A stretch of 64,000 nucleotides of DNA, taken from Tridacna crocea (Eukaryota > Mollusca > Bivalvia > Cardiida > Cardiidae). The notes beneath the pieces were generated by a model. The model searched no databases, had not been told where the DNA came from, and saw only the letters and a list, made by a program, of their open reading frames with translations. A program made the position numbers and the translations under genes. The stretch spans positions 46,454,672 to 46,518,671 of the forward strand of contig OX031063.1 in NCBI GenBank assembly GCA_943736015.1, given 5' to 3'. Position 1 is the stretch's first letter, and the number at the start of each line of letters is the position of its first letter. Positions 1 through 64,000 of the stretch are shown here, piece after piece.

Positions 1-820
1 TTTTCTACTTAATTTAAGGACAAATTTTAGCATTTTACTGACTATTGTCGTCTGCAAATGCTTTCAGTTTGGCCAAGTCTGAATTTTGTCAAGTGGTAAA
101 GAGTTAATTTATATGTGTTACAACAGTTACTTTCAACCTTTATTTTGCTCTAACACTCTGTCAGAATTGCTCTGATGATTGATTTAATTGCAAAATATCA
201 AGTAATTGAACAATAACTTAAAATGGCTGCTTGCACTGACAGTCTGAAAAATGTACATGTATGCATCTTGCTATAGTAGAATACAAATCAAAGTCTAAGA
301 ATGTTTCTTTTTTGTCAATATTGATTAAGTATACAACTGCATGAAATGAACTTAAATTATTTTTCTTTATCTAAAATGATATTCCAAACAGCATGGAAAG
401 TTTGTTTATTCCACTTCTCTGTATTCGAAAAACATTTGGCAAAATGTCCTACTCTGCACTTTCTGGCCTAAACGTCCCGGCCAAGACGTCCGTGGCCAAA
501 ACGTCCGTGGCCAAAACGTCCTTTTATTCAGGACCGTTAAAATTTGAGCGTGTGCTGTACGGGTCTTATCGATACTCCCAAAACCAATATTGTTTTCTGC
601 TGATTTCAGTCACATATTGATATTGCAGAGTCATTTCTTTTTTAAACCAAAAGAATTTCGACACATAAAATAAAACCGATTCGGCCCACAATCAGAATGC
701 TTGACTTGTACAATTTGTTTTTGGTCTATTGACTGCATTTCTTGTGCAGTTTACTTTTGGTCTCTTATTATTATTATTATTATTATTATCCAATAGTACA
801 ACAATCTAAATTTTCTTTAG
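1..820. other. Non-coding, AT-rich
   Basis: Bases ~35-110 match the tail of the family-A hairpin MITE (TTGTCGTCTGCAAATGCTTT ... TGGTAAAGAGTTAA). At 474-522 a 17-bp unit (GTGGCCAAAACGTCC-like) is repeated three times. A (TTA)n run ends at ~790. Otherwise I see nothing. Confidence 0.6.
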
Positions 821-1320
821 AAATAAAGAATGAAAAAAAAAAAAAAAAAAAAAAATTTAAAAAAAAAATGCAATTTTAACAAATTTATGGTAGCAAAACA
901 AAGACAAAAATGGAATAACTTTCAGAAAAAAGAAGATACTGGGAAGATAACGGTTTTTACAAATGTCTTAAAAGTTTTCACTGATGCAAATAATATACAC
1001 GTACATGTATAAAAATGATAAATACAAACATTATATATTTGGACAATGTGTAAAAACAGGACTCAAGTTTAACAAAACAATAGCCAAGGTTATCATGTCA
1101 TCTATTCTTTTCTTCCCTTTATCTGTTACTTAATCTTTTCATCCAGTCTTAAAATCTCACTTGGCTCGATACAGCATTTTTATACAAAAAAAAATCATAG
1201 TGTCGTTTTTAAGCTGAAATGGACGCAAGCTCTCAATGTAACAAATGTAAACGAATACTTTGATAGTAATCAAAACAAAACAGAATACCCCAAGACGTTA
1301 CAGATTTTTTTCTTGCAATT
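821..1320. other. Non-coding; poly(A) tract
   Basis: An A-run at ~830-868 produces a spurious poly-lysine frame. Nothing else is recognised up to the repeat at 1.32 kb. Confidence 0.6.
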
Positions 1321-1324
1321 TATT

Positions 1325-3032
1325 ATGCTCCCCGAAGGACGAGCATATAATCGCCGCTTCGTCCGTCCGTCCGTCCGTCTGTCCGTCCGTCCGAAGCCAT
1401 ATCTCCAGAACCCTTGGACCAAATAGGATAAAACTTCATATATGAACTCCTTTTGGTAATGCACCGATGTATCTTTCCCGGTTTTTCAATTTGACCCCGT
1501 GTCATGGAAAAAAGGGGCTAAATGCAAAATTGTAATTTTTACTAATATCTCATTCAGTTTTTGTCAAAATTTCACGAAACTTCATGGTTATTTGTTTATG
1601 GAAAGTTTCAGCATGTGCCCTTGCTATTTTTATGCTAGGCGTTTTTTAAGTTGACGTTCTGTCATAGAAAATGGAGGTTTCTTGCAAAATTCCATTTTTT
1701 ACTAATGCATGTATATCCGTCCGTCCGTCCGAAGCCATATCTCCAGAACCCTTGGACCAAATAGGATAAAACTTCATATCTGAACTCCTTTTGGTAATGC
1801 ACCGATGTATCTTTCCCGGTTTTTCAATTTGACCCCGTGTCATGGAAAAAAGGGGCTTAATGCAAAATTGCAATTTTTACTAATATCTCATTTAGTTTTT
1901 GTCAAAATTTCATGAAACTTCATGGTTATATTGTTTATGGAAAGTTTCAGCATGTGCCCTTGCTATTTTTATGATAGGCGTTTTTTTAGTTGACGTTCTG
2001 TCATGGAAAAAGGGCGTTTCCAATTATTACTAATACCTCATTCAGTTTTGAAGAAAATTTTATTAAACTTCATGGTTATATTGTTTTTTAAGTTTCACCA
2101 TGTCCTCTTGTTTTTTTATCTATGTGTTTTTCAATTTGACCCTCTGTCATGAAAAAAGGGGGTTTCTTGTAAAATGCCAAGGAAAAGGCGGCCTGAATGC
2201 AAAATTGCAATTTTTACTAATATCTCGTTCAGCTTTTGTCGAAATTTCATAAAACTTCATGGTTATATCTTGTTTTAGAAGTTTCAACATGTGCCCTTGT
2301 TATTTTCCAGCTGTGGATTATTAATGCGCAAATACCTCTTACCTGGTTTCTCAATTTGAGGCTGCATCACGGAAAAAGGGGACTTCATGAAAAAAATTGT
2401 TTTTCACTAGTATCTCCTACATCAGTGCTCAAAACTTTATGAAATTTCAAATCTGAACTTGTTGGAACGTTGCCCAGGCACCTCTTTTCCGGGTTCTCAA
2501 TTACAGGCTTCGTCGCAGAAAAAGGGGGCTTCATGTAATTATTTTTCCGCTCTAATATCTCTTACATTAGGTCTCAAAAGTTCATGAATTTTCAAATCTG
2601 AGCTCGTTGGAACATTGCCCAGATACCTCTTACCCGGTTTCTCAATTTCAGGCTGCGGCACGAAAACAGGGGGCTTCATGTAAAAAATCGTTTTATGTAA
2701 TATTTACTGTATGACTGCTCAAAATTTTATGATATTTCGAATTTTGAATTATTATTCAAAAATGCAACAAACCACACACCCGTTGTATTTATTCCAATGA
2801 TGCAATATTGTCTTATGGGAAAAGGGGGCTTAAAAGGGGCTTAGTGGGCTTTTTATCCTCTACAAGTTTGTGTTGACTATCTCTAAGATAGTAATTGCCT
2901 TTTCACTTCAATTTTTGGGGAGCATGAACAGGTCTTTTTAGAATAAAAGAAGTGAATTTATATCAATTTCATACATTTTGTAAAAAAAACACTTGTTCGG
3001 GGAGCATAACCCGTCTCTGACAGCTCTTGTTT
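1325..3032 (+). mobile_element. Rolling-circle-like array element, family I
   Basis: It begins GCTCCCCGAAGGACGAGC, continues with a (CCGT)n stretch, and has internal repeats built around TTTTTACTAATATCTCATTC. It ends with the hairpin CCGTC-TCT-GACAG followed directly by CTCTTGTTT. The first ~330 bases after the microsatellite are duplicated (from ~1,378 and again from ~1,716). A second copy is at 21,456-22,687. The architecture (5' block, microsatellite, central tandem repeats, 3' hairpin) is that of Helentron-associated elements; the class is inferred. Confidence 0.7.
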
Positions 3033-3089
3033 TTATGTTACTTAGCGTCAAAAACGGCGCAAGAGCAAATTTCTTAAACCTTTATATAG

Positions 3090-4622
3090 AAACAAGAGGA
3101 CCATGATGGTCCTATATCACTCACCTGAGTACCAAGCAGTATAGGTCATGAATAAAGAGAAATACCAAACATCAAGATTCAAGGCCAAAATATACTGAAA
3201 CAAGAGCAGAAAATTATTGCAATTTGACTTGAGACTTTGAAGTTCCGTTCCGGACAAGCAAGAAATACTGTAAAAATGAATATCAAAGTGGAATTACTCA
3301 AAATCCGCGCTAGGTAGAGTTAATGTTCTTGCGCACTGTACTCTGTAATACTGCAACAAACATGCATACCAAGTATGAAGTCGTTCTGACTTGAAATGAC
3401 AAACTTATATTCCGGACAGGCACTATAATGCAAAAATGACATTCAAAGGGAAATAACTCAAATACAGCTCAAGATAGATTTACAATTCTTGTGCACAGCA
3501 CTTCCGAGTATTGCAACAAACGAAATTTCAAGTAATTTCTACTTAGCTTTGCTCTGGACAAGCAAAAAATTCTAAAAAATGAAGGTGAAAAGGGGAATAA
3601 CTCAAAATTTGTGCTAGGAAGAGTTATGATTCTTGTGCAATGTACTTTTTTTTATTTTTCAACAATCATGCGTATCAAATTTGAAGATGTGCAGGCTGTA
3701 GATGACGAAGTTATATTCCAGACGAGCAGAAATGCTGTCAAATGATGATCAAAGGGAAATAACCAGTGGGCAGTACAAGGTAGAGTTACAGTTTTTTCAC
3801 ACTGCACGCTGTATTATTGCAACAAACACATATACCAAGTATCAAGTCAATCGGACTTGAGATGACAAAGTTATACTCCGGACTAAGAACTATTCTAAAG
3901 ACTGTATAATTCAAGGGCAAATAACTCCAGCTTTTCCGGTCTGATTACTACCATAATCGAACTCATCCGGGATTATACAGTCATATATATTTTGAACAAG
4001 ATAGGTACTGTTTGGTTGATATTTGTACATGCCAGAGCGTAAACAAAGTCAAACATAGCAATTTTTCTAATTCAAGGGCAAATAACTCCAGTTGTTCAGG
4101 TCCGATCACATCCATCATTGAACTCATCCAAAATCTTATATTCATATATATTTTACCAAGTTTGGTAACGAATGCTTTATAATTGTAGATGCTAGAGTGT
4201 AAACAAAGTCAAATATAGTATTTTTTTTTCTATTTCAAGAGCAAATAACTCCAGTCGTTCTGGTCCGATTACACCCATAATCAAACACATCCGAGATCTT
4301 ATATATATATATTGACCAAGTATGTTGCTGATTCGTTGATATTTGTAGATGCTAGAGTGTAAACTAAGTCAAATATAGCAATTTTTCTAATTCAAGGGCT
4401 AATGTTCTTGTCCGATTACATTCATAATCGAAGTCATCCGAGATCTTATGGTCATATATATTTTGACCAAGTTTGGTGCTGACCGGTTGATATTTGTAGA
4501 TGCTAGAGTGTAAACAAAGAAATGTGAACGGATGACGGCTGGATGGATGGACAACGGATGCAGACGGACGGTGAGTGATCACAATAGCTCACTCTGAACA
4601 CTTCCTGCTCAGGTGAGCTAAT
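3090..4622 (-). mobile_element. Rolling-circle-like array element, family II
   Basis: Reverse orientation: the left edge is AAACAAGAG plus the hairpin GGACCATGATGGTCC. The middle has units of ~115-170 bases, each with an 'AAATAACTC' core, and the right edge is CTCAGGTGAGCT. The right-hand portion repeats GATGCTAGAGTGTAAAC about every 130 bases. Confidence 0.7.
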
Positions 4623-4879
4623 ACGAAAGAGAATGGGTCAGTAACTTTAAATCAAAATGGACGCAACTTCCCATTTTGCTACAGCAATTAAAATATATTG
4701 AAGTGGAGATATTACAGAATACTTCGAGATATTGTAGACTCTAATCATTTTAGAAGAAAAACGTGTTTTAGTCGATCAAAAATATTCCCCTTCTGAAATT
4801 CTATACGACAGGCCGTTATCGGAAATCCTTTGGGACCAGATTATCGATAAATTCCAAGGGGAGCAATTCTTGCTCGACC
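4623..4879. other. Unique-looking non-coding gap
   Basis: Between the array element and the LINE fragment. No motif or frame is recognised. Confidence 0.5.
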
Positions 4880-5870
4880 CGCAGCATGAAGTTGGGAATG
4901 GTTGTATTTTTTGTAAAGAAAAGCCTTCGGCCAATAATACAGCATGTTTACTGCATTTTTAACAATACCAAAAACGTCTTGTTGAGAATGACAGATATAA
5001 GTTTTGTAACTTTTTTTTACGGTAACTATATTTCTACATTTCATCAGGTTAAAAAGGATCTTTTCGTACATTGTACCATGAAAATAGTAAAGTGTTACTG
5101 TTTCTTTCTGCCTCAAAAAGTGAACAATGGGAAAAAAGAATGATATTCATTTTCAATTATTAAAAGATCATCGTGAAATAAACCATGACGACATATGCTA
5201 TCTTCTCTTGCAATATCAAAACGGCGTCCAAGTTGTATGTTTAAACTTGAACATCTGAATCCTGCAAAGGCCCTCCTTAAATTCAGAGACACATCTACAC
5301 AAAGATATCCATTATTGGTTTAATTGTGATGAAATGTTTGTAAAAATCGCTACGAGATGAACTCTGGATATTTGTTTGGAGATTCTGAAGAGAACAATCT
5401 AAAATTCTAGATTCAAATAATATAACAAAAACATCAACGTCACCTACATCTTGGAAGACCCATGCATAACCATACGCATATGAAAAAAGTAAATTTTTAA
5501 CCCTTGTTGCCCTGTTAATTCTTCCTGAATCACCATGTGCTTTTAGAAAATTGAAACACTGTCTCGGGTAGCTTTAATTCTCCATATGCAAAAAAATTTT
5601 GCACCAATATTTTACAGATTTAGTGGTGTAGGTGACACATAAAGGCAGTCTTCCACATTCAGCTAACACAACTCTATTGTTTACTGTATGGTTTATGCCT
5701 AAGAAACCTATACAAAATTGTATTTGGACGTTTTCAACAATATCAGAATATTCAAATCCACATATCTAAGCCCAAAATGTAAGTATGGGAAGCACCATAG
5801 TATCCAACAACTTAAAATATTCTTTGTGTAAAAATGACCAAAATTATACCTAAAGGTGGCCCTTTAGATT
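4880..5870 (-). mobile_element. Old LINE 3' fragment (post-RT region and zinc knuckle)
   Basis: The - strand in several frames gives the tail region found behind the RT in many invertebrate LINEs. Visible blocks are GRLPLCV..TTKSVKYWCKN, a CSSLNIQLGRRFDIARE block followed by C..H and IENEYHS, and, near the end, YEKILFNLMKCRNIVTVKK. Multiple stops and frame changes interrupt it. No RT core remains. The call rests on recalled family blocks, not on an alignment. Confidence 0.55.
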
Positions 5871-6345
5871 TTGGGACGAAAATAAAAAAAAACACCTATA
5901 CTCCCAATTCCTTTTAATTTTCATTCATAAAATCCCAATAGTAGAAAGCCATCCGACAACAAGAGAAATTAAGAGATTTACTACGGCCAAGGTCAACTTC
6001 GACTGAAAACACGTTCTATTTTTACATGAGCAAACCACTCATTTTCATTCCGGAAATACACATACGACGCTTCAAACATAGCGTCCGAACATGACAATGG
6101 AAAATAATTAATAATTTCATGTACATGTTTGTTATGTTATGGAATTTAAGCGTCATTAGTCACTTGCCAGTCACTTTACATTCCCACACTGATTCTTTTT
6201 TTTTTTTTTTTTTAATTTTTGGCGCGAAATCTAAAAATACCATCAGAGGCTACGTAGCCTTTTGAGGGAACACCATCTTTTTTTTTGTAATTTTATGATT
6301 CTTAATCATTGATTATTTGTATTGTTTTTTCATTGGCCGATGATA
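5871..6345. other. Non-coding, AT-rich
   Basis: Contains T-runs near 6,197-6,215 and 6,278-6,287. No gene or repeat is recognised. Confidence 0.5.
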
Positions 6346-6347
6346 TT

Positions 6348-8463
6348 AACCCGACAGTCGTGTACACACTGAAGAAAGTTCATACTGCGAGGCCGACTGT
6401 CGTGTACTAAATGAAGGAAAACTCGTTGGGTGCCCGACGATCGGACTGATGAAATATCGTCTTGGAGGCACGATTACGTGCGCGCTATTTCCGATTTCTT
6501 CATTCAGTACTGATGCTGTCGTGACGGCACTGAAGAATCGGACTCTTATGTACACGTGTAAATGGGTTGGGCCAAAACGCAGACTGTTATGTGAACCGGC
6601 ACGGCGTAGACAGTCTCATTGGAGCACACGGCAATAGTCATTTATACAGAGTGTTACAGAACAAATGTACAAGCGTAGCTGTCATCCTTTTTATACGTCC
6701 GAAGGTTCGTATTACCTTATACTGTACACCCGGTCGTCCGTCCGTCCGTTTGCAATTTCTTGTGTGAGCAACTCCTCCTACAGTTTCCATCGGAATTAGG
6801 TCTATTTGAAATTTGCCACAATGGTGCGTACACGACGGTCGGGTAAATACGCCACATTCGTACAGGAGCGTTAGGGGACAGAACTCATTTCATAGCCATC
6901 CACAGCTGAAGAAAGCAAGATGGCCGTTTTTCATGCGCACCGCACTTTTCCATAATTTGTTCTATCAGTGTATGTAGTCTCTAGTGAATACCTTGAAAGG
7001 TTACAGGCTTTTTCGTCACCACCTTTTCAGTCTTATTGGAACAAAATCTCTATGTGCCCTCTAAAATGAATTATTTTACGCATAAAAGTACTTTGAATAA
7101 AACTTGTTTATGCTTTGTTCTCTCTCGGAGTCGTATCTTAAATGGAACAGAAACTTTGCTAATGATTCAAGACTTGAAACACAGTATGTCTCCGCACCGC
7201 CTCTTGCCTAGGCTAGCGGCCTTTCAATACAAAATACATTGAAAATCCGTATCAAAGCTGGCTTGATTCCAAGGAATTGGATCTAGTTTTGATAAATTGC
7301 GCTTCTTTTTTTTTTCACTGTTTGTTCATCATGCTGCTTATGCTGTCTTAGTGGATTCAACTTTTTGCATCATGAATTCATAATGCATGCTAGCAAAACG
7401 GCCAAATTCCGGCCAATAGAGTAATTTCAGGCCCTCAGGGACCTCTAGTTGGATAAATGGACTGAGGGGTGGATGTATGAATTTATGGTTTTTAACACTG
7501 TCTTCAACATAGTTTCAATTACACCAGTAATTTTCGAGAAACTCGAATGTTTTCTGCAAAAGTTTTAAGTTTAGAAGAGAGTAGAATAATCGTTTGGAAG
7601 AGTGCTACTGCCAGCTAAAATTTGCTGGGCAGTGTCAAATAAACATATCTGTACAGATCTTTTGTTGTACGGACTATGATTGAATATACATGTATATGAG
7701 GGAAAAAAATCCTTTTCGCCCGTTTCTATAATTTGCCTATTTTCATAGTATCTTCAACGTTTGTAATAGATTACCTTTGAAAGCTTAGTAATGGTGAAAA
7801 TTCCTAACACATCACCCACCACGTCACTCTTAGGACTATCAGTCCTTTGATTTTGATAGCTTGGAAGTTATGGCCTAAACAGAAATTCAAAGTGAAAAGT
7901 TGGCTATTTCAGAAGTCAAGGGTAGATAATTTCAGACTACAAACAGCGATCCAAATTTTGAGAGTCACATGCACAACTAGACATCATGGAGATTCATTGT
8001 GGCAAGTTTGAAGTAGATCTAATTCCGATGGAAATTGTAGGAGGAGTTGCGCACACAAATAATTGCTTAAGGACGGACGACCAGGTGTATAACATTATAC
8101 GACCCTTCGGGCATGGCACCCTGTATAAATGACTATTGCTCCACTGAGACGGTCTACGCCGTGCCGGTTCACATATCAGTCTGCGTTTTGGTCCAACCCA
8201 TTAACACAGTGTACGTAAGATCCCGCTTCTTCAGTGCGGACACGACTGCATCGTGTACTGAATGAAGAAATTGGAATAGCGCGCACGTAAGTCGTGCCGA
8301 CAAGACGATATTTCATCAGTCTGGGCACGACAGTCGGGCACCCAAGAAGTTTTCCTTCATTGAGTACACGACAGTCGGGCACCAAGAAGTTTTCCTTCAT
8401 TGAGTACACGCCAGTTGTCCTCGCAGTATGAATTTTCTTCAGTGCGTACACGACGGTCGGGTA
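6348..8463. mobile_element. Large inverted-repeat (foldback-type) element
   Basis: The left arm (~6,348-6,830) and right arm (~7,990-8,463) are inverted copies of about 480 bases. The shared landmarks are the end ACCCGAC.GTCGTGTAC, the block GACGGTCTACGCCGTGCCGG with its inverse, and a (GTCC)n stretch next to TGCAATTTCTTGTG. The right arm has a ~52-bp direct duplication (CACGACAGTCGGGCACC). A second copy of the terminal sequence, CGTACACGACGGTCGGGTAA, lies at ~6,828-6,848, so the left arm alone also has TIR-like ends. Each arm includes the 5' part of the family III element. The middle has no transposase frame. Confidence 0.72.
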
Positions 8464-8773
8464 AATAGTCACTTTGTTTTTCATATAAATTTCAGTGATA
8501 TATATATATATTCTTTAATTTGGTGAGACGTAAACAATCTAAATAGCCTACCTGCCTTTAATTTGGATCGACACTGACTTCTTTTCGTAGTCTTGTCCAA
8601 ATTAAACGCATTTGTAGATAGTAGCGTATGCTACCTTTACAGACTACATTCCGGGGGATATTTCCTTAAATTCTATACAAATTAATTAGTTAAAAAAGCG
8701 AAGGAATTTTTGGTATGGATACATATCTAACACTTTTTTTTCTTTCTTTTTTCATCTTCAGCACATCGCAACG
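8464..8773. other. Non-coding
   Basis: A short (AT)n run is at ~8,500. No gene or repeat is recognised. Confidence 0.5.
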
Positions 8774-8914
8774 TCAGTTCCCATAATCCAGGTAAACCTT
8801 GAAAAAGACCGCAACATACTGTACAGGGCCCTGTTTTATGAAAAACGTCGATCGTAACATAGACCTCTGAAACTCTATTGGTCTATCAAGAGATAACGAA
8901 TTTTTTTATTATCG
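8774..8914 (+). repeat. Left arm of an inverted repeat split by the LINE
   Basis: It carries CAGTTCCCATAATCC and GACCGCAACATACTGTACAG, which recur inverted at 12,986-13,112. The arms are ~80% alike by eye. Before the LINE arrived, ~460 bases separated them. Confidence 0.7.
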
Positions 8915-9376
8915 GATACCGTTACTATAAATAGAACTTTAAGGATTCCTTCTGTATCGTATTTAGTAAGGAAAGGTGTGTAACGAAAAGAGTTTTTTCT
9001 CCCGCACCCTGACCTTCGAAAGTTTCAAACGGCTCTTGCAATTAAGCAATAGTTCTCGTCTAAAAGATTTCAAACGCTTCCACTAGTCTTTTCCGGACTG
9101 CTATGCACTGAAGTCACACGATTTATAATCCGGCAGCGAATAATGTTTTTAATTCCACGCATCAATCGAATTTTTTTTTTTTTTGTGATTTATTACTGAA
9201 ATCATTGAATGAATATATTTTCTAATTATAAGTTGTCTTTTTTTATCCAATCCAGTGTCACGATTTTCATCTTCCATTTCGCATATGACAGGGGACGGGG
9301 GTAAATTTGTTTCCGATTTGGTTGCACACCTTTTCATACTATATACTATACAGATAGAATCCCCATTTTGCTACTT
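8915..9376. other. Spacer between inverted-repeat arm and LINE
   Basis: A T-run lies near 9,171-9,184. There is a short - strand frame (9,149-9,337) with no family resemblance. Nothing else is seen. Confidence 0.45.
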
Positions 9377-9389
9377 CTAGTAATAAAAA

Positions 9390-12300
9390 TATACGATACG
9401 TCCAACACCACTGCTAATTGTATTTCTATTGCCCATCTTAACATACGCAGTATACGTAATAAGATAGAATTCATATCTGACTTTATGTCCGACTTTGATA
9501 TATTGTGTTTCTCTGAAAGTCACTTAGATCGCACAGTTTTAGATGCAGACTTGACTTTTGATACACTTGAAAGCAGCATATACAGACAGGATATGACATC
9601 ACACTCGGGTGGGCTCATTGCATATGTCTCAAATTCCCTTTTTTCTAAACGAAGATATGACTTGGAGCACAATTTACTTCATTCAATGTGGATTGAAGTC
9701 AAATATCGGTCAACATCCTTTCTTCTTTGTACTGTTTATCGTTCTCCTAACACAACTGTTGCATTCTGGGACTATTTCAATATTTCCTTAGAAAAAGCTC
9801 TTGAGTCTAATAAACGAATAGTTATTGTAGGAGACCTAAACCAAGACTTGCTCGATCCGACTGAATTCCATCTCAGAAATGTTATATCTATGAACAATCT
9901 CACGAATGTCATCACAAAGCCTACTCGTGTCACAACACACTCATCAACACTACTTGACCCTATTCTAGTCTCCAACTTTATCAACGTTACTCACGCTGAC
10001 ACCTTAGACATTGACAGTATCATTAGTGACCATAAAGCTACTCTTGTTTTATTTAGGTTTGACAGTACCCCTTTAACATGCTTGAAAAGAACGGTCTGGA
10101 TTTATAACCGAGCTGATTTTATTGAACTTAACCAAATGATACACGTAAAAAATTGGAACCCATTTTTGTCTTGTGATATAAACGAAGCATGTGAATATTT
10201 TACTTCTACCCTATTAGAAATGATGTCAGTATGTAAACCATCAAAAGAAGTCACCATCAGACCCAATGACAGACCGTGGTATGACTCTGAAATAAGGCGA
10301 CTTAGTAGACAACGCGACAGACTTCAGAAAATCATGACGAAACGTGGACAAACTTCGGATTGGCTTAGATATAAAAACATAAGAAATAAAGTAAATAATT
10401 TGAAAAAACATGCCAAACAAAGATACTTTAGAAATCTTGATGAAACAATTTCAAACTCACGCATCAGTGACCCCAAAAAATATTGGAAATATCTCCGCAG
10501 TCTGGTCAACATGAACAAGAAATCTGACCTTATTCCAATTCTTAAATCTAATAGTAATAACGTCGAAATATTTCATTATACAGACTTGGAGAAGGCAGAA
10601 TGCTTAAACGAATATTTCTCATCTATTTCTACTGTAGATGAGTCTAACGCTTGTTTGCCACCTTTTCATCCTAAGACTTGTAATATTCTGATTATAATTG
10701 GCATCACTAGACAACAAATAGAAGACATAATCAGCACTTTAGAAGTAAACAAAGCAGCAAGCCCTGATTTAATCAGTCATAAATTACTAAAAAATATTAA
10801 ACAGAGTATATCCAAACCCTTACAAATATTATTTAATAAGTCGTTACAAGATCAAACTTTCCCTCAAAAATGGAAACATTCACTAGTTAATCCACTTTTC
10901 AAAAAGGGAGATAAATCTTTAGCGTGCAATTATCGACCAATATCTCTTTTAAGTTGTGTCAGTAAACTGATGCAACCACCTACACTCAAATCATTTACTC
11001 TACGAAAAGCAATCTGGTTTCTTGCCGGGTCATTCAACAGTCCATCAACTGATCGAAATATACCACCAAATCGTTTCTGCTTTTGATGCAAAACAAAACC
11101 TGTTATGGTATTTTGCGACATATCGAAGGCATTTGATAGAGTCTGGCATAGAGGTATTATTTTTAAACTTCGTCAACATGGCATCGATGGTCCCCTTCTT
11201 CAATGGTTTAAAAATTATTTGTCCAATCGTCAACAATCTGTTATTATTAGAACTGCCAGATCTAAAACAACATCAATAAATGCAGGCGTTCCTCAAGGAT
11301 CGGTTCTCGGGCCATTACTTTTCTTTGTCAACGTGAATGATATTTCAGACAATCTTTTAAGTATATCTCGTCTGTTTGCAGATGACACCTCACTAGCTTG
11401 TACTTCCACTCAAATTGAAGATATTGAGGGTATTTTAAATCATGACCTGCTTATTATATCCCAATGGGCAAAACAATGGCTGGTATCATTTAATCCCTCA
11501 AAAACAGTAGCTATGCACTTCACAAATACTAATGTTCAGCCACCAGATTTATTATTTAACAATGTTCCGATTCAGTTTGTTACGAATCATAAACACCTTG
11601 GACTAACTCGAAGTAGTAATGGTAAATGGCGTGAACATATTAATAATATAACCCAGTCTTCAAACAAGATCCTGGGAATTATGAGATCTTTAAAATTTAG
11701 GCTAAAGAGAGATTCTCTCAACCAAATATATATATCTTTTTGCGACCACTTCTCGAATACTCCTCAGTAGTCTGGGATAACTGTACCATGTCGGAAAAGG
11801 ATCGTTTGGAAAAAATTCAAATGAGGCCGCAAGAATAGTAACCGGTATTACAAGATCAGCTTCTACTCTTGACTTGTACAAAGAAATCGGTTGGTTAACG
11901 TTAGATAATAGGCGTAAATATCAGAAACTTGTACTTATTTATAAAATAGTCAACGGTCAGACTCCGCAATACTTAAACGATATCTTTCCTTTAAATGTTA
12001 ACGCAAGAACAAATTACTTACTCCGCAATGCTAACGATATCGATTTAGTTGCTTGTCGAACCGAATTGATGACAAGTCTTTTATTCCATCGGCAGTTACT
12101 CTATGGAACGAACTCTCCGACGATATTAAATCCTTGCAATCTTTGTCGCAATTTAAATTTCGTATCCTACAGACCTTTCATGTTTCTGATGTTCCTAAAC
12201 ACTTTTTCGTCGGTAAACGCCATCTCTGTTGTACATACAAGAATTCGTAACAGATGCAGCAATCTGAACTTTGACCTTTTCTCGAATTATACATCTCAAA

Positions 12301-12527
12301 ATGCAAGCTGTAAGTGCGGTTACGATCAAGAAGATGCTGAACATTATTTCTTCAGATGTACACAATACGCAATACAGAGAGATAATCTCTTTCAAACTTT
12401 ACGTCGATTTCATCCATTAAATATCAACATTCTATTGTATGGATCTGATAATCTCAGTTTCAAAGACAACTCATTGATATTTAGGACTGTGCAAACTTAT
12501 ATAACAGATACAGGACGATTCAAGTAA
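9390..12527 (+). pseudogene. LINE endonuclease-reverse transcriptase, frame-shifted
   Basis: The longest open piece (9390-11086) carries the endonuclease, nearly whole, and the RT fingers. A second piece (11105-11770) carries the RT palm with SGVPQG-type and FADDT motifs. A third (11874-12527) carries the thumb and the zinc knuckle. It would normally be one ORF2-type protein. About six frame changes separate the pieces. There is no gag-like ORF1, because the copy is 5' truncated. Confidence 0.88.
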
Positions 12528-12972
12528 TCCTGAACAAGCAATCGATAATTTATTTGACCAATTCGCCCGGATCTTGGGACCCCACTGACTTACGATTAAT
12601 CTACAGTAATCATTTAGTTAAAATATAAAATCTGAGTGTTTTTTTTTTCCTTCATTTTCTTTTATTTAAAAATTTCCTATTTTCTTTTCCAACTCGATTT
12701 ATCAATTTATCAATTGCCATTACGATGTTAGTGCGAAACTGCAACAAAATTGTCGTCAAAAATGAAATGAAAACTTTATGCATATTAAAAAGCCAAAAGT
12801 AAAAATGGGCGACTCTAAAAAAAATGTAATTTCATAAAGGGAATGACCGAATCTAAGTTGAGAGAACTTGTGGTCAGACCCTTTTGCCTTGTCCTTTGAT
12901 TGTGTATTATTGTTCTGTGTTGTAAATTATATTCTTGTAAAATACTTGGCAATAAAATATGTTTAAATTAAA
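9390..12972 (+). mobile_element. LINE, I/Jockey-CR1 group, 5'-truncated, decayed
   Basis: A non-LTR retrotransposon copy flanked by a 13-bp target duplication, CTAGTAATAAAAA, at 9377-9389 and 12973-12985. It begins inside the apurinic-type endonuclease (AHLNIRSIRNK, SESHLD, VYRSPN, GDLNQD, ISDHKA) and continues with a linker and reverse transcriptase ([40 protein letters not shown]). It ends with a C-terminal region carrying a C-x-C...H...C knuckle (CKCGYDQEDAEHYFFRC). A ~430-base AT-rich 3'UTR ends near AATAAAATATG. The reading frame changes near 10,970, 11,100, 11,740, 11,825, 12,065 and 12,230, so the copy is dead, yet the target duplication is still perfect. The insertion sits between the two arms of an inverted repeat. 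Confidence 0.92.
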
Positions 12973-12985
12973 CTAGTAATAAAAA

Positions 12986-13112
12986 ATCTGTTATCCTTTT
13001 ATAGACGAATAGAGATTCAGAAACCTATTGTACAACCGACGTTTTGGATAAAACCGGACCCTGTACAGTATGTTGCGGTCTATTTTAAGGTTTTGCAGGA
13101 ATATGGGAACTG
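12986..13112 (-). repeat. Right arm of the same inverted repeat
   Basis: Inverted match to 8,774-8,914, with CTGTACAGTATGTTGCGGTC in the middle. Its inner edge coincides with the LINE target duplication. An open - strand frame across it (12,991-13,218) has no counterpart in the left arm, so I do not call a gene. Confidence 0.7.
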
Positions 13113-13359
13113 AATACTTGCCTTTTTTTAATTTTAATGGAACCATAATTATGTGAAAATTTGTTTTGTATAGTACATCACGGAGGTGCGTTAAGCCCAC
13201 GTTTGCTAGATCATACACTACGAATGTTGTCCCAAACTCCGTGACAACTTTTGTAAACGGGCCATTTTCAGCGTCAAGAAATTCATTTTCACCTAGTTCA
13301 TGTATGAAGATGTAATTTCACTTTAAATTAAGTCCACAGCTAATTCATTAGTTTTATTT

Positions 13360-13990
13360 TTACTTAAGGACGTTTATGACAAATTCTTCCAACAGACAGA
13401 TTTTTTTTAAACTTTGCACATACAAAGCTCATCATGTCTCTTGTAGATTACAATGAAAAAGAAAAGGGGTCCCCGTGCTCGTTTCTGAGAAATTCGCTTT
13501 TGAAAAAGGTATATACAGTTCCAAAATTCAGCATATACTGGATTTAACATACTTTCCTTTAATAGTCAATTAAACAGGAAAATTATCAGAAGAATTTACA
13601 AATATATATCACTTTAAAGAACAATAATTCAGTTTTGCCCAAAAAACATATAAAAGCCTGGTTCTGAGCATGGTAAATGTACCAAGATGCATTTCATATA
13701 TAAACCAATGAGTTAAAAAGGGAGATAATTTGACCGGGTTATGGGTTAATCTTCAATAAAAACATACTTTCTAACGGACAGATTTTTCGTAAAATTTCCA
13801 CAATCATAGTACTTATAAATCTTGACAATAAGAAAAAATGAAAATGGCACCTACCCGTGCTTCTTTCCCCTGGAAAAAGGGATGAAGGTCTGACTTATTT
13901 GACCAACTTTTAAGCAGATTGATTTGACAGATGCTCCCTGAAATGTTGGTTTTACTTGCTGTAATACTCGAATACTTTATTAGACACTGA
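13360..13990. repeat. Two diverged ~390-base direct repeats
   Basis: The block starting ACAGACAGATTTTTTTTAAA (~13,393) recurs as ACGGACAGATTTTTCGTAAA (~13,777). Each is followed by an AAGAAAA-rich stretch and CCCGTGCT. It is probably a remnant of an array element whose ends are lost. Confidence 0.5.
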
Positions 13991-14104
13991 AACTCCCAGT
14001 AAGATTACTGCACCAAGGAAACAGGAGCAAGTTTCAAGTTCTATAACTAACTACTACCGTCTTGTACCCTGCTGCATAAAAGCGCGCTTTGATATAGTAA
14101 ATCG

Positions 14105-14420
14105 CAAACTTTTTTAAGCTTTGTTTATGCTTGATTGATTGTATGGTGTTTAACACCGTTTTCAACATTATTTTAGTTATATCGCAGCAGCCAGAGCAGC
14201 TATCCATGCTTTCCTGGAGTCTTACTTATAACCAGTACGCGCACAATTTTCTTTCAAAGCCACTGGCTGCTTTCTCACATAATCATCATCGAAACAATGG
14301 TCAGCAGTGGGAGAGGAATGAATCCTGTCATAATGACTGTCATTAATTCTGGGAAAGAAAATGGCCGAGCCCGGGATCGAGACCACTGAGCTTCCGGGGC
14401 TCGACGAGAACATCTTTAAC
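14105..14420 (-). mobile_element. tRNA-derived SINE, bivalve type
   Basis: The body includes GTGTTTAACACCGTTTTCAA and CTTTCAAAGCCACTGGCTGC. The decayed tRNA head (GAGCCCCGGAAGCTCAGTGG on the - strand) is at the right end. It shares its body layout with the copies at 15.2 kb and 28.5 kb. A tail fragment of the same family is at ~7475-7530. Confidence 0.6.
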
Positions 14421-14829
14421 GACTATAGAATTTGATTGGTTTAAGCTTTAACTTCGGACAATTCTAAGACCATACTGAACCATCTCGGCAAAGATTTCAT
14501 AATAAGCAGAACCTACTTTTTCAGACCATCCAAAATTGTTCAGATAGAATGGATGACAGCCTATTTCATACACACTGCTTATTTTATAATAAAACTTGAA
14601 TGATGATGGATACAAGTCCTGTCTTATTCAGCTACACCCTGCCTGTGTCTAAAAGGTTGAGTAGGCTCAATAATGCGACGCTACTGTGATTTTTTTTCTT
14701 ATATGGACATTTATTGTGCAACGTGCCGTCTCAAGTCCGTTGAAAATTTTCTGTTATCCAAGTTAGAGCTTTATACTGCTTTCTGTTTCGTCGGTTTAAT
14801 CTGTATTGCAGCGAAATGCAACTAAATGT
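14421..14829. other. Non-coding
   Basis: Nothing is recognised beyond short AT-rich runs. Confidence 0.5.
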
Positions 14830-15215
14830 AAGTTGGTTGGTTTTATTGCATTACCTCCCGCTAGATGGCATTCTTTAAATACCAATACTCATTTATCTAA
14901 TTTGGGCATCCTGGGTACAGAACCGAACCACTGTCCTACGCGACAACCGCTACTTTGATTTTCAAACTAAAATTAACGTTTACTCAATAAAACGCTACCT
15001 CGTGTAATTCACTCAGCTATGATCATCAGTCTAGAGAAATTTGGAGCTAAAGCAGGTTTCATTTCTCCTCAAACGTATTGATAAAAGCTATTTTCTACAT
15101 TACTACTTCATAGAGCGTAATATTACAGTCAGCCCGCTTTTGGGGCTAGTGATGCGTCATATATGACAGTCGAATCTTCGAAGAATATGACATGCGCAGA
15201 CAACGTGTTGTATTG
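14830..15215 (+). repeat. Dispersed repeat, copy 1 of 2
   Basis: It shares the order of blocks with 33,727-34,078: ATTACCTCCCGCTAGATGGC, then AAACGCTACCTCGTGTAATT, then GTGATGCGTCAT, then GAATATGACATGCGCAGACA. No coding potential and no TIRs were seen. Confidence 0.65.
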
Positions 15216-15219
15216 AGGT

Positions 15220-15475
15220 TTAATGCCACTTTAACAGCTAAGGTCATATCATGGCGGTCGGTGACGCACATGTGTTGCCTGGTTTTCTCATACCAATACT
15301 AACACAGCTTTCTTTCCAAAGCCACCGACTACTTTTCTCAAATGCTTCAGCAGAGGTTAGAGGCGAAAATACGCCGGAAAGAAAGTTCGCCTCAACCGGG
15401 TATGGAACTCACAACCACCAAGTCATGAGTCCGACTCGCTCACCACTGAGCCACCCGGGCGGGTCTAGATATAAG
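15220..15475 (-). mobile_element. tRNA-derived SINE, bivalve type
   Basis: The left part is the tail and body (TTTAATGCCACTTTAACAGC, TCATATCATGGCGGTCG, TTTCCAAAGCCACCGACTAC). The right end is the tRNA-like head on the - strand (GGTGGCTCAGTGGTGAGCG). It is closely related to the copy at 28,470-28,690. Confidence 0.7.
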
Positions 15476-15479
15476 TAAA

Positions 15480-16237
15480 TAAAATTACCAAAGGTAGATT
15501 ATTAAACCTTTCATCATCTTAAAAGCATGTAGAAATCGTGTATGACATGTAAATCTTATCGTGCGTGGCAGCCATTTTAAGTGTTTTCGGGAATGTAAAC
15601 AACTCGAGTAACAGATGAAATGCACGGTTTCCTCTTGTGTTCTGCATTTAAATTGAAAATATTTGTATTTCAAACGAAGGGTTATTAAAAACACAAGCAT
15701 TTTGTATGTTTGAATCCTAGTTTTGTGCTCTATTTGCAAAATTATGAGAGTTCAAACTTGCGCACAAACTCTGTGCCAGAGGAAAAATCGCCTATGGGGA
15801 CAGTTATCTGTACTATGTCAGTCCTTTGGTCTCAAGACCCTAATGGTGTGTAAAACACCTTTGACTTACATAGAGCCGGTCTACATATTCAGAGCCCTTC
15901 TTTATTTCTATCATTGTTTGCCTTATTTCTGTTCAGTTCTTTACCAGCAGTGAATATAACATTTCAAGACATAAATTCATGCTTTTAGGACAGCAAGACT
16001 CTCTTTTTTTGCCATTTAAACGGCAATAATAGACTGAATATAGGTCCGTGACGTATTATTTCGGCTACGGTCGACCCACGCCACAAATGATTCAGACAAC
16101 ATCGTACATTTCTTACAACTTTACATACTGTAGACAACACGTTGAAAGACCAGATTATTGTATGACATTCTCCTTTTTTCAATTTCAATGACATAAAAAT
16201 ACATGATTACAAATAATGACGAGCTCATCTGTTTTTG
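15480..16237. other. Non-coding
   Basis: Several short frames have no family resemblance. No repeat is recognised. Confidence 0.45.
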
Positions 16238-17397
16238 TTAACTCACCTGAGTACAACGTGCTCAAGGGGAGCTTTTAGGATCACCAGGTGTCCGTCGTGC
16301 GTCAGTGCGTCGTTCGTCGTGCGTCGTCAACAAATCTTTAAACACCAACTCCTCCTAAACTGGCCGATTTGGACCAAACTTGGCTGGAATGTTCCTTGGG
16401 TGGTCCTCTTTAAAAACTGTTCACAGAATTTGATTCCATCAAAAACTCTGGTTGCCATGGCAACCAAATGGAATTTTTTAGGGAATTCTTTAAAAATTTT
16501 CTCCTCTGAAACCGCTGGTCAGATTTTGAAATAATTTCACAGATATGTTCCTTGAGTGACCCTTTTCAAAAAGTGTTCGAAAATTTTGATCCATCAAAAA
16601 AATGTGGCTCTGGTGAATGGGGGCTACTTGCACCATACAGAAATGAAGTTCTTCTTCTTTGAAACCGCTGATCAGGTTTTCAAATAATTTCACAGAAATG
16701 TTCCTTGGGTCACCCTTTTCAAAAATGGTCGCAAAATTTTGATCCGTCAAGAAATGGCTTTGGTGAATGGGGGCTACTTGCACCATACGGAAATTAAGAA
16801 ATTCTTAAAAACTCTTCTTCTCTGAAACCGCTGGTCTGAATTTGAAATAATTTGACGGGATGTTCCTTGGATGACCCTTTTTAAACTTGTTTGTGAAATT
16901 TTGATCCATCAAGAAACCTGGTCTGGGGAATGGGGGCTTCTTGCACTATATGGCCATGAAGAAATTCTTTAAAATTCTTCTTCTCTGAAACGGCTGATCA
17001 AATTTTGAAATAATCTCACAGAAATGTTCATTTGGTAACCCTTTTCAAAAATTGTTTGCAAAATGTGGATTTGTCTAGAAACATGGCTCTGATGAACGGG
17101 GGCTACTTGCACTATTTGGCCATGAAGAAATTCTTTTTCTCTGAAACTGCTATCAGATTTTGAAATAATTTCACAGAAATGTTTCTTGGCTAACCCTTTT
17201 TAAAAAAGTGCTCTGAAATTTTGATTCATCAAAAAACATGGCTCTGATGACTGTGGGCTATTTACACTATACAGACATGAAGAAATTCTTAAAAATTCTT
17301 CTCCTCTGATATGGCTGATTACATTTTGAAAAAAAATGGCTATTGTTCTCTTAGAAATTCAGGTGAGCGGTCCAGGGCCATCTTTGCCCTCTTGTTT
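16238..17397 (+). mobile_element. Rolling-circle-like array element, family II
   Basis: The 5' end is ACTCACCTGAG...GTGCTCAAGG.GAGCT, a subterminal inverted repeat. Then come a GTCGTGCGTC microsatellite and about six units of ~160 bases (TTCTCTGAAACCGCTG, TTTCACAGAAATGTTCC). The 3' end is the hairpin region GGGCCATCTTTGCCC then CTCTTGTTT. Frames inside it are repeat shadows. Confidence 0.75.
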
Positions 17398-17439
17398 GTT
17401 TTTCAGTCGACATTTTCTGAAACGGAAGACCAACATATT

Positions 17440-18112
17440 TTCTAATCGGAGCCATTTGCTCTGAACATGAAGTTTCCTACCCGTGAGAACAAACAAGGTT
17501 TTTCTAAGATTTAGCCCTGTGAGCTACTTTTCGACCCCTCAATACCCAATTTCATGATTGTCTTAACTATCATCAAGACAGATATTATCATCAAGACAGA
17601 TATTCTGACATATCTTTAACAGCCCCTAGCCGAAATTGTGGCCTCAGAAAAAGTGCACAAAATGAATTTCTCGGATTTAGTCCTATGACCTACTTTTTGA
17701 CTTGGCGTGACCAAATTTTAAACTTGTATAAGATATTACGGCGGCAAAAATATTTCCAATGTCTATGAGTAACTGATAAAGTGACATGACCAATTTTCAA
17801 ACTTTTCCAAGATATTATCAAGACAAACAACCTGACCAAGTTTCAAGCGTATCAGGCTCATAAAAGTGGTCTATAAAGTGCACACAAGCTTCTTTAAATA
17901 TTTAGCCCACAATTTCGAGATTGTCCGCGATGTCATCAAGACAAAAAAATCCAACCAAGTTTTATGAATAGCCTACCTGACACTGTGGTCTATAGAGTGC
18001 AAACGAGGTAAATGTTGACGTATGGATGAGAGATGACGGACGACAGACACAGCACGATCACAAAAGCTCACCATGAGCACTTCTTGCTCAGGTGAACCAA
18101 AAATTGAATGAA
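17440..18112 (-). mobile_element. Family II-related array element, reverse
   Basis: Units of ~120 bases contain GATATTATCAAGACAAAC and 'AAGTTTCAAG'. The right end is GATCACAAAAGCTCACCATG...CTCAGGTGA, the inverted 5' end of family II. The left edge is unclear. It faces the + strand copy ending at 17,397. Confidence 0.65.
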
Positions 18113-18650
18113 AAATCCAATGCCACAAACGACACAAAAGCCACAAGCACGAGGAGTAAAATGCATTATGTAATCCTTCAGAACATACTGGTTTGAATAC
18201 ACTGATAGGACCACGTCATGTGGTATCACCTTACGTAAATCTTAGCCAGTATAAGTTATTGATCATATATTTCATACAAATGAAAAATACTGATCAAGAC
18301 CTAACTTACAGTTTGTCCTACTTTCTAATTGACTGGCAGCTACGGATAGGTAGAAAGAGCCATACAAGAACGACAGAAAGCTCTGTTCCCAACGCCTCTT
18401 TGATTTGAGGGTGTATTTGAGTCGTAATACGTCGACGTCACTTTTATTTTGTCCTAGAACTAGTTTCAGGACAATTGTCTGAGGTCATGCTCTTTTAAGC
18501 ACTAGATTCAGCAATGGATGCATGCTTTGAGCTAGTTGACGACGAGATATTTTATAAAGAATTTATTTTCCCCGACACAGGCGACGTCTCGCGAACGCAA
18601 CTGTGTATAATAAACACCTAAGACCTGGATTCATTTACCTCTAAAGTTGC
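18113..18650. other. Non-coding
   Basis: No gene or repeat is recognised. Confidence 0.45.
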
Positions 18651-18980
18651 AGGATCACTATCCAGGATCTGTTTCATTTTTAACCCATACAAGATAAGCT
18701 ATCTTTTTTACGGCCCTGAGGCAGAAGCATGTGCAAACATTGCGGGTGAAGGAGAAATTGCTTGTAAGGAGCAATTTTTCCTTTTCTGCAATGTTTTCTT
18801 TCTTCCACAGACAAATCCTACAAATTGGGCAAGTGCGTATGAGGCCACAATTGAAATATAATCTATTTTCAGCCAGAGAATACAACAGAAAAGCAATAAC
18901 ACCTTTATGTCGATTTCATTTCTCTGTGTCCATAATGTGGGTCAACAAACCGGGTCAAAGCAAACAAGATTTTGTTGTAT
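18650..18980. repeat. Degenerate family-A hairpin MITE
   Basis: The core at 18,738-18,800 pairs AACATTGCGGGTGAAGGAG with CCTTTTCTGCAATGTTTT around a diverged centre. Confidence 0.5.
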
Positions 18981-20250
18981 AGTGTCCAAATTCCTTATTT
19001 AAGAACAAAGTAAGTTTTAGAACAGATTTAAGTTACAGTACAAAGTCCTGTCAAGTGACAGTACAAATCAAAACTATAGCTTTCCAAGTGACAGTACAAA
19101 ATTCTGTTCGTAGACATGCTGGAATTTCGTCGGTTAATCGCTTTTAAGGTCACAACTTGGAACTTGTTGATGAAAAGATAAAGCAGACACATCGACAGAC
19201 CTTTTTATCATAGAAAGAACTTTCTCGTGTGCGCTAAAGCGAAAATTTTGCTATTTTTTGTAGTCGAAAATCATTTCAATTTTTTCACATCAAGATGATC
19301 AAGACATTCTTATTGCTAGAAGGAGGTTGCATATTGCACGATCAGGTGCCTGGCATGTTTACTATAAATCAAAAATACAAGTGGATGGAAAGAATTCAAT
19401 CAAATATAAAAAAAAAAAATGCAAAAAATAATAACTTCACTTACCGTGTAAACACAAATTTTCTAGAATCAAGTGACATTTCGCCACTGTACAGACTCCC
19501 AAGTGACATACAATCTCAAACACTGTACACTTCCGGTCCTACACTGTGATATCTTCATCTTTCGATTAATATTAGACATTGTACTATTTCAATTACTATT
19601 TGTCATATAGGTGATTGCAGGTTTTACATGATATTTTAAGTATATATATGCAGGATTGCTCTCCCTTTATGCCTGTGCATGCTACTTTTCTTTTCGATTC
19701 CACATTAGCGGATTTTAGTGACTCAGACATCACACCCAGTTCTTGAGGATCGAATACGTTATTGAATTGCATCAATCATCCAGAAATGGTTTACTTTGTA
19801 ATAGTTCTATCTTGTACAGGTAGATGAGATTAACAATAATATTTAAGCAAGCTTGCTTACCTAACTGAGCTTTGGTTAGAGAAGGCATACGAAGACGTGG
19901 CTACTTTCGTTATCAACTTGACCCTCGGTTTTTGGAAAAAAAACAAAATAACCAGGCTGTCCTTCGGATATCTGTGCCATATGAGGGAGTACGCATAAAG
20001 TACGAAATGGCAGTATTATGGGAAAATGGGCGCAATAAAAAAGAAAATATGCGGTGGAAATGAATTATCTATTCCTTTCGGAATAAGGTAAGAGTAGGTC
20101 ATTTCAAACGAGCTTATTTTTACTCATTAATCTTTAATAAGGTGCATATTCAGGGAAAAAGAAAAACAAAAACTTGTTTTAGTTCTGATAAAATTGTATT
20201 TCTGGAGACATTGTTTTCCATTATACAAATTATCTCTTGTGGTGACATGG
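18981..20250. other. Non-coding
   Basis: A CAAGTGACAGTACAAA motif recurs three times at 19,033-19,105. No gene is recognised. A family-A tail fragment lies at 20,255-20,325. Confidence 0.45.
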
Positions 20251-20372
20251 AAAGTACAGTTTTTGAGTCACATTTAATTTGTCGTCTACAAATGCTTTCA
20301 TTTCAAACCAGTCTAAGATTTCTTCACTTGGAAGAGAGCCAAATAAATCAACAGATACCGTGTGTACACATA

Positions 20373-20823
20373 CACGGCGGGGAATCACGTGACACAACAA
20401 CAACAACTATGACCGATATTTGAAAAAATTCCCCGACTTCAGGTAAGAAAATCGTCAATAATTCCGTTAATACATGACCGATTGGAATTTGGGTTGAAGC
20501 AAAGAAGGCGGAAGGACTCCAGGGATTTGCTTGATGTGTTAGATTTTTTAAACAACACCTGATAAAAGAGTTATTGACGAGCAAACAAATTATCCAGGGT
20601 AAAAAAATTGTTTGCTCGTCAATAACTTTTTTATCAGGTGTTGTTTAAATAATCTAACACATCAAGCAAATGCCTGGTGTCCTTCCGCCTTCTCTGCTTC
20701 AACCCAAATTCCAATCGGTCATGTATTAACGGAATTATTGAAAATGTTCTTACCTGAAGTCGGGGAATTTTTTCAAATAACGGTCATTGTTGTTGTTGTT
20801 GTGTCACGTGATTCCCCGCCGTG
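20373..20823. mobile_element. 451-bp near-perfect palindromic element with 5-bp TSD
   Basis: The arms of ~220 bases are almost perfectly inverted around ~20,595. The ends are CACGGCGGGGAATCACGTG and its complement. ACATA flanks both sides (20,368-20,372 and 20,824-20,828), a 5-bp target duplication. A (CAA)n/(TTG)n tract sits near each end. No coding. The conservation between arms implies recent insertion or ongoing arm correction. Confidence 0.88.
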
Positions 20824-20875
20824 ACATATGTATTTTGCAGAATGAAGAAAACGGTGGTTAGGGTTACACAGTATA

Positions 20876-23278
20876 ACTTTTTATACGCCCGAAGGGTCGT
20901 CAGTCCGTCCGTCCGTCCGTTAGCAATTTCTTGTGTGCGCAAATCCTCCTACAGTTTCCATCGGAATTATTTGAAACTTGCCACAATGAATCTCCATGAT
21001 GTGTAGTTATGCACCTGGGTCTTAGAATTTGGATCGCTGTTTGCGTTCTAAAATTATCTGCCCCTGATTTCTGAAATAACCAACTTTACACTTTAAATTT
21101 TTGTTCAGGCTATAACTTCCATACTATAAAAGGTATCAACTTGAAACTACATGCACTGGTTGAACACATTATGGAGAAGTGCAGTGCACATGAACCATAA
21201 CTCTGCCACCGTTATTTTTCGAGTTACTGCCCTTTGTTAATTTTCAGTTTGAATTTTTGTCCAGGCCATAACTTCTAAACTATAAAAGCTATTAACTTGG
21301 AGCTTGATACACTAATAGAACCCATTATGGAGAAGCGCACTGCACATGAACCATAACTCTGCCACTTTTGTTTTTTTAGTTATTGCCCTTTGTTAATTTT
21401 CAGTTTGAATTTTTGTCCGTTATTTTTTGAGTTACTGCCCTTTGTTAACTTTCAGTTCCGTCTGTCCGTCCGTCCGTCCGAAGCCATTTCTCCACAACCC
21501 TTGGACCAAATTGGATAAAACTTTACATATGAACTCCTTAGGGTAAGGTGCCGACATGTCTTTCCCGGTTTTTTAATTTGACCCCGTGTCATGGAAAAAA
21601 GGGGCTTAATGCAAAATTGCAATTTTTACTAATATCTCATTCAGTTTTTGTCAAAATATCATGAAACTTCATGGTTATATTGTTTATGGAAAGTTTCAGC
21701 GTGTGCCCTTGCTATTTTTAATCTAGGCGTTTTTTAAGTTGATGTTCTGTCATGGAAAAAGGGGGTTCTTGCAAAATTCCAATTTTTACTAATATCTCAT
21801 TCAGTTTTGGTCAAAATTTCTTTAAACTTTATGGTTATATTGTTTTTTTTTTTTTTTAAGTTTCACCATGTGCTCTTGTTTCTTTATCTGTGTTTTTCAA
21901 TTTGACCATCTGTCATGGAAAAAAGGGGGTTTCTTGTAAAATGCCAAGAAAAAAGGGGCTTTAATGCAAAATTGCAATTTTTACTAATATCTCGTTCAGT
22001 TTTTGTCAAACTTTCATGAAGCTTCATGGTTATATCTTGTTTTACAAGTTTCAGCATGTGCCCTTGTTATTTGTCAATCTATGAATTATTAATGTGCAAA
22101 TACCTCTATCCTGGTTTCTCAATTTGAGGCTGCATCACGGAAAAAGGTGACTTCATGGAAAAAAATGTTTTTCACTAGCATCTCCTAAATCAGTGCACAA
22201 AACTTTGTGAAATTTCAAATCCGAACTTGTTGGAACGATGCCCAGGTACCTCTCTTCCGGTTTATGAATTTCAGGCTGTGTCACGGAAAAAGGGAGCTTC
22301 ATGTAAGAAATCATCTTATATAATATTTACTACATGACTGCTCAAAATTTTATGAAATTTCAAATTTTGAATTATTATTAAGAAATGCCACATACCACAC
22401 ACCCGTTGTATTTATTTCAATGATGCAATATTGTCTTATGGGAAAAGGGGGCTTAAAGGGGGCTTAGTTGGCTTATTGTTCTCTACAAGTTTGTGTTGGC
22501 AATCTCTAAGAGAGTAATTGCCTTTTCTCTTCAATTTTTTTTTTTTTTTCTTTTTTTTTTTGAGGGGGGGGGGGGGGGGCATGAACAGGTCCTTTAAGGA
22601 TAAAAGAAGTGAATTTATATCAATTTCATATATTTTATGACAAGCACTTGTTCGGGGAGCATAACCCGTCTCTGACGGCTCTTGTTTTTTGAGTTATTGC
22701 ATTTTGTTAATTTTCAGTTTGAAATTTTGTCCAGGCCATAACTTCCAAACGATGAAAGCTATTAACTTGGAACTTGATACACTGATAGAACCCATTATGG
22801 AGAAGTGCACTGCGCCTGAATAATAACTCTGCCACCTTTATTATTTGAGTTATTGCTGTTTGTTAATTTTCAGTTTGAATTTTTATAAAGACCATAACTT
22901 CCTAACTTCAAAATTTATCATCTTGAAACTTCAAAGACTAATAGAACACATTATGAAGAAGTGCAATGCACAAGAACCATAACTCTGCCATCCTTCCTTC
23001 TGAGTTATTGCCCTTTTCACTTTGAATTTACGTCTGGGCCATAATTTCTAAAATATAAAAGATATGATCTGGGACCTTCAAAGACTGATAGAACACCTTG
23101 TGGATAAGAGCAATTCACAAAATTTCTTACTCTGTTACCCTTATTTTTTTACTTATTGCCCTTTAATATTTTTCACATATGGAGAATAACTACTCTTCAT
23201 TCATGGCCCATCCATCAATGCAACTCATTTCACTGACAAGCCCCTTCGGGCGTTTATGCGCCGCTCTGCGAAGCTCTT
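20876..23278 (+). mobile_element. Rolling-circle-like array element, family III
   Basis: The 5' block is TATACGCCCGAAGGGTCG, then (GTCC)n, then TGCGCAAATCCTCCTACAG. About 160-base units follow (AGTTATTGCCCTTTGTTAA, CAGGCCATAACTTCC, AACTCTGCCAC). The 3' end is GCCCCTTCGGGCG...GCGAAG then CTCTTGT. A family I copy is nested inside (21,456-22,687). Confidence 0.72.
21456..22687 (+). mobile_element. Family I array element nested in family III
   Basis: It starts with the (CCGT)n block and GAAGCCATTTCTCCAC, so its first ~60 bases are missing compared with the 1.3-kb copy. It ends CCGTC-TCT-GACGG then CTCTTGTTT at 22,679-22,687. A G-run lies at ~22,564-22,580. Family III units resume directly after it. 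Confidence 0.75.
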
Positions 23279-23284
23279 GTACCA

Positions 23285-24165
23285 AATTATCAATTGTATC
23301 ATCAAAGTAAACATTCTGACCAACTTTCAGGAGTTTTGAATCTTAGATGTGGCCTCTAGATCGTACACAAGATTTTTCTAAGATTTTACCTTGTGAAATA
23401 GTTTTTGACACGACATGACCTATTTTTAACTCGTCCAAGATATCATCCAAACAAACATTCTGACCACGTTTCAAGAGTTTTGGAATGGAAATGTGCCCTC
23501 GAGAGCATACACAAGATTTTCCTAAGATCTGACTGATTGATCTAGTTTTTGACCCCACATAGCCCATTTTTCAAACTCGTCCGAGGTATCATCAGGACAA
23601 ACATTCTGACCATTTTTCAAGAGTGTAGGACTAAAAATGTGGCCTCTAAAGCATACACAAGGTTTTTCTAAGATTTGATCTTGTGACCTAGTTTTTGACC
23701 CGACATAACCCATTTTCGACCTCGTCCGAGATATCATCAAGACAAACATTCTGACCAACTTTTCAAATGTATTGGACCTAAAATGTGGCCTCGAGAGCGT
23801 ACACAATTTTTTTTCTAAAATTTGACCTAGTTTTTGACCCGACGTGAATGATTTTCAAACTCGTTCAAAGTATTATCAGGCAAACACTCTATTTTTCAGG
23901 AGTATTGGACAGAAAAAGTGGACTCTAGAGCGTACACAATATTTTTTCAAAGATTTGACCCAGTTTTTGACCCGACATAACCAAATTTCAAACTCGTCCG
24001 AGATTTTTCTGTGACAGACATTCTGACTAAGTTACATGAGTATCGGATTGAAAATGTAGCTTCTAGAGCGTATAAAAGGTAAAAGTTGACGACGTACGAC
24101 GGGCGCCGGACACAGCACAATCACAAAAGCTCAGCATGAGCACTTTGTGCTCAGGTGAGGTAAAA
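23285..24165 (-). mobile_element. Family II-related array element, reverse
   Basis: About seven units of ~120 bases (GTCCGAGATATCATCAAGAC, ACATTCTGACCA, TGTGGCCTC). The right end is ATCACAAAAGCTCAGCATG...CTCAGGTGA. It abuts the end of the family III element. Open frames inside it are shadows of the units. Confidence 0.68.
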
Positions 24166-24400
24166 CTAGGTATTGAATTAAATAGTAAGCGAGAAATAAA
24201 AGATCGTTTTCCTCAATTATTATATTTTTGCTAGAATTGATTGTAACGATAAATATATAATCCTCAGCATTTTATAACCTCATTTGTAAACTACACCATT
24301 TAAATTTCAAAGAGTAAGCTAACGTGATTAAATTAATCTTAGGTTTTATACCAAATTTATGAACACTCATTTTTTTCCTTGGTAAAACTTGTTTAAAATA
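24166..24400. other. Non-coding gap before the Polinton-type fossil
   Basis: AT-rich; nothing recognised. Confidence 0.4.
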
Positions 24401-26030
24401 CAAACCATCACCAACAGACTCTAATCCTTTACCTTTAGCTGGCCCTAATAAAGTCTTTTTCCATCAGTTTCTATCTGGCAAACACATCCTCCTTTTTTAA
24501 GTTGAAGATCTGATCCTATTGCTTTTTGTACTCTTGATGAGGCTAATCCAGAAAGAATACCAACACCTAACGCTGGTAAAACAGTTTTCGCGATCATTGG
24601 CAAAGCTCTTTCAGCCAATCCAGCCAACACTCATTCTAATTGTCATACCTTTACCATTCTCATAGGCTTTAGCCATTTTCTTGCTTGTGAATCGTTAATT
24701 GTCATAATATCATTACCTTTTAAAACGTCATGACCTAAACGAATCCTTACTGGGCATCCAGCTTTCACGGGAGATTGACGCCTTTGCTTTTGCCCTTCTG
24801 ATATATTAACTTTGACAGTTGTATAATTTGTCATTTATATATTCATTTTTTCTATTAAGCTTTTCTGATATGAAATCTATTTGTAAGATTTTTGCCTCTA
24901 AGATTTAGTAAATTTCCATTTTGGTCTGAGATTTTTACCTCTAGGTTGTGTATTTCATCCATTGTTATCGGCACATATACTAGATTAACTGGTGACTCGA
25001 ATATCTTATATGCAGGAGAAACATTTGGAAAGAAGAGTAAACCGTGTTTTGTTCTGAACCATTAACATAACTTCCTGGGATGATATCGATGTTAACAAAC
25101 AGACTGTTTATACTGAGAATGTTTACAACATTCTCCGACTCATGAAATCCTTGTGTATATTTTCCGTGAGAAAATCCTAATACTTTAGAAATGGAGTTTG
25201 GATGGTTACAATCAACTTGATATCCATTTTCTAGAGTAATAAATGACTTTAGTGTAATTGTGTTCGCAGAAACGTTGACATGATACTCATCATTGGGTAC
25301 ATCATGGTGCCTTTTTTTTTCTCATTTCCTGTTGAATGGTATCATTAATGTCAATGAGGTCATAACTTCCTTTTGGTATTTCAATTTTAAACCATGAAGC
25401 ACCATTGTCTGGAGAATAAATAAAGATCTTGTTTGTTGCATCAGCGTTTGGAAAAGAGTAGTTAGTTTCTAGGTTTCCTAGAGCTATTTCATATTTTTTA
25501 TCCTTGTCCAGTTGAATTGGTGGTTTAAACCTAGTTCTGAAGCTCGTTTTGTTGTCACTTACTATAATTTGAAATGACATTTCGTGTTCTTTATTTTTTG
25601 CAATTTGTTTTAAAAGATCTTCCATTTTTTCACTTAGTAAAAATATATTTTTAATTTGGTATATAAAAGTTGTCAAAGCCGTTTCCGCACTTCCCATCAT
25701 ACTAATTAAATCAATAATGACAAAACTGTATGGTTTTTCCCAAGACTTATGACAAAATCTTCTAAACTTATCCTTAGGCATATCTTCACTTACATGTTCA
25801 TTAAAAAATATGATTAATGTTTTTTAGGTCTTGTGGGAAAATACAGATAACATTTGCGTTTTCTCTAAAAGTTTGCCTTGTTAGCCTAAATAAGTTTTGT
25901 GAGAGGTAAAAGCAATCAACATTACTTTGTCTTCCACGAATGTAGTACACTCACACTTATTTTGCTTTTCTAAAAGTAAATCATTAATTTCTTTTTCTGA
26001 GCTCTAATCTTGCGAATCAGGCACATAGTT
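24400..26030 (-). mobile_element. Fossil Polinton/adintovirus-type fragment
   Basis: On the - strand, from right to left, the parts are: the C-terminal part of a genome-packaging ATPase (~25,700-26,030), a minor capsid (penton-type) protein of the kind widespread in invertebrate Polinton-like elements (~24,840-25,660), a small basic protein (~24,640-24,834), and a short glycine- and alanine-rich hydrophobic protein like adenovirus pVI/pX-type small proteins (~24,445-24,630). The gene order and the family signatures IALGNLETNYSFPN and EIPKGSYDLIDIND support the call. The element is incomplete and broken, with perhaps half a dozen breaks. No terminal repeats, polymerase or integrase are seen. 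It looks old but not ancient. Confidence 0.72.
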
Positions 26031-26118
26031 TCAAAAAAAACTACTATTTATATCCGATTTATTTTTAATCTTTTTTACCCAGTCTTCAAACAAAGCTGTT
26101 GGAGAAGCATGAAATACA

Positions 26119-26215
26119 AACCGCCTTTGGCCGGATTCGAACCCATGAAGGGTAAATATCCTCGATTTTCTAGGTTTTTCTAGGTTTAAAAGACCAATAC
26201 TATAACCACTGAGCA
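26119..26215 (-). pseudogene. tRNA-Lys-like unit (pseudogene or SINE head)
   Basis: The A-box-like GCTCAGTGGTTATAG, the anticodon-loop-like CTTTTAA (UUU) within a 4-of-5-bp stem, and the B box GGGTTCGAATCC are in order. The variable region is too long and contains a direct duplication of CCTAGAAAAA, so a working tRNA is unlikely. Confidence 0.45.
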
Positions 26216-26220
26216 AAAGG

Positions 26221-26297
26221 GATATCTCTTTGGCTCAGTGGTTAAGGTTTTGGCCTTTCGTCCTGGCGTTCTAGGATTCGAATCCTGCCCGGTCCCT
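26221..26297 (+). pseudogene. tRNA-like unit, head to head with the previous one
   Basis: A box TGGCTCAGTGGTTAAGG and B box GGATTCGAATCC are spaced as in a tRNA. The outer ends GGGAT and GTCCC could form part of an acceptor stem. The anticodon stem does not fold well, so identity is uncertain. It shares GCTCAGTGGTTA with the neighbouring - strand unit, so the two form an inverted duplication. Confidence 0.45.
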
Positions 26298-26299
26298 TA

Positions 26300-26640
26300 T
26301 TTCTGCCATGCATTTGTTAATTTATTTCTTGTTCCTAAGATGGTATAGCTTAACTATTCTTAATTTTAGTATGGAGCCAAGATCTGCATATAATAATTTG
26401 GTTATGGTTAAATGATTTTGCCATGAGATACGCCCCTTTCATATATTTTTCCTCTCTAAATCTCAAAAATTATAAGACTGATTTCAGTAAAACTTGATAG
26501 AAAGATTTAATATATGTAGCCAAGATGTGCAGAAAAATTTACGTGACGTAAGAAATAAAGTTATTCAAATTCAATATTCTAGAAAAATAACGTGCAACCA
26601 ATGTACATCATGTTTTCCCCGAAATATTGTTGAGAATAGG
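26300..26640. other. Non-coding
   Basis: Nothing is recognised before the array element that follows. Confidence 0.45.
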
Positions 26641-27604
26641 CGTGTATGCTGGTACACCTGCTATTTTCGTTTTCCTTTCCACAGTCGCGAGATATTTGTT
26701 TCCGTCGTGCGTCGTCTGTCGCCCATAAATTTCTTTAAACATCTACTTCTCCTAAACCATTGGGCCAATCTTGATGAAACTTGGCAGGGATGTTTTTTTT
26801 TTTTTTTTTTTTGGGGGGGGGGGGGGTGAAGTTCTACCAAAGCTGTTCAAGTGATTGAATTCCACTCATAACTCTGGTTGTCATGGCCACCAAAAGGGAA
26901 GAAATAGCAAAATCTTTGAAAATCTCTTAAACAAGAAGGCGTAGAGCTTCGATATTTGCTATGTAGCATTTCCTAGTGGACTTCTACCAAGTTTGTTCAT
27001 ATGATACCTCTGGGGTCAACACTCGCCCTGCTCCGAGAAGGTTACAAGATCGAAACATAGGAACAAAGAAGGAAAACTATAAAATTCTTCTTCTCTGAAA
27101 CTGGAAGGCATAGACCTTTGGTTTTTGTTATGTAACATCTCCTAGTGAACTTCTACCAAGTATGTACATGTGATGCCCCTAGGCTCAAAACTCACCACAC
27201 CCTGAGGGTCACAAGTTCGAAACATAAGAACAAAGAAGGAAATTTTTAAAATTCGTCTCCTCTAAATTTGGAAGAAGTAGAACTTTGATATTTTACATGT
27301 AGCATCTTTAAATGGACCTCTCTACCAAGTTTGATTATACGATGCCCCTGGGATCTAAACTAACCCCGCCTCGGAGGTCACAAGTTTGAACACGGAAACA
27401 AAGAAAGAAAACTTTAGAAAAATTCTTCTTCTCTGAAACTAGATAGCGTAGAGCTTTGATACTTGGTATAAAGCATCTCCTAGCTGACTTCTACTAAGTT
27501 TGTACATATGATGCCCCTGAGGTCAAAAATGGCCCCGCCCCGGGGTCACAGGTTCGAACAAAGTGAGAAAACTTTAATTCTTCTTTGCTGAAACTTGAAG
27601 GCAT

Positions 27605-28000
27605 AGAACTTTGATTTTTAGCTCTGCTGCCTGAAAGCCAGCAGAACTTATGTCATAACGTGGTTTCCGTCGTCCGACTGTACGTCCGTCTGAGCGTCTG
27701 TTAGTCTTTGTCTTGTCGACACGATAAAGCCTGCATTTATGATCAGATTTTTCTTGACATTTGCACAATTTGTTTATCTTATCAATACCGAACAGGCTGG
27801 GAAAAGTATCCATTCAAGTTGAAAATTTTCAATTCTTGTTAACGCGATGAATTCAGCAATTTTTGTTTTAATCTCTGTATTTGCATTGTTCTTTTGCCAT
27901 TTTGAATCATACAGAAAATTAATAACTCATGCTACAAAATAGGCAATATCTCTTCAAGTAGAGCAATTCAGGCCATCAAGGGCCTCTGTTCATATGGAGC
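27605..28000 (+). mobile_element. Short array-class element nested in the family II copy
   Basis: It begins AGCTCTGCTGCCTGAAAGCC, then TCCGTCGTCCGACTGTACG, and ends with the hairpin GGCCATCAAGGGCC then TCTGTT. A truncated relative of this 3' end (GGCCCTCAGGGACCTCTAGTT-like) is at ~7,430-7,453. Confidence 0.6.
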
Positions 28001-28469
28001 ATCTCCTAGTTGACCTCTGACAATTTTGTTGATATAATACCCCAGGGGGTCAAAACTGGCCCTGCCCAGGGGTGTAACATGTTCGAACATAAGAACAAAG
28101 AAGGAAAATTGTTCTTCTCTAAAACTAGACGGAGTAGATCTTTGATAGTTCGTATGTAAAATCTTCTAGTGGATTTCTACCAAGTTTCTTCATAGGATGC
28201 CCCTGTGGCCAAACTGGCCCCGCCCCGGGGGATCACAAATTTGAGCATGGGAACAATTTTTTTTAATTCCTCTTCTCTGATAGTAGAAGGCTTAGAGCTT
28301 TGATATTTGGTATGTAGCATCTCCTAGTGGACGTCTTCGAAGTTTCTTCATATGATGCCCCTGAGGTCAAAACTTGTCCCGTCCCGGGGGTCACAAGTTC
28401 GAAACATAGCCACATAGCAGAAAAACTTTAAAATTCTTCTTCTCTGAAACTGAAAGGAGTAGCTTGGGT

Positions 28470-28690
28470 GGTTGGTTTTATTGGGGTTTAACGCCACTTT
28501 AACAGCTATGGTCATATCATGGCGGTCGATGATGCACATGTGTTTCCTGGCTTACTCACACCAGGTGCCAACACAACTTTCTTTCCAAAGCCACCGATTA
28601 CTTTTCTCACATGTTTCAGCAGAGGTAAGAGGCGAAAGTACGCCACAAGAGAGTTCACCTCAACCGAATATCAAGGGAGGAGCAGAGCTG
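28470..28690 (-). mobile_element. SINE copy nested in a tandem-array element
   Basis: Same body as the SINE at 15.2 kb (GGTTTAACGCCACTTTAACA, ATCATGGCGGTCGATG). The tRNA head is missing or too decayed. It interrupts the ~160-bp tandem units of the surrounding rolling-circle-like element, so it arrived later. Confidence 0.7.
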
Positions 28691-29522
28691 TGATAATTGT
28701 TATGAAGCAAGTCCTAGTAGACCTCTACCAAGTTTATTTAAATGATGCCCATTAGGTCAAAACTGGTCCCATCCTGGGGTTACAAGATCGAAACACAGTA
28801 ACAAAAAAGGAATACTTTCAAATTCTTCACCTCAAAAACGGGAAGGTGTAGAGCTTTAATATTTGATATGTATCATCTTCTAGTAAGCCTCGACCTATTT
28901 TGTTAAAATGATGCCTCTGAGATCAAAACTAGCCTATCCCCGGGCGTCACAAGTTCAAACAAAGGAGAAAAACTATAAAATTCTTCTTTGCTGAAACTGG
29001 AAGGCTTAGAGCTTTGATGTTTGCTTTGTAGTGAACCTATTCTAAGTGTGTTAGCTCACCTGACCACAACATGTTCAGTGAATTCAAATTTGGGTCAACC
29101 CGGGTCATAAACTAGGTCACTAAATTAAATTAAAGAAGTACCTTGTAGGCACTCTTGAGGCCACTTTTTTTGGTCAATTGACTTGAAAAGAAGTCAGAAT
29201 GTTTGTCTCGATAAAATATCACATGAGTGTGAATTTGGATCAACCTAGAACATAAAGTTAACTAGGTTACTTGGTCAGATTAAAGAAATTGTACTCTAGG
29301 GCTTTCTAGAGGCCACATTTGTTGTTCAATTGGTTTGTAAAATTGGTAAAAATGTTACTCTTGATGAAATCTAAAATGAGTTCAAAATTGGGTCACACTG
29401 TGGGCACTTTAGAGGCCAGATTTATTTCTCAAAAGACTTGAAATTTGTTCAGCATGTTTGTCTTGATGAAATATTGGATGAGATTGGATTTGGGTCACTA
29501 AGTCATCATGGCCCTCTTGTTT

Positions 29523-30294
29523 AGTTTATTCAGAGGTTTCTGGAATGGTCTTTTACGCCTAACATGTGATGGGTAAAAAATATATCTATTTATTTTGCTA
29601 TTCCGAATCTCCACTGCCTTTTAGAGGAGGTGAACACAAAGATCAGCAAGCACATCACACAAATGTTTGTTTATCCACAACATATTATCATTTCAATTAT
29701 ATGGATACTTACTATAAATTTATGAACTGTGTAATTTATGTCCTGATTAGACGACAAAATTAAAGAACTGCCCAAATTGAAAAAAAAAATCAAATTCAGA
29801 TTACTAAATAATGTTGCTAAAATATAATAATTTGTATCGAAAAAAGTTTGGAAAATATTGTTAGACTGAAAGGAGAACACGTTAGATACCATCATTATCT
29901 TTTTATCCCACACTGTTATTCAAAGTTTTTTTACGCATGGTTGTTAAAAGTCAGGAATATGTAATAACTGGACAGATTGGTGGCTAACAAATTTGGCAAT
30001 TAATAATACATGTGTTTTGGCACTTAACTGTCATTGGTCTTCTCATGTCATTTTTGCAAGAAAGACACTTTCACCCTTCGCATTTATTAACTCTCATTTA
30101 AAAGAAAACAAATTAAAGAACAAACAATATTCACTTCTTTTTCCTACTTTCTACTTGATTAATTAATCATTGTTATCACTATTACATAATCATATCAATC
30201 CTTTAAGGAAAAAGAAATAGTGGTTAACAACTCTGAGACAGAATTCCTAGGAAATCGAAACATTACTACTTACTACGTAATAGTTGGATCATTT
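29523..30294. other. Non-coding, AT-rich
   Basis: No gene or repeat is recognised. Confidence 0.5.
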
Positions 30295-30299
30295 TCCTG

Positions 30300-31400
30300 A
30301 TATTTAGTCCCCTACCGGCGAAGCCGGAGTTGACTATAGGTTTGCACTCCGTCCGTCTGTCAGTCTGTCCGTCTGTCAGTCTCTCAGTCTGCCGGTCGGT
30401 CCGGCAAATCAGTTTTCCGGACTTTTTTCTAAACGCTTGCAGATATTGAGCTGATTTCTTAGTGGATAGGTCAACTACCATTTTTAGCGAAATTACGGGC
30501 CTTGGACTTAGTAATTTTTACGGAAAAAACAGTTTTCTGGACTTTTTTTCTAAACGCTGGCAAATATTGAGCTGATTTTTGGAGGATAAGTCAACCACCG
30601 TGACTTACAGATCAAGTTTGAGTTTCGTTCCGGTCTACTGATTTTTTACGAAATTACGGTGTTTGGATTTAGTAATTTTCAAGAAAAAAAAAACGTTTTC
30701 CGGCCTTTATTTCTAAACACTGGCAGATATACAGCTGATTTTTGGAGGATAAGTCAACCACCATGACTTACAGATGAAGTTCGAGTTTCGTTCCGGTCTA
30801 TTGATTTTTAACGAAATTACGGGCCTTGAAATTTTCACGGAAAAAACAGTTTTCCAGACTTTTTTCCTAAACGCCGGGAGATGTACAGCTCGTTTTTGGT
30901 GGGTAAGTCAAACACCATGACTAACATTGTCAAGTTCGAGTTTCGTTCCGGTCTACTGATTTTTAACAAAATTACGGACCTTGGACTTAGGAATTTTCAC
31001 GGAAAAAAACAGTTTTCCGGACTTTCTTCTTGACGATGGTGGATATTGACCTGATTTTTGCTTTGTAGGTAAACCACTATCACTTACGCATCAAGTTCAA
31101 CTTTCGTTCCACTCCACTGATTTTTCACAGATTTACAGGCCTTGGACTTTGAAATCTTCTCTGATGAAACACTTTTCTACACTTTTTTTCTAAACCCTGG
31201 TACATGTACATATTCATCTCATTTTTGGTGTGTAAGTCAACCACCATGACTTTACAGACCAAGTTCCAGTTTTGTTCCACTGCTTTTACACGGATCTACA
31301 GGCCTTGGACTTAGAAATTTTCATTAATAAAACAGTTTTCCACACTTTTTTCTAAACCTTCGTACCTTCGTACATATTCATTTCATTATACCCCCGCAAA
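30300..31400 (+). mobile_element. Rolling-circle-like array element, family IV
   Basis: The 5' end CCCCTACCGGCGAAGCCGGA can fold (CCGGC-GAA-GCCGG). A (GTCTGTCCGTCT)n stretch follows, then about six units of 155-165 bases (CAGTTTTCCGGACTTTTTTC, GTAAGTCAACCACCATGAC, TTTCGTTCCGGTCTA). The 3' end is not defined. Confidence 0.68.
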
Positions 31401-32280
31401 ATGAATGTATGCTGATGATAAGGTCATGGTCATCTCACAAGTTAAAGGTCATATTTCTGAAAATTTAATTTTACAGGGACAATTGTGTTTCACAAACACA
31501 TCTTGTCTTTGTAAAACTTCTTCAATGAACTTACTTTAACAAGAAAAGTGCTTATATATTTGACTCATGTTAAAGCATTGCATACAAAGACGGACATGAT
31601 GCTAATAACTCTGAAACTGAGTCAAATACGTTCTTTCTCCTCCACAACGTTTCACAAACTAAACCAGCCAGCAATATATATACGGCCAGTAGTATTGCAT
31701 AGACTCAGTATTGCTGTGCAGTACTATCAAAATGCTTGTTTTAAATCATATGAATCCAGACAATTATGTCTGCAAGTGAGACGTATTTTCAATTCAAGCG
31801 ATTCCTTACTCCCACAGTTGCTCAGTTTCGCACTTTTTTTTTCTCTGCTAAAGTACAAAACTTAAAACTTTGTTCTTACTCTGAACTTCTGATTGAAAAA
31901 TATTTTATTTTGGGCTTTAAGTTAAATAAGATAATTTATATGTATTCACACTATATTTTCTCCTTTTCTCACTTAACTCATCTACTCTGTATGTTTGTTT
32001 CTATTTTTTTTTTTTTTTTTTTGGGGGGGGTGGCCTTATTACTTATAAAAATATAATTGTCATTGTCAATAAATATTCCAATTTCATCTAGGCAGATTCC
32101 GGAATGCCTAGCCAAACTGGAATTCATATTTTGTACACCTTTATAAACACCCCCCCCCCCCTCCCCCCTCCCGTGATCTAACGATCTGCTTTTCAGTTTT
32201 CCAGTTATCATGACACCCCTCCGTCTAATGACATCCAATACCCTGAATCTTGCGTTAACCCTGTATCACACAATTCCGAA
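31401..32280. other. Non-coding; homopolymer runs
   Basis: A T-run then G-run lies at ~32,006-32,030, and a C-run at ~32,148-32,170. No gene is recognised. Confidence 0.5.
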
Positions 32281-32284
32281 TTTT

Positions 32285-33050
32285 AACAATCCTAAGGAAG
32301 AAGGCTTTCGAAAAATTGAGGAAAAGGAGATAATGTTGGTTACCAGGAGATACCAGCATTATCTCCTTTTCTTACAATGACTTCTACAATGTTTTTAACA
32401 CAACCTAAGAGAAAATTTCAGCTTATGAGCGACTTTTAATTTGTCGTCTGCAAATATTTTGAATTTTGACGTTCCAAAGTTTGTCATTGTGTTAAAGGTC
32501 AAATACGGTACTTGAATAGATCTAAATGCATTTTTCAACTTGAAGAAAACCGCCTTATTTCAACATCGAAATTTTATGGTGGACTGGGTCACACGCCATA
32601 CCCATTTAATCCTTATCTTGCTAAATAACTAAAATGAAATTTTCAATTTGACAGTAAAAATCCATATATTGCTATCCCAAAGTTATGTTTTCGGGAATAC
32701 ATGAACTCTCTCCTTACCAGAAAGCGTAGATCCATGATCATACTGCACGTGATCTAACTGTCCGCAAAAGGCCAGTGAGTCGCGCTTAGCAGCGTAAGGG
32801 TTAATTCTTTACACTTTATCAAACGGCCTAAATGTTGGACTTGTCCAAAATCGAAAGTATTGTCAAGCAACAAAATAAATGCAACTCAAACTTTAAAGTT
32901 GTCTTTGCAAGGGCAGAAAAAATGTTGGAAAGGAAGAAAATGCTGATTACCAGTATGTTTCTTTTTTCCACAACGTTTTCAAATTATTCTCTATGGTCGT
33001 TAAAAGTTGTTATTCTTTGGTAAAGGGTAAAACTGCTTGCATAAATGACT
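32285..33050. repeat. Cluster of family-A and family-B hairpin MITE copies
   Basis: A family-A core is at 32,325-32,400 (AGGAGATAATG...CATTATCTCCTTTTC). A family-B copy is at 32,590-32,805, flanked by TTAA on both sides. A second family-A copy runs from 32,815 to ~33,030. A family-B fragment is at ~33,130-33,180. Confidence 0.65.
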
Positions 33051-33726
33051 ATTTCTAACCAAAGTTATGTCAAACAAACCAAATGAAGCGAACTGAAAGT
33101 TCATTTTGTATAGAAAGATACCACTTTATCGGACATTATGACTCCAAGATCATGTTGCCCGCCCTGTAAAATCTGGTCCTGTCTACACAGTTAGCTTTTT
33201 AAGCCCAGTCAGTCGTGGTAAGCAACGAATGTAGGTGCTAAATATCGCACATTTAAGATCTAAAATCAAACTACATCGTCCGCAAATGCGCCGAACAGGT
33301 GCTTCCGGCACTTGATGCCTCATGTAAGTAATTTCTTTCGTAATTAAAGATACTTGCAACGTAAACATGCCTTCAGTTATTTGCAGTGTCATATGAACTC
33401 TTAGATTAAATATTAATGAAGTAAAAAATTGATATGGGTGAAAAATCCTCGCCTGAGTTTCAGCCCAAAATCGGGTATACAACCCTAAGACAGGACATGT
33501 AACAACGAAAAAATCGCATAAGTTTCACCAAGTATTTCTTTAAAGCGGAAGGATCCGGGTTCTATGATGAAAAATCATCAGTGCTTTAGAGTTAACTAAG
33601 AGAAGGGGGTATAAATGAATGCAGCGGAAGCCGGTTCTGGGAAAGCATACCCTTAGCTTTCCTTATTTCTCTGAATAGCTTCTACTTTTATATCAAAAGA
33701 ATGTCGGTGAATTACATGTATTACAA

Positions 33727-34078
33727 AGCCATTATCTCCCATTAGATGGCATTTTACAAATACACATCTATCTAATTTAGGTACAGAAGTAGACTAATTT
33801 TTTTCAAAAAAAAACGTTACTTTGAATTTCAAAATGGAATAATCAGTTACCCAACAAAACGCTACTTGGTGCGATTCATTCAAGTATGATCGGCTTGCAT
33901 GTAACATATGCATCGGTCATCTATTAAAACAGCCCTTACTTGCTTGGGTAATAGGTCAATAGGTTCGGTGTAAGGCCTACTTTTCACAGGCATTTTGTGG
34001 GGGGTGGGGGAGAGGGTGGGTGATGCGTCATAGCAGACAAGTCGAATATTAAAAGAATATGACACGCGCAGACAACGA
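33727..34078 (+). repeat. Dispersed repeat, copy 2 of 2
   Basis: Same blocks as 14,830-15,215 (TCTCCCATTAGATGGCATTT, AAACGCTACTTGGTG, GTGATGCGTCAT, GAATATGACACGCGCAGACA). A G-rich run of ~30 bases (33,990-34,020) replaces part of copy 1. Confidence 0.65.
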
Positions 34079-34377
34079 TTACAAAGCAAGGTGAAATTTG
34101 TCGCATTTTGCCTTAGCCCTCCCGGTGACTCTATATAGCTTGGGAGACTCCCGAAGCTTCTACGCAACATTGGTAGCCGTCTGTGATTTATAGACCTATA
34201 ATCGAGAGCAAGTCTCTAAGACAAAAATGCCCAAAGTCGGGACCCGGACGTGATCGAACAACATTTACTAACGGTTAGATAATGGACATTTGTCATTGAA
34301 GTTCCTAAAAGGCAGCGGGTCTCATCCTTGTCACATGATGGTGCATGGTTAGCTATGTCAGTCATACCATCTACATA

Positions 34378-34645
34378 ATTGGCTTGCAATACGCGGAAAT
34401 TGGCATTCGGACATTTGCGTAAAGTGTCGTCTCGGGTCGGCCTCCGCAGTCCGTGCAGGCTGATCCGAAACAACACTCTCCGTTTAAATGTAATTTTCTG
34501 TTTTGCACAAGTCTATTTAAGAATAGAATTTAATGTAATCGTAAAGAGCTGTCTCGGATTAGCCTGCGCGGACAGCGCAGGCTAATCCAAGACGACACTT
34601 TACGCGAATGTCCGAATACCCCTTCACGCGAGATGCAAGACATGT
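34378..34645. repeat. Family-C hairpin element
   Basis: The ends are inverted (GGCTTGCAATACGCG / CGCGAGATGCAAG). The middle repeats GTAAAG.G.CGTCTCGGAT and GCCTGCGCGGACAGCGCAGGC. The whole ~270 bases folds on itself. Confidence 0.7.
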
Positions 34646-34859
34646 TAAACCCTAATTCCAAATATATCAGAGATCATGATAGCATGGAGAGCTGTATATA
34701 CAAGAAAACGTCCTTTTCTTGTCCAAGATACAGCGGTACCTGACACCATATGAGTGAAAACACCAATTAAAATTTGTACCAGGTTTGTCTTCGTGATGGC
34801 AATTGTGTCTCAGCAGCAGTCTGACATTAGCCAAATCGAAGACGAGCAACTGCTAGGTT

Positions 34860-35228
34860 TGGCTAATTGTCAGACTGCATGACAACAAGTCATCGCATAA
34901 TGTGTCATTTGTGCAAGACTTTCTGAAGCAGGAAAATGCTTCCCCACCCTCTGCATTTACCTGAATTTGCCCCTTGTGACCTCTTTTTGTTTCTAGAGGT
35001 AAAAAACTACCACTTAGGTCGAAAATTTATCCAGAGCAAACAACTAGGTTCTGCAAACTTCCAATATCTTTACAATATATCTTTAGAAAAAGTCTATGAA
35101 AATGCCTTCAAAGATTGGATCCGTAGACTGAAACTTTGTATACCTATTGGAGGTGAATATTTTGAGGGAACAAAATTAGAAAAAAAATCTGTGAAACCTA
35201 AGAAGAATCAAATTCTATGTGCTAGATT
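34860..35228 (+). pseudogene. mariner-type transposase C-terminal remnant
   Basis: The block LHDNKSSHNVSFVQDFLKQEN holds the second catalytic aspartate. PEFAPCDLFLF holds the third. AFKDWIRRLKLCI...GGEYFEG is the usual mariner C-terminus. The two aspartates are ~32 codons apart with a frame change between them, near the family's 34. The N-terminal DNA-binding half and the TIRs are not recognised. A short hairpin (GCAGTCTGACA / TGTCAGACTGC-like) lies at 34,816-34,886. Confidence 0.75.
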
Positions 35229-35230
35229 CT

Positions 35231-36636
35231 AGATGCATTTGTAATTGCACTCTTCATACCATACGATAAACTTTAGGCTAGTCCAAATTGAAAGCATTTG
35301 CAGACAAGAAAATAACCGTGATTGAAAAACTAAAGTTTGTTCTGTGAAGGGTAGCAAACATCGGTTAGCAGCATTTTCTCATTTCCCCACAATTTTATCG
35401 AAAGTCTTCTTTTTTAAGGTCGGATTTGTGTGGTATAATGGCTTTAAGTGTTAATACAAGAGTTTTTTGTTTTCTCTTATTTAAGCACAAAGTGCGCAAG
35501 CAACAATCAACAACAATACAGTAAACTCATTTTCGTTAAAATAGATGTTCATACGTTTCTTGTAAAACTATATTCACTACTATTTTATTGAAATTGTGTT
35601 TCTTGGAAAATAACTTTGTACTTTATACTTAAACTTATAAGTTAAAAAAATAAGTAAACACTAAACTATCGCGACTTAAAAACCTTAATTTTCAAATCAG
35701 ATCAAAAGTTGCATGTCATTCTTCCTTATTTGTTTACTTTTAACGTTGTCTTATATTGTATTTTTCTGCCAGCAACTCAAACTTAAGGCAACCATACAAT
35801 AACAGATCTTCACCATAATTTCCATACTTTTAATTAGTAATACTGTATTCAAAGTTCCATGTATTTTAACGTCTGTATTGCTTATTTATGACCTCTACTG
35901 GGTCTTTAAACTAATAAAGGTAGCCCGATGCCCTGTTGTGTAGGTTATGACCAAACTGCACAAAAGATGCAGTATCTGTTGTGATCTACGCTCAGCAAGA
36001 TTTTCTTCAGTCTAAAGAATTAAACAAAAAAAAATTTACACGTATGTTTCAATTCTTCATTCGACATTTATCCGCTAAATTCCCACGGCACTTTCAAATC
36101 ATAAACTCTGCCCGCACATGTGTGGAATTGCTCTCCTCCCGTGGTGAGCCCCAAACTTCCAGGTTTGAAGGAAACCAGGTAATACCTCTGCATCAGTATT
36201 CGCTAGGAAATGTTAGTGTGTATTTGTAGGAATAGATTTCAGCGTAAATCTTGTGTTATTTTTGAACTTTAATACGGGATGCACGTAATTGTTTCCTAGT
36301 AACAGCAGGTCAGTATGCTGATGATTTCTTTGATTTTAAAACTTTTGACGCGATTCTTTTGTTTTATGTATGATACACTGGAAGTTTTGCAGCAAGCTTG
36401 AAGAAAGACTGACCTCATTTAGTAAGTAGAGAATGTTTAGTACATGTTGCTCGATGCTAGCTCGAAAATGCATACGTATTGCTAGAGTTCCGTAAAGTAT
36501 TGTACGTATTTCGACACAATCCATGCAGTATTATGGGCTTTGAAAAAAGTGTTTAACTTTTAATCAGTGGCAAAATTGTTACACATGTTCAAATTTTATA
36601 GCAATAATTTTGCAGATGGCATATGATGGGGCTTAA
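35231..36636. other. Upstream of sarcoglycan; family-A fragment, otherwise unassigned
   Basis: A degenerate family-A copy spans 35,262-35,440. At 36,100-36,178 a higher-GC stretch ends ...GAAACCAG|GTAATA, which could be an untranslated exon with its donor, but nothing confirms it. Confidence 0.4.
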
Positions 36637-36790
36637 GTGGTTGGCATAGTCTTTGAAGTATTCAAAACATCTTGTAGAAAGGAGAAAATGCTGGCTACCA
36701 GGATTTTCTCCTTTTCACAAGATATTTTGAAAAGATTTTTTCATCAGGATCAAGAAGATACGGGATTGTTTGGTGAAAGGTTAAAAAAGC
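36637..36790. repeat. Family-A hairpin MITE
   Basis: AAAACATCTTGTAGAAAGGAG pairs with CTCCTTTTCACAAGATATTTT around GCTGGCTACCAGGA. Confidence 0.65.
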
Positions 36791-36904
36791 AAGCTTATGT
36801 TTATTTTCAAAATGATGATAAAAATAGGTAAGGGTTCCTACCCCTTTCCGGAACGATCCCTTATCTTAACAACCCATAGAGAGAGGGCTGTAGAAAACGC
36901 CATC

Positions 36905-37115
36905 TATCTGTTCATTTCAGTATACTTATATCTCTGTCCATCTGTTAATTTGACTATACATGTATATCTCTGTCTATCTGTTCATTTGAACATATATGTA
37001 TATACATGTATAATATCTATCTGTTCATTTGAGTATATACCTCTGCTCATCTGTTCATTTCAGTATATATCGCTGTCCATCTGTCCATATGTTTATCTGT
37101 TTCTTTATAATCTTT
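36905..37115 (+). repeat. Diverged ~45-bp minisatellite
   Basis: Units contain TATATCTCTGTCCATCTGTTCATTTGA-type sequence, about five copies. The long open frames here (36,797-37,394) arise from this array. Confidence 0.65.
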
Positions 37116-37770
37116 TTATTAACCTGTTTGATTAGGCATATTTATCCAGCTGTTGTTGATTTCTGTGTCATCTGTATGCTGGGTCAATCTGTAGAGAATC
37201 TTCATAAGCATCTGTTTGTTACGTTCTCTATGTCGATGTGTTTGTCTTTCAAAAGATTTATCTGTTTATTTGTGCCTGTTCATATGCATCAGATTAGTGT
37301 TTATCCGTCAAACTTTTTATTAGCATGTTCTCTCCGTCCCACGGTGTTTTCATGTCTTTTTGAGACTTTTGTATGTTTGGTACATGTTACATAGCAAATG
37401 TCGTAATTTGCCATTACTTACCTTATATTGCCCTTGAAAAATCAATTCATTAAACAGATGAGCCACTGATACAAACCGACTATTTTTGTTCAATGATATT
37501 CACTCCCCTTTCCCGTTTAAAAATCTCCGAAAAATTGGTGTATTTCTGTATTTTAGTGAGTATTTTTTAATCGAACTATTCACAGTAATTGGAAACATAC
37601 ATGCATACTTCTGCTCTTTTCTCCTTAGATTGCTGAAGTGTTTCTACTCTTTTATATATTTGCGCATCTGATTTGAGATGTTTCCATCATTGTTTGCTAT
37701 TTTCAGACACGTCCTAGATTTACAGCTCAAAATATAACTGAGAGTAATGGAATTCTAAATCCATTATTTC
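37116..37770. other. Non-coding
   Basis: Nothing is recognised. Confidence 0.45.
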
Positions 37771-37857
37771 TCTTCCAAACCGTATGTTATGGGTACTCAT
37801 TAGAATTGTCTCATTGAGACGATTCTAATGAGTACCCATAACATACGGTTTGGAAGA
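37771..37857. repeat. Palindrome 1 upstream of sarcoglycan exon 1
   Basis: Arms of ~43 bases starting TCTTCCAAACCGTATGTTAT invert around TCTCATTGAGA with at most one mismatch. The 16 bases ATCCATTATTTCTCTT precede both this and the second palindrome. Confidence 0.85.
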
Positions 37858-37884
37858 GTAAAATACAAATCCATTATTTCTCTT

Positions 37885-37975
37885 CCAAACCCTATGGTGT
37901 GGGTACTCATTAGAATCGTCTCAAAAGAATCGTCTCATTGAGACGATTCTAATGGGTACCCATAACATAGGGTTT
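37885..37975. repeat. Palindrome 2 upstream of sarcoglycan exon 1
   Basis: Close relative of palindrome 1, with AAACCCTATGGTGTGGGTAC inverted as GGTACCCATAACATAGGGTTT-like sequence. An AGAATCGTCTCA stretch is duplicated on the left of the centre. It ends ~150 bases before the exon 1 ATG. Confidence 0.85.
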
Positions 37976-38128
37976 AGTGAAAAATTACTAACTAATATTT
38001 TATTTATTTTTTATCAAAATCGTTGGAGCTCTGTATATCTATATCCTATTTTCATATATGTCCATCTCATACCTCTTTTTCAATATATGTATTTGTCTTT
38101 GCTTTATTTTCAGTTATCTTCAGATGCC

Positions 38129-38296
38129 ATGGGTCAGGGAAAGTCTACAGATTTTACTGACCCGGGCTATCAGCCGGCGGGGATCTACGGTTGGAGAAAA
38201 CAGTGTTTATACGCCACAGTTCTCTTTATATTGATACTGGTCATCATGAACCTGGCACTGACGGCTTGGATACTTCGTGTGCTCGACTTTAATATC
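38129..38296 (+). CDS. Sarcoglycan coding exon 1
   Basis: Codes for residues 1-56: the short cytoplasmic tail and the whole transmembrane helix, ending ...RVLDFNI. Acceptors TTTTCAG (ends 38113) or TTCAG (ends 38123) precede the ATG. The donor GTAAGA follows at 38297. Phase 0. Confidence 0.93.
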
Positions 38297-41200
38297 GTAA
38301 GAAAATGTTTATTTTAAGGAAGTAGTCCCGTAGCACTTTCTTGTGCAGCATGGAATAAAATTTCTTGATTGTTGATAAATACGGATTTATACAGATATAA
38401 CACTTTTGCACATTTATAACCGGCCAGAAATTAATTCCTTTGATGTCTATCGTGAAATTATTTGTTGATACTTTTGTTAGTTTTTAGAAAAGGGAGGTAA
38501 TTATCATCCCCCTTTGTAATAAGAATATAGCGGTTCTAGATTTATAAATGCTAATTCTAAGAAGGAAAAAAAAGGAAAAATTGGCTCGTTCAAAGTAGTA
38601 CAATAATACTAATTTGCAAGCGTAGCAAATTTTGTATGATAATATTTTAGTGGAAATTACTTTTCTATTACGGGTCCACTACCTTAAGGAACAGCAAAAC
38701 TGTTGTCCGGTTTAATTAACCCTTAAATCTTTACCAGGCGGCAAACAAAATTAGCCTTGTCCAAATCGGACGCATTTGAAGATGGCAAATAAAATATTAC
38801 TCAAAACTTGAGGTCTGTCTTTCTACGGAATCCTGTTTCCGCCATCCACTTTTCGACCTACGAGGAACTCGAAAAGTAGAAATTAGGCACACTAACTTCC
38901 ACTTTTCTAGCAAAAAAGTTACCCCGAAAAGTCGAAAAGTTGAAGTTTTTGACCTGACAATTGTCATAAAACTTTCCACTTTTCGACTTCACGTTTGCCT
39001 AGAAAAGTAGAAATTAGAAAGCACTAACTTCCACTTTTCGCCTTAAAATGCTAGGTCGAAAAGTAGAAAAGTGGAAGTTTTTCACATGACAATTGTCAAT
39101 AAAACTTCCACTTTTCGACCTGGAAAAGACAAAGTCGAAAAGTCGAAAAGTGGAAGTTAGCCGATTAAAACTTCCACTTTTCTAGTCAGGACTAATTTTT
39201 CGCAGGATAAATTGGTCGCGTTATTATTTTAAATTACACCGGACAAAGGAAGATGGCGGGAACGAATGGTAGAGGTTAAATGTACACCGAATAAGTCTGA
39301 TGTCAGCCATAATACGGCAACTCCCTAATTTTCATTTTAAACCCGCCCTTATCGCATTGCTACGTCCTTCAAGCTTTAACGGTGTACACATTATTAGATG
39401 TATTGAAATCATGTGGCCTGAAACACGCGAAAAGGGGCATACGGACATTTGCGTAAAGTGTCGCTTCGTATCAGCCCGCGTAGTTCGACACTTTCTGTTT
39501 TATGTAATTTTCAATTTAGCGCAAGTCTGCTGTGGCACAAAATCTAATGTGGTCTTAAAGTGCCGTGTAGGATCAGCCTGTACCATCTGCGCAGGCTGAT
39601 CCGAGACGACACATCATGGAAATGTCCGAATGCCCTTTTTCGCATATTGCAAGCCATATACAGTTGATACTTTGGACACTGATTAGTCTTTAAGGTTTAA
39701 AGGACCCATTTCACCGAAAATTATTCCCTGAAGATTGAGTTGCGATCTCAAAATGTGGCTTGATCGCCGCTGATCGCACGTAATCGGCGGTTGAACACAC
39801 CTTGGTCTTCTGTAGTCGCACAAGGTCGTGGGAAAGTATTCCCCCCCCCCCTCAAAAAAAAAAAAAAATCGAAACTAGGTTTTTGAGGTTTTTGACATGT
39901 CAAAAAACTAAGCTGCGACCTGTGCGATCTGGAAAATCGCAGATAGATTGCCGAAAGATCATCCGTTAAACCATTTTTAAGGGACCTTATCCAACTCAGA
40001 TTTACTTTGAGAAAACCTGCTATAGGCGAAAAGTTTCAACATGGCACAATTCCTGCAGTCTGACCAGATCGAGATGGTCCCTTTTCATGCGACGAGTTGC
40101 ATATCATGAAATGATACTACTAGACAATACCCAACCGAAATACCAATGCGGCAGATTCGGGAAGGTCATATTGATGTTAATGTAACAATGGGGAAAATAT
40201 CGAGTTCCGAGGACAGAAATCCGTAATCGAGTTCAGAGGACATAAATCCATAATCGACTCCGATCAGCATCATAGATAGGCCTACATCGACATTTTTATT
40301 AACCTTGCAAAGATTATGAAGGATCCCGGTGCCCACGCCAAGCCAGTGTTCGAACCAGCGACCCAGATGTTGACAAGTCACACATTTAAACCCATTACTG
40401 GTCACGATTCCAGTTTTTGACACCTTTGCAAAATTTTATTTAGGAAAACATTGTTAGAAAAGGAGAAATAACTTTTTACAAACTATTTCTCTAACAATGT
40501 TGTCTACTCTATATTACACTTAGATTTCAATGCACACTTTGAAATGTCGTCTCCAGTTTCTTTAAATTTGGACAGTCTTTTATTTTTTGTCATCTCGTAA
40601 TGGGTTAAACTTGGTTTGAAAATGTCAAATTGGGCGCACGCTTAACGCGCATTTCCTGACTAGATTTGTGTAACTATAAACTCAGCCCATACGCGGTATC
40701 GGATAAAGATAGACGTCAGACTTAAACAGTGTACATGTATACTTATTCGGTGGAGGTTTAACTTTCACCGGGTCCAAATACGAAGGACCGGTGACACAGG
40801 AATTTTTACCCCTACACCGGCTCCAACATTATTCGGTGTTGATAAACAAACATCCCGTGATAATCAGTCCTAACTAGAAAAGTGGAAGTTTTAACGCTAA
40901 CTTCTACTTTTCAAGTTTTCGACTTTTCGACTTTTCGACTTTGTCTTTTCTAGGTCGAAAAGTGGAAGTTTTATTGACAATTGTCATGTGAAAAACTTCC
41001 ACTTTTCTACTTTTCGACCTAGCATTTTAAGGCGAAATGTGGAAGTTAGTGCTTCCTAATTTCTACTTTTCTAGACAAACGTGAGGTCGAAAAGTGGAAA
41101 ATTTTATGACAATTGTCAGGTCAAAAACTTCAACTTTTCGACTTTTCGAGGTAACTTTTTTGCTAGAAAAGTGGAAGTTAGTATGCCTAACTTCTACTTT

Positions 41201-44200
41201 TCGAGTTCCTCGTAGGTCGAAAAGTGGATGGCGGAAACAGGATTCCGTAGTCTTTCACTTTCTTTTCAATTTGGCCTTTGTTTACATTTGCAGCAGATAA
41301 ATGTTCTCGTATAAATTACAGAATGCTTTGGTTAAATGTCCTAGAACATCGTAATTCGCTGAAATATCTTCATCTCGAGTGATATTGGCACTGTACAAAT
41401 CTTGAAGACTCTACATTATGTAGAGTAGTCCTTCAATATGCGAAAAATTCGCATATACTACTACATCTTAGTATAAATCTTCGACCAATGGACTTCCCAG
41501 GTCGTCAAATGTCGATACTTTTAACTACCTTTGGATTAACCTCGGTTGCTCGCGTGAATATCTCACAAGATGTGGTGCCTGCTAGGCAGATCCCACATCG
41601 GGCTGAACATTCTTTGCATCAGATCTTTGCAATCACTGTCCGCTTGACCTTCAAATTCTGTTCACAATGTCCATTAACTCTTCACCAAACGACAAACTTT
41701 TAGACTTGTCCAAATTGAAAGCATTTGTAGACGACATAATAAATTTGTCTCAAAAATTGAAACTTGACTATAAAAGAGTAGAAAACAATGTGGGAAAAGG
41801 AGAAAGTGCTGGTTACCAGCATTTTCTCCTTTTCTCACAATGTTTTCAGAAGGCGTCTTCCTCTTGGTCGTAAAATGCAGGGATTGTTTGGTAATGGGTT
41901 AACCTAAATATGAATCAGTTGAAACGTTTATAGTATTGTTGTAATGTATATTTTTAACCAGGCAGGATTGCATTTCGGAAATATAAAGTTACACAGCGGC
42001 GGTATTTACATCCAAGACACTGCAGAAGTTGTTAAAACGGTTTATGTGTCCAAGTTAGAAAGTAAGCAGGTGAGTGTCTTGCTTTTTAGCTCCACTGGCC
42101 GAAGGTCAGCGGGCTTATTCATGGCCCAGTGTCCGTCGTGCGTCCGTCCGCCCGTGCGTGCGTGCGTGCGTGCGTGCGTGAACTTTTATTTCAAACATCT
42201 TCTCTGAAACTACCCATCCAATTTTGATGAAACTTCACATAAATTATCCTGCCATGGTCCTCTTCAGAATGCCTTGAAAGAATTTGATTCCTTCAAAAAC
42301 TCTTGTTGCCATGACAACAAAACTGAAAAAAAAATCAAAATTTTTGAAAATCTTCTTGTCTGAAACGATAAGGCCTAGGGCTACCAAATTTGGTATGTAG
42401 CTTTATCTGATGGACCTTTACCAAGTTCCTTCAAATAATAGCCATGGGGTCAAAATTGGACCTGCCCCGGGGGTCACAAGTTTTACATGGGCATATATAG
42501 AGAAAACATTAAAATCCTTCCGGTACCTAGCCATAGGGCCTTTGGGTACCAAATTTGGCATGTATCTTCATCAAGTGGTTGTCTACCATGAGAGCCCAAA
42601 TCTTAGCCCTGGAGTCAAATTTGGCCCAGCCCTGGGAGTCACAAGTTTTATATGGGCTTAGATAGGGAAAACTTTAAAAATCTCGAACCAAGCCATAGGG
42701 CCTAGAGCTACTCAATTTGGCATCTAGCTTTATCAAGTAGTTGTCTACCAAGGGTACCAAAATCATAGCCCTGGGATTAAATTTGGCCCCATCTTGGTGG
42801 TCACAAGTTGTACATGGCCTCATATTGGGAAAACTATAAGAATTTACTTGTACCCAGGACTACCAAATTTTGCATGTAGCTTTGTATAGTGGGCCTCTAC
42901 CAGGCGGGCCCTAATTATAGCCTTGTGGTCAAGTTTGTTCCCAAACCAGGGGTCACAAGTTTCACATGGGTTTTTTTGTGGTGAAAGCTTTTTAAGTTAT
43001 CTTGTTACTAAACATAATAAAGACTAGGGCCACTAAATTTAGCCTTGTTTCACGGGTCTCATGCTTTCTGGGCCTTTTATTGACAAAACTTTGAAAATCT
43101 TCTTGTTTATAAGCACACATTCTAGACATGTAAAATTTGGTATGGGGCTTAATCTTTCGGACTTCCACCAGGATTCAAGTAACTATAGCTTTGGGTCAAA
43201 AATGGCTTTTCACGGGGGTCATAACTTTAGAAATTCTGTATGTTTTCAAGTTTGAAACTAATTGGCCAAATATTGTAGTGTTTGGCTTGTAGTGTCTTTA
43301 CTTATTAGCCAGTGAAGCAATACAGGGCCATCATGGCCCTCTTGTTTTACTAAGAAAAGCTTCTTTTTTTAACAATTTTATTTGACTAGCTGTAATAGTA
43401 GTGGTCAGTTTCATTCCCTGTGCACTGATTTATTATACCAGGCAAACTTTTGATTTTTAGCTCGGATGTTTTCGAAGGTATTTTGGCCTCATGGCTGATA
43501 CGAGACGACACTTTCCGCAAATGTCCGACGGTCCTTTTTCGCGTTTTGCAGGTTTTTTTATGATTTCAGGGAAGACCATTAGAGATTTTGTCTGGACGGG
43601 GTGTTGTGTTTCAGAGACAAGACAAAGACAACATATCTACAACATTACAGATAGGTATGAATGCCGAGCCTAGTAGCTCACTCTGTAGAGGACAAATTTG
43701 ATACCAGGGGACGTGTGTTCGATTACCAGGCCAGGACGAATTCTTTCAAAGGTTTGATGTAGTCATTGCAACAGGATTTGTTCCTCTGGCATAGCCAAAC
43801 ATATTGGAAGAAGGAATTCTTGCGCAAAGACTAATTTAAATCGTCGGAAAGAATTTGGCCCAGTAAAGAATCGAACCACTGACCCCTTTGATTTCAAGTC
43901 CTTTTTTTAAGGACATCCAGGGTCGGCTTGGTAAAACTAGAGAGATAAGATACATGCCTCATACCCACAACGTTATAAATGAGAAAAGGGGGTGTGATGC
44001 ATCCCCGTAATGCATGTCATGCCACTCATCGCATATTTTTATTTCTTTACCACTTGGTTCAGCCAATCAGACGTTGTGTTATTTTCAAATTTAGAGAATC
44101 TTGGGGAATAAGACTTAGATTATCCTTATGAATGGTAGGTGAATACCGACCCTGAGAGCAAATGTCAAGGCCGTATTCGTCGTGTTTGCGTACGTGGATG

Positions 44201-47200
44201 TGTCCATGTGTGTCTTAAATTTACATATTAAGCATATTCTCTATAACTGTTTCCCAATGCCTGTTTAGCATAGTCACATAGTAGCGTGGTATGTAGATTT
44301 ATTCCTCTGAAAAATACTAAAATTGCATCAACGTATAATTGAGTTTTAAACTAAAGTTTAAAAAAGGGGAGCGTTATCTTTCAGATTTATCGAACTGTAA
44401 TATTATATTGAGTTTTTTTCCTTGTGGTAGATAACAATAAGATAGAAGCCTTATGCGACAGTTTTGAAGTGCAGGATTTTAGCGGTAAAACCAGATTTAA
44501 AGTTACAGAGAAGGAGGTGCTATATGACGTTGACGAAGTTACATACAGCGGTTAGTAGCTATATATGGGTTTGCTTTCTAGCTCACCTGAGCATGAAGTG
44601 CTCAAGGTGAGCTTTTGCGATCGCCCAATGTCCGTCGTGCTTAGTGCGTCGTCCGTCGGACGTTGTGCGTCGTTCGTCGTCCACAATTTCTTAAAACATC
44701 TGCTCCTCCTAAACCACTGGGCCAATCTTGATGAAACTTGACAGCGATGTTCCGTAACTTTTTTAATGTATCCTTTGCCATTGTAAACGTTTGCCTTACA
44801 TAAAAAGTGGGATATATAACAAATAGCCCTGTTTAGGTTTCAGCTATCAAATAGTGTAGACCACGATACGATTGCACTGGCGTCAATGTAAATGTCAGTC
44901 GGGCGACATCAGAGCTATTTCTTTAACAAATAGTCGGTTTACTTAAAAAAGCTCGTAACTACTGCTTGAAACAAGCTGTAGTTACAAGTTTTTTGTGTCT
45001 ACAGAGGAAGATAGAAAACATTGCTGCAAAGCAGAAACTGCATGGAAAAAAAACAGTGTCTCCTATCCAACAATGTTTTTTACTATATTAAAAACGTTCT
45101 GTTCATTTGATGTGTTTCCGTCGTTTTTTACAAATAGAGTGAATATCAAAAAATGAAATCTTCCGTTTTAGTAAAGACAACATAGTTTGCTGTATTACAC
45201 AGAAAAAAAGCAAAGTAGAACAACTGTTTAAGATAATTTTCAACAATTTTAGGTAAGGCTGTATTTAATGGTTCAGTCGAGACACCCAATATACGAGGGC
45301 CAAGAAAAGGTTCCCTGAGGTAATTTTTTTACTTGTTTTTTTGACGCTTTACCAAGTATCTCGTTTTTTATTATCCCTAAAAAAAACAGCGTTTTCTGCT
45401 TATAAAACAGAAATTTTAAGTGCTTCAGACAAAAATCCAATCAGTTTTTTTTGCAATTGAAAGGTCAATTGCCTTTTGCCTATTTATTTAATATGTATAA
45501 GGAGTGCAGCAGCTTTCAACATGGTCATAGTATCAGCTTTCAACATGGTCATAGTATCAGCTTTCAACATGGTCATAGTATCAGCTTTCAACATGGTCAA
45601 AGTAGCAGCTTTCAACATGGTCATAGCATCAGCTTTCAACATGGTCAAAGTAGCAGCTTTTGTCTACTTATTTAATATGTATAAGGAGTGTGGCAGCTTT
45701 AAACATAGTCAAAGTAGCAGCTTTCAAAATGGTCATAGTATCAGCTTTCAACATGGTCAAAGTAGCAGCTTTCAATATGGTCAAAGTAGCAGCTTTAAAC
45801 ATGGTCAAAGTAGCAGCTTTCAACAAGGTCAAAGTAGCAGCTTTTGCCTACTTATTTAATTAGTATAAGGAATGTAGCAGCTTTAAACATTGTCAAAGTA
45901 GCACCTTTAAACATGGTCATAGTAGCAGTTTCAACATGGTCAAAGTAGCAGCTTTCAACATGGTCAAATGATCAGCTTCAACATGGTCATAGTATCAGCT
46001 TTCAACATGGTCATAGTAGCATCTTTCAATATGGTCATAGTAGCAGCTTTTGTCTTCTTATTTAATATTTATCAGGAGTGTAGAAACTTTAAACATGGTC
46101 AATGCAGCAGCTTTTAACATGGTCAAAGTAGCAGCTTTCAACATGGTCATAATAGCAGTTTTAATCATGGTCAACTACACTGTAGCAGCTTTCAACATGG
46201 TCAATGTGTTGTAATCGGGCCTAATCCTGCTCTAAGGGTCCTGCCAATTTTTAGATGAGCCACGCTTTGGCTATATAGGGTTAAATGCATCTCTATGATA
46301 CAATACAATACGTTTCTTCAATTCTAAGGGCCTCCAGTCCATTATACTCTACATCTCAGGATTGACATATTGATTTCACTTTGACTAAACTAAATGTATA
46401 AGATCATTGTGTGGCCGTGGCGAATATACTAATTTAAGTAAGTCATCACAAAATTATGGGTCAGTAAAACCCATTTAATTCAACAACCGGTGGAACTAAA
46501 GGTAAAATTGTCTTTTGACATGCTGAACATTATTAATAGCCAAAACGTTTTGACCAATGTCAGCCTGCGCGGACAGCGCAGGCTGACATGGGTCGAAACG
46601 TTTTGCTCATGCATTCAACCTGCTTCAGCATGGCTCAGATTTAGTGGTGCCGTTTTATTTGCCTGATGAATAAGAATCCTCATAAAACACAGACAGTTAC
46701 ATGCCAGTGTTGAGCTTATACAATATATGATATACTTGCATGCATGGTTGTTATTTTGTATACTTTACCCTTAAGAAATAAAAAAGAAAATTTGAATTTT
46801 ATTTACAGGTTAGAATCCTCGTCCAGTTCACTATTATTGAGTGGAAGAAGTGAAGTTTTTATCGAGGCTCCGGTGGGGGAAATTAATTTTCAAAGTGCAC
46901 AAGACATCAATTTGAGAGCAAATAAAAAGGTTGGTACACAATACTTTCTTTTCAAAGTACAAGGACATCTTCGCGAGCCAAGGTTACGATCACTACGAAG
47001 ATCTTACCTTGGCGGATTGAGCCTGATTTCGAGATTCCCCTGACACGCCCCCTATTGGATGCTGCTCATTATCTCCCTTTACATCATATTTCTTATAGCC
47101 AATAAAATGTCGTTTTACAAACCTCTTACGAATACAATAATTCAATATGAAGCAATAATCATAAACGTACTTCGACATTCCATGGTCAGGTGCTGGGATA

Positions 47201-50200
47201 TAGCCTAAAACATCTGATAATTGATTGGTCACATTGAAACTTTATGTAAATATTGTTCGTCTATGTTTTCTTCGGTAATAAATCATTACAGATCCTGCAC
47301 TCATCCACGGAGGTATTCATGATTACCTTCTAGTTTTATCGCGACCATGTTCTAAGATGTTCGAAGATAAAATGCTACGAGCGATTTGATTTGATGCAGT
47401 TAAAGCTAGCTGCAACCAATGAAAATGCGTGTCGGGTGATTGTCGAAATCAAGCTCAATCCGCCAAGGGTAGAATAGCGTAGTGGATCGTTACCCTTGGC
47501 TTGCGAAGATGCTACAGTGTCTGGTTTAACCTTTATCCTGCAAAATAACTAGGATAAAATTTTCAATTCGACAGTAAAAACTAAAATATTTCCATTTCAA
47601 ACTTATGTTTGGGAGAATATCTCCCTTTCGGACAGTGTAGATCCAAGATCAGACTGCACGTTCTGTGCAGTCTGATCTTGATCCACACTATCTGCAAAAG
47701 ATCAGCGAGTCGCGCTGAGCAGCCTAAGGGTTAAGTAAAAACTTAACGTAGTGGACCTGAAATATTCAACAGCTATTTCCACTATAATATAATCCTACAA
47801 AATTTACTAAGATTAAAAATGAGTATAATTGTACTACTTTCATCGAGCCACTTTTTCATTTTTGTTCTTCCTAGAATTATCATTTATAAATCTAAAACCA
47901 CTATAATTATTCTCATTACAAATGGATATAATAATTTCCTCCCTTTTCTGGAAACTAACGAAAGTATTAACAAAAAAAATCAAGATAGACGTGAAAGGAA
48001 TTTCTGGTCGTTTTAAAATGTGCAAAAAAATTATATCTGTATAAATCTGTCTTTATCAACTATAAAGAAATTTTATGCCATGCAGCACTAGAAGTATTAT
48101 ACCTGTTATACCTGTTCCGAGACCTCTGGTAAGCCTAAGGCTTCTAATGGTCCTTCTCTTCTTTGGTTTTTCCTCAAATTAATGTCCATAAAACATTCTG
48201 GACTGAACTTTGAAGGGTGATTGCGCCAATGGTTGTTAAGACGACTCTTAAAGGAATTTACACTTGGAGCAGTAACAACCTCATCTGGTAGAGAGTTCCA
48301 AGGGTCAACAACTCTTACATTGAAGGAATTTTTCCGTAGTTCTGTTTTTGAAGCTTTTTTATATAATTTTAGTTGATTTCCTCTTGTGGCAGTTTTTGAT
48401 AATATTAATAACTTAGTATCAGAACATTGATCATAGCCATGTAGAATTTTATACACTTGAATCATGTCAGCTCGTAATCTTCGGTATTCAAGAGCTGGTA
48501 GACCTAATTCTCTTAGTCGTTCCGTGTATGACAGGTCTCTTATCGATTTAATACATTTAGTGGCTCTTCGCTGTACCTTTTCAAGTGCAATCTTATGTTT
48601 GATTAGATATGGTGACCAGACACAACTAGCATATTCCAGATGTGGACGGACTATTGATTTGTATAAATTGAGAAATATTAATTTATCTATATAGGTGAAG
48701 GTTCTAAAAATGATTCCCAAATTCCTGTTTGCTATTTTCACTTTAGATGTAATATGTGTATGGAAGTCTAGACATTGGTCTACTGTTACTCCTAGATCTT
48801 TCTCTTCTTTGACATTATTGATGTTGAATAACGAGTTGGAGTCGTCAGTGATGAAATAGTTATATTCTGGATAGTTTTTCCCGATGTGAAGTCTTTTACA
48901 TTTTTTAATGTTGAGATCCAAGTTCCATTCTCTTGTCCATCTATAAAAGTTGTTTGTAGTTTGTTGCAGTTTTTCGTGATTGTCTGGGCTATTTGTTGTT
49001 GAATATGTTTTGGTATCATCTGCAAACAACTTAACTGGAGTTTCAGCTACAGAGGGCAAGTCATTTATGTAGATCAGGAAAAGTATGGGTCCAAGTACGC
49101 TTCCTTGGGGTACTCCACTGAGGACTTCTTTTGGTGTTGATTTCTTTCCACTGATAACTACTGTTTGAGAACGTTTCGTTAAGAAATCTTTAATCCAGGT
49201 AAGAATTTTTCCAGTTATTCCATACATTTCTAATTTCATAATCAATTTTGAATGGCAGATTGTGTCAAATGCTTTTCTAAAGTCAAAAAAAATAGTATCA
49301 ACTTCTTTTCCACTATCTAATGATTCAGTCCAGTTGTCAATTACTTCCAAAAGTTGAAGGGTACACGATTTGCCATTGATAAATCCGAATTGGTCTTTAC
49401 TGAGTAGGTTATTAACTTTTAAATGATGCATGATCCTTTTTTTGAGTATTTTCTGCATGATATTTGAGCAAACAGGGCTTATACTGATTGGTCTATAGTT
49501 TCCCGGATCTTCTTTAGTTCCAGATTTGTAGATTGGTGTTACATTGGCAGTTTTCCAAATTCCAGGGATTCTTCCTTCAATTAAAGATTTATTAAATATG
49601 ATTGTAAGAGGTTTACTAAGCTCCAATTTGCACTCCACTATAGCCTTTGGATGAATGTTATCTGGGCCAATGCTTTTGTTAGGGTTAATTTCAGAAATTG
49701 CTTTTAGGACATCATCTTCTGTAATTTCCATATCGTCTAGGGTTGATTGATAATTCCGTTTAATAAAACTTGTAGAAGTGTTGATTGATCTCTTAAATAC
49801 ACTGGCAAAGTATTCATTGAAGACATTAGCTTTTGTTTCGTCGTTTTCAACTTTTTTATCATCCTTGTCAAGTATGATTACCTATAGTTGTTATTGTCTT
49901 TTGATTTTTTCCAACGTAATTCCAGAACATTTTACTATTGGTGTTGATTTTTGTAGATAGTTCCTTTTCATAGTTATATTTAGCGAGCCGTATTGCATTT
50001 GTTGCAGCATTCCTGGCCCTTTTATATTTTTCAAAATTTGAGTTACTCTTACAGTAAACATATTTTTTCCATGTCGACTGTTTTTTTCGGATTATTGATC
50101 TGGTAGTTTTATTAACAAATGGCAGTTGTTGGTTAGGTCTGTTGCGAACCTTGCTAACTGGTGTGTGGATGTATTACGTGTCCAGTACCTTAAGGGGATT

Positions 50201-53200
50201 GCGCAGGCTGACCTGGGTCGATACCTTTTACAAATACATGAAGCCCCTATTTCACAAAGCATGGTTCATATTTGTTTACTTAACCTTGTTTCCTGGATGA
50301 ACCTTATAATTATCTTAGATGGAACATTCTCATCAGTACCAAAAAAGACAAGGATTTAGTAAAAGATTACAAAATCATCTAAGCAATGGATCCGATATAA
50401 TAATTGCATTTTTTCAGGAATTTATCCTAACTTGAAACATGAATTTCTAACGTTATCCTGTACAAAATAATTTCGAGTTTTAGTATCCTTGAGACGGACA
50501 CTCTTAAAAACATTGTGAGAAAATGGAGAAAAAGCAGGAAAGCAGCAAAACCTTATTTTCCCCCACAGTATTTCCAACTGCCTCAAAAATAAATCCCGTA
50601 ATTTTTATTTACATATAATTTGTAATTTTGCAAATGCTTTCAATCTAGACAAGTCTCAGTTTTGGCCGTTTGGTTAAGGTTTAGTCGCTTTAACCCGTAA
50701 GCTTCTAAGCGCAACTCAAAGACCTTTTGCGGACAGTGTAGATCAAGATCAGACTGCACGTTCTGTGCAGTCTGATCTTGGACCTGCACTGTGGAAATGT
50801 TTTTACCAAAATGTACCTGTGAAATAGAGACATTTAGATTTTTTTTTTTTATTTGAGCGCGACTCACAGACTTTTTGCAGAGAGTGTAGATCAAGATCAG
50901 ACTACACAGAACGTGCAGTCTGATCTTGGACCTACACTGTCCGATCTGGAGATATTTTTACCAAAATGTACCTGTAAAATAGAGACATTTAGATTTCTTT
51001 TTTTTTTTTGGATTTGAGCGCGACTCACCGACTTTTTGCGGAGAGTGTAGATCAAGATCAGACTGCACAGAACGTTCAATCTAATCTTGGATCTACAGTG
51101 CTCGAGACGAAAACATTTTCCCCAAAATGTACCTTGGAAATAGTGACATTTCGTATTTTTTAACAGCGGTTTGAAAGTTTTACACGATTTACTAGATTTT
51201 TTATGTAATGGGTAAAACGGTTATGCATATACTGCATTATGAATTTAGGGTGGCATGTACATACTGCGCGCTTTTGAAAGTTATAGTAATTAACCTTCAA
51301 AAGATCTGCGTCTTTGTGTAGGCGGGATCTTAAGTGAACGCCTTTCTATAGCATTCTGATTAATTATTTATTTACGATGTTACCCAGTACCAATCATGTC
51401 CGCTCTTATAGCCCCTTTAGACTTTAAAAATATTGTAGGAAAAAGTGGTGATTGCCTGTTACATTCATGTTTTGTTTTTCCCTGGCAATTCGTCCGTAAG
51501 AATTCAAAGATTGTTCAATGTGACCGAACTGTAAAACTAGTACTTTTTGGATTGGTCTGAAAGCAATCACGAAGTCATTTTCATGTTTTTTCAATACTGA
51601 AATATTTTTGTTTGTAGGTTTGTTTGTCTATTTGTTTGTGTATTTATTTGTTTGTTTGGTTTTTTTGTTTGTTTACACATTGCTTTCTAAGAGTTTAACC
51701 ACTGTTGTGGACCATAATATGGCTTGCAACACGCGAAAAGGGTCATTCGGACATTTGCGTAAAGTGGCGTCTCGGATCAGCGTGTGCAGTCCGCACAGGC
51801 TATTCCGAAACGGCACGTTCCCATTTTATGTGATTTTCTGTTTTACGCAAGTCTACTGTAGCACAAAATCTATAGCAGTCGTAAAGTGCCGTCTCGGATT
51901 AGCCTGCGCGGACTGCGCAGGCTAATCCGGGACGACACTTTACGCAAATGTCCGAATGCACCTTTTCGCGTTTTGCACTCCATATCGTCCACACAGACTT
52001 GTAAAGTGCTTACAGCCGAGGTCCATAATCAGCAACCATTCTATTCTGCACTCTTAGCCCAACTCTAAATTTCGAATGTAAGTCCGTTCCTGATTGCCTA
52101 AGCCAAATGTTTTAGCCAATCAGATGTTGCCTTTTTTTGAAATTTAGAAAATTCTTGAATTTTAGTCGAAGAGTGCAGTTTATAATGGTAGTCGAATGCG
52201 GGTCCTAGGTACGTATTACCCCACCCATTCTTAAACATTCTTGATTTAATTATGGGTTTTGAAACTAATACTAGTAGGTATTCTGATTGGGCAAACCATT
52301 AGGTTTAGCCAATCTGAAGGTGTGTCATGTTCCAATTTAGAATATTCTTGGCAGGAAGTCTAGAAACGATCTTAAAAACGGTTGGTTCATATGGCCCCTG
52401 GTTATGGATCTACACTGTCAAAATTTGAGCTTGAAAATTACTGTGGTTAGCCTTTGTGGTGGTTTAACAGTAATCCTCGTCAAACGTCTCCGTATCATAG
52501 TTTTGCTTGTAAATTTGGTAAATTTTAAGGAATAAGAATAAGACAAAGAATATATTTAGGAAAGTATGACTTATTCATACGGACCTCGGTTGTATGATCA
52601 AGATAGTCGTCATCATTGCATAAAAGCGATAACTGGAATATCTCACTCAAAATCCTGATTGGAAATTTAACACTTTACCCTACAATCCCGACTTTTCACG
52701 ACCCTGAGAAAGAAAACCTTAGAAAACACTGTGGGAAATGGAGAAAATGCTGGTAACCAGCATTTTCTCCTTTTCCCACAATGTTTTCTACCCTGTCCAA
52801 ATCAAATTTCAGTTTTTGATTCACATTTATTTTGTCGTCTGCAAATGCTTTTAATTTGGACTTTTTTTTTTCTTTATGTAAAGAGTTAAACTTTAAATGG
52901 GTAAGAGTACAAATTTGCTTAGTTACATATAATGACGAGAGATTGCTATCTGACCAACTTTTGCACAGTGCTCTGCGTGAGCCATTTATAAAGCAAACGT
53001 GCGGTGTAATAAAGTATATATCTCAAATAATTAATTCACTGCCTAACTAACTCAAAAAAAAGTATCAGTGAAGAAGAAAAAATTGAATCATTGTAAGAGA
53101 AAGAACCAAATGCTAGCACTCAACATCTTATACTTTCTCTATGATGTTTTCTGACCTTTTGAAAACACAAATCCGACCCTTTAAAATACATTTTTTTTTT

Positions 53201-53481
53201 ATCGTCTGCAAGCATTTCAAATTTTGATAAGAAAGCAAGTTTGTCCTCTGGTTCTTCTAACACAGATTTATAAATCGAGGCGATTTAGTATTTATCTGTT
53301 TTTATTCCAGATCGTGTTAAACTCAACGAATCTAGTTATTCAGAATATAAAGTTCAGCTCTCCGAAAGCAGGTGGTACGAAGTACGACGATGTATTCCAA
53401 ATATGTATGTGTAGAACCGGAAGAGTGTTTCTGGCGCCGCCTGGCGGTACTTGTGCGGCAGACGGGGATACTTGCAACTGA
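38129..53481 (+). CDS. Sarcoglycan, gamma/delta/zeta type (seven coding exons)
   Basis: This gene encodes a type II membrane glycoprotein of the sarcoglycan subcomplex, which ties dystroglycan and dystrophin to the muscle cell membrane. Exons are 38129-38296, 41962-42069, 43570-43654, 44431-44550, 45253-45319, 46809-46929 and 53311-53481. All introns are GT-AG and the phases (0,0,1,1,2,0) join into 279 residues; human delta-sarcoglycan has about 290. Residues 1-26 are cytoplasmic and include [11 protein letters not shown], near-identical to vertebrate homologues. Residues ~27-49 form one membrane segment, and the rest is the extracellular beta-rich domain. The C-terminus keeps the family pattern C-x-C (255, 257), then C-x6-C (271, 278). 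NxS/T sites lie at 113, 166 and 227. The start was chosen at 38129 because it has a strong GCCATGG context and lies just after a splice acceptor. At least one upstream untranslated exon is therefore expected. Which of the gamma, delta or zeta paralogues it is cannot be decided; one ancestral gene is likely in molluscs. Confidence 0.93.
39410..39655. repeat. Family-C hairpin element inside the foldback element
   Basis: The ends are CGCGAAAAGGGGCATACGG and CCGAATGCCCTTTTTCGC. The centre has CAGCCTGTACC..TGCGCAGGCTGAT. Confidence 0.7.
40415..40620. repeat. Family-A hairpin MITE inside the foldback element
   Basis: The core is GGAAAACATTGTTAGAAAAG ... CTAACAATGTTGTC, and the right end is TAATGGGTTAA. 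Confidence 0.65.
41680..41904. repeat. Family-A hairpin MITE, whole copy
   Basis: The left end is TTCACCAAACGACAAACTTT. The perfect-type core is at 41,781-41,847. The right end is TTGGTAATGGGTTAA. It lies just upstream of exon 2. Confidence 0.75.
41962..42069 (+). CDS. Sarcoglycan coding exon 2
   Basis: Codes for residues 57-92, beginning [19 protein letters not shown]. It aligns with the human segment after NFTI (GNLRITEKGLKLEG...). The acceptor is TTTTTAACCAG and the donor is GTGAGT at 42070. Phase 0 at both ends. A rolling-circle-like repeat starts only ~20 bases after the donor. Confidence 0.92.
42088..43347 (+). mobile_element. Rolling-circle-like array element in sarcoglycan intron 2
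   Basis: The 5' end is AGCTCCACTGGCCGAAGG. A (TGCG)n stretch lies at ~42,150-42,180. There are about seven units of ~160 bases (CATAGGGCCTAG, ACCAAATTTGGCATGTA, GGGGTCACAAGTTTTACATG). The 3' hairpin GGGCCATCATGGCCC is followed by CTCTTGTTT. It starts ~18 bases after the exon 2 donor. Confidence 0.75.
43570..43654 (+). CDS. Sarcoglycan coding exon 3
   Basis: Codes for residues 93-120 plus one base of 121, beginning [20 protein letters not shown]. It matches the family segment around GNALYFKSARNV. The acceptor TTATGATTTCAG lies directly after a truncated hairpin repeat (43483-43555). The donor is GTATGA at 43655. N113 is in an NIS glycosylation site. Confidence 0.88.
43660..43910 (+). mobile_element. 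tRNA-derived SINE in sarcoglycan intron 3
   Basis: The head has a degenerate A box (TAGTAGCTCACTCTGTAGAG) and B box (GTTCGATTACC). A tRNA-unrelated body follows, and then an inverted B-box-like GGTTCGATTC near 43,870. The two head-like ends suggest two SINEs facing each other or one composite. Confidence 0.5.
44431..44550 (+). CDS. Sarcoglycan coding exon 4
   Basis: Codes for residues 121-160 plus one base of 161. It begins [20 protein letters not shown] and corresponds to the vertebrate segment [20 protein letters not shown]. The acceptor is CTTGTGGTAG and the donor is GTTAGT. It runs from phase 1 to phase 1. Confidence 0.92.
44579..44770 (+). mobile_element. 5' fragment of family II array element, intron 4
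   Basis: The clearest 5' end in the window: AGCTCACCTGAGC ... GTGCTCAAGGTGAGCT (a subterminal inverted repeat), then a GTCGTCCGTCGG microsatellite and TCCTCCTAAACCACTGGGCC. The rest is lost. Confidence 0.72.
44933..45080. repeat. Two hairpins in intron 4
   Basis: 44,950-44,993 is a hairpin (GCTCGTAACTACTGCTTG / CAAGCTGTAGTTACAAG) related to the palindrome at 55,896. 44,999-45,075 is a degenerate family-A core (GAAAACATTG...CAATGTTTTT). Confidence 0.65.
45253..45319 (+). CDS. Sarcoglycan coding exon 5
   Basis: A 67-base exon coding for residues 161-182 plus two bases of 183. It contains [20 protein letters not shown], equivalent to the vertebrate [20 protein letters not shown]. The acceptor is CAATTTTAG and the donor is GTAATT. 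N166 is in an NGS site. The intron after it holds the 24-bp minisatellite. Confidence 0.92.
45500..46208 (+). repeat. 24-bp minisatellite with higher-order repeats, intron 5
   Basis: The unit is AACATGGTCAAAGTAGCAGC plus TTTC, about 25 copies. Variants are GTCATAGTATCAGC and TTTAAACATGG. A spacer CTACTTATTTAATATGTATA-type sequence recurs at ~45,475, ~45,662, ~45,845 and ~46,050, making a higher-order period of ~180-205 bases. Open frames across it (SFQHGHSI repeats) are by-products, because 24 is a multiple of three. Confidence 0.9.
46535..46615. repeat. Hairpin related to family C, intron 5
   Basis: AAAACGTTTTGACCAATGTC, then GCCTGCGCGGACAGCGCAGGC, then CATGGGTCGAAACGTTTTG. The outer arms are ~30 bases and inverted. 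Relatives lie at 50,195-50,240, 54,110-54,180 and 56,030-56,095. Confidence 0.65.
46809..46929 (+). CDS. Sarcoglycan coding exon 6
   Basis: Codes for the last base of residue 183 through 223. It begins [20 protein letters not shown] and corresponds to the vertebrate segment LESPTRSLVMEAPKGVEI. The acceptor is TTATTTACAG and the donor is GTTGGT. It ends in phase 0. A TIR element begins 36 bases into the following intron. Confidence 0.92.
46966..47511. mobile_element. 546-bp TIR element (MITE) in intron 6
   Basis: The ends are CATCTTCGCGAGCCAAGG and CCTTGGCTTGCGAAGATG. The inverted match continues inward for ~80 bases (GATC.CTACG, CCTTGGCGGATTGAGC, TGATTTCGA). The middle (~350 bases) is unique and non-coding. 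No clear target duplication. Confidence 0.78.
47526..47735. repeat. Family-B hairpin MITE, whole copy
   Basis: Flanked by TTAA on both sides (TTAACCTTTATCC ... CCTAAGGGTTAA). The core is AGATCAGACTGCAC-GTTCT-GTGCAGTCTGATCT. Confidence 0.75.
47736..48094. other. Unique-looking intron sequence
   Basis: Nothing is recognised; it separates the family-B MITE from the LINE 3' end. Confidence 0.45.
48095..50160 (-). mobile_element. CR1/L2-like LINE, 5'-truncated, in sarcoglycan intron 6
   Basis: Lies antisense to the host gene. The 3' end carries a short direct repeat of the octamer ACAGGTAT right at the stop codon, as in CR1-group elements, which end in short tandem repeats rather than poly(A). 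Coding similarity begins around 50,150 with the linker between endonuclease and RT ([20 protein letters not shown]); the endonuclease itself is missing. One frame change lies near 49,880. From there to the stop the frame is open, so this is a much younger copy than the LINE at 9.4 kb. Confidence 0.9.
48106..49731 (-). pseudogene. CR1-like reverse transcriptase, uninterrupted 541-residue frame
   Basis: Counting from the first Met, the RT motifs run in order: NYRPISI (79-85), [10 protein letters not shown] (148-157), [11 protein letters not shown] (205-215) and the catalytic FADDT (236-240). The thumb segment follows ([40 protein letters not shown]), then the usual C-terminal [16 protein letters not shown] block. 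The same frame continues upstream of this Met to about 49,880. With no endonuclease, it cannot move by itself. Confidence 0.88.
50500..50690. repeat. Family-A hairpin MITE (diverged)
   Basis: The core is AAAACATTGTGAGAAAATGGAG ... CCCACAGTATTT with an altered centre. The right side is CAAATGCTTTCAATCTAGAC and TTGGTTAAGG. Confidence 0.6.
50690..51175. repeat. Three tandem family-B units
   Basis: Units start near 50,700, 50,860 and 51,015 (GCGCGACTCAC.GACTTTTTGC, hairpin of AGATCAGACT, then CCAAAATGTACCT). The period is ~156 bases. The first unit carries a TTAACCCGTAAG-type end. Confidence 0.75.
51718..51988. repeat. Family-C hairpin element, best whole copy
   Basis: The ends are ATGGCTTGCAACACGCGAAA and its inverse TTTTCGCGTTTTGCA. 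There are two internal hairpins, around GCCTG.GCAGTCCGC and GCCTGCGCGGACTGCGCAGGC. Confidence 0.78.
52000..52680. other. Intron 6, mostly unassigned
   Basis: Two diverged direct copies of a ~170-base block (AAGTCCGTTCCTGATTGCCT-type and ATTCTGATTGGGCAAACCAT-type) lie at ~52,080 and ~52,270. The same block resembles ~44,050 (TTCAGCCAATCAGACGTTG). Otherwise nothing. Confidence 0.45.
52682..52890. repeat. Family-A hairpin MITE, whole copy
   Basis: The 67-base core at 52,722-52,788 pairs with one or two mismatches around CTGGTAACCAG. Flanking family sequence (TGTCGTCTGCAAATGCTTTT) continues to AAGAGTTAA. Confidence 0.8.
53311..53481 (+). CDS. Sarcoglycan terminal coding exon 7
   Basis: Codes for residues 224-279 and the TGA stop. 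It contains [19 protein letters not shown] and then [10 protein letters not shown], the conserved four-cysteine C-terminus of the gamma/delta/zeta sarcoglycans. The acceptor is TTTTTATTCCAG. The preceding intron is about 6.4 kb, the longest in the gene, and holds the CR1-like LINE. Confidence 0.94.
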   Translation: MVLNSTNLVIQNIKFSSPKAGGTKYDDVFQICMCRTGRVFLAPPGGTCAADGDTCN

Positions 53482-53578
53482 ATTCGGATTATAAGTAAGA
53501 CTGATAAAGCAATTAAGTGATGGTTTCACGTTGTTTTTATTCCCCATTTGTGATTTGTCATAGTGCTAACTTGTACTT

Positions 53579-53584
53579 AATAAA
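53579..53584 (+). terminator. Putative poly(A) signal of the sarcoglycan gene
   Basis: AATAAA lies 98 bases after the sarcoglycan stop codon and is the first canonical signal in the 3' flank. No transcript evidence is available. Confidence 0.45.
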
Positions 53585-53794
53585 TGTGCGTGGATTTTTT
53601 CATATATTGTTATATCGTAAGCTTGCTGTGATGCATGCTTGCATTTGCACAGCTCAATCCCACGAGCGGAGATTTAAACCGAACCACTGTGGCAATTGCT
53701 TATAACTCCTGAAGCACAGTTTAAAGTATGGCATCAATTCGATGGGTATATTCAATTACTAAGGTGAAACAGTTTGCTTCTGTTAAAATTTCTA

Positions 53795-54040
53795 CGTGTC
53801 ACGCGAAAAGGGGCATTCAGACAGTTGCGTATAAAGTGTCGTCTCGGTGCAGTCCGCGCAGGACGGCACCTTTCGTCAACAGTAGATTTTATCTTACAGT
53901 AGACTAACGCGAAACAGAAAAATCACACACGATCGGAAAGTGTCATCTCGGATCAGCCTGCGCGGACAGCGCAGGCTGATCCAAGTCGACACTTTACGCA
54001 GAAGTCCGAATGTCCCATTTCGTGTGTTTTCATGCCATTT
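53795..54040. repeat. Family-C hairpin element between the two genes
   Basis: The ends are CGCGAAAAGGGGCATTCAG and CCGAATGTCCCATTTCG. The centre is GCCTGCGCGGACAGCGCAGGC. It lies inside the 3' flank of the sarcoglycan gene. Confidence 0.72.
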
Positions 54041-54271
54041 ATGATTCATTTTTGTGTAGGTCCCTACATAATCATGATGGGAACCTTTAGAGACGCAGAA
54101 ACGTTGCCAGTGCCAAAAGGTTTCGACCCCGATCAGCCTGAGCAGAATGCGCATGCTGACCGGGGTTTAAAGTTTGTGCAGTTGTATTAAACCATATTTT
54201 AATAAAGCATGACTTTGTCAATCATAGTATTTTTTTTTCTGAAGAGAAATTGATACTGCATTCGATAATAT

Positions 54272-55552
54272 CTAATATGGTACTGGCTTCAACAGTAAAA
54301 CCATACTCTTTGCTTCTTCGGGGTTCATCAACATGACTGACAGTCCAGCGTTTTTAGACCGGGTCACCACCGTCGGGGGCAAGGTCTCAACTTGTATCAC
54401 TTTTTCCTCCTCATTGAAAACTAGTACACTCATTTCAATATAAGCCTGACCGTTGATACACGCTGACTCGGTGCAGAAAATCTGTATTGCCCAGCTCTCA
54501 TCGTGTTTTCTGTACGTGATTTTCCATTCGCCTTTACGAAACTCCGAAACTACTGGTCCTACGTAGGTTTTGACGTCGACTTGTATGCCAAAACGCAAGG
54601 AATTCTGCATTCGAACGGAATCAACTGCGAGACTCATGTAGTTCCGTGGTTTATAAAAAGGGTCGTCGAATGAAAGTTCGAGGGATTCTTGGTAGGGACA
54701 AAGGGACCTGAATCTATGAGCTTTTCCGATAAGTGCGTGGATAATATCGGTGGTATCTTGCATGGAAAAGAAGTCAGAAATTTCTATCGAGTGTAATTGG
54801 TGTACCAACATCTGAGGAAATCGTATAAGCGGCAACAATTTTTCGGCGTTCGTTCTGAGATTTGACAGTTGTCCGTCTGACAGCAACCATTTGACGAGAC
54901 CCTGGTAGAGGTTAAACTCGTTGGTCACCACAAGTCCACTGTTAGATAGTATATCACAGATAAAATCGATGTCCATACCATCCCATTCAGGCGTGCCCAA
55001 CACAGAATTGATATTCCATGCTATCGTTTTCGTACACGACTCTACGAGTGGTACCAAATTCAGAACTTTGGCCCAATTATACCAGTTCAAAGCATTGTGA
55101 ACCTTCGGCGATGTCGTATTTTTGATCATATACCCCATGCATAGCTCTTTCAGTGATGTCACGTTATATTTATCGGCCAAACACAGAATGCCAACCGCTG
55201 ACTCAACGGTTATATTTACTTCCGCTGTATACATAAACTTTAAAAAGGTGTCGAACACAGCTTGACACTCGGCGCTTTCTGAAAGAACAATATCAGTTTC
55301 CGTTCCCTGAGACCACGAATCTCCGTACAGCATCAATTTGAACACTTCGCTGGATTTTGCTAGAACAAATTTATGTCCATAGAAATGTTTTTCGCCGACT
55401 ATTATGTTTACATCACTAAGAGACTTTTCATTGAAAAATTGAGCCACGTTGTGTATGAAGTTCTCTTCGTCTCGCAAAATCTCACTCTCGTCCTCGTGAC
55501 ACGTGACCGGAACTACCTCTTCAGTTTCGATGACGTGATTTATAACCTCCAT
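54272..55552 (-). CDS. BTB/BACK-domain protein, BTBD17-like
   Basis: A 426-residue protein in one uninterrupted coding exon. Residues ~30-145 form a BTB/POZ domain (SLSDVNIIVGEKHFYGHK, then LAKSSEVFKLML, FLKFMYTAEVNI and ADKYNVTSLKELC). Residues ~150-260 form a BACK domain (EFNLYQGLVKWLLSD, LLPLIRFPQML). Residues ~290-426 are a beta-rich C-terminal region like the TRAF/MATH-like tail of BTBD17 and galectin-3-binding-protein-like proteins. I chose ATG 55552 (MEVINHVIE...) because a good acceptor (TTTTTATCTCAACAG, - strand) ends just before it and the open frame upstream runs into an interspersed repeat. Vertebrate BTBD17 has a signal peptide; none is visible here. BTB/BACK proteins often act as CUL3 adaptors, but that role is unproven for this group. 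The gene is convergent with the sarcoglycan gene, about 0.8 kb away. Confidence 0.9.
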   Translation of the reverse strand: MEVINHVIETEEVVPVTCHEDESEILRDEENFIHNVAQFFNEKSLSDVNIIVGEKHFYGHKFVLAKSSEVFKLMLYGDSWSQGTETDIVLSESAECQAVFDTFLKFMYTAEVNITVESAVGILCLADKYNVTSLKELCMGYMIKNTTSPKVHNALNWYNWAKVLNLVPLVESCTKTIAWNINSVLGTPEWDGMDIDFICDILSNSGLVVTNEFNLYQGLVKWLLSDGQLSNLRTNAEKLLPLIRFPQMLVHQLHSIEISDFFSMQDTTDIIHALIGKAHRFRSLCPYQESLELSFDDPFYKPRNYMSLAVDSVRMQNSLRFGIQVDVKTYVGPVVSEFRKGEWKITYRKHDESWAIQIFCTESACINGQAYIEMSVLVFNEEEKVIQVETLPPTVVTRSKNAGLSVMLMNPEEAKSMVLLLKPVPY

Positions 55553-55624
55553 AGTCTGTTGAGATAAAAAGAGAAGACAATAATTACAATAGGCACTGAA
55601 AAAAATGTCAAGACAATGTTTTTC

Positions 55625-55885
55625 CATATGGCTTGCAACACACGAAAAGGGGCATTCGGACATTTGCGTAAAGTGTCGTCTTGGATCAGCCTGCGCAGTC
55701 CGCGCAGGCTAATCCGAGACGGCACTTCACGTTTTCATGGTATTTTCTGTTTTGCAGAAGTCCACTGTAGCACAAAATCCAATGTAGTAAAGTGCCGCCT
55801 CGGTAGGCCGCGCAGGCTGATCCGAGACGACACTTTTCGCAAATGTCCGAATGCCCCTTTTCGAGTGTTGCAAGTCATATGCTGG
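55625..55885. repeat. Family-C hairpin element just upstream of the BTB coding exon
   Basis: Starts ATGGCTTGCAACACACGAAA and ends TTCGAGTGTTGCAAGTCAT. It sits ~60 bases upstream of the acceptor of the BTB coding exon, so in the gene's last 5' intron. Confidence 0.75.
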
Positions 55886-55895
55886 AGAGTTAATA

Positions 55896-55980
55896 ATATC
55901 GTGGGTTTACTTCCAAAACCTCGTAACTACAGCTTGTAACAAGCTATAGTTACGAGGCTTTGGAAGTAAACCGACGATAT
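55896..55980. repeat. 85-bp palindrome
   Basis: Arms ATATCGTGGGTTTACTTCCA / TGGAAGTAAACCGACGATAT around AGCTTGTAACAAGCT, with about four mismatches. A relative is at 44,933-44,993. Confidence 0.8.
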
Positions 55981-56099
55981 GGGCGTTAATGTATAAGCCA
56001 TGATTTGTTAAAGGAAGGTTTAAAGTATTTGCAGAAAGTATCGACCCACGTCAGCCTGCACCGTCTGCTCAGGTTAACCTGGGTCGATCGTTTTTGCTT

Positions 56100-56250
56100 G
56101 TCGTAAAATTTCTGCAAGTCGAAATGCCAAAGAGAAGAATGAATCCAGCAGCAATGACTATCATGAACCCTCAGAAAAATACTGGCCTGGCTGGGGATCG
56201 AACCACCACCCCCGTACAAGCTACCGGCTGAACTACCGGGGCTCGGCTGT
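56100..56250 (-). mobile_element. tRNA-derived SINE, short copy
   Basis: The - strand reads a head with A box TAGTTCAGCCGGTAGCTT and B box GGTTCGATCCCC, then a body shared with the 14.1-kb copy (AAGAATGAATCC..., ATGACTATCAT). The rest of the body is lost. Confidence 0.6.
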
Positions 56251-56790
56251 GCTGACTATAAACGTTCCTTCAAAATATTTTGTAAAAAAATTATCTTTGG
56301 CACGGTGTAGTTTAATGTGGGTATTAATTTAAACTAATTATCATAAAATGAATAGATATTATTCATATATTTTATGTAATGAAAGTCAATCGAGTCGCCA
56401 ACTCTTTCATATCATAAACTTGATCTTAACCGGGCCTGTGACATTTTACTTCATAAGTAGTGGCCCCTACGTGGCGTACTCTGTAACTCTGTCAGTGTCA
56501 AATATAAGAGCCATTCTCTGGCAAAAAGGAGCTTCGTGCACCTTGTAGGGCATTAGATCAAGCAACTTGTCACTCAAGTATGGATCCATAAAATCCAATT
56601 TGCCGTGCAACTGACTCAGTGCTGAGGTAGAATGATCCTTTTACAATGCAGAAAATTTACTCATAGCAAACTGTTTTGGTCGAGGTCAGTCCGCGCGAAC
56701 TGACATCTCAAGGCTCGGCAAGACAGGTTAACGAAGTCTTAATAAAATATGCAATGGACGGTCCTTTCACCCTTTACCACACAGTGATGA
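56251..56790. other. Non-coding
   Basis: No gene is recognised; this is where a 5' exon of the BTB gene could lie. Confidence 0.4.
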
Positions 56791-56968
56791 CTTTAACGCC
56801 CCTGAAAGAGAAGGCTTTTGAAAACATTTTGAGAAAAGGAGAAAATGCTAGTTACCAGCATTTTCTCCTTTTCTCACAATGTTTCATATGAGCCACATTG
56901 AAACTCTCATCAGCAAATGCTTTCAATCTGGACAGGTCTTATATCTTGTTGTGTGGTAAAGGGTTAAA
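56790..56968. repeat. Family-A hairpin MITE, whole copy
   Basis: The core at 56,820-56,885 is centred on GCTAGTTACCAGC. The right end is GTGTGGTAAAGGGTTAA. Confidence 0.78.
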
Positions 56969-56969
56969 A

Positions 56970-57540
56970 AAAGAATAAAATGTGAAACGTTGTTTTCAAC
57001 AGAACAAGCAACCATAGAAAGTAAAGGATCAACCAACGTTTCTTGTTACAATCGATTGCTTTTTCCACGATATTTTCTGTTTTAAAAAAAGGGGGCAATC
57101 ACACGGTCGTAAAAAAACCTGGTATTTGTACCGTATTAGGTCAAAATATCTAACACACTTTCTTTCCTTTGATGTCAAAAAAAAATGTTTCGGAAAAAAT
57201 AAAGATTGTGGCAAGGTGATACGGTATAATGATGGTAATTGTACATCTTGATTGATCCCATAAAAATGTCACCGTTGGAGGAAATCATGTCAGAAAAAAA
57301 TTGTCCACAGCGTATCAAAAACAAGTTTCTTTCGTTCTCATGTACATAAACTTTACTCTGTGAAAAGCGGGCGGACAGACAGACGGACGAGAGGGAGGGA
57401 AGGAGGGAGGAAAGGACTGACGGAAGGACAGACCTCAGTGGATCTGCAGACGGACCTATAGACTAAAAGTCCCCAAATAAGAATATCCATATAGACTTAT
57501 AGACCACATCAGCTGAACTTAACTGAGAAAAGTTAAAACA
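56970..57540. other. Non-coding; purine-rich patch
   Basis: 57,365-57,440 is a GACGGACGAGAGGGAGGG-type purine-rich stretch. Nothing else is recognised. Confidence 0.45.
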
Positions 57541-57544
57541 AACT

Positions 57545-57700
57545 TTTGCTATCTAAAGTTTTAATTTTAGATGAAAAAATATTTCCCTACCGGACAATGA
57601 AGATCTAAGATCAGACTGCACAGAACGTGCAGTCTGATCTTGATCTACACTGTCCAATAAAATGATATGAGTCGGGCTTAGTAGCCTAAGAGTTAACACT
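57545..57700. repeat. Family-B hairpin MITE
   Basis: The core is AGATCAGACTGCACAGAACG TGCAGTCTGATCT. The right end is CCTAAGAGTTAA. Fragments of the same family follow at ~57,830-57,870, ~58,160-58,190 and ~58,720-58,770. Confidence 0.72.
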
Positions 57701-57870
57701 TAGCGTGCCTAATAGACTTAGTGGACATTTCTACTCTACAAATAAAAGACTCTAAAAACAATGATTTTTAAGTTGCTATTGTGCAGAACACCACAAGAAA
57801 GCGGACAATGTACATGAAAGATCATTATATTGTGCAGTCTGATCTTGATCTACACTCGCTGCAAAAGCGA

Positions 57871-58860
57871 CTAGAGCAATAAAAGGCGCTTTAAATAACA
57901 GTTAATACGTAAATAACTAGAAGAACATAAAAAATTATATACGTACATGATTGCATGTATTACACTTTGTAATTAATGAAGTGTGCATTTAGTCATATCG
58001 ATCGATACGTTTACATATAATTACAAACTACTCAAAGTTTACTAAGTACCAAAAGTAAATGTACGAATTTTATTTTATACTAACAGTTCCGATATTGTTG
58101 ATATTTTTTAACCTTTGGGCTCCTGTACGCAACTTTTGACTTTTTTTCTGACTTCTGCGGACAATGCAGATCAAGAACAGACTGTTGTGCTGGTACTCTT
58201 GCACAATATGAACAGTTTTTGATCAGTGATGGACATGTGGTCTATCTAAATTTTTCCGCAGCTTTTTTCGGATCAGAGATGATATTTTTGATGATCCGTA
58301 GGGAACAATTGTCACGTCAAAAATGCCTAAATACACACTTGGGACCAAAGCAATACAGCACCGAGTGATTTCCAATAAGATAATCAAATATTTAATGCTT
58401 AGAAAACATTGAGTAGTATACTTAACGTTTAATCATTGAAACAAATTGTAATAAATGCGCATTTTTACCTTTCTGTATCGCGCTCTAAGCTATACATGTA
58501 ATACTTTATATATCATATGGCAATGGAAGTAGACAGACATTTACTCTAAGTATGGGACAATAGATCTTCAAAGAGAGAGCCAGACAGACAGACACAAAGG
58601 TGTATGCAGAGGAAGAAGACACTAATAAAGACACAAAAAAAAAATAAGCACAAACACCCTATCACCAAACACATCTTTTATATTTTGTCTATTTCATTAT
58701 CTATATAAGCCAGCGATCAGAATACAAGATCTGACTTAACGTTCTGTGCAGTCTGATCTTGATCTATGTAATAAGCAAAAACGTCCACTTTCATCCATGA
58801 CACTGAAAGATCTTTGTAACAATAGGAAATCCTAGTAACGGCTTGGCGCTATATATTCAT
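57871..58860. other. Mostly unassigned; family-B fragments
   Basis: Only partial family-B hairpin pieces are recognised. Confidence 0.4.
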
Positions 58861-59010
58861 AAATATGAGACAGCATTTCCTCCTTTTCCAACAATGTTTT
58901 TTTATCCTTCCCAAAACTAATTTCAATTTCTGAGTCACATTTATTTTGTTCTCTGCAAATGCTTTCAATATGGACTAGTCCAATTTTTTGTTGTTTGGTA
59001 AAGAGTAAAA
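58861..59010. repeat. Family-A right half
   Basis: CAGCATTTCCTCCTTTTCCA, then TGAGTCACATTTATTTTGTT and TTTGGTAAAGAGT. The left half is missing. Confidence 0.65.
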
Positions 59011-59688
59011 GTTATTAAAAGAAAATGGGTGGTTGACCTACGTCATTCAGTGGCACAGGATAGACTAGAATTCACAATCAAGAGACCCCGTATTCAATGG
59101 TCTCTCTGGGCACTAGGCTTCAATGTTGAGAGCGGCGTGAAAGACTCTTCAACAACAACAACAACATTACAAGAAGAGAAAACTGTTCAATTGCTGAAAA
59201 TACCATACCAGTGCATATTTATCCGTAAACACAGTACGTTGTATATATTTCCCGCCTCAACCTTATACAGACTAAAAGTGGACGTACAATAACCACCTAC
59301 ACTATAGGTTATACATGACTTGCTTGCCTTTCTTTTGTCCGTCTCCACGATTGTGAAGACTACAAAATGTACAGTCTCTTGATATTTTTTTTCTTAATTT
59401 GTTGTTGTTGTTGTTGTTGATGAACGTTTTTTTTTTTTGGTTCATCACCATCATCCTCATTATTATCAGTGCATAAAACGTGCAGTCTGATCTCCGATCT
59501 GCGTCGCCCGAAACAGGAGTAATGCAGTTTTTGGGCACAATGTTTTTAAAAGCTTTAAACGCACGAGCATGAAATGTGGAATTAATATAATAATGGGTAA
59601 AAACTGTCTGTTTTAAATGAATGAATCTTCCAATGTGATAATGTTTTCCAACAAAATTAATATTTGCAAGGGTTTTTCACAAAAGTAT

Positions 59689-59767
59689 ATGACCTTTAAT
59701 TATCACAGAACTAGATCTACACATAATAATAATGTGTCGATCTAGTTCTGTGATAATTAAAGGTCAT
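59689..59767. repeat. 79-bp palindrome with perfect 29-bp arms
   Basis: ATGACCTTTAATTATCACAG... inverts exactly as ...CTGTGATAATTAAAGGTCAT. An inner TACACAT/ATGTGT stem surrounds AATAATA. Confidence 0.88.
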
Positions 59768-60081
59768 AATTACTGTTAACTTTGAGAGTAAAATTTGTTA
59801 TATTACATAGCGTCACTCTTTGTAATTATTTTTTGACATGTAATTGTATATTGGCCAGAGGCCTCAATACTTAAATAAAGATATTGTATTGTTTTGATAT
59901 ATGTTTACGGATTCGCAAAATTGTTCTGTTCATTTTCCTGCAACACAAAGTAACCCGTTCATTTTTTAAGCTTTTTTTGACAATCGTTACTAGGTCAAAC
60001 ACAGCTATTGAAGCTTGACAAGGATTAAAGCTTTTACTTCCATAAGCTCTGTCCGTCTCTGTCCCTTTTTCCGTCCCTCTC

Positions 60082-60082
<1 letters not shown>

Positions 60083-60119
<37 letters not shown>

Positions 60120-60138
60120 ATCTATCTATCTATCTATC
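60083..60138. repeat. (CTAT)n microsatellite
   Basis: About 13 units with one interruption (CATC) near 60,119. Confidence 0.9.
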
Positions 60139-60249
60139 CCTCCTTCCCTCGCTTGCTCTAAGCTGTACACTTCCAACCTTAAACTTCTTAATACGTAAAT
60201 GGAACGAAAACTTCCACTTTATAGTAAACACCTAAATACTGCGTTTTCC

Positions 60250-60400
60250 AATTTGAATTCACCAAAAACGGAATTGGTGTGTCGGACAGTGTAGATCAAA
60301 GATCAGACTGCACATTTTGTACAATCTGATCTTGATCTACGTTGTCCGCAAAAGCGCTCCGAGTCGCGATTATCAGCCGAACGAGTAACAATTAAAATGT
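60250..60400. repeat. Family-B hairpin copy
   Basis: TGTAGATCAAAGATCAGACT...ATCTGATCTTGATCTACG, followed by GTCCGCAAAAGCG and GAGTCGCG. Confidence 0.7.
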
Positions 60401-60985
60401 GTCCCTAACCCTCCAAGGCCTCGTCAACTTACCTCCACAGACGGAAACTCCCTGGAAGGAAGTGCATATACAAAGTCCCGCATATTCATCTCGAACCTTT
60501 TAAATAGTTAACCTCCTTGCAAAAAGTGAACCAACAAACCAAAGAACTGCACAAATTTAAAATCGTTCTCTCTTTAAAAGTACCAAAGGCAGGGAATTGA
60601 AACCTCACTTTCTGAGGTGAAAATTCCATCTGACCACTATTTTTCCCTCACTCTGTCCTTAAACAAAGGAAGCTGGCGAGCTAGATTATCTCTTTGTTTA
60701 CCCTTTACTTTACGAGGCGACATGTGCCCTACCACACGTGTCTGCGTGTCTCCTGGTTATGCCAAGTCACAAATAGAGTAAATGTGCATTAGGAATGATT
60801 CTTCCATTTTTCATATCCATTTATTTATTTGTCTCTCTTAATTTTGACCGGTCAGTTGTTTCAATTCCTTTTTTTTTTTAAAAAAGCATTTAAAATTTTG
60901 GGGCTGTAATAAAATCGTATTGGGTTAAAACATTTCTCCATAGAGTATCAACCCTTTCCAAAACAATCCCTGGTTTTTATGGGTC
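60401..60985. other. Non-coding
   Basis: No gene or repeat is recognised. Confidence 0.45.
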
Positions 60986-60987
60986 TG

Positions 60988-61180
60988 GAATAGTGGCCTT
61001 TTGAAAACATTGTGGGAAAAGGAGAAAATGCTGGTAACCAGCATTTTCTCCTTTTCCCACAATATTTTCTACCCTATCATAGACAGAAATCATCTTTTCA
61101 GCAAGAGTTGAATTGTCGTCTGCAAATGCTTTTAATCTGGTCTAGTCCAAAAGTTTGTCGTTTGGGAAAGGGTTCAGTAA
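60988..61180. repeat. Family-A hairpin MITE, best core
   Basis: 67-base core at 61,003-61,069: 33-base arms around one unpaired A with a single mismatch. The tail is TTGTCGTCTGCAAATGCTTT and GTTTGGGAAAGGGTT. Confidence 0.82.
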
Positions 61181-61300
61181 ACCTTACGTCACTTTTGCAG
61201 ACACAGTAGGACAAGATCAGCCTGTATAGAACATGCAGTCTGATCTTTGGTCTCCAGTCTCCTCGTCCTAGTGACAAATTTTGGTTAAACAAACTTTATA
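61181..61300. repeat. Family-B fragment
   Basis: Directly follows a family-A copy: ACAAGATCAGCCTG...AACATGCAGTCTGATCTTTG. Confidence 0.55.
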
Positions 61301-61905
61301 TTATTGCAATATTTCAACCATGTCTTCTTTTGGAAAAGGTTTATTTTAATCCGTCATCTCTCCAAGGGTTACGTGCCGTTACTTGATGCTGTGTTACAAG
61401 TTCACAGTCATGAATAACTTACGTTAGCAAAAACAGACTTAAATAATAACGAAGAACAATACAGTGAATGAAAGTTGAGAATTAAATATAGTTTCTTACA
61501 AATGTCTCCAAAACACTTATGAATAAGGTACAAATAACGAAACCTTAAACAAAGCGAAAAGAGAGAGAGAGAGAGAGAAAGATTGGCAGAAGGGATTAAT
61601 TAATGTAAAACTCAAATTTCTTGCCCAAACCGGAAGCACTTGCAGACATAATATATATACACAATATATAAATAATATGAAAATAGGCCTCACGTAATGA
61701 AAGTTACCTTTGGAAAGCCTAAAAGAAAAAGGAAATTCTTGGTAACCACCATTTATTTTCTCCCTATTCCGTATTATTTCAAAAAAGTCTACATCGCAAG
61801 ACTCGTCAAATCGAAGGATCGTTCGGTTAAGGGTACGAATCGTTAGCATGGTAACAGAAGTTTTATACCCAATCAATAATGATAATGAGATTGGTTAAAC
61901 ATGAA
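61301..61905. other. Non-coding; (GA)n run
   Basis: A GA-repeat lies at ~61,558-61,580. A degenerate family-A core lies at ~61,725-61,795. Confidence 0.45.
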
Positions 61906-61911
61906 ACCCGT

Positions 61912-62115
61912 CAATCCCTAGCCTGCTAGGCGCGCCTCACTGACCTTTTCCGAACAGTGTAGATCAAGATCAGACTGCACAGAACGTGCAGTCTGATCTT
62001 TGATCCACACTGTACGGTTATGGAGATATCAATCCCCAAAACATAACTTTGAAATGGCAATATTTGGGGTTTTATCATCAAATTGAAAATTTTAGTTTAG
62101 TTTTTCACCAGGGTA
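61912..62115. repeat. Family-B hairpin MITE
   Basis: The core is TAGATCAAGATCAGACTGCA ... TGCAGTCTGATCTTTGATCC. The right part is AAAATTTTAGTTTAG and CAGGGTAAAG. Confidence 0.72.
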
Positions 62116-62181
62116 AAGAATTCGAATCACTGTAGCGGAACCCGTTGTTTGGACGTACAGATGGCGTGTTGCTCAGGGCTT

Positions 62182-62406
62182 AACTCTTTACCAGACGACA
62201 AAATTGTATACTGTTCCAAATTCAAAGCATTTGCAGACGACAAAATTAAAGTGACTCAAAAATTGAAATATGTTTTGGGAAAGGGAGAAAACATGTAGGA
62301 AAAGGAGAAAATGCTGGTTTCCAGCATTTTCTCCTTTTCCTACAATGTTTTCAAAAGGGTCGCTGAAAGTTCTGATGTTTGTTAAAAATCGTGCGGTAAA
62401 GGGTTA
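62182..62406. repeat. Family-A hairpin MITE, whole copy with both ends
   Basis: The left end is TTAACTCTTTACCAGACGAC and the right end is GTGCGGTAAAGGGTTA. The core at 62,287-62,352 is centred on GCTGGTTTCCAGC. It gives the best view of the family's full length (~225 bases). Confidence 0.8.
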
Positions 62407-63140
62407 CCCTACTCTAATAAAAACAGTGAAGTTAAACTTTAAAGTCACTGGTAAAAATTTGAAAAAAAAAATCCTATTTTAAAAGTTTTTTTAGGGGAAG
62501 AATATCTTATTTTCGGACGGTGTAGACCCAAGATCGGACTACATATTCTTGCAAATATAAAGTTAGGAAGTTATCGTTGTGACAGACGGACAGACACACA
62601 GACAGAACCACAGACCCAAAGACAGACAAAAACAAATAAATATATATATAAAAAAAAACGACCGATAAACACACAAAAAACAACAATCTGTTCCGATACA
62701 TAAACCCGTACGGCCCATTAGCACAGTATGGCAATTTTTGTGAAATTGGTCATATTACCTATTTACATTAATGGTCATTTGATCTTAAAATTTATGAGAG
62801 GAAAAGCCACAGCTATTAGCCTGAATTATAGGTTTTAAAATTACCTTTCCTTACTCATATCTTTAAAGACCCATGCCCTTTCTATTTTTACTCTCTCCAC
62901 ATTTTTAAAGAGGATAAAATAAACCACACAGATCAAATGAAAGAAAAATGTAGAAATGGTAGACTGATATTTCTGATCCTCCCTCGTAATACACATATAG
63001 GGGATTTCCATGATTATTCTAAAAATAAAGCTTGCGTGAAGCAACGTTTTTGTATCTTTTCTGAAGCTGCTTCCGTTCTATTTAATGACGTACTCAATTT
63101 TTTCTTTGCCCGATATTATACTAAAGAGGACCATGATCCT
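62407..63140. other. Mostly unassigned
   Basis: A family-B left half lies at ~62,505-62,550. No gene is recognised. Confidence 0.4.
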
Positions 63141-63144
63141 TATA

Positions 63145-63645
63145 AAAACCAAGAGGGCCAAGATGACACTGGATCGCTCACCTAAGTATTAGAGCAGACC
63201 ATAACCAGTTTTGTTTTGTTATTCCAAAACAAAACTTCAATAACTTCAATAGCAAGGACAAGAGCACCACATGCGGGTACCAACAATTGGCTATTGGGTG
63301 CTGGATATTAAGTTGAAATTGTAATTTAAAAAAGGGGGCGTGATCTGGCAACAAAGAATAATTTCTGTGAAATTATTTGAATATTTGACCGGTGCTTTCA
63401 TAGAAAAAGAAATTTTAGGTATTTCTTCATGTCCATATTGAGCAAATAGCCCCCTCCGCCTACAGCCTTGTTTCTTGACGGACCCCCCCCGCCATCTTCA
63501 CCCACCGATTATGGCCATGTTTTTCAACGGATCAAAATTTTGCCTACGGTTTCTGGAAAAGGTCACCCATACAACATTTCTGTTAAATGATTTCAAAATC
63601 TGATAGGCGATTTCAGAGAAGAAGGTTTTCAAAGAAATGATTCAC
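63145..63645 (-). mobile_element. Family II array element, truncated, reverse
   Basis: The left edge is ACCAAGAGGGCCAAGATGAC. The interior matches the inverted 16.2-kb copy (TTTCTGTGAAATTATTTGAA, TTGATCCGTTGAAAAA-like). It stops without a 5' block. Confidence 0.62.
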
Positions 63646-63789
63646 CACAGCCGTGAACAAGTTTCCAAGTCCCCTGCCACCTGACCGTACAACGAATTTA
63701 TCACGCTGCAAAGTTTTAACTTTTCAAAGCGCGTTAAGCGAAATTTTCCTGTTTTATAATCTCACGAATCGAGTATGCTGGTAAAATAG

Positions 63790-63914
63790 AAATTCCCTTC
63801 CTAGTGCATCAGTTCAATGAAAACTAACGTCACTGGAAAATGACGTCACTAAAACGTGCAGTTTGGTAAATAAATGTGCAGTTTGGTGATCGATCAACGC
63901 CGCCATTTTGAAAA
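63790..63914 (+). promoter_or_regulatory. Putative promoter with CRE and YY1-type sites
   Basis: A perfect CRE palindrome TGACGTCA lies at 63841-63848, with a second half-site TAACGTCA just upstream. GCCGCCATTTT at 63899-63909 is the reverse complement of the YY1 core AAAATGGCGGC, which is common at metazoan transcription starts. An ATG follows five bases later. The arrangement resembles a short-5'UTR promoter; no transcript evidence is available. Confidence 0.4.
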
Positions 63915-64000
63915 ATGGTGTGTTGCAAGTGTAGTGATGGTTACGGGGCACTCAAAAGGGAAACTGGGTTTACGTGGTTTTTGCCAGGGTACATGATATA
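63915..64000 (+). CDS. Putative first exon, Cys-rich start (THAP-like?), cut by window end
   Basis: The open frame from ATG 63915 reads MVCCKCSDGYGALK and later TWFLPGYM, and runs off the window. The early CC.C..GY pattern followed by F..F.P resembles the start of THAP zinc fingers (C-x2-4-C ... FxxFP), but the second half with its C-x2-H would lie outside. It is supported mainly by the promoter-like sequence directly upstream. It could also be chance. Confidence 0.3.
   Translation, partial: MVCCKCSDGYGALKRETGFTWFLPGYMI

Follow-up and report, generated by a model that had tools for sequence, protein, structure and literature searches.

Array-bearing elements sharing a 3′ octamer in a Tridacna crocea genome are very probably non-autonomous Helentrons descended from array-bearing Helentrons

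The array-bearing element families found in a 64,000-nt stretch of DNA (C8:46454672-46518671 of a 1.05-Gb, 31-contig genome; hereafter the window) can be identified with high confidence as non-autonomous Helentrons (HINEs, Helitron2-type) that end in the octamer CTCTTGTT and that probably derive from Helentrons that themselves bear arrays. For two families, C and D, the HINEs are connected with autonomous Helentrons, and what is new in this genome is that the octamer is constant while the subterminal repeat pair differs between Helentron lineages. A Helentron-associated identity had been proposed in a first-pass annotation of this DNA, and it is upheld by the subterminal pairs, the microsatellite, the array, insertion at TT and the existence of Rep-PIF1-endonuclease relatives with the same kind of ends. 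The elements are listed in Table 1.

Table 1. Helentron-related elements and arrays in the window (window coordinates)
Element	Position	Strand	Features
HINE family A	1325-3031	+	5′ ATGCTCCCCGAA; GTCC microsatellite; arrays; 3′ TTCGGGGAGCAT; CTCTTGTT at 3024-3031; paralogous empty sites
HINE family D	3091-4619	-	AGCTCACCTGAGC / CTCAGGTGAG; hairpin GGACCATCATGGTCC; CTCTTGTT at 3091-3098 (minus)
HINE family C	16240-17396	+	AACTCACCTGA / TCAGGTGAGC; C array; CTCTTGTT at 17389-17396; empty sites L066, L067
G-type element hosting nested C	17397-18098	-	type I 5′ module ~18098; part of larger repeated unit
HINE family E	20883-23281	+	ATACGCCCGAAGGG / CCCCTTCGGGCGT; 156-bp array; CTCTTGT(A); interrupted by nested A copy
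A copy without 5′ end, inside E	21459-22686	+	CTCTTGTT at 22679-22686
G-type array	23282-24161	-	type I 5′ module ~24161; abuts E 3′ end
Arrays 26701-27619 and 27993-29032	26701-29032	+	best pieces 79% and 83% like the H19 5′-arm array
Short G-type element	29053-29521	+	type I 5′ module; CTCTTGTT at 29514-29521; 3′ hairpin half lost
HINE family B	42088-43346	+	AGCTCCACTGGC / GCCAGTGAAGC; CGTG microsatellite; array; hairpin GGGCCATCATGGCCC; CTCTTGTT at 43339-43346
Solo type I 5′ module	44580-44753	+	86% like the H19 5′ end
C-type array fragment	63352-63644	-	best piece 80% like H17

The common 3′ terminus that had been noticed among the array elements is confirmed by window and genome counts of the 9-mer CTCTTGTTT and of exact 3′ modules. 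CTCTTGTTT occurs 10 times in the 64,000 nt against 1.43 expected (100 shuffles, 0/100 of which reached 10), and 44,042 times genome-wide, where the reversed word occurs 14,260 times. Six of the ten window sites are element ends by reading (3024, 3090 on the minus strand, 17389, 22679, 29514 and 43339), another three fall within arrays of A or D (2105, 21873 and, on the minus strand, 3198) and one within a LINE-like ORF (10041). The exact 3′ module GGGCCATCATGGCCCTCTTGTTT has 2,804 genomic copies, the exact family A 3′ end has 788 and the end of an additional family, K, counted as CTCTTGTT, has 2,101, with a reversed control of 0 in each case. The conserved unit is the octamer CTCTTGTT, and the ninth base, T, is mostly target-derived. 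Hairpin motifs searched without requiring the octamer were followed by CTCTTGTT in 10/11 cases and by CTCTTGTC in 1/11, with T as the ninth base in 8/11; this set was drawn from the window, the Rep loci and further DNA retrieved without using the octamer, includes B, C and D of the window (3) and Helentron ends (5), and was scored at the offset picked for best fit. Family E ends in the window with CTCTTGT (23274-23280) followed by A, while other E-type ends read CTCTTGTTT (L128) or CTCTTGTTA (L008). Element ends coincide with CTCTTGTT, as had been expected, and this octamer is the true 3′ end of these elements.

In a non-random sample consisting of the first 52 CTCTTGTTT places listed on contig C1, 18 were classed by eye as element ends: 12 with a type I repeat (resembling TCAGGTGAGC and in some cases decayed), two of family B, two of K, one of E and one with a hairpin and no type I repeat. 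The other 34 places were array interiors, other repeats or unclassed sequence. Hence, the bare 9-mer is not diagnostic. If the 18/52 share holds, there would be about 15,000 exact ends genome-wide.

The 5′ layout described earlier, a subterminal inverted repeat followed by a microsatellite, recurs across families as paired repeats, microsatellite and array. In each family the 5′ subterminal repeat is the reverse complement of the 3′ subterminal repeat (near-perfectly in C and B), which lies ~24-28 nt before the element end. Both repeats are present in A, B, C, D and E and in the autonomous copies L009, H10, H16, H17 and H19; K HINEs are represented by their 3′ end only. C, D and G share one subterminal pair, which is that of one Helentron lineage (H type), while the K pair is that of the other lineage (L009) and the E pair is a close variant of it. 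The earlier description of the families as unrelated in sequence needs qualification, given this sharing by C, D and G and the distant resemblance (about 67-76%) of the B array to that of H19. Folding of the 5′ hairpin was supported to different degrees (z = -6.4 in H10, -4.7 in L009, -4.2 in D, -2.3 in C and -1.9 in A) and was weak in B (z = -1.2) and E (z = -0.9). At the 3′ end, DNA folding scores lay between z = -1.8 and z = -2.5 for B, D, H10 and the E-type end of L128, and were -0.9, -0.2 and +0.7 for A, C and K, respectively. A strict hairpin finder recovered 7/36 of the first surveyed CTCTTGTTT sites and 225/4,000 random positions. The terminus had been read as a hairpin followed by a shared word; the octamer is indeed the common part, but the hairpin is not universal, folding giving no support for it in A, C and K. 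Likewise, the similar end proposed at 29,522 does carry CTCTTGTT, but with only half a hairpin.

Paralogous copies without the insertion (empty sites) were used to read the insertion sites. Families A and D lie 59 bp apart within one copy of a high-copy repeat, and their joined 257-bp flanks found a full-length match at 40/40 scored places (from 484 candidates). Four A/D empty sites were read; with A placed at 1325-3031 and D at 4619-3091, neither join contains a gap in any of them. Of 40 matches to the host repeat of C, 31 carry the junction (the window copy included), eight have the right flank only and one has the left part only; two of the eight were fetched (L066 and L067), and both are empty sites, that is, host-repeat copies without C. 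The site in A, C and D is TT|A...CTCTTG(TT)|T, with the bases that are ambiguous at the join limited to TT in A and D and amounting to TTGTT (5 nt) in C. The empty sites of A and D thus show no duplicated target other than the TT common to flank and terminus, and C is compatible with this. The joined flanks of family B matched only themselves in the genome, without an empty site, and flank searches found none for E, H17 or H19. These ends differ from those of canonical Helitrons (Helitron1), which begin with 5′ TC, end with 3′ CTRR and insert between A and T; here the elements run from A to CTCTTGTT at TT|T. Tail-to-tail composites, with C/G, E/G and A/D as designed pairs, were also considered. 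The C/G pair was rejected because the two fetched right-flank-only matches are empty sites and C is nested, having been copied with its host repeat, and the A/D pair because A and D inserted independently into the same copy of a dispersed repeat. An all-against-all BLAST was dominated by a ~230-bp dispersed repeat.

Elements encoding Rep and helicase with the same 3′ end, which the first-pass annotation had named as a check, are present in the genome (four H-type elements of 14.3-16.7 kb, and L009). The Helitron_like_N profile had 32 matches in this genome and matched 0/14 control genomes. Of the 15 Rep loci examined, six (H10, H13, H16, H17, H19 and L009) have downstream, in coding orientation, an octamer end taken as their own, 6.0-7.7 kb from the Rep match in the five H loci and 13.9 kb from it in L009. 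All five Rep loci with frames >2,200 aa are among these six: H10, H16, H17, H19 and L009 have open frames of 2,266-2,728 aa and measure 16,664, 14,319, 14,706, 15,333 and 21,325 bp, respectively. H13 has a 490-aa frame and a 3′ end, with no 5′ end in the 6 kb fetched. Helitron_like_N, PIF1 and Exo_endo_phos domains were found in H10, H17 and L009 (pieces scanned separately; the H17 Exo_endo_phos match is just below the cut-off), and the Rep, PIF1 and endonuclease parts of H16 and H19 were assigned by homology. The Helentron-type Rep motif 2, FYRVEFQQRGSPHIHM, occurs in L009, L010, L016, L017 and L019 and agrees with the motif as given in the consulted text of PMC4067079. H10, H16, H17 and H19 begin with AGCTCACCTGAGC, preceded by TTTTT, whereas L009 begins with ATACGCCCGTC, ends with GACGGGCGTAT...CTCTTGTT and carries a nested type I 5′ module at 19162. 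In a Rep tree built from this genome's copies only, the five H loci form one eight-row clade with L014, L018 and L024, and L009 falls outside it; L009 is 43-44% identical to H10, H16, H17 and H19 in the Rep region and ~37% in the helicase-endonuclease part. Among the autonomous copies, homology is lost 0-3 bases beyond the octamer (having run for 795 bp in H13-H17, 104 bp in H10-H19 and ~40 bp in others), and at the 5′ side it starts 5-7 bases before the 5′ A, within the T run. Moreover, the joined flanks of H10 span the join at 83-88% identity at 38/40 scored places (from 2,903 candidates), and the remaining two places are the flanks of H10 itself; in the four empty places that were read, H10 has ~4 extra T at the join. 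Given these 38 matches that run through the join, the 16.7-kb H10 unit most likely moved as a whole.

The remaining nine Rep loci, mostly broken copies and mostly viewed only over Rep+5 to +8.6 kb, showed no end of their own in the fetched DNA. In eight of the 15 (L011, L012, L014, L015, L020, L021, L024 and L036) the octamer in coding orientation is absent from the fetched DNA, and in L018 the only octamer downstream belongs to an A copy; this A-type end, 11 kb behind the Rep locus, was rejected as the L018 end. Three of the nine (L014, L018 and L024) share the H-copy Rep clade. A second type I end (CTCTTGTC) lies behind H16 and a second CTCTTGTTT behind H17; the nearer ends were adopted. The 3′ end of L009 lies beyond the nested type I element and could belong to a neighbouring K copy, against which stand the lack of any other K 5′ end on that strand (1,386/21,325 bases being unseen) and the 156-bp array that precedes the end.

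In the autonomous copies the arrays follow directly after the 5′ module with its microsatellite, oriented as in the short elements, with only ~1.4 array units kept in H16. Family D matches H10 at 46/50 and 43/45 positions of the two ends and at ~77-84% in the array. Family C matches the 5′ end of H16 at 49/52 and the 3′ end of H17 at 41/45 positions, and its array is 82-88% like that of H17. The arrays at 26701-29032 have their counterpart at the same place in H19. Similarity between the E and L009 arrays is about 64-73%, and the exact ends of E are in none of the five autonomous copies (H10, H16, H17, H19 and L009). The A and G arrays have no match in these five, and family A has no autonomous partner among the Rep loci examined. 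The proposal that the arrays are cargo is contradicted for C (by H17) and D (by H10): the same arrays occupy the same place in autonomous elements, so they are not cargo picked up by the short elements. It is also unlikely for E. Since the tandem arrays of several families are also found within the long coding elements, they look inherited rather than picked up.

The findings were weighed against other readings of the shared terminus. It is improbable that every family is mobilised in trans by a single Helentron transposase that reads only hairpin plus CTCTTGTT, with the arrays as captured cargo. This reading would account for the octamer and TT|A...CTCTTG(TT)|T site common to A, C and D, for the octamer in other families and for the absence of a partner for A among the loci examined. 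However, there are two autonomous lineages, with Rep regions ~43% identical, each with its own subterminal pair that matches particular families, which does not support the idea of one transposase for all, and arrays sit inside the autonomous elements. Cross-mobilisation between the lineages may occur. A further reading, that unrelated elements acquired the same 3′ end by convergence or by recombination between their 3′ modules, draws on B and some type I copies, the 3′ modules of which share the GGGCCATCATGGCCC hairpin and octamer despite different subterminal repeats. In K and L009, by contrast, the octamer is all that is shared: their spacer differs and a hairpin lacks support. Common ancestry or constraint therefore fits better, and we regard such exchange as unlikely.

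Far less credible still is an origin as cut-and-paste MITEs with target duplications, in which CTCTTGTT would be partly duplicated target (TTGTT lies on both sides of C). For C alone, a 5-bp duplication of TTGTT would explain the empty site just as well, but A and D share only TT, which excludes longer duplications for these two families, and in the ends read the octamer is constant regardless of the left flank. The ends are asymmetric, and the coding elements that match them specify Rep, helicase and endonuclease; the domain scan of six pieces reported no cut-and-paste transposase family.

Descent from array-bearing Helentrons remains the preferred explanation, and a rolling-circle scheme can be outlined for it. 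Rep would nick at the element 5′ end and the helicase would peel the strand up to the 3′ end, where pairing of the 3′ and 5′ subterminal repeats, together with the octamer, would mark the stop; the released strand would then be joined into TT. The short array-bearing families would be internal-deletion derivatives of array-bearing Helentrons. Since two Helentron lineages with differing subterminal repeats have the same octamer, it is probably a lineage-wide terminator, the subterminal pair giving family identity. In L009, array units lie both at 81-1161 (6.9 units) and just before the 3′ end at 20929-21258 (2.1 units), which suggests that recombination could delete the coding block. We tentatively raise the further possibility that the tandem array is a standing 5′-arm module, possibly functional (e.g., transposase-binding or strand-initiating repeats), that HINEs are born from array-bearing Helentrons and that the octamer is a terminator shared by this genome's Helentron lineages and open to cross-use. 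If so, recombination between flanking array units, as in L009, would remove the coding part and yield a HINE in one step. Because autonomous Helentrons share these ends and arrays, and one of them (H10) has dozens of matching empty places, an intrinsic array origin becomes directly testable. For this genome, a paired subterminal repeat plus CTCTTGTT offers a search signature.

Comparable systems have been described in bivalves and elsewhere. Literature text that contains CTCTTGT or ACAAGAG together with Helitron comprised only papers unrelated by their listings. Within literature on bivalve or mollusc Helentrons and on Helitron2, mostly open-access main-text passages (including PMC11136912 and PMC12628747), neither this terminus nor array-bearing autonomous Helentrons as partners of bivalve HINEs are reported. 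In its main-text passages, PMC7492417 describes HINEs as dispersing satellite-like arrays in bivalves, leaves open whether the arrays in oyster were captured or are intrinsic, and states that the link of Crassostrea gigas HINEs to autonomous Helentrons "remains unresolved." As described there, Cg_HINE resembles the present families in its left module with subTIR, complementary IR and microsatellite (several GTCY-like), its 140-180 bp satellite-like array, its right module with subTIR and 3′ palindrome, its oligo-T sites without duplication and the occurrence of families unrelated in all modules. No 3′ octamer is reported in those passages, and no autonomous partner could be related to Cg_HINE there, whereas here autonomous copies have the same ends and arrays. 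Helentrons, HINEs and DINE-1 elements, in the consulted text of Thomas et al. (2014, PMC4067079), share with ours the Rep motif ExQxRGSPHxH with a preceding F/Y..R, the C-terminal endonuclease, subTIRs, the TT target, a variable number of T at the ends, non-autonomous partners with common ends and, in some non-autonomous copies, tandem repeats. Satellite-like arrays in autonomous copies, as found here, are not a feature described in that text. Helitron2 elements with ATIRs, in the consulted text of Bao and Jurka (2013, PMC3627910), are alike in the 5′-ATIR within a 5′ hairpin, the 3′-ATIR 20-30 bp before the end and, in some families, insertion beside T runs without duplication; here, in contrast, the octamer is conserved across ATIR types and the 3′ hairpin is not universal. 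ATIR pairing was suggested there to set the replication end point, a suggestion that the 5′ hairpin and 5′/3′ complementarity of our elements fit. Finally, the bivalve pearl, CvE, MgE and DTC84 elements, likened here by their description in PMC7492417 only, have ~160-bp central repeats and a comparable architecture.

The stretch at 15,718-18,932, which includes C, a family of non-autonomous Helentrons (HINEs), belongs to a bigger repeated unit, and the C junction is kept in 31 of 40 matches, the window copy counted. The host repeat, carrying the nested C together with an element of G (the array elements with type I ends), has therefore itself been multiplied. The dispersed repeat that hosts the HINE families A and D (see table) was read in four copies, which appeared nearly identical among themselves.

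At 23,281-23,282 the 3′ end of the HINE E adjoins a G array on the minus strand; its left flank is not G, and a search with the flanks of E gave no empty site, that is, no paralogous flank copy without the insertion. Within E lies an A copy (21,459-22,686) that lacks the 5′ end and begins inside the microsatellite, with, as judged by eye, approximately 40 bp of the E array apparently present on either side of it.

Among the coding frames of the window, the BTB-like one is probably a host gene. The dispersed repeat of approximately 230 bp was also found in the Helentron stretches examined.

Repeats and coding frames in the window, and an autonomous Helentron elsewhere in the genome
Feature	Position	Strand	Remarks
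Dispersed repeat hosting A and D	1200-1324, 3032-3090, 4620-4720		484 first-look candidates
Non-LTR retrotransposon-like frames: endonuclease, broken reverse transcriptase	9305-12527		Named by eye
Non-LTR retrotransposon-like frame: second reverse transcriptase	48106-49881	minus	Named by eye
478-aa frame resembling BTB-domain protein	54272-55708	minus	By eye
Dispersed repeat, ~230 bp	41674-41902, 52667-52861, 60945-61178, 62179-62358	both	
Minisatellite, 24-bp unit, ~30 copies	45508-46203		Higher-order period 184 bp
L009 Helentron (L130/L009/L039/L132)	C6:61078959-61100283		

On other contigs, a second type of Rep was found at L020, L022, L023, L025, L026, L028, L029, and L032, with the motif RGMVHWH or similar where the other type has RGSPHIH. 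Two of these copies are identical across the Rep match, and the octamer that ends HINEs and autonomous Helentrons in this genome was absent from the single downstream stretch read (L044). A type I 5′ module is nested close to the 3′ end of the autonomous L009 Helentron, which also carries a C-like array there.
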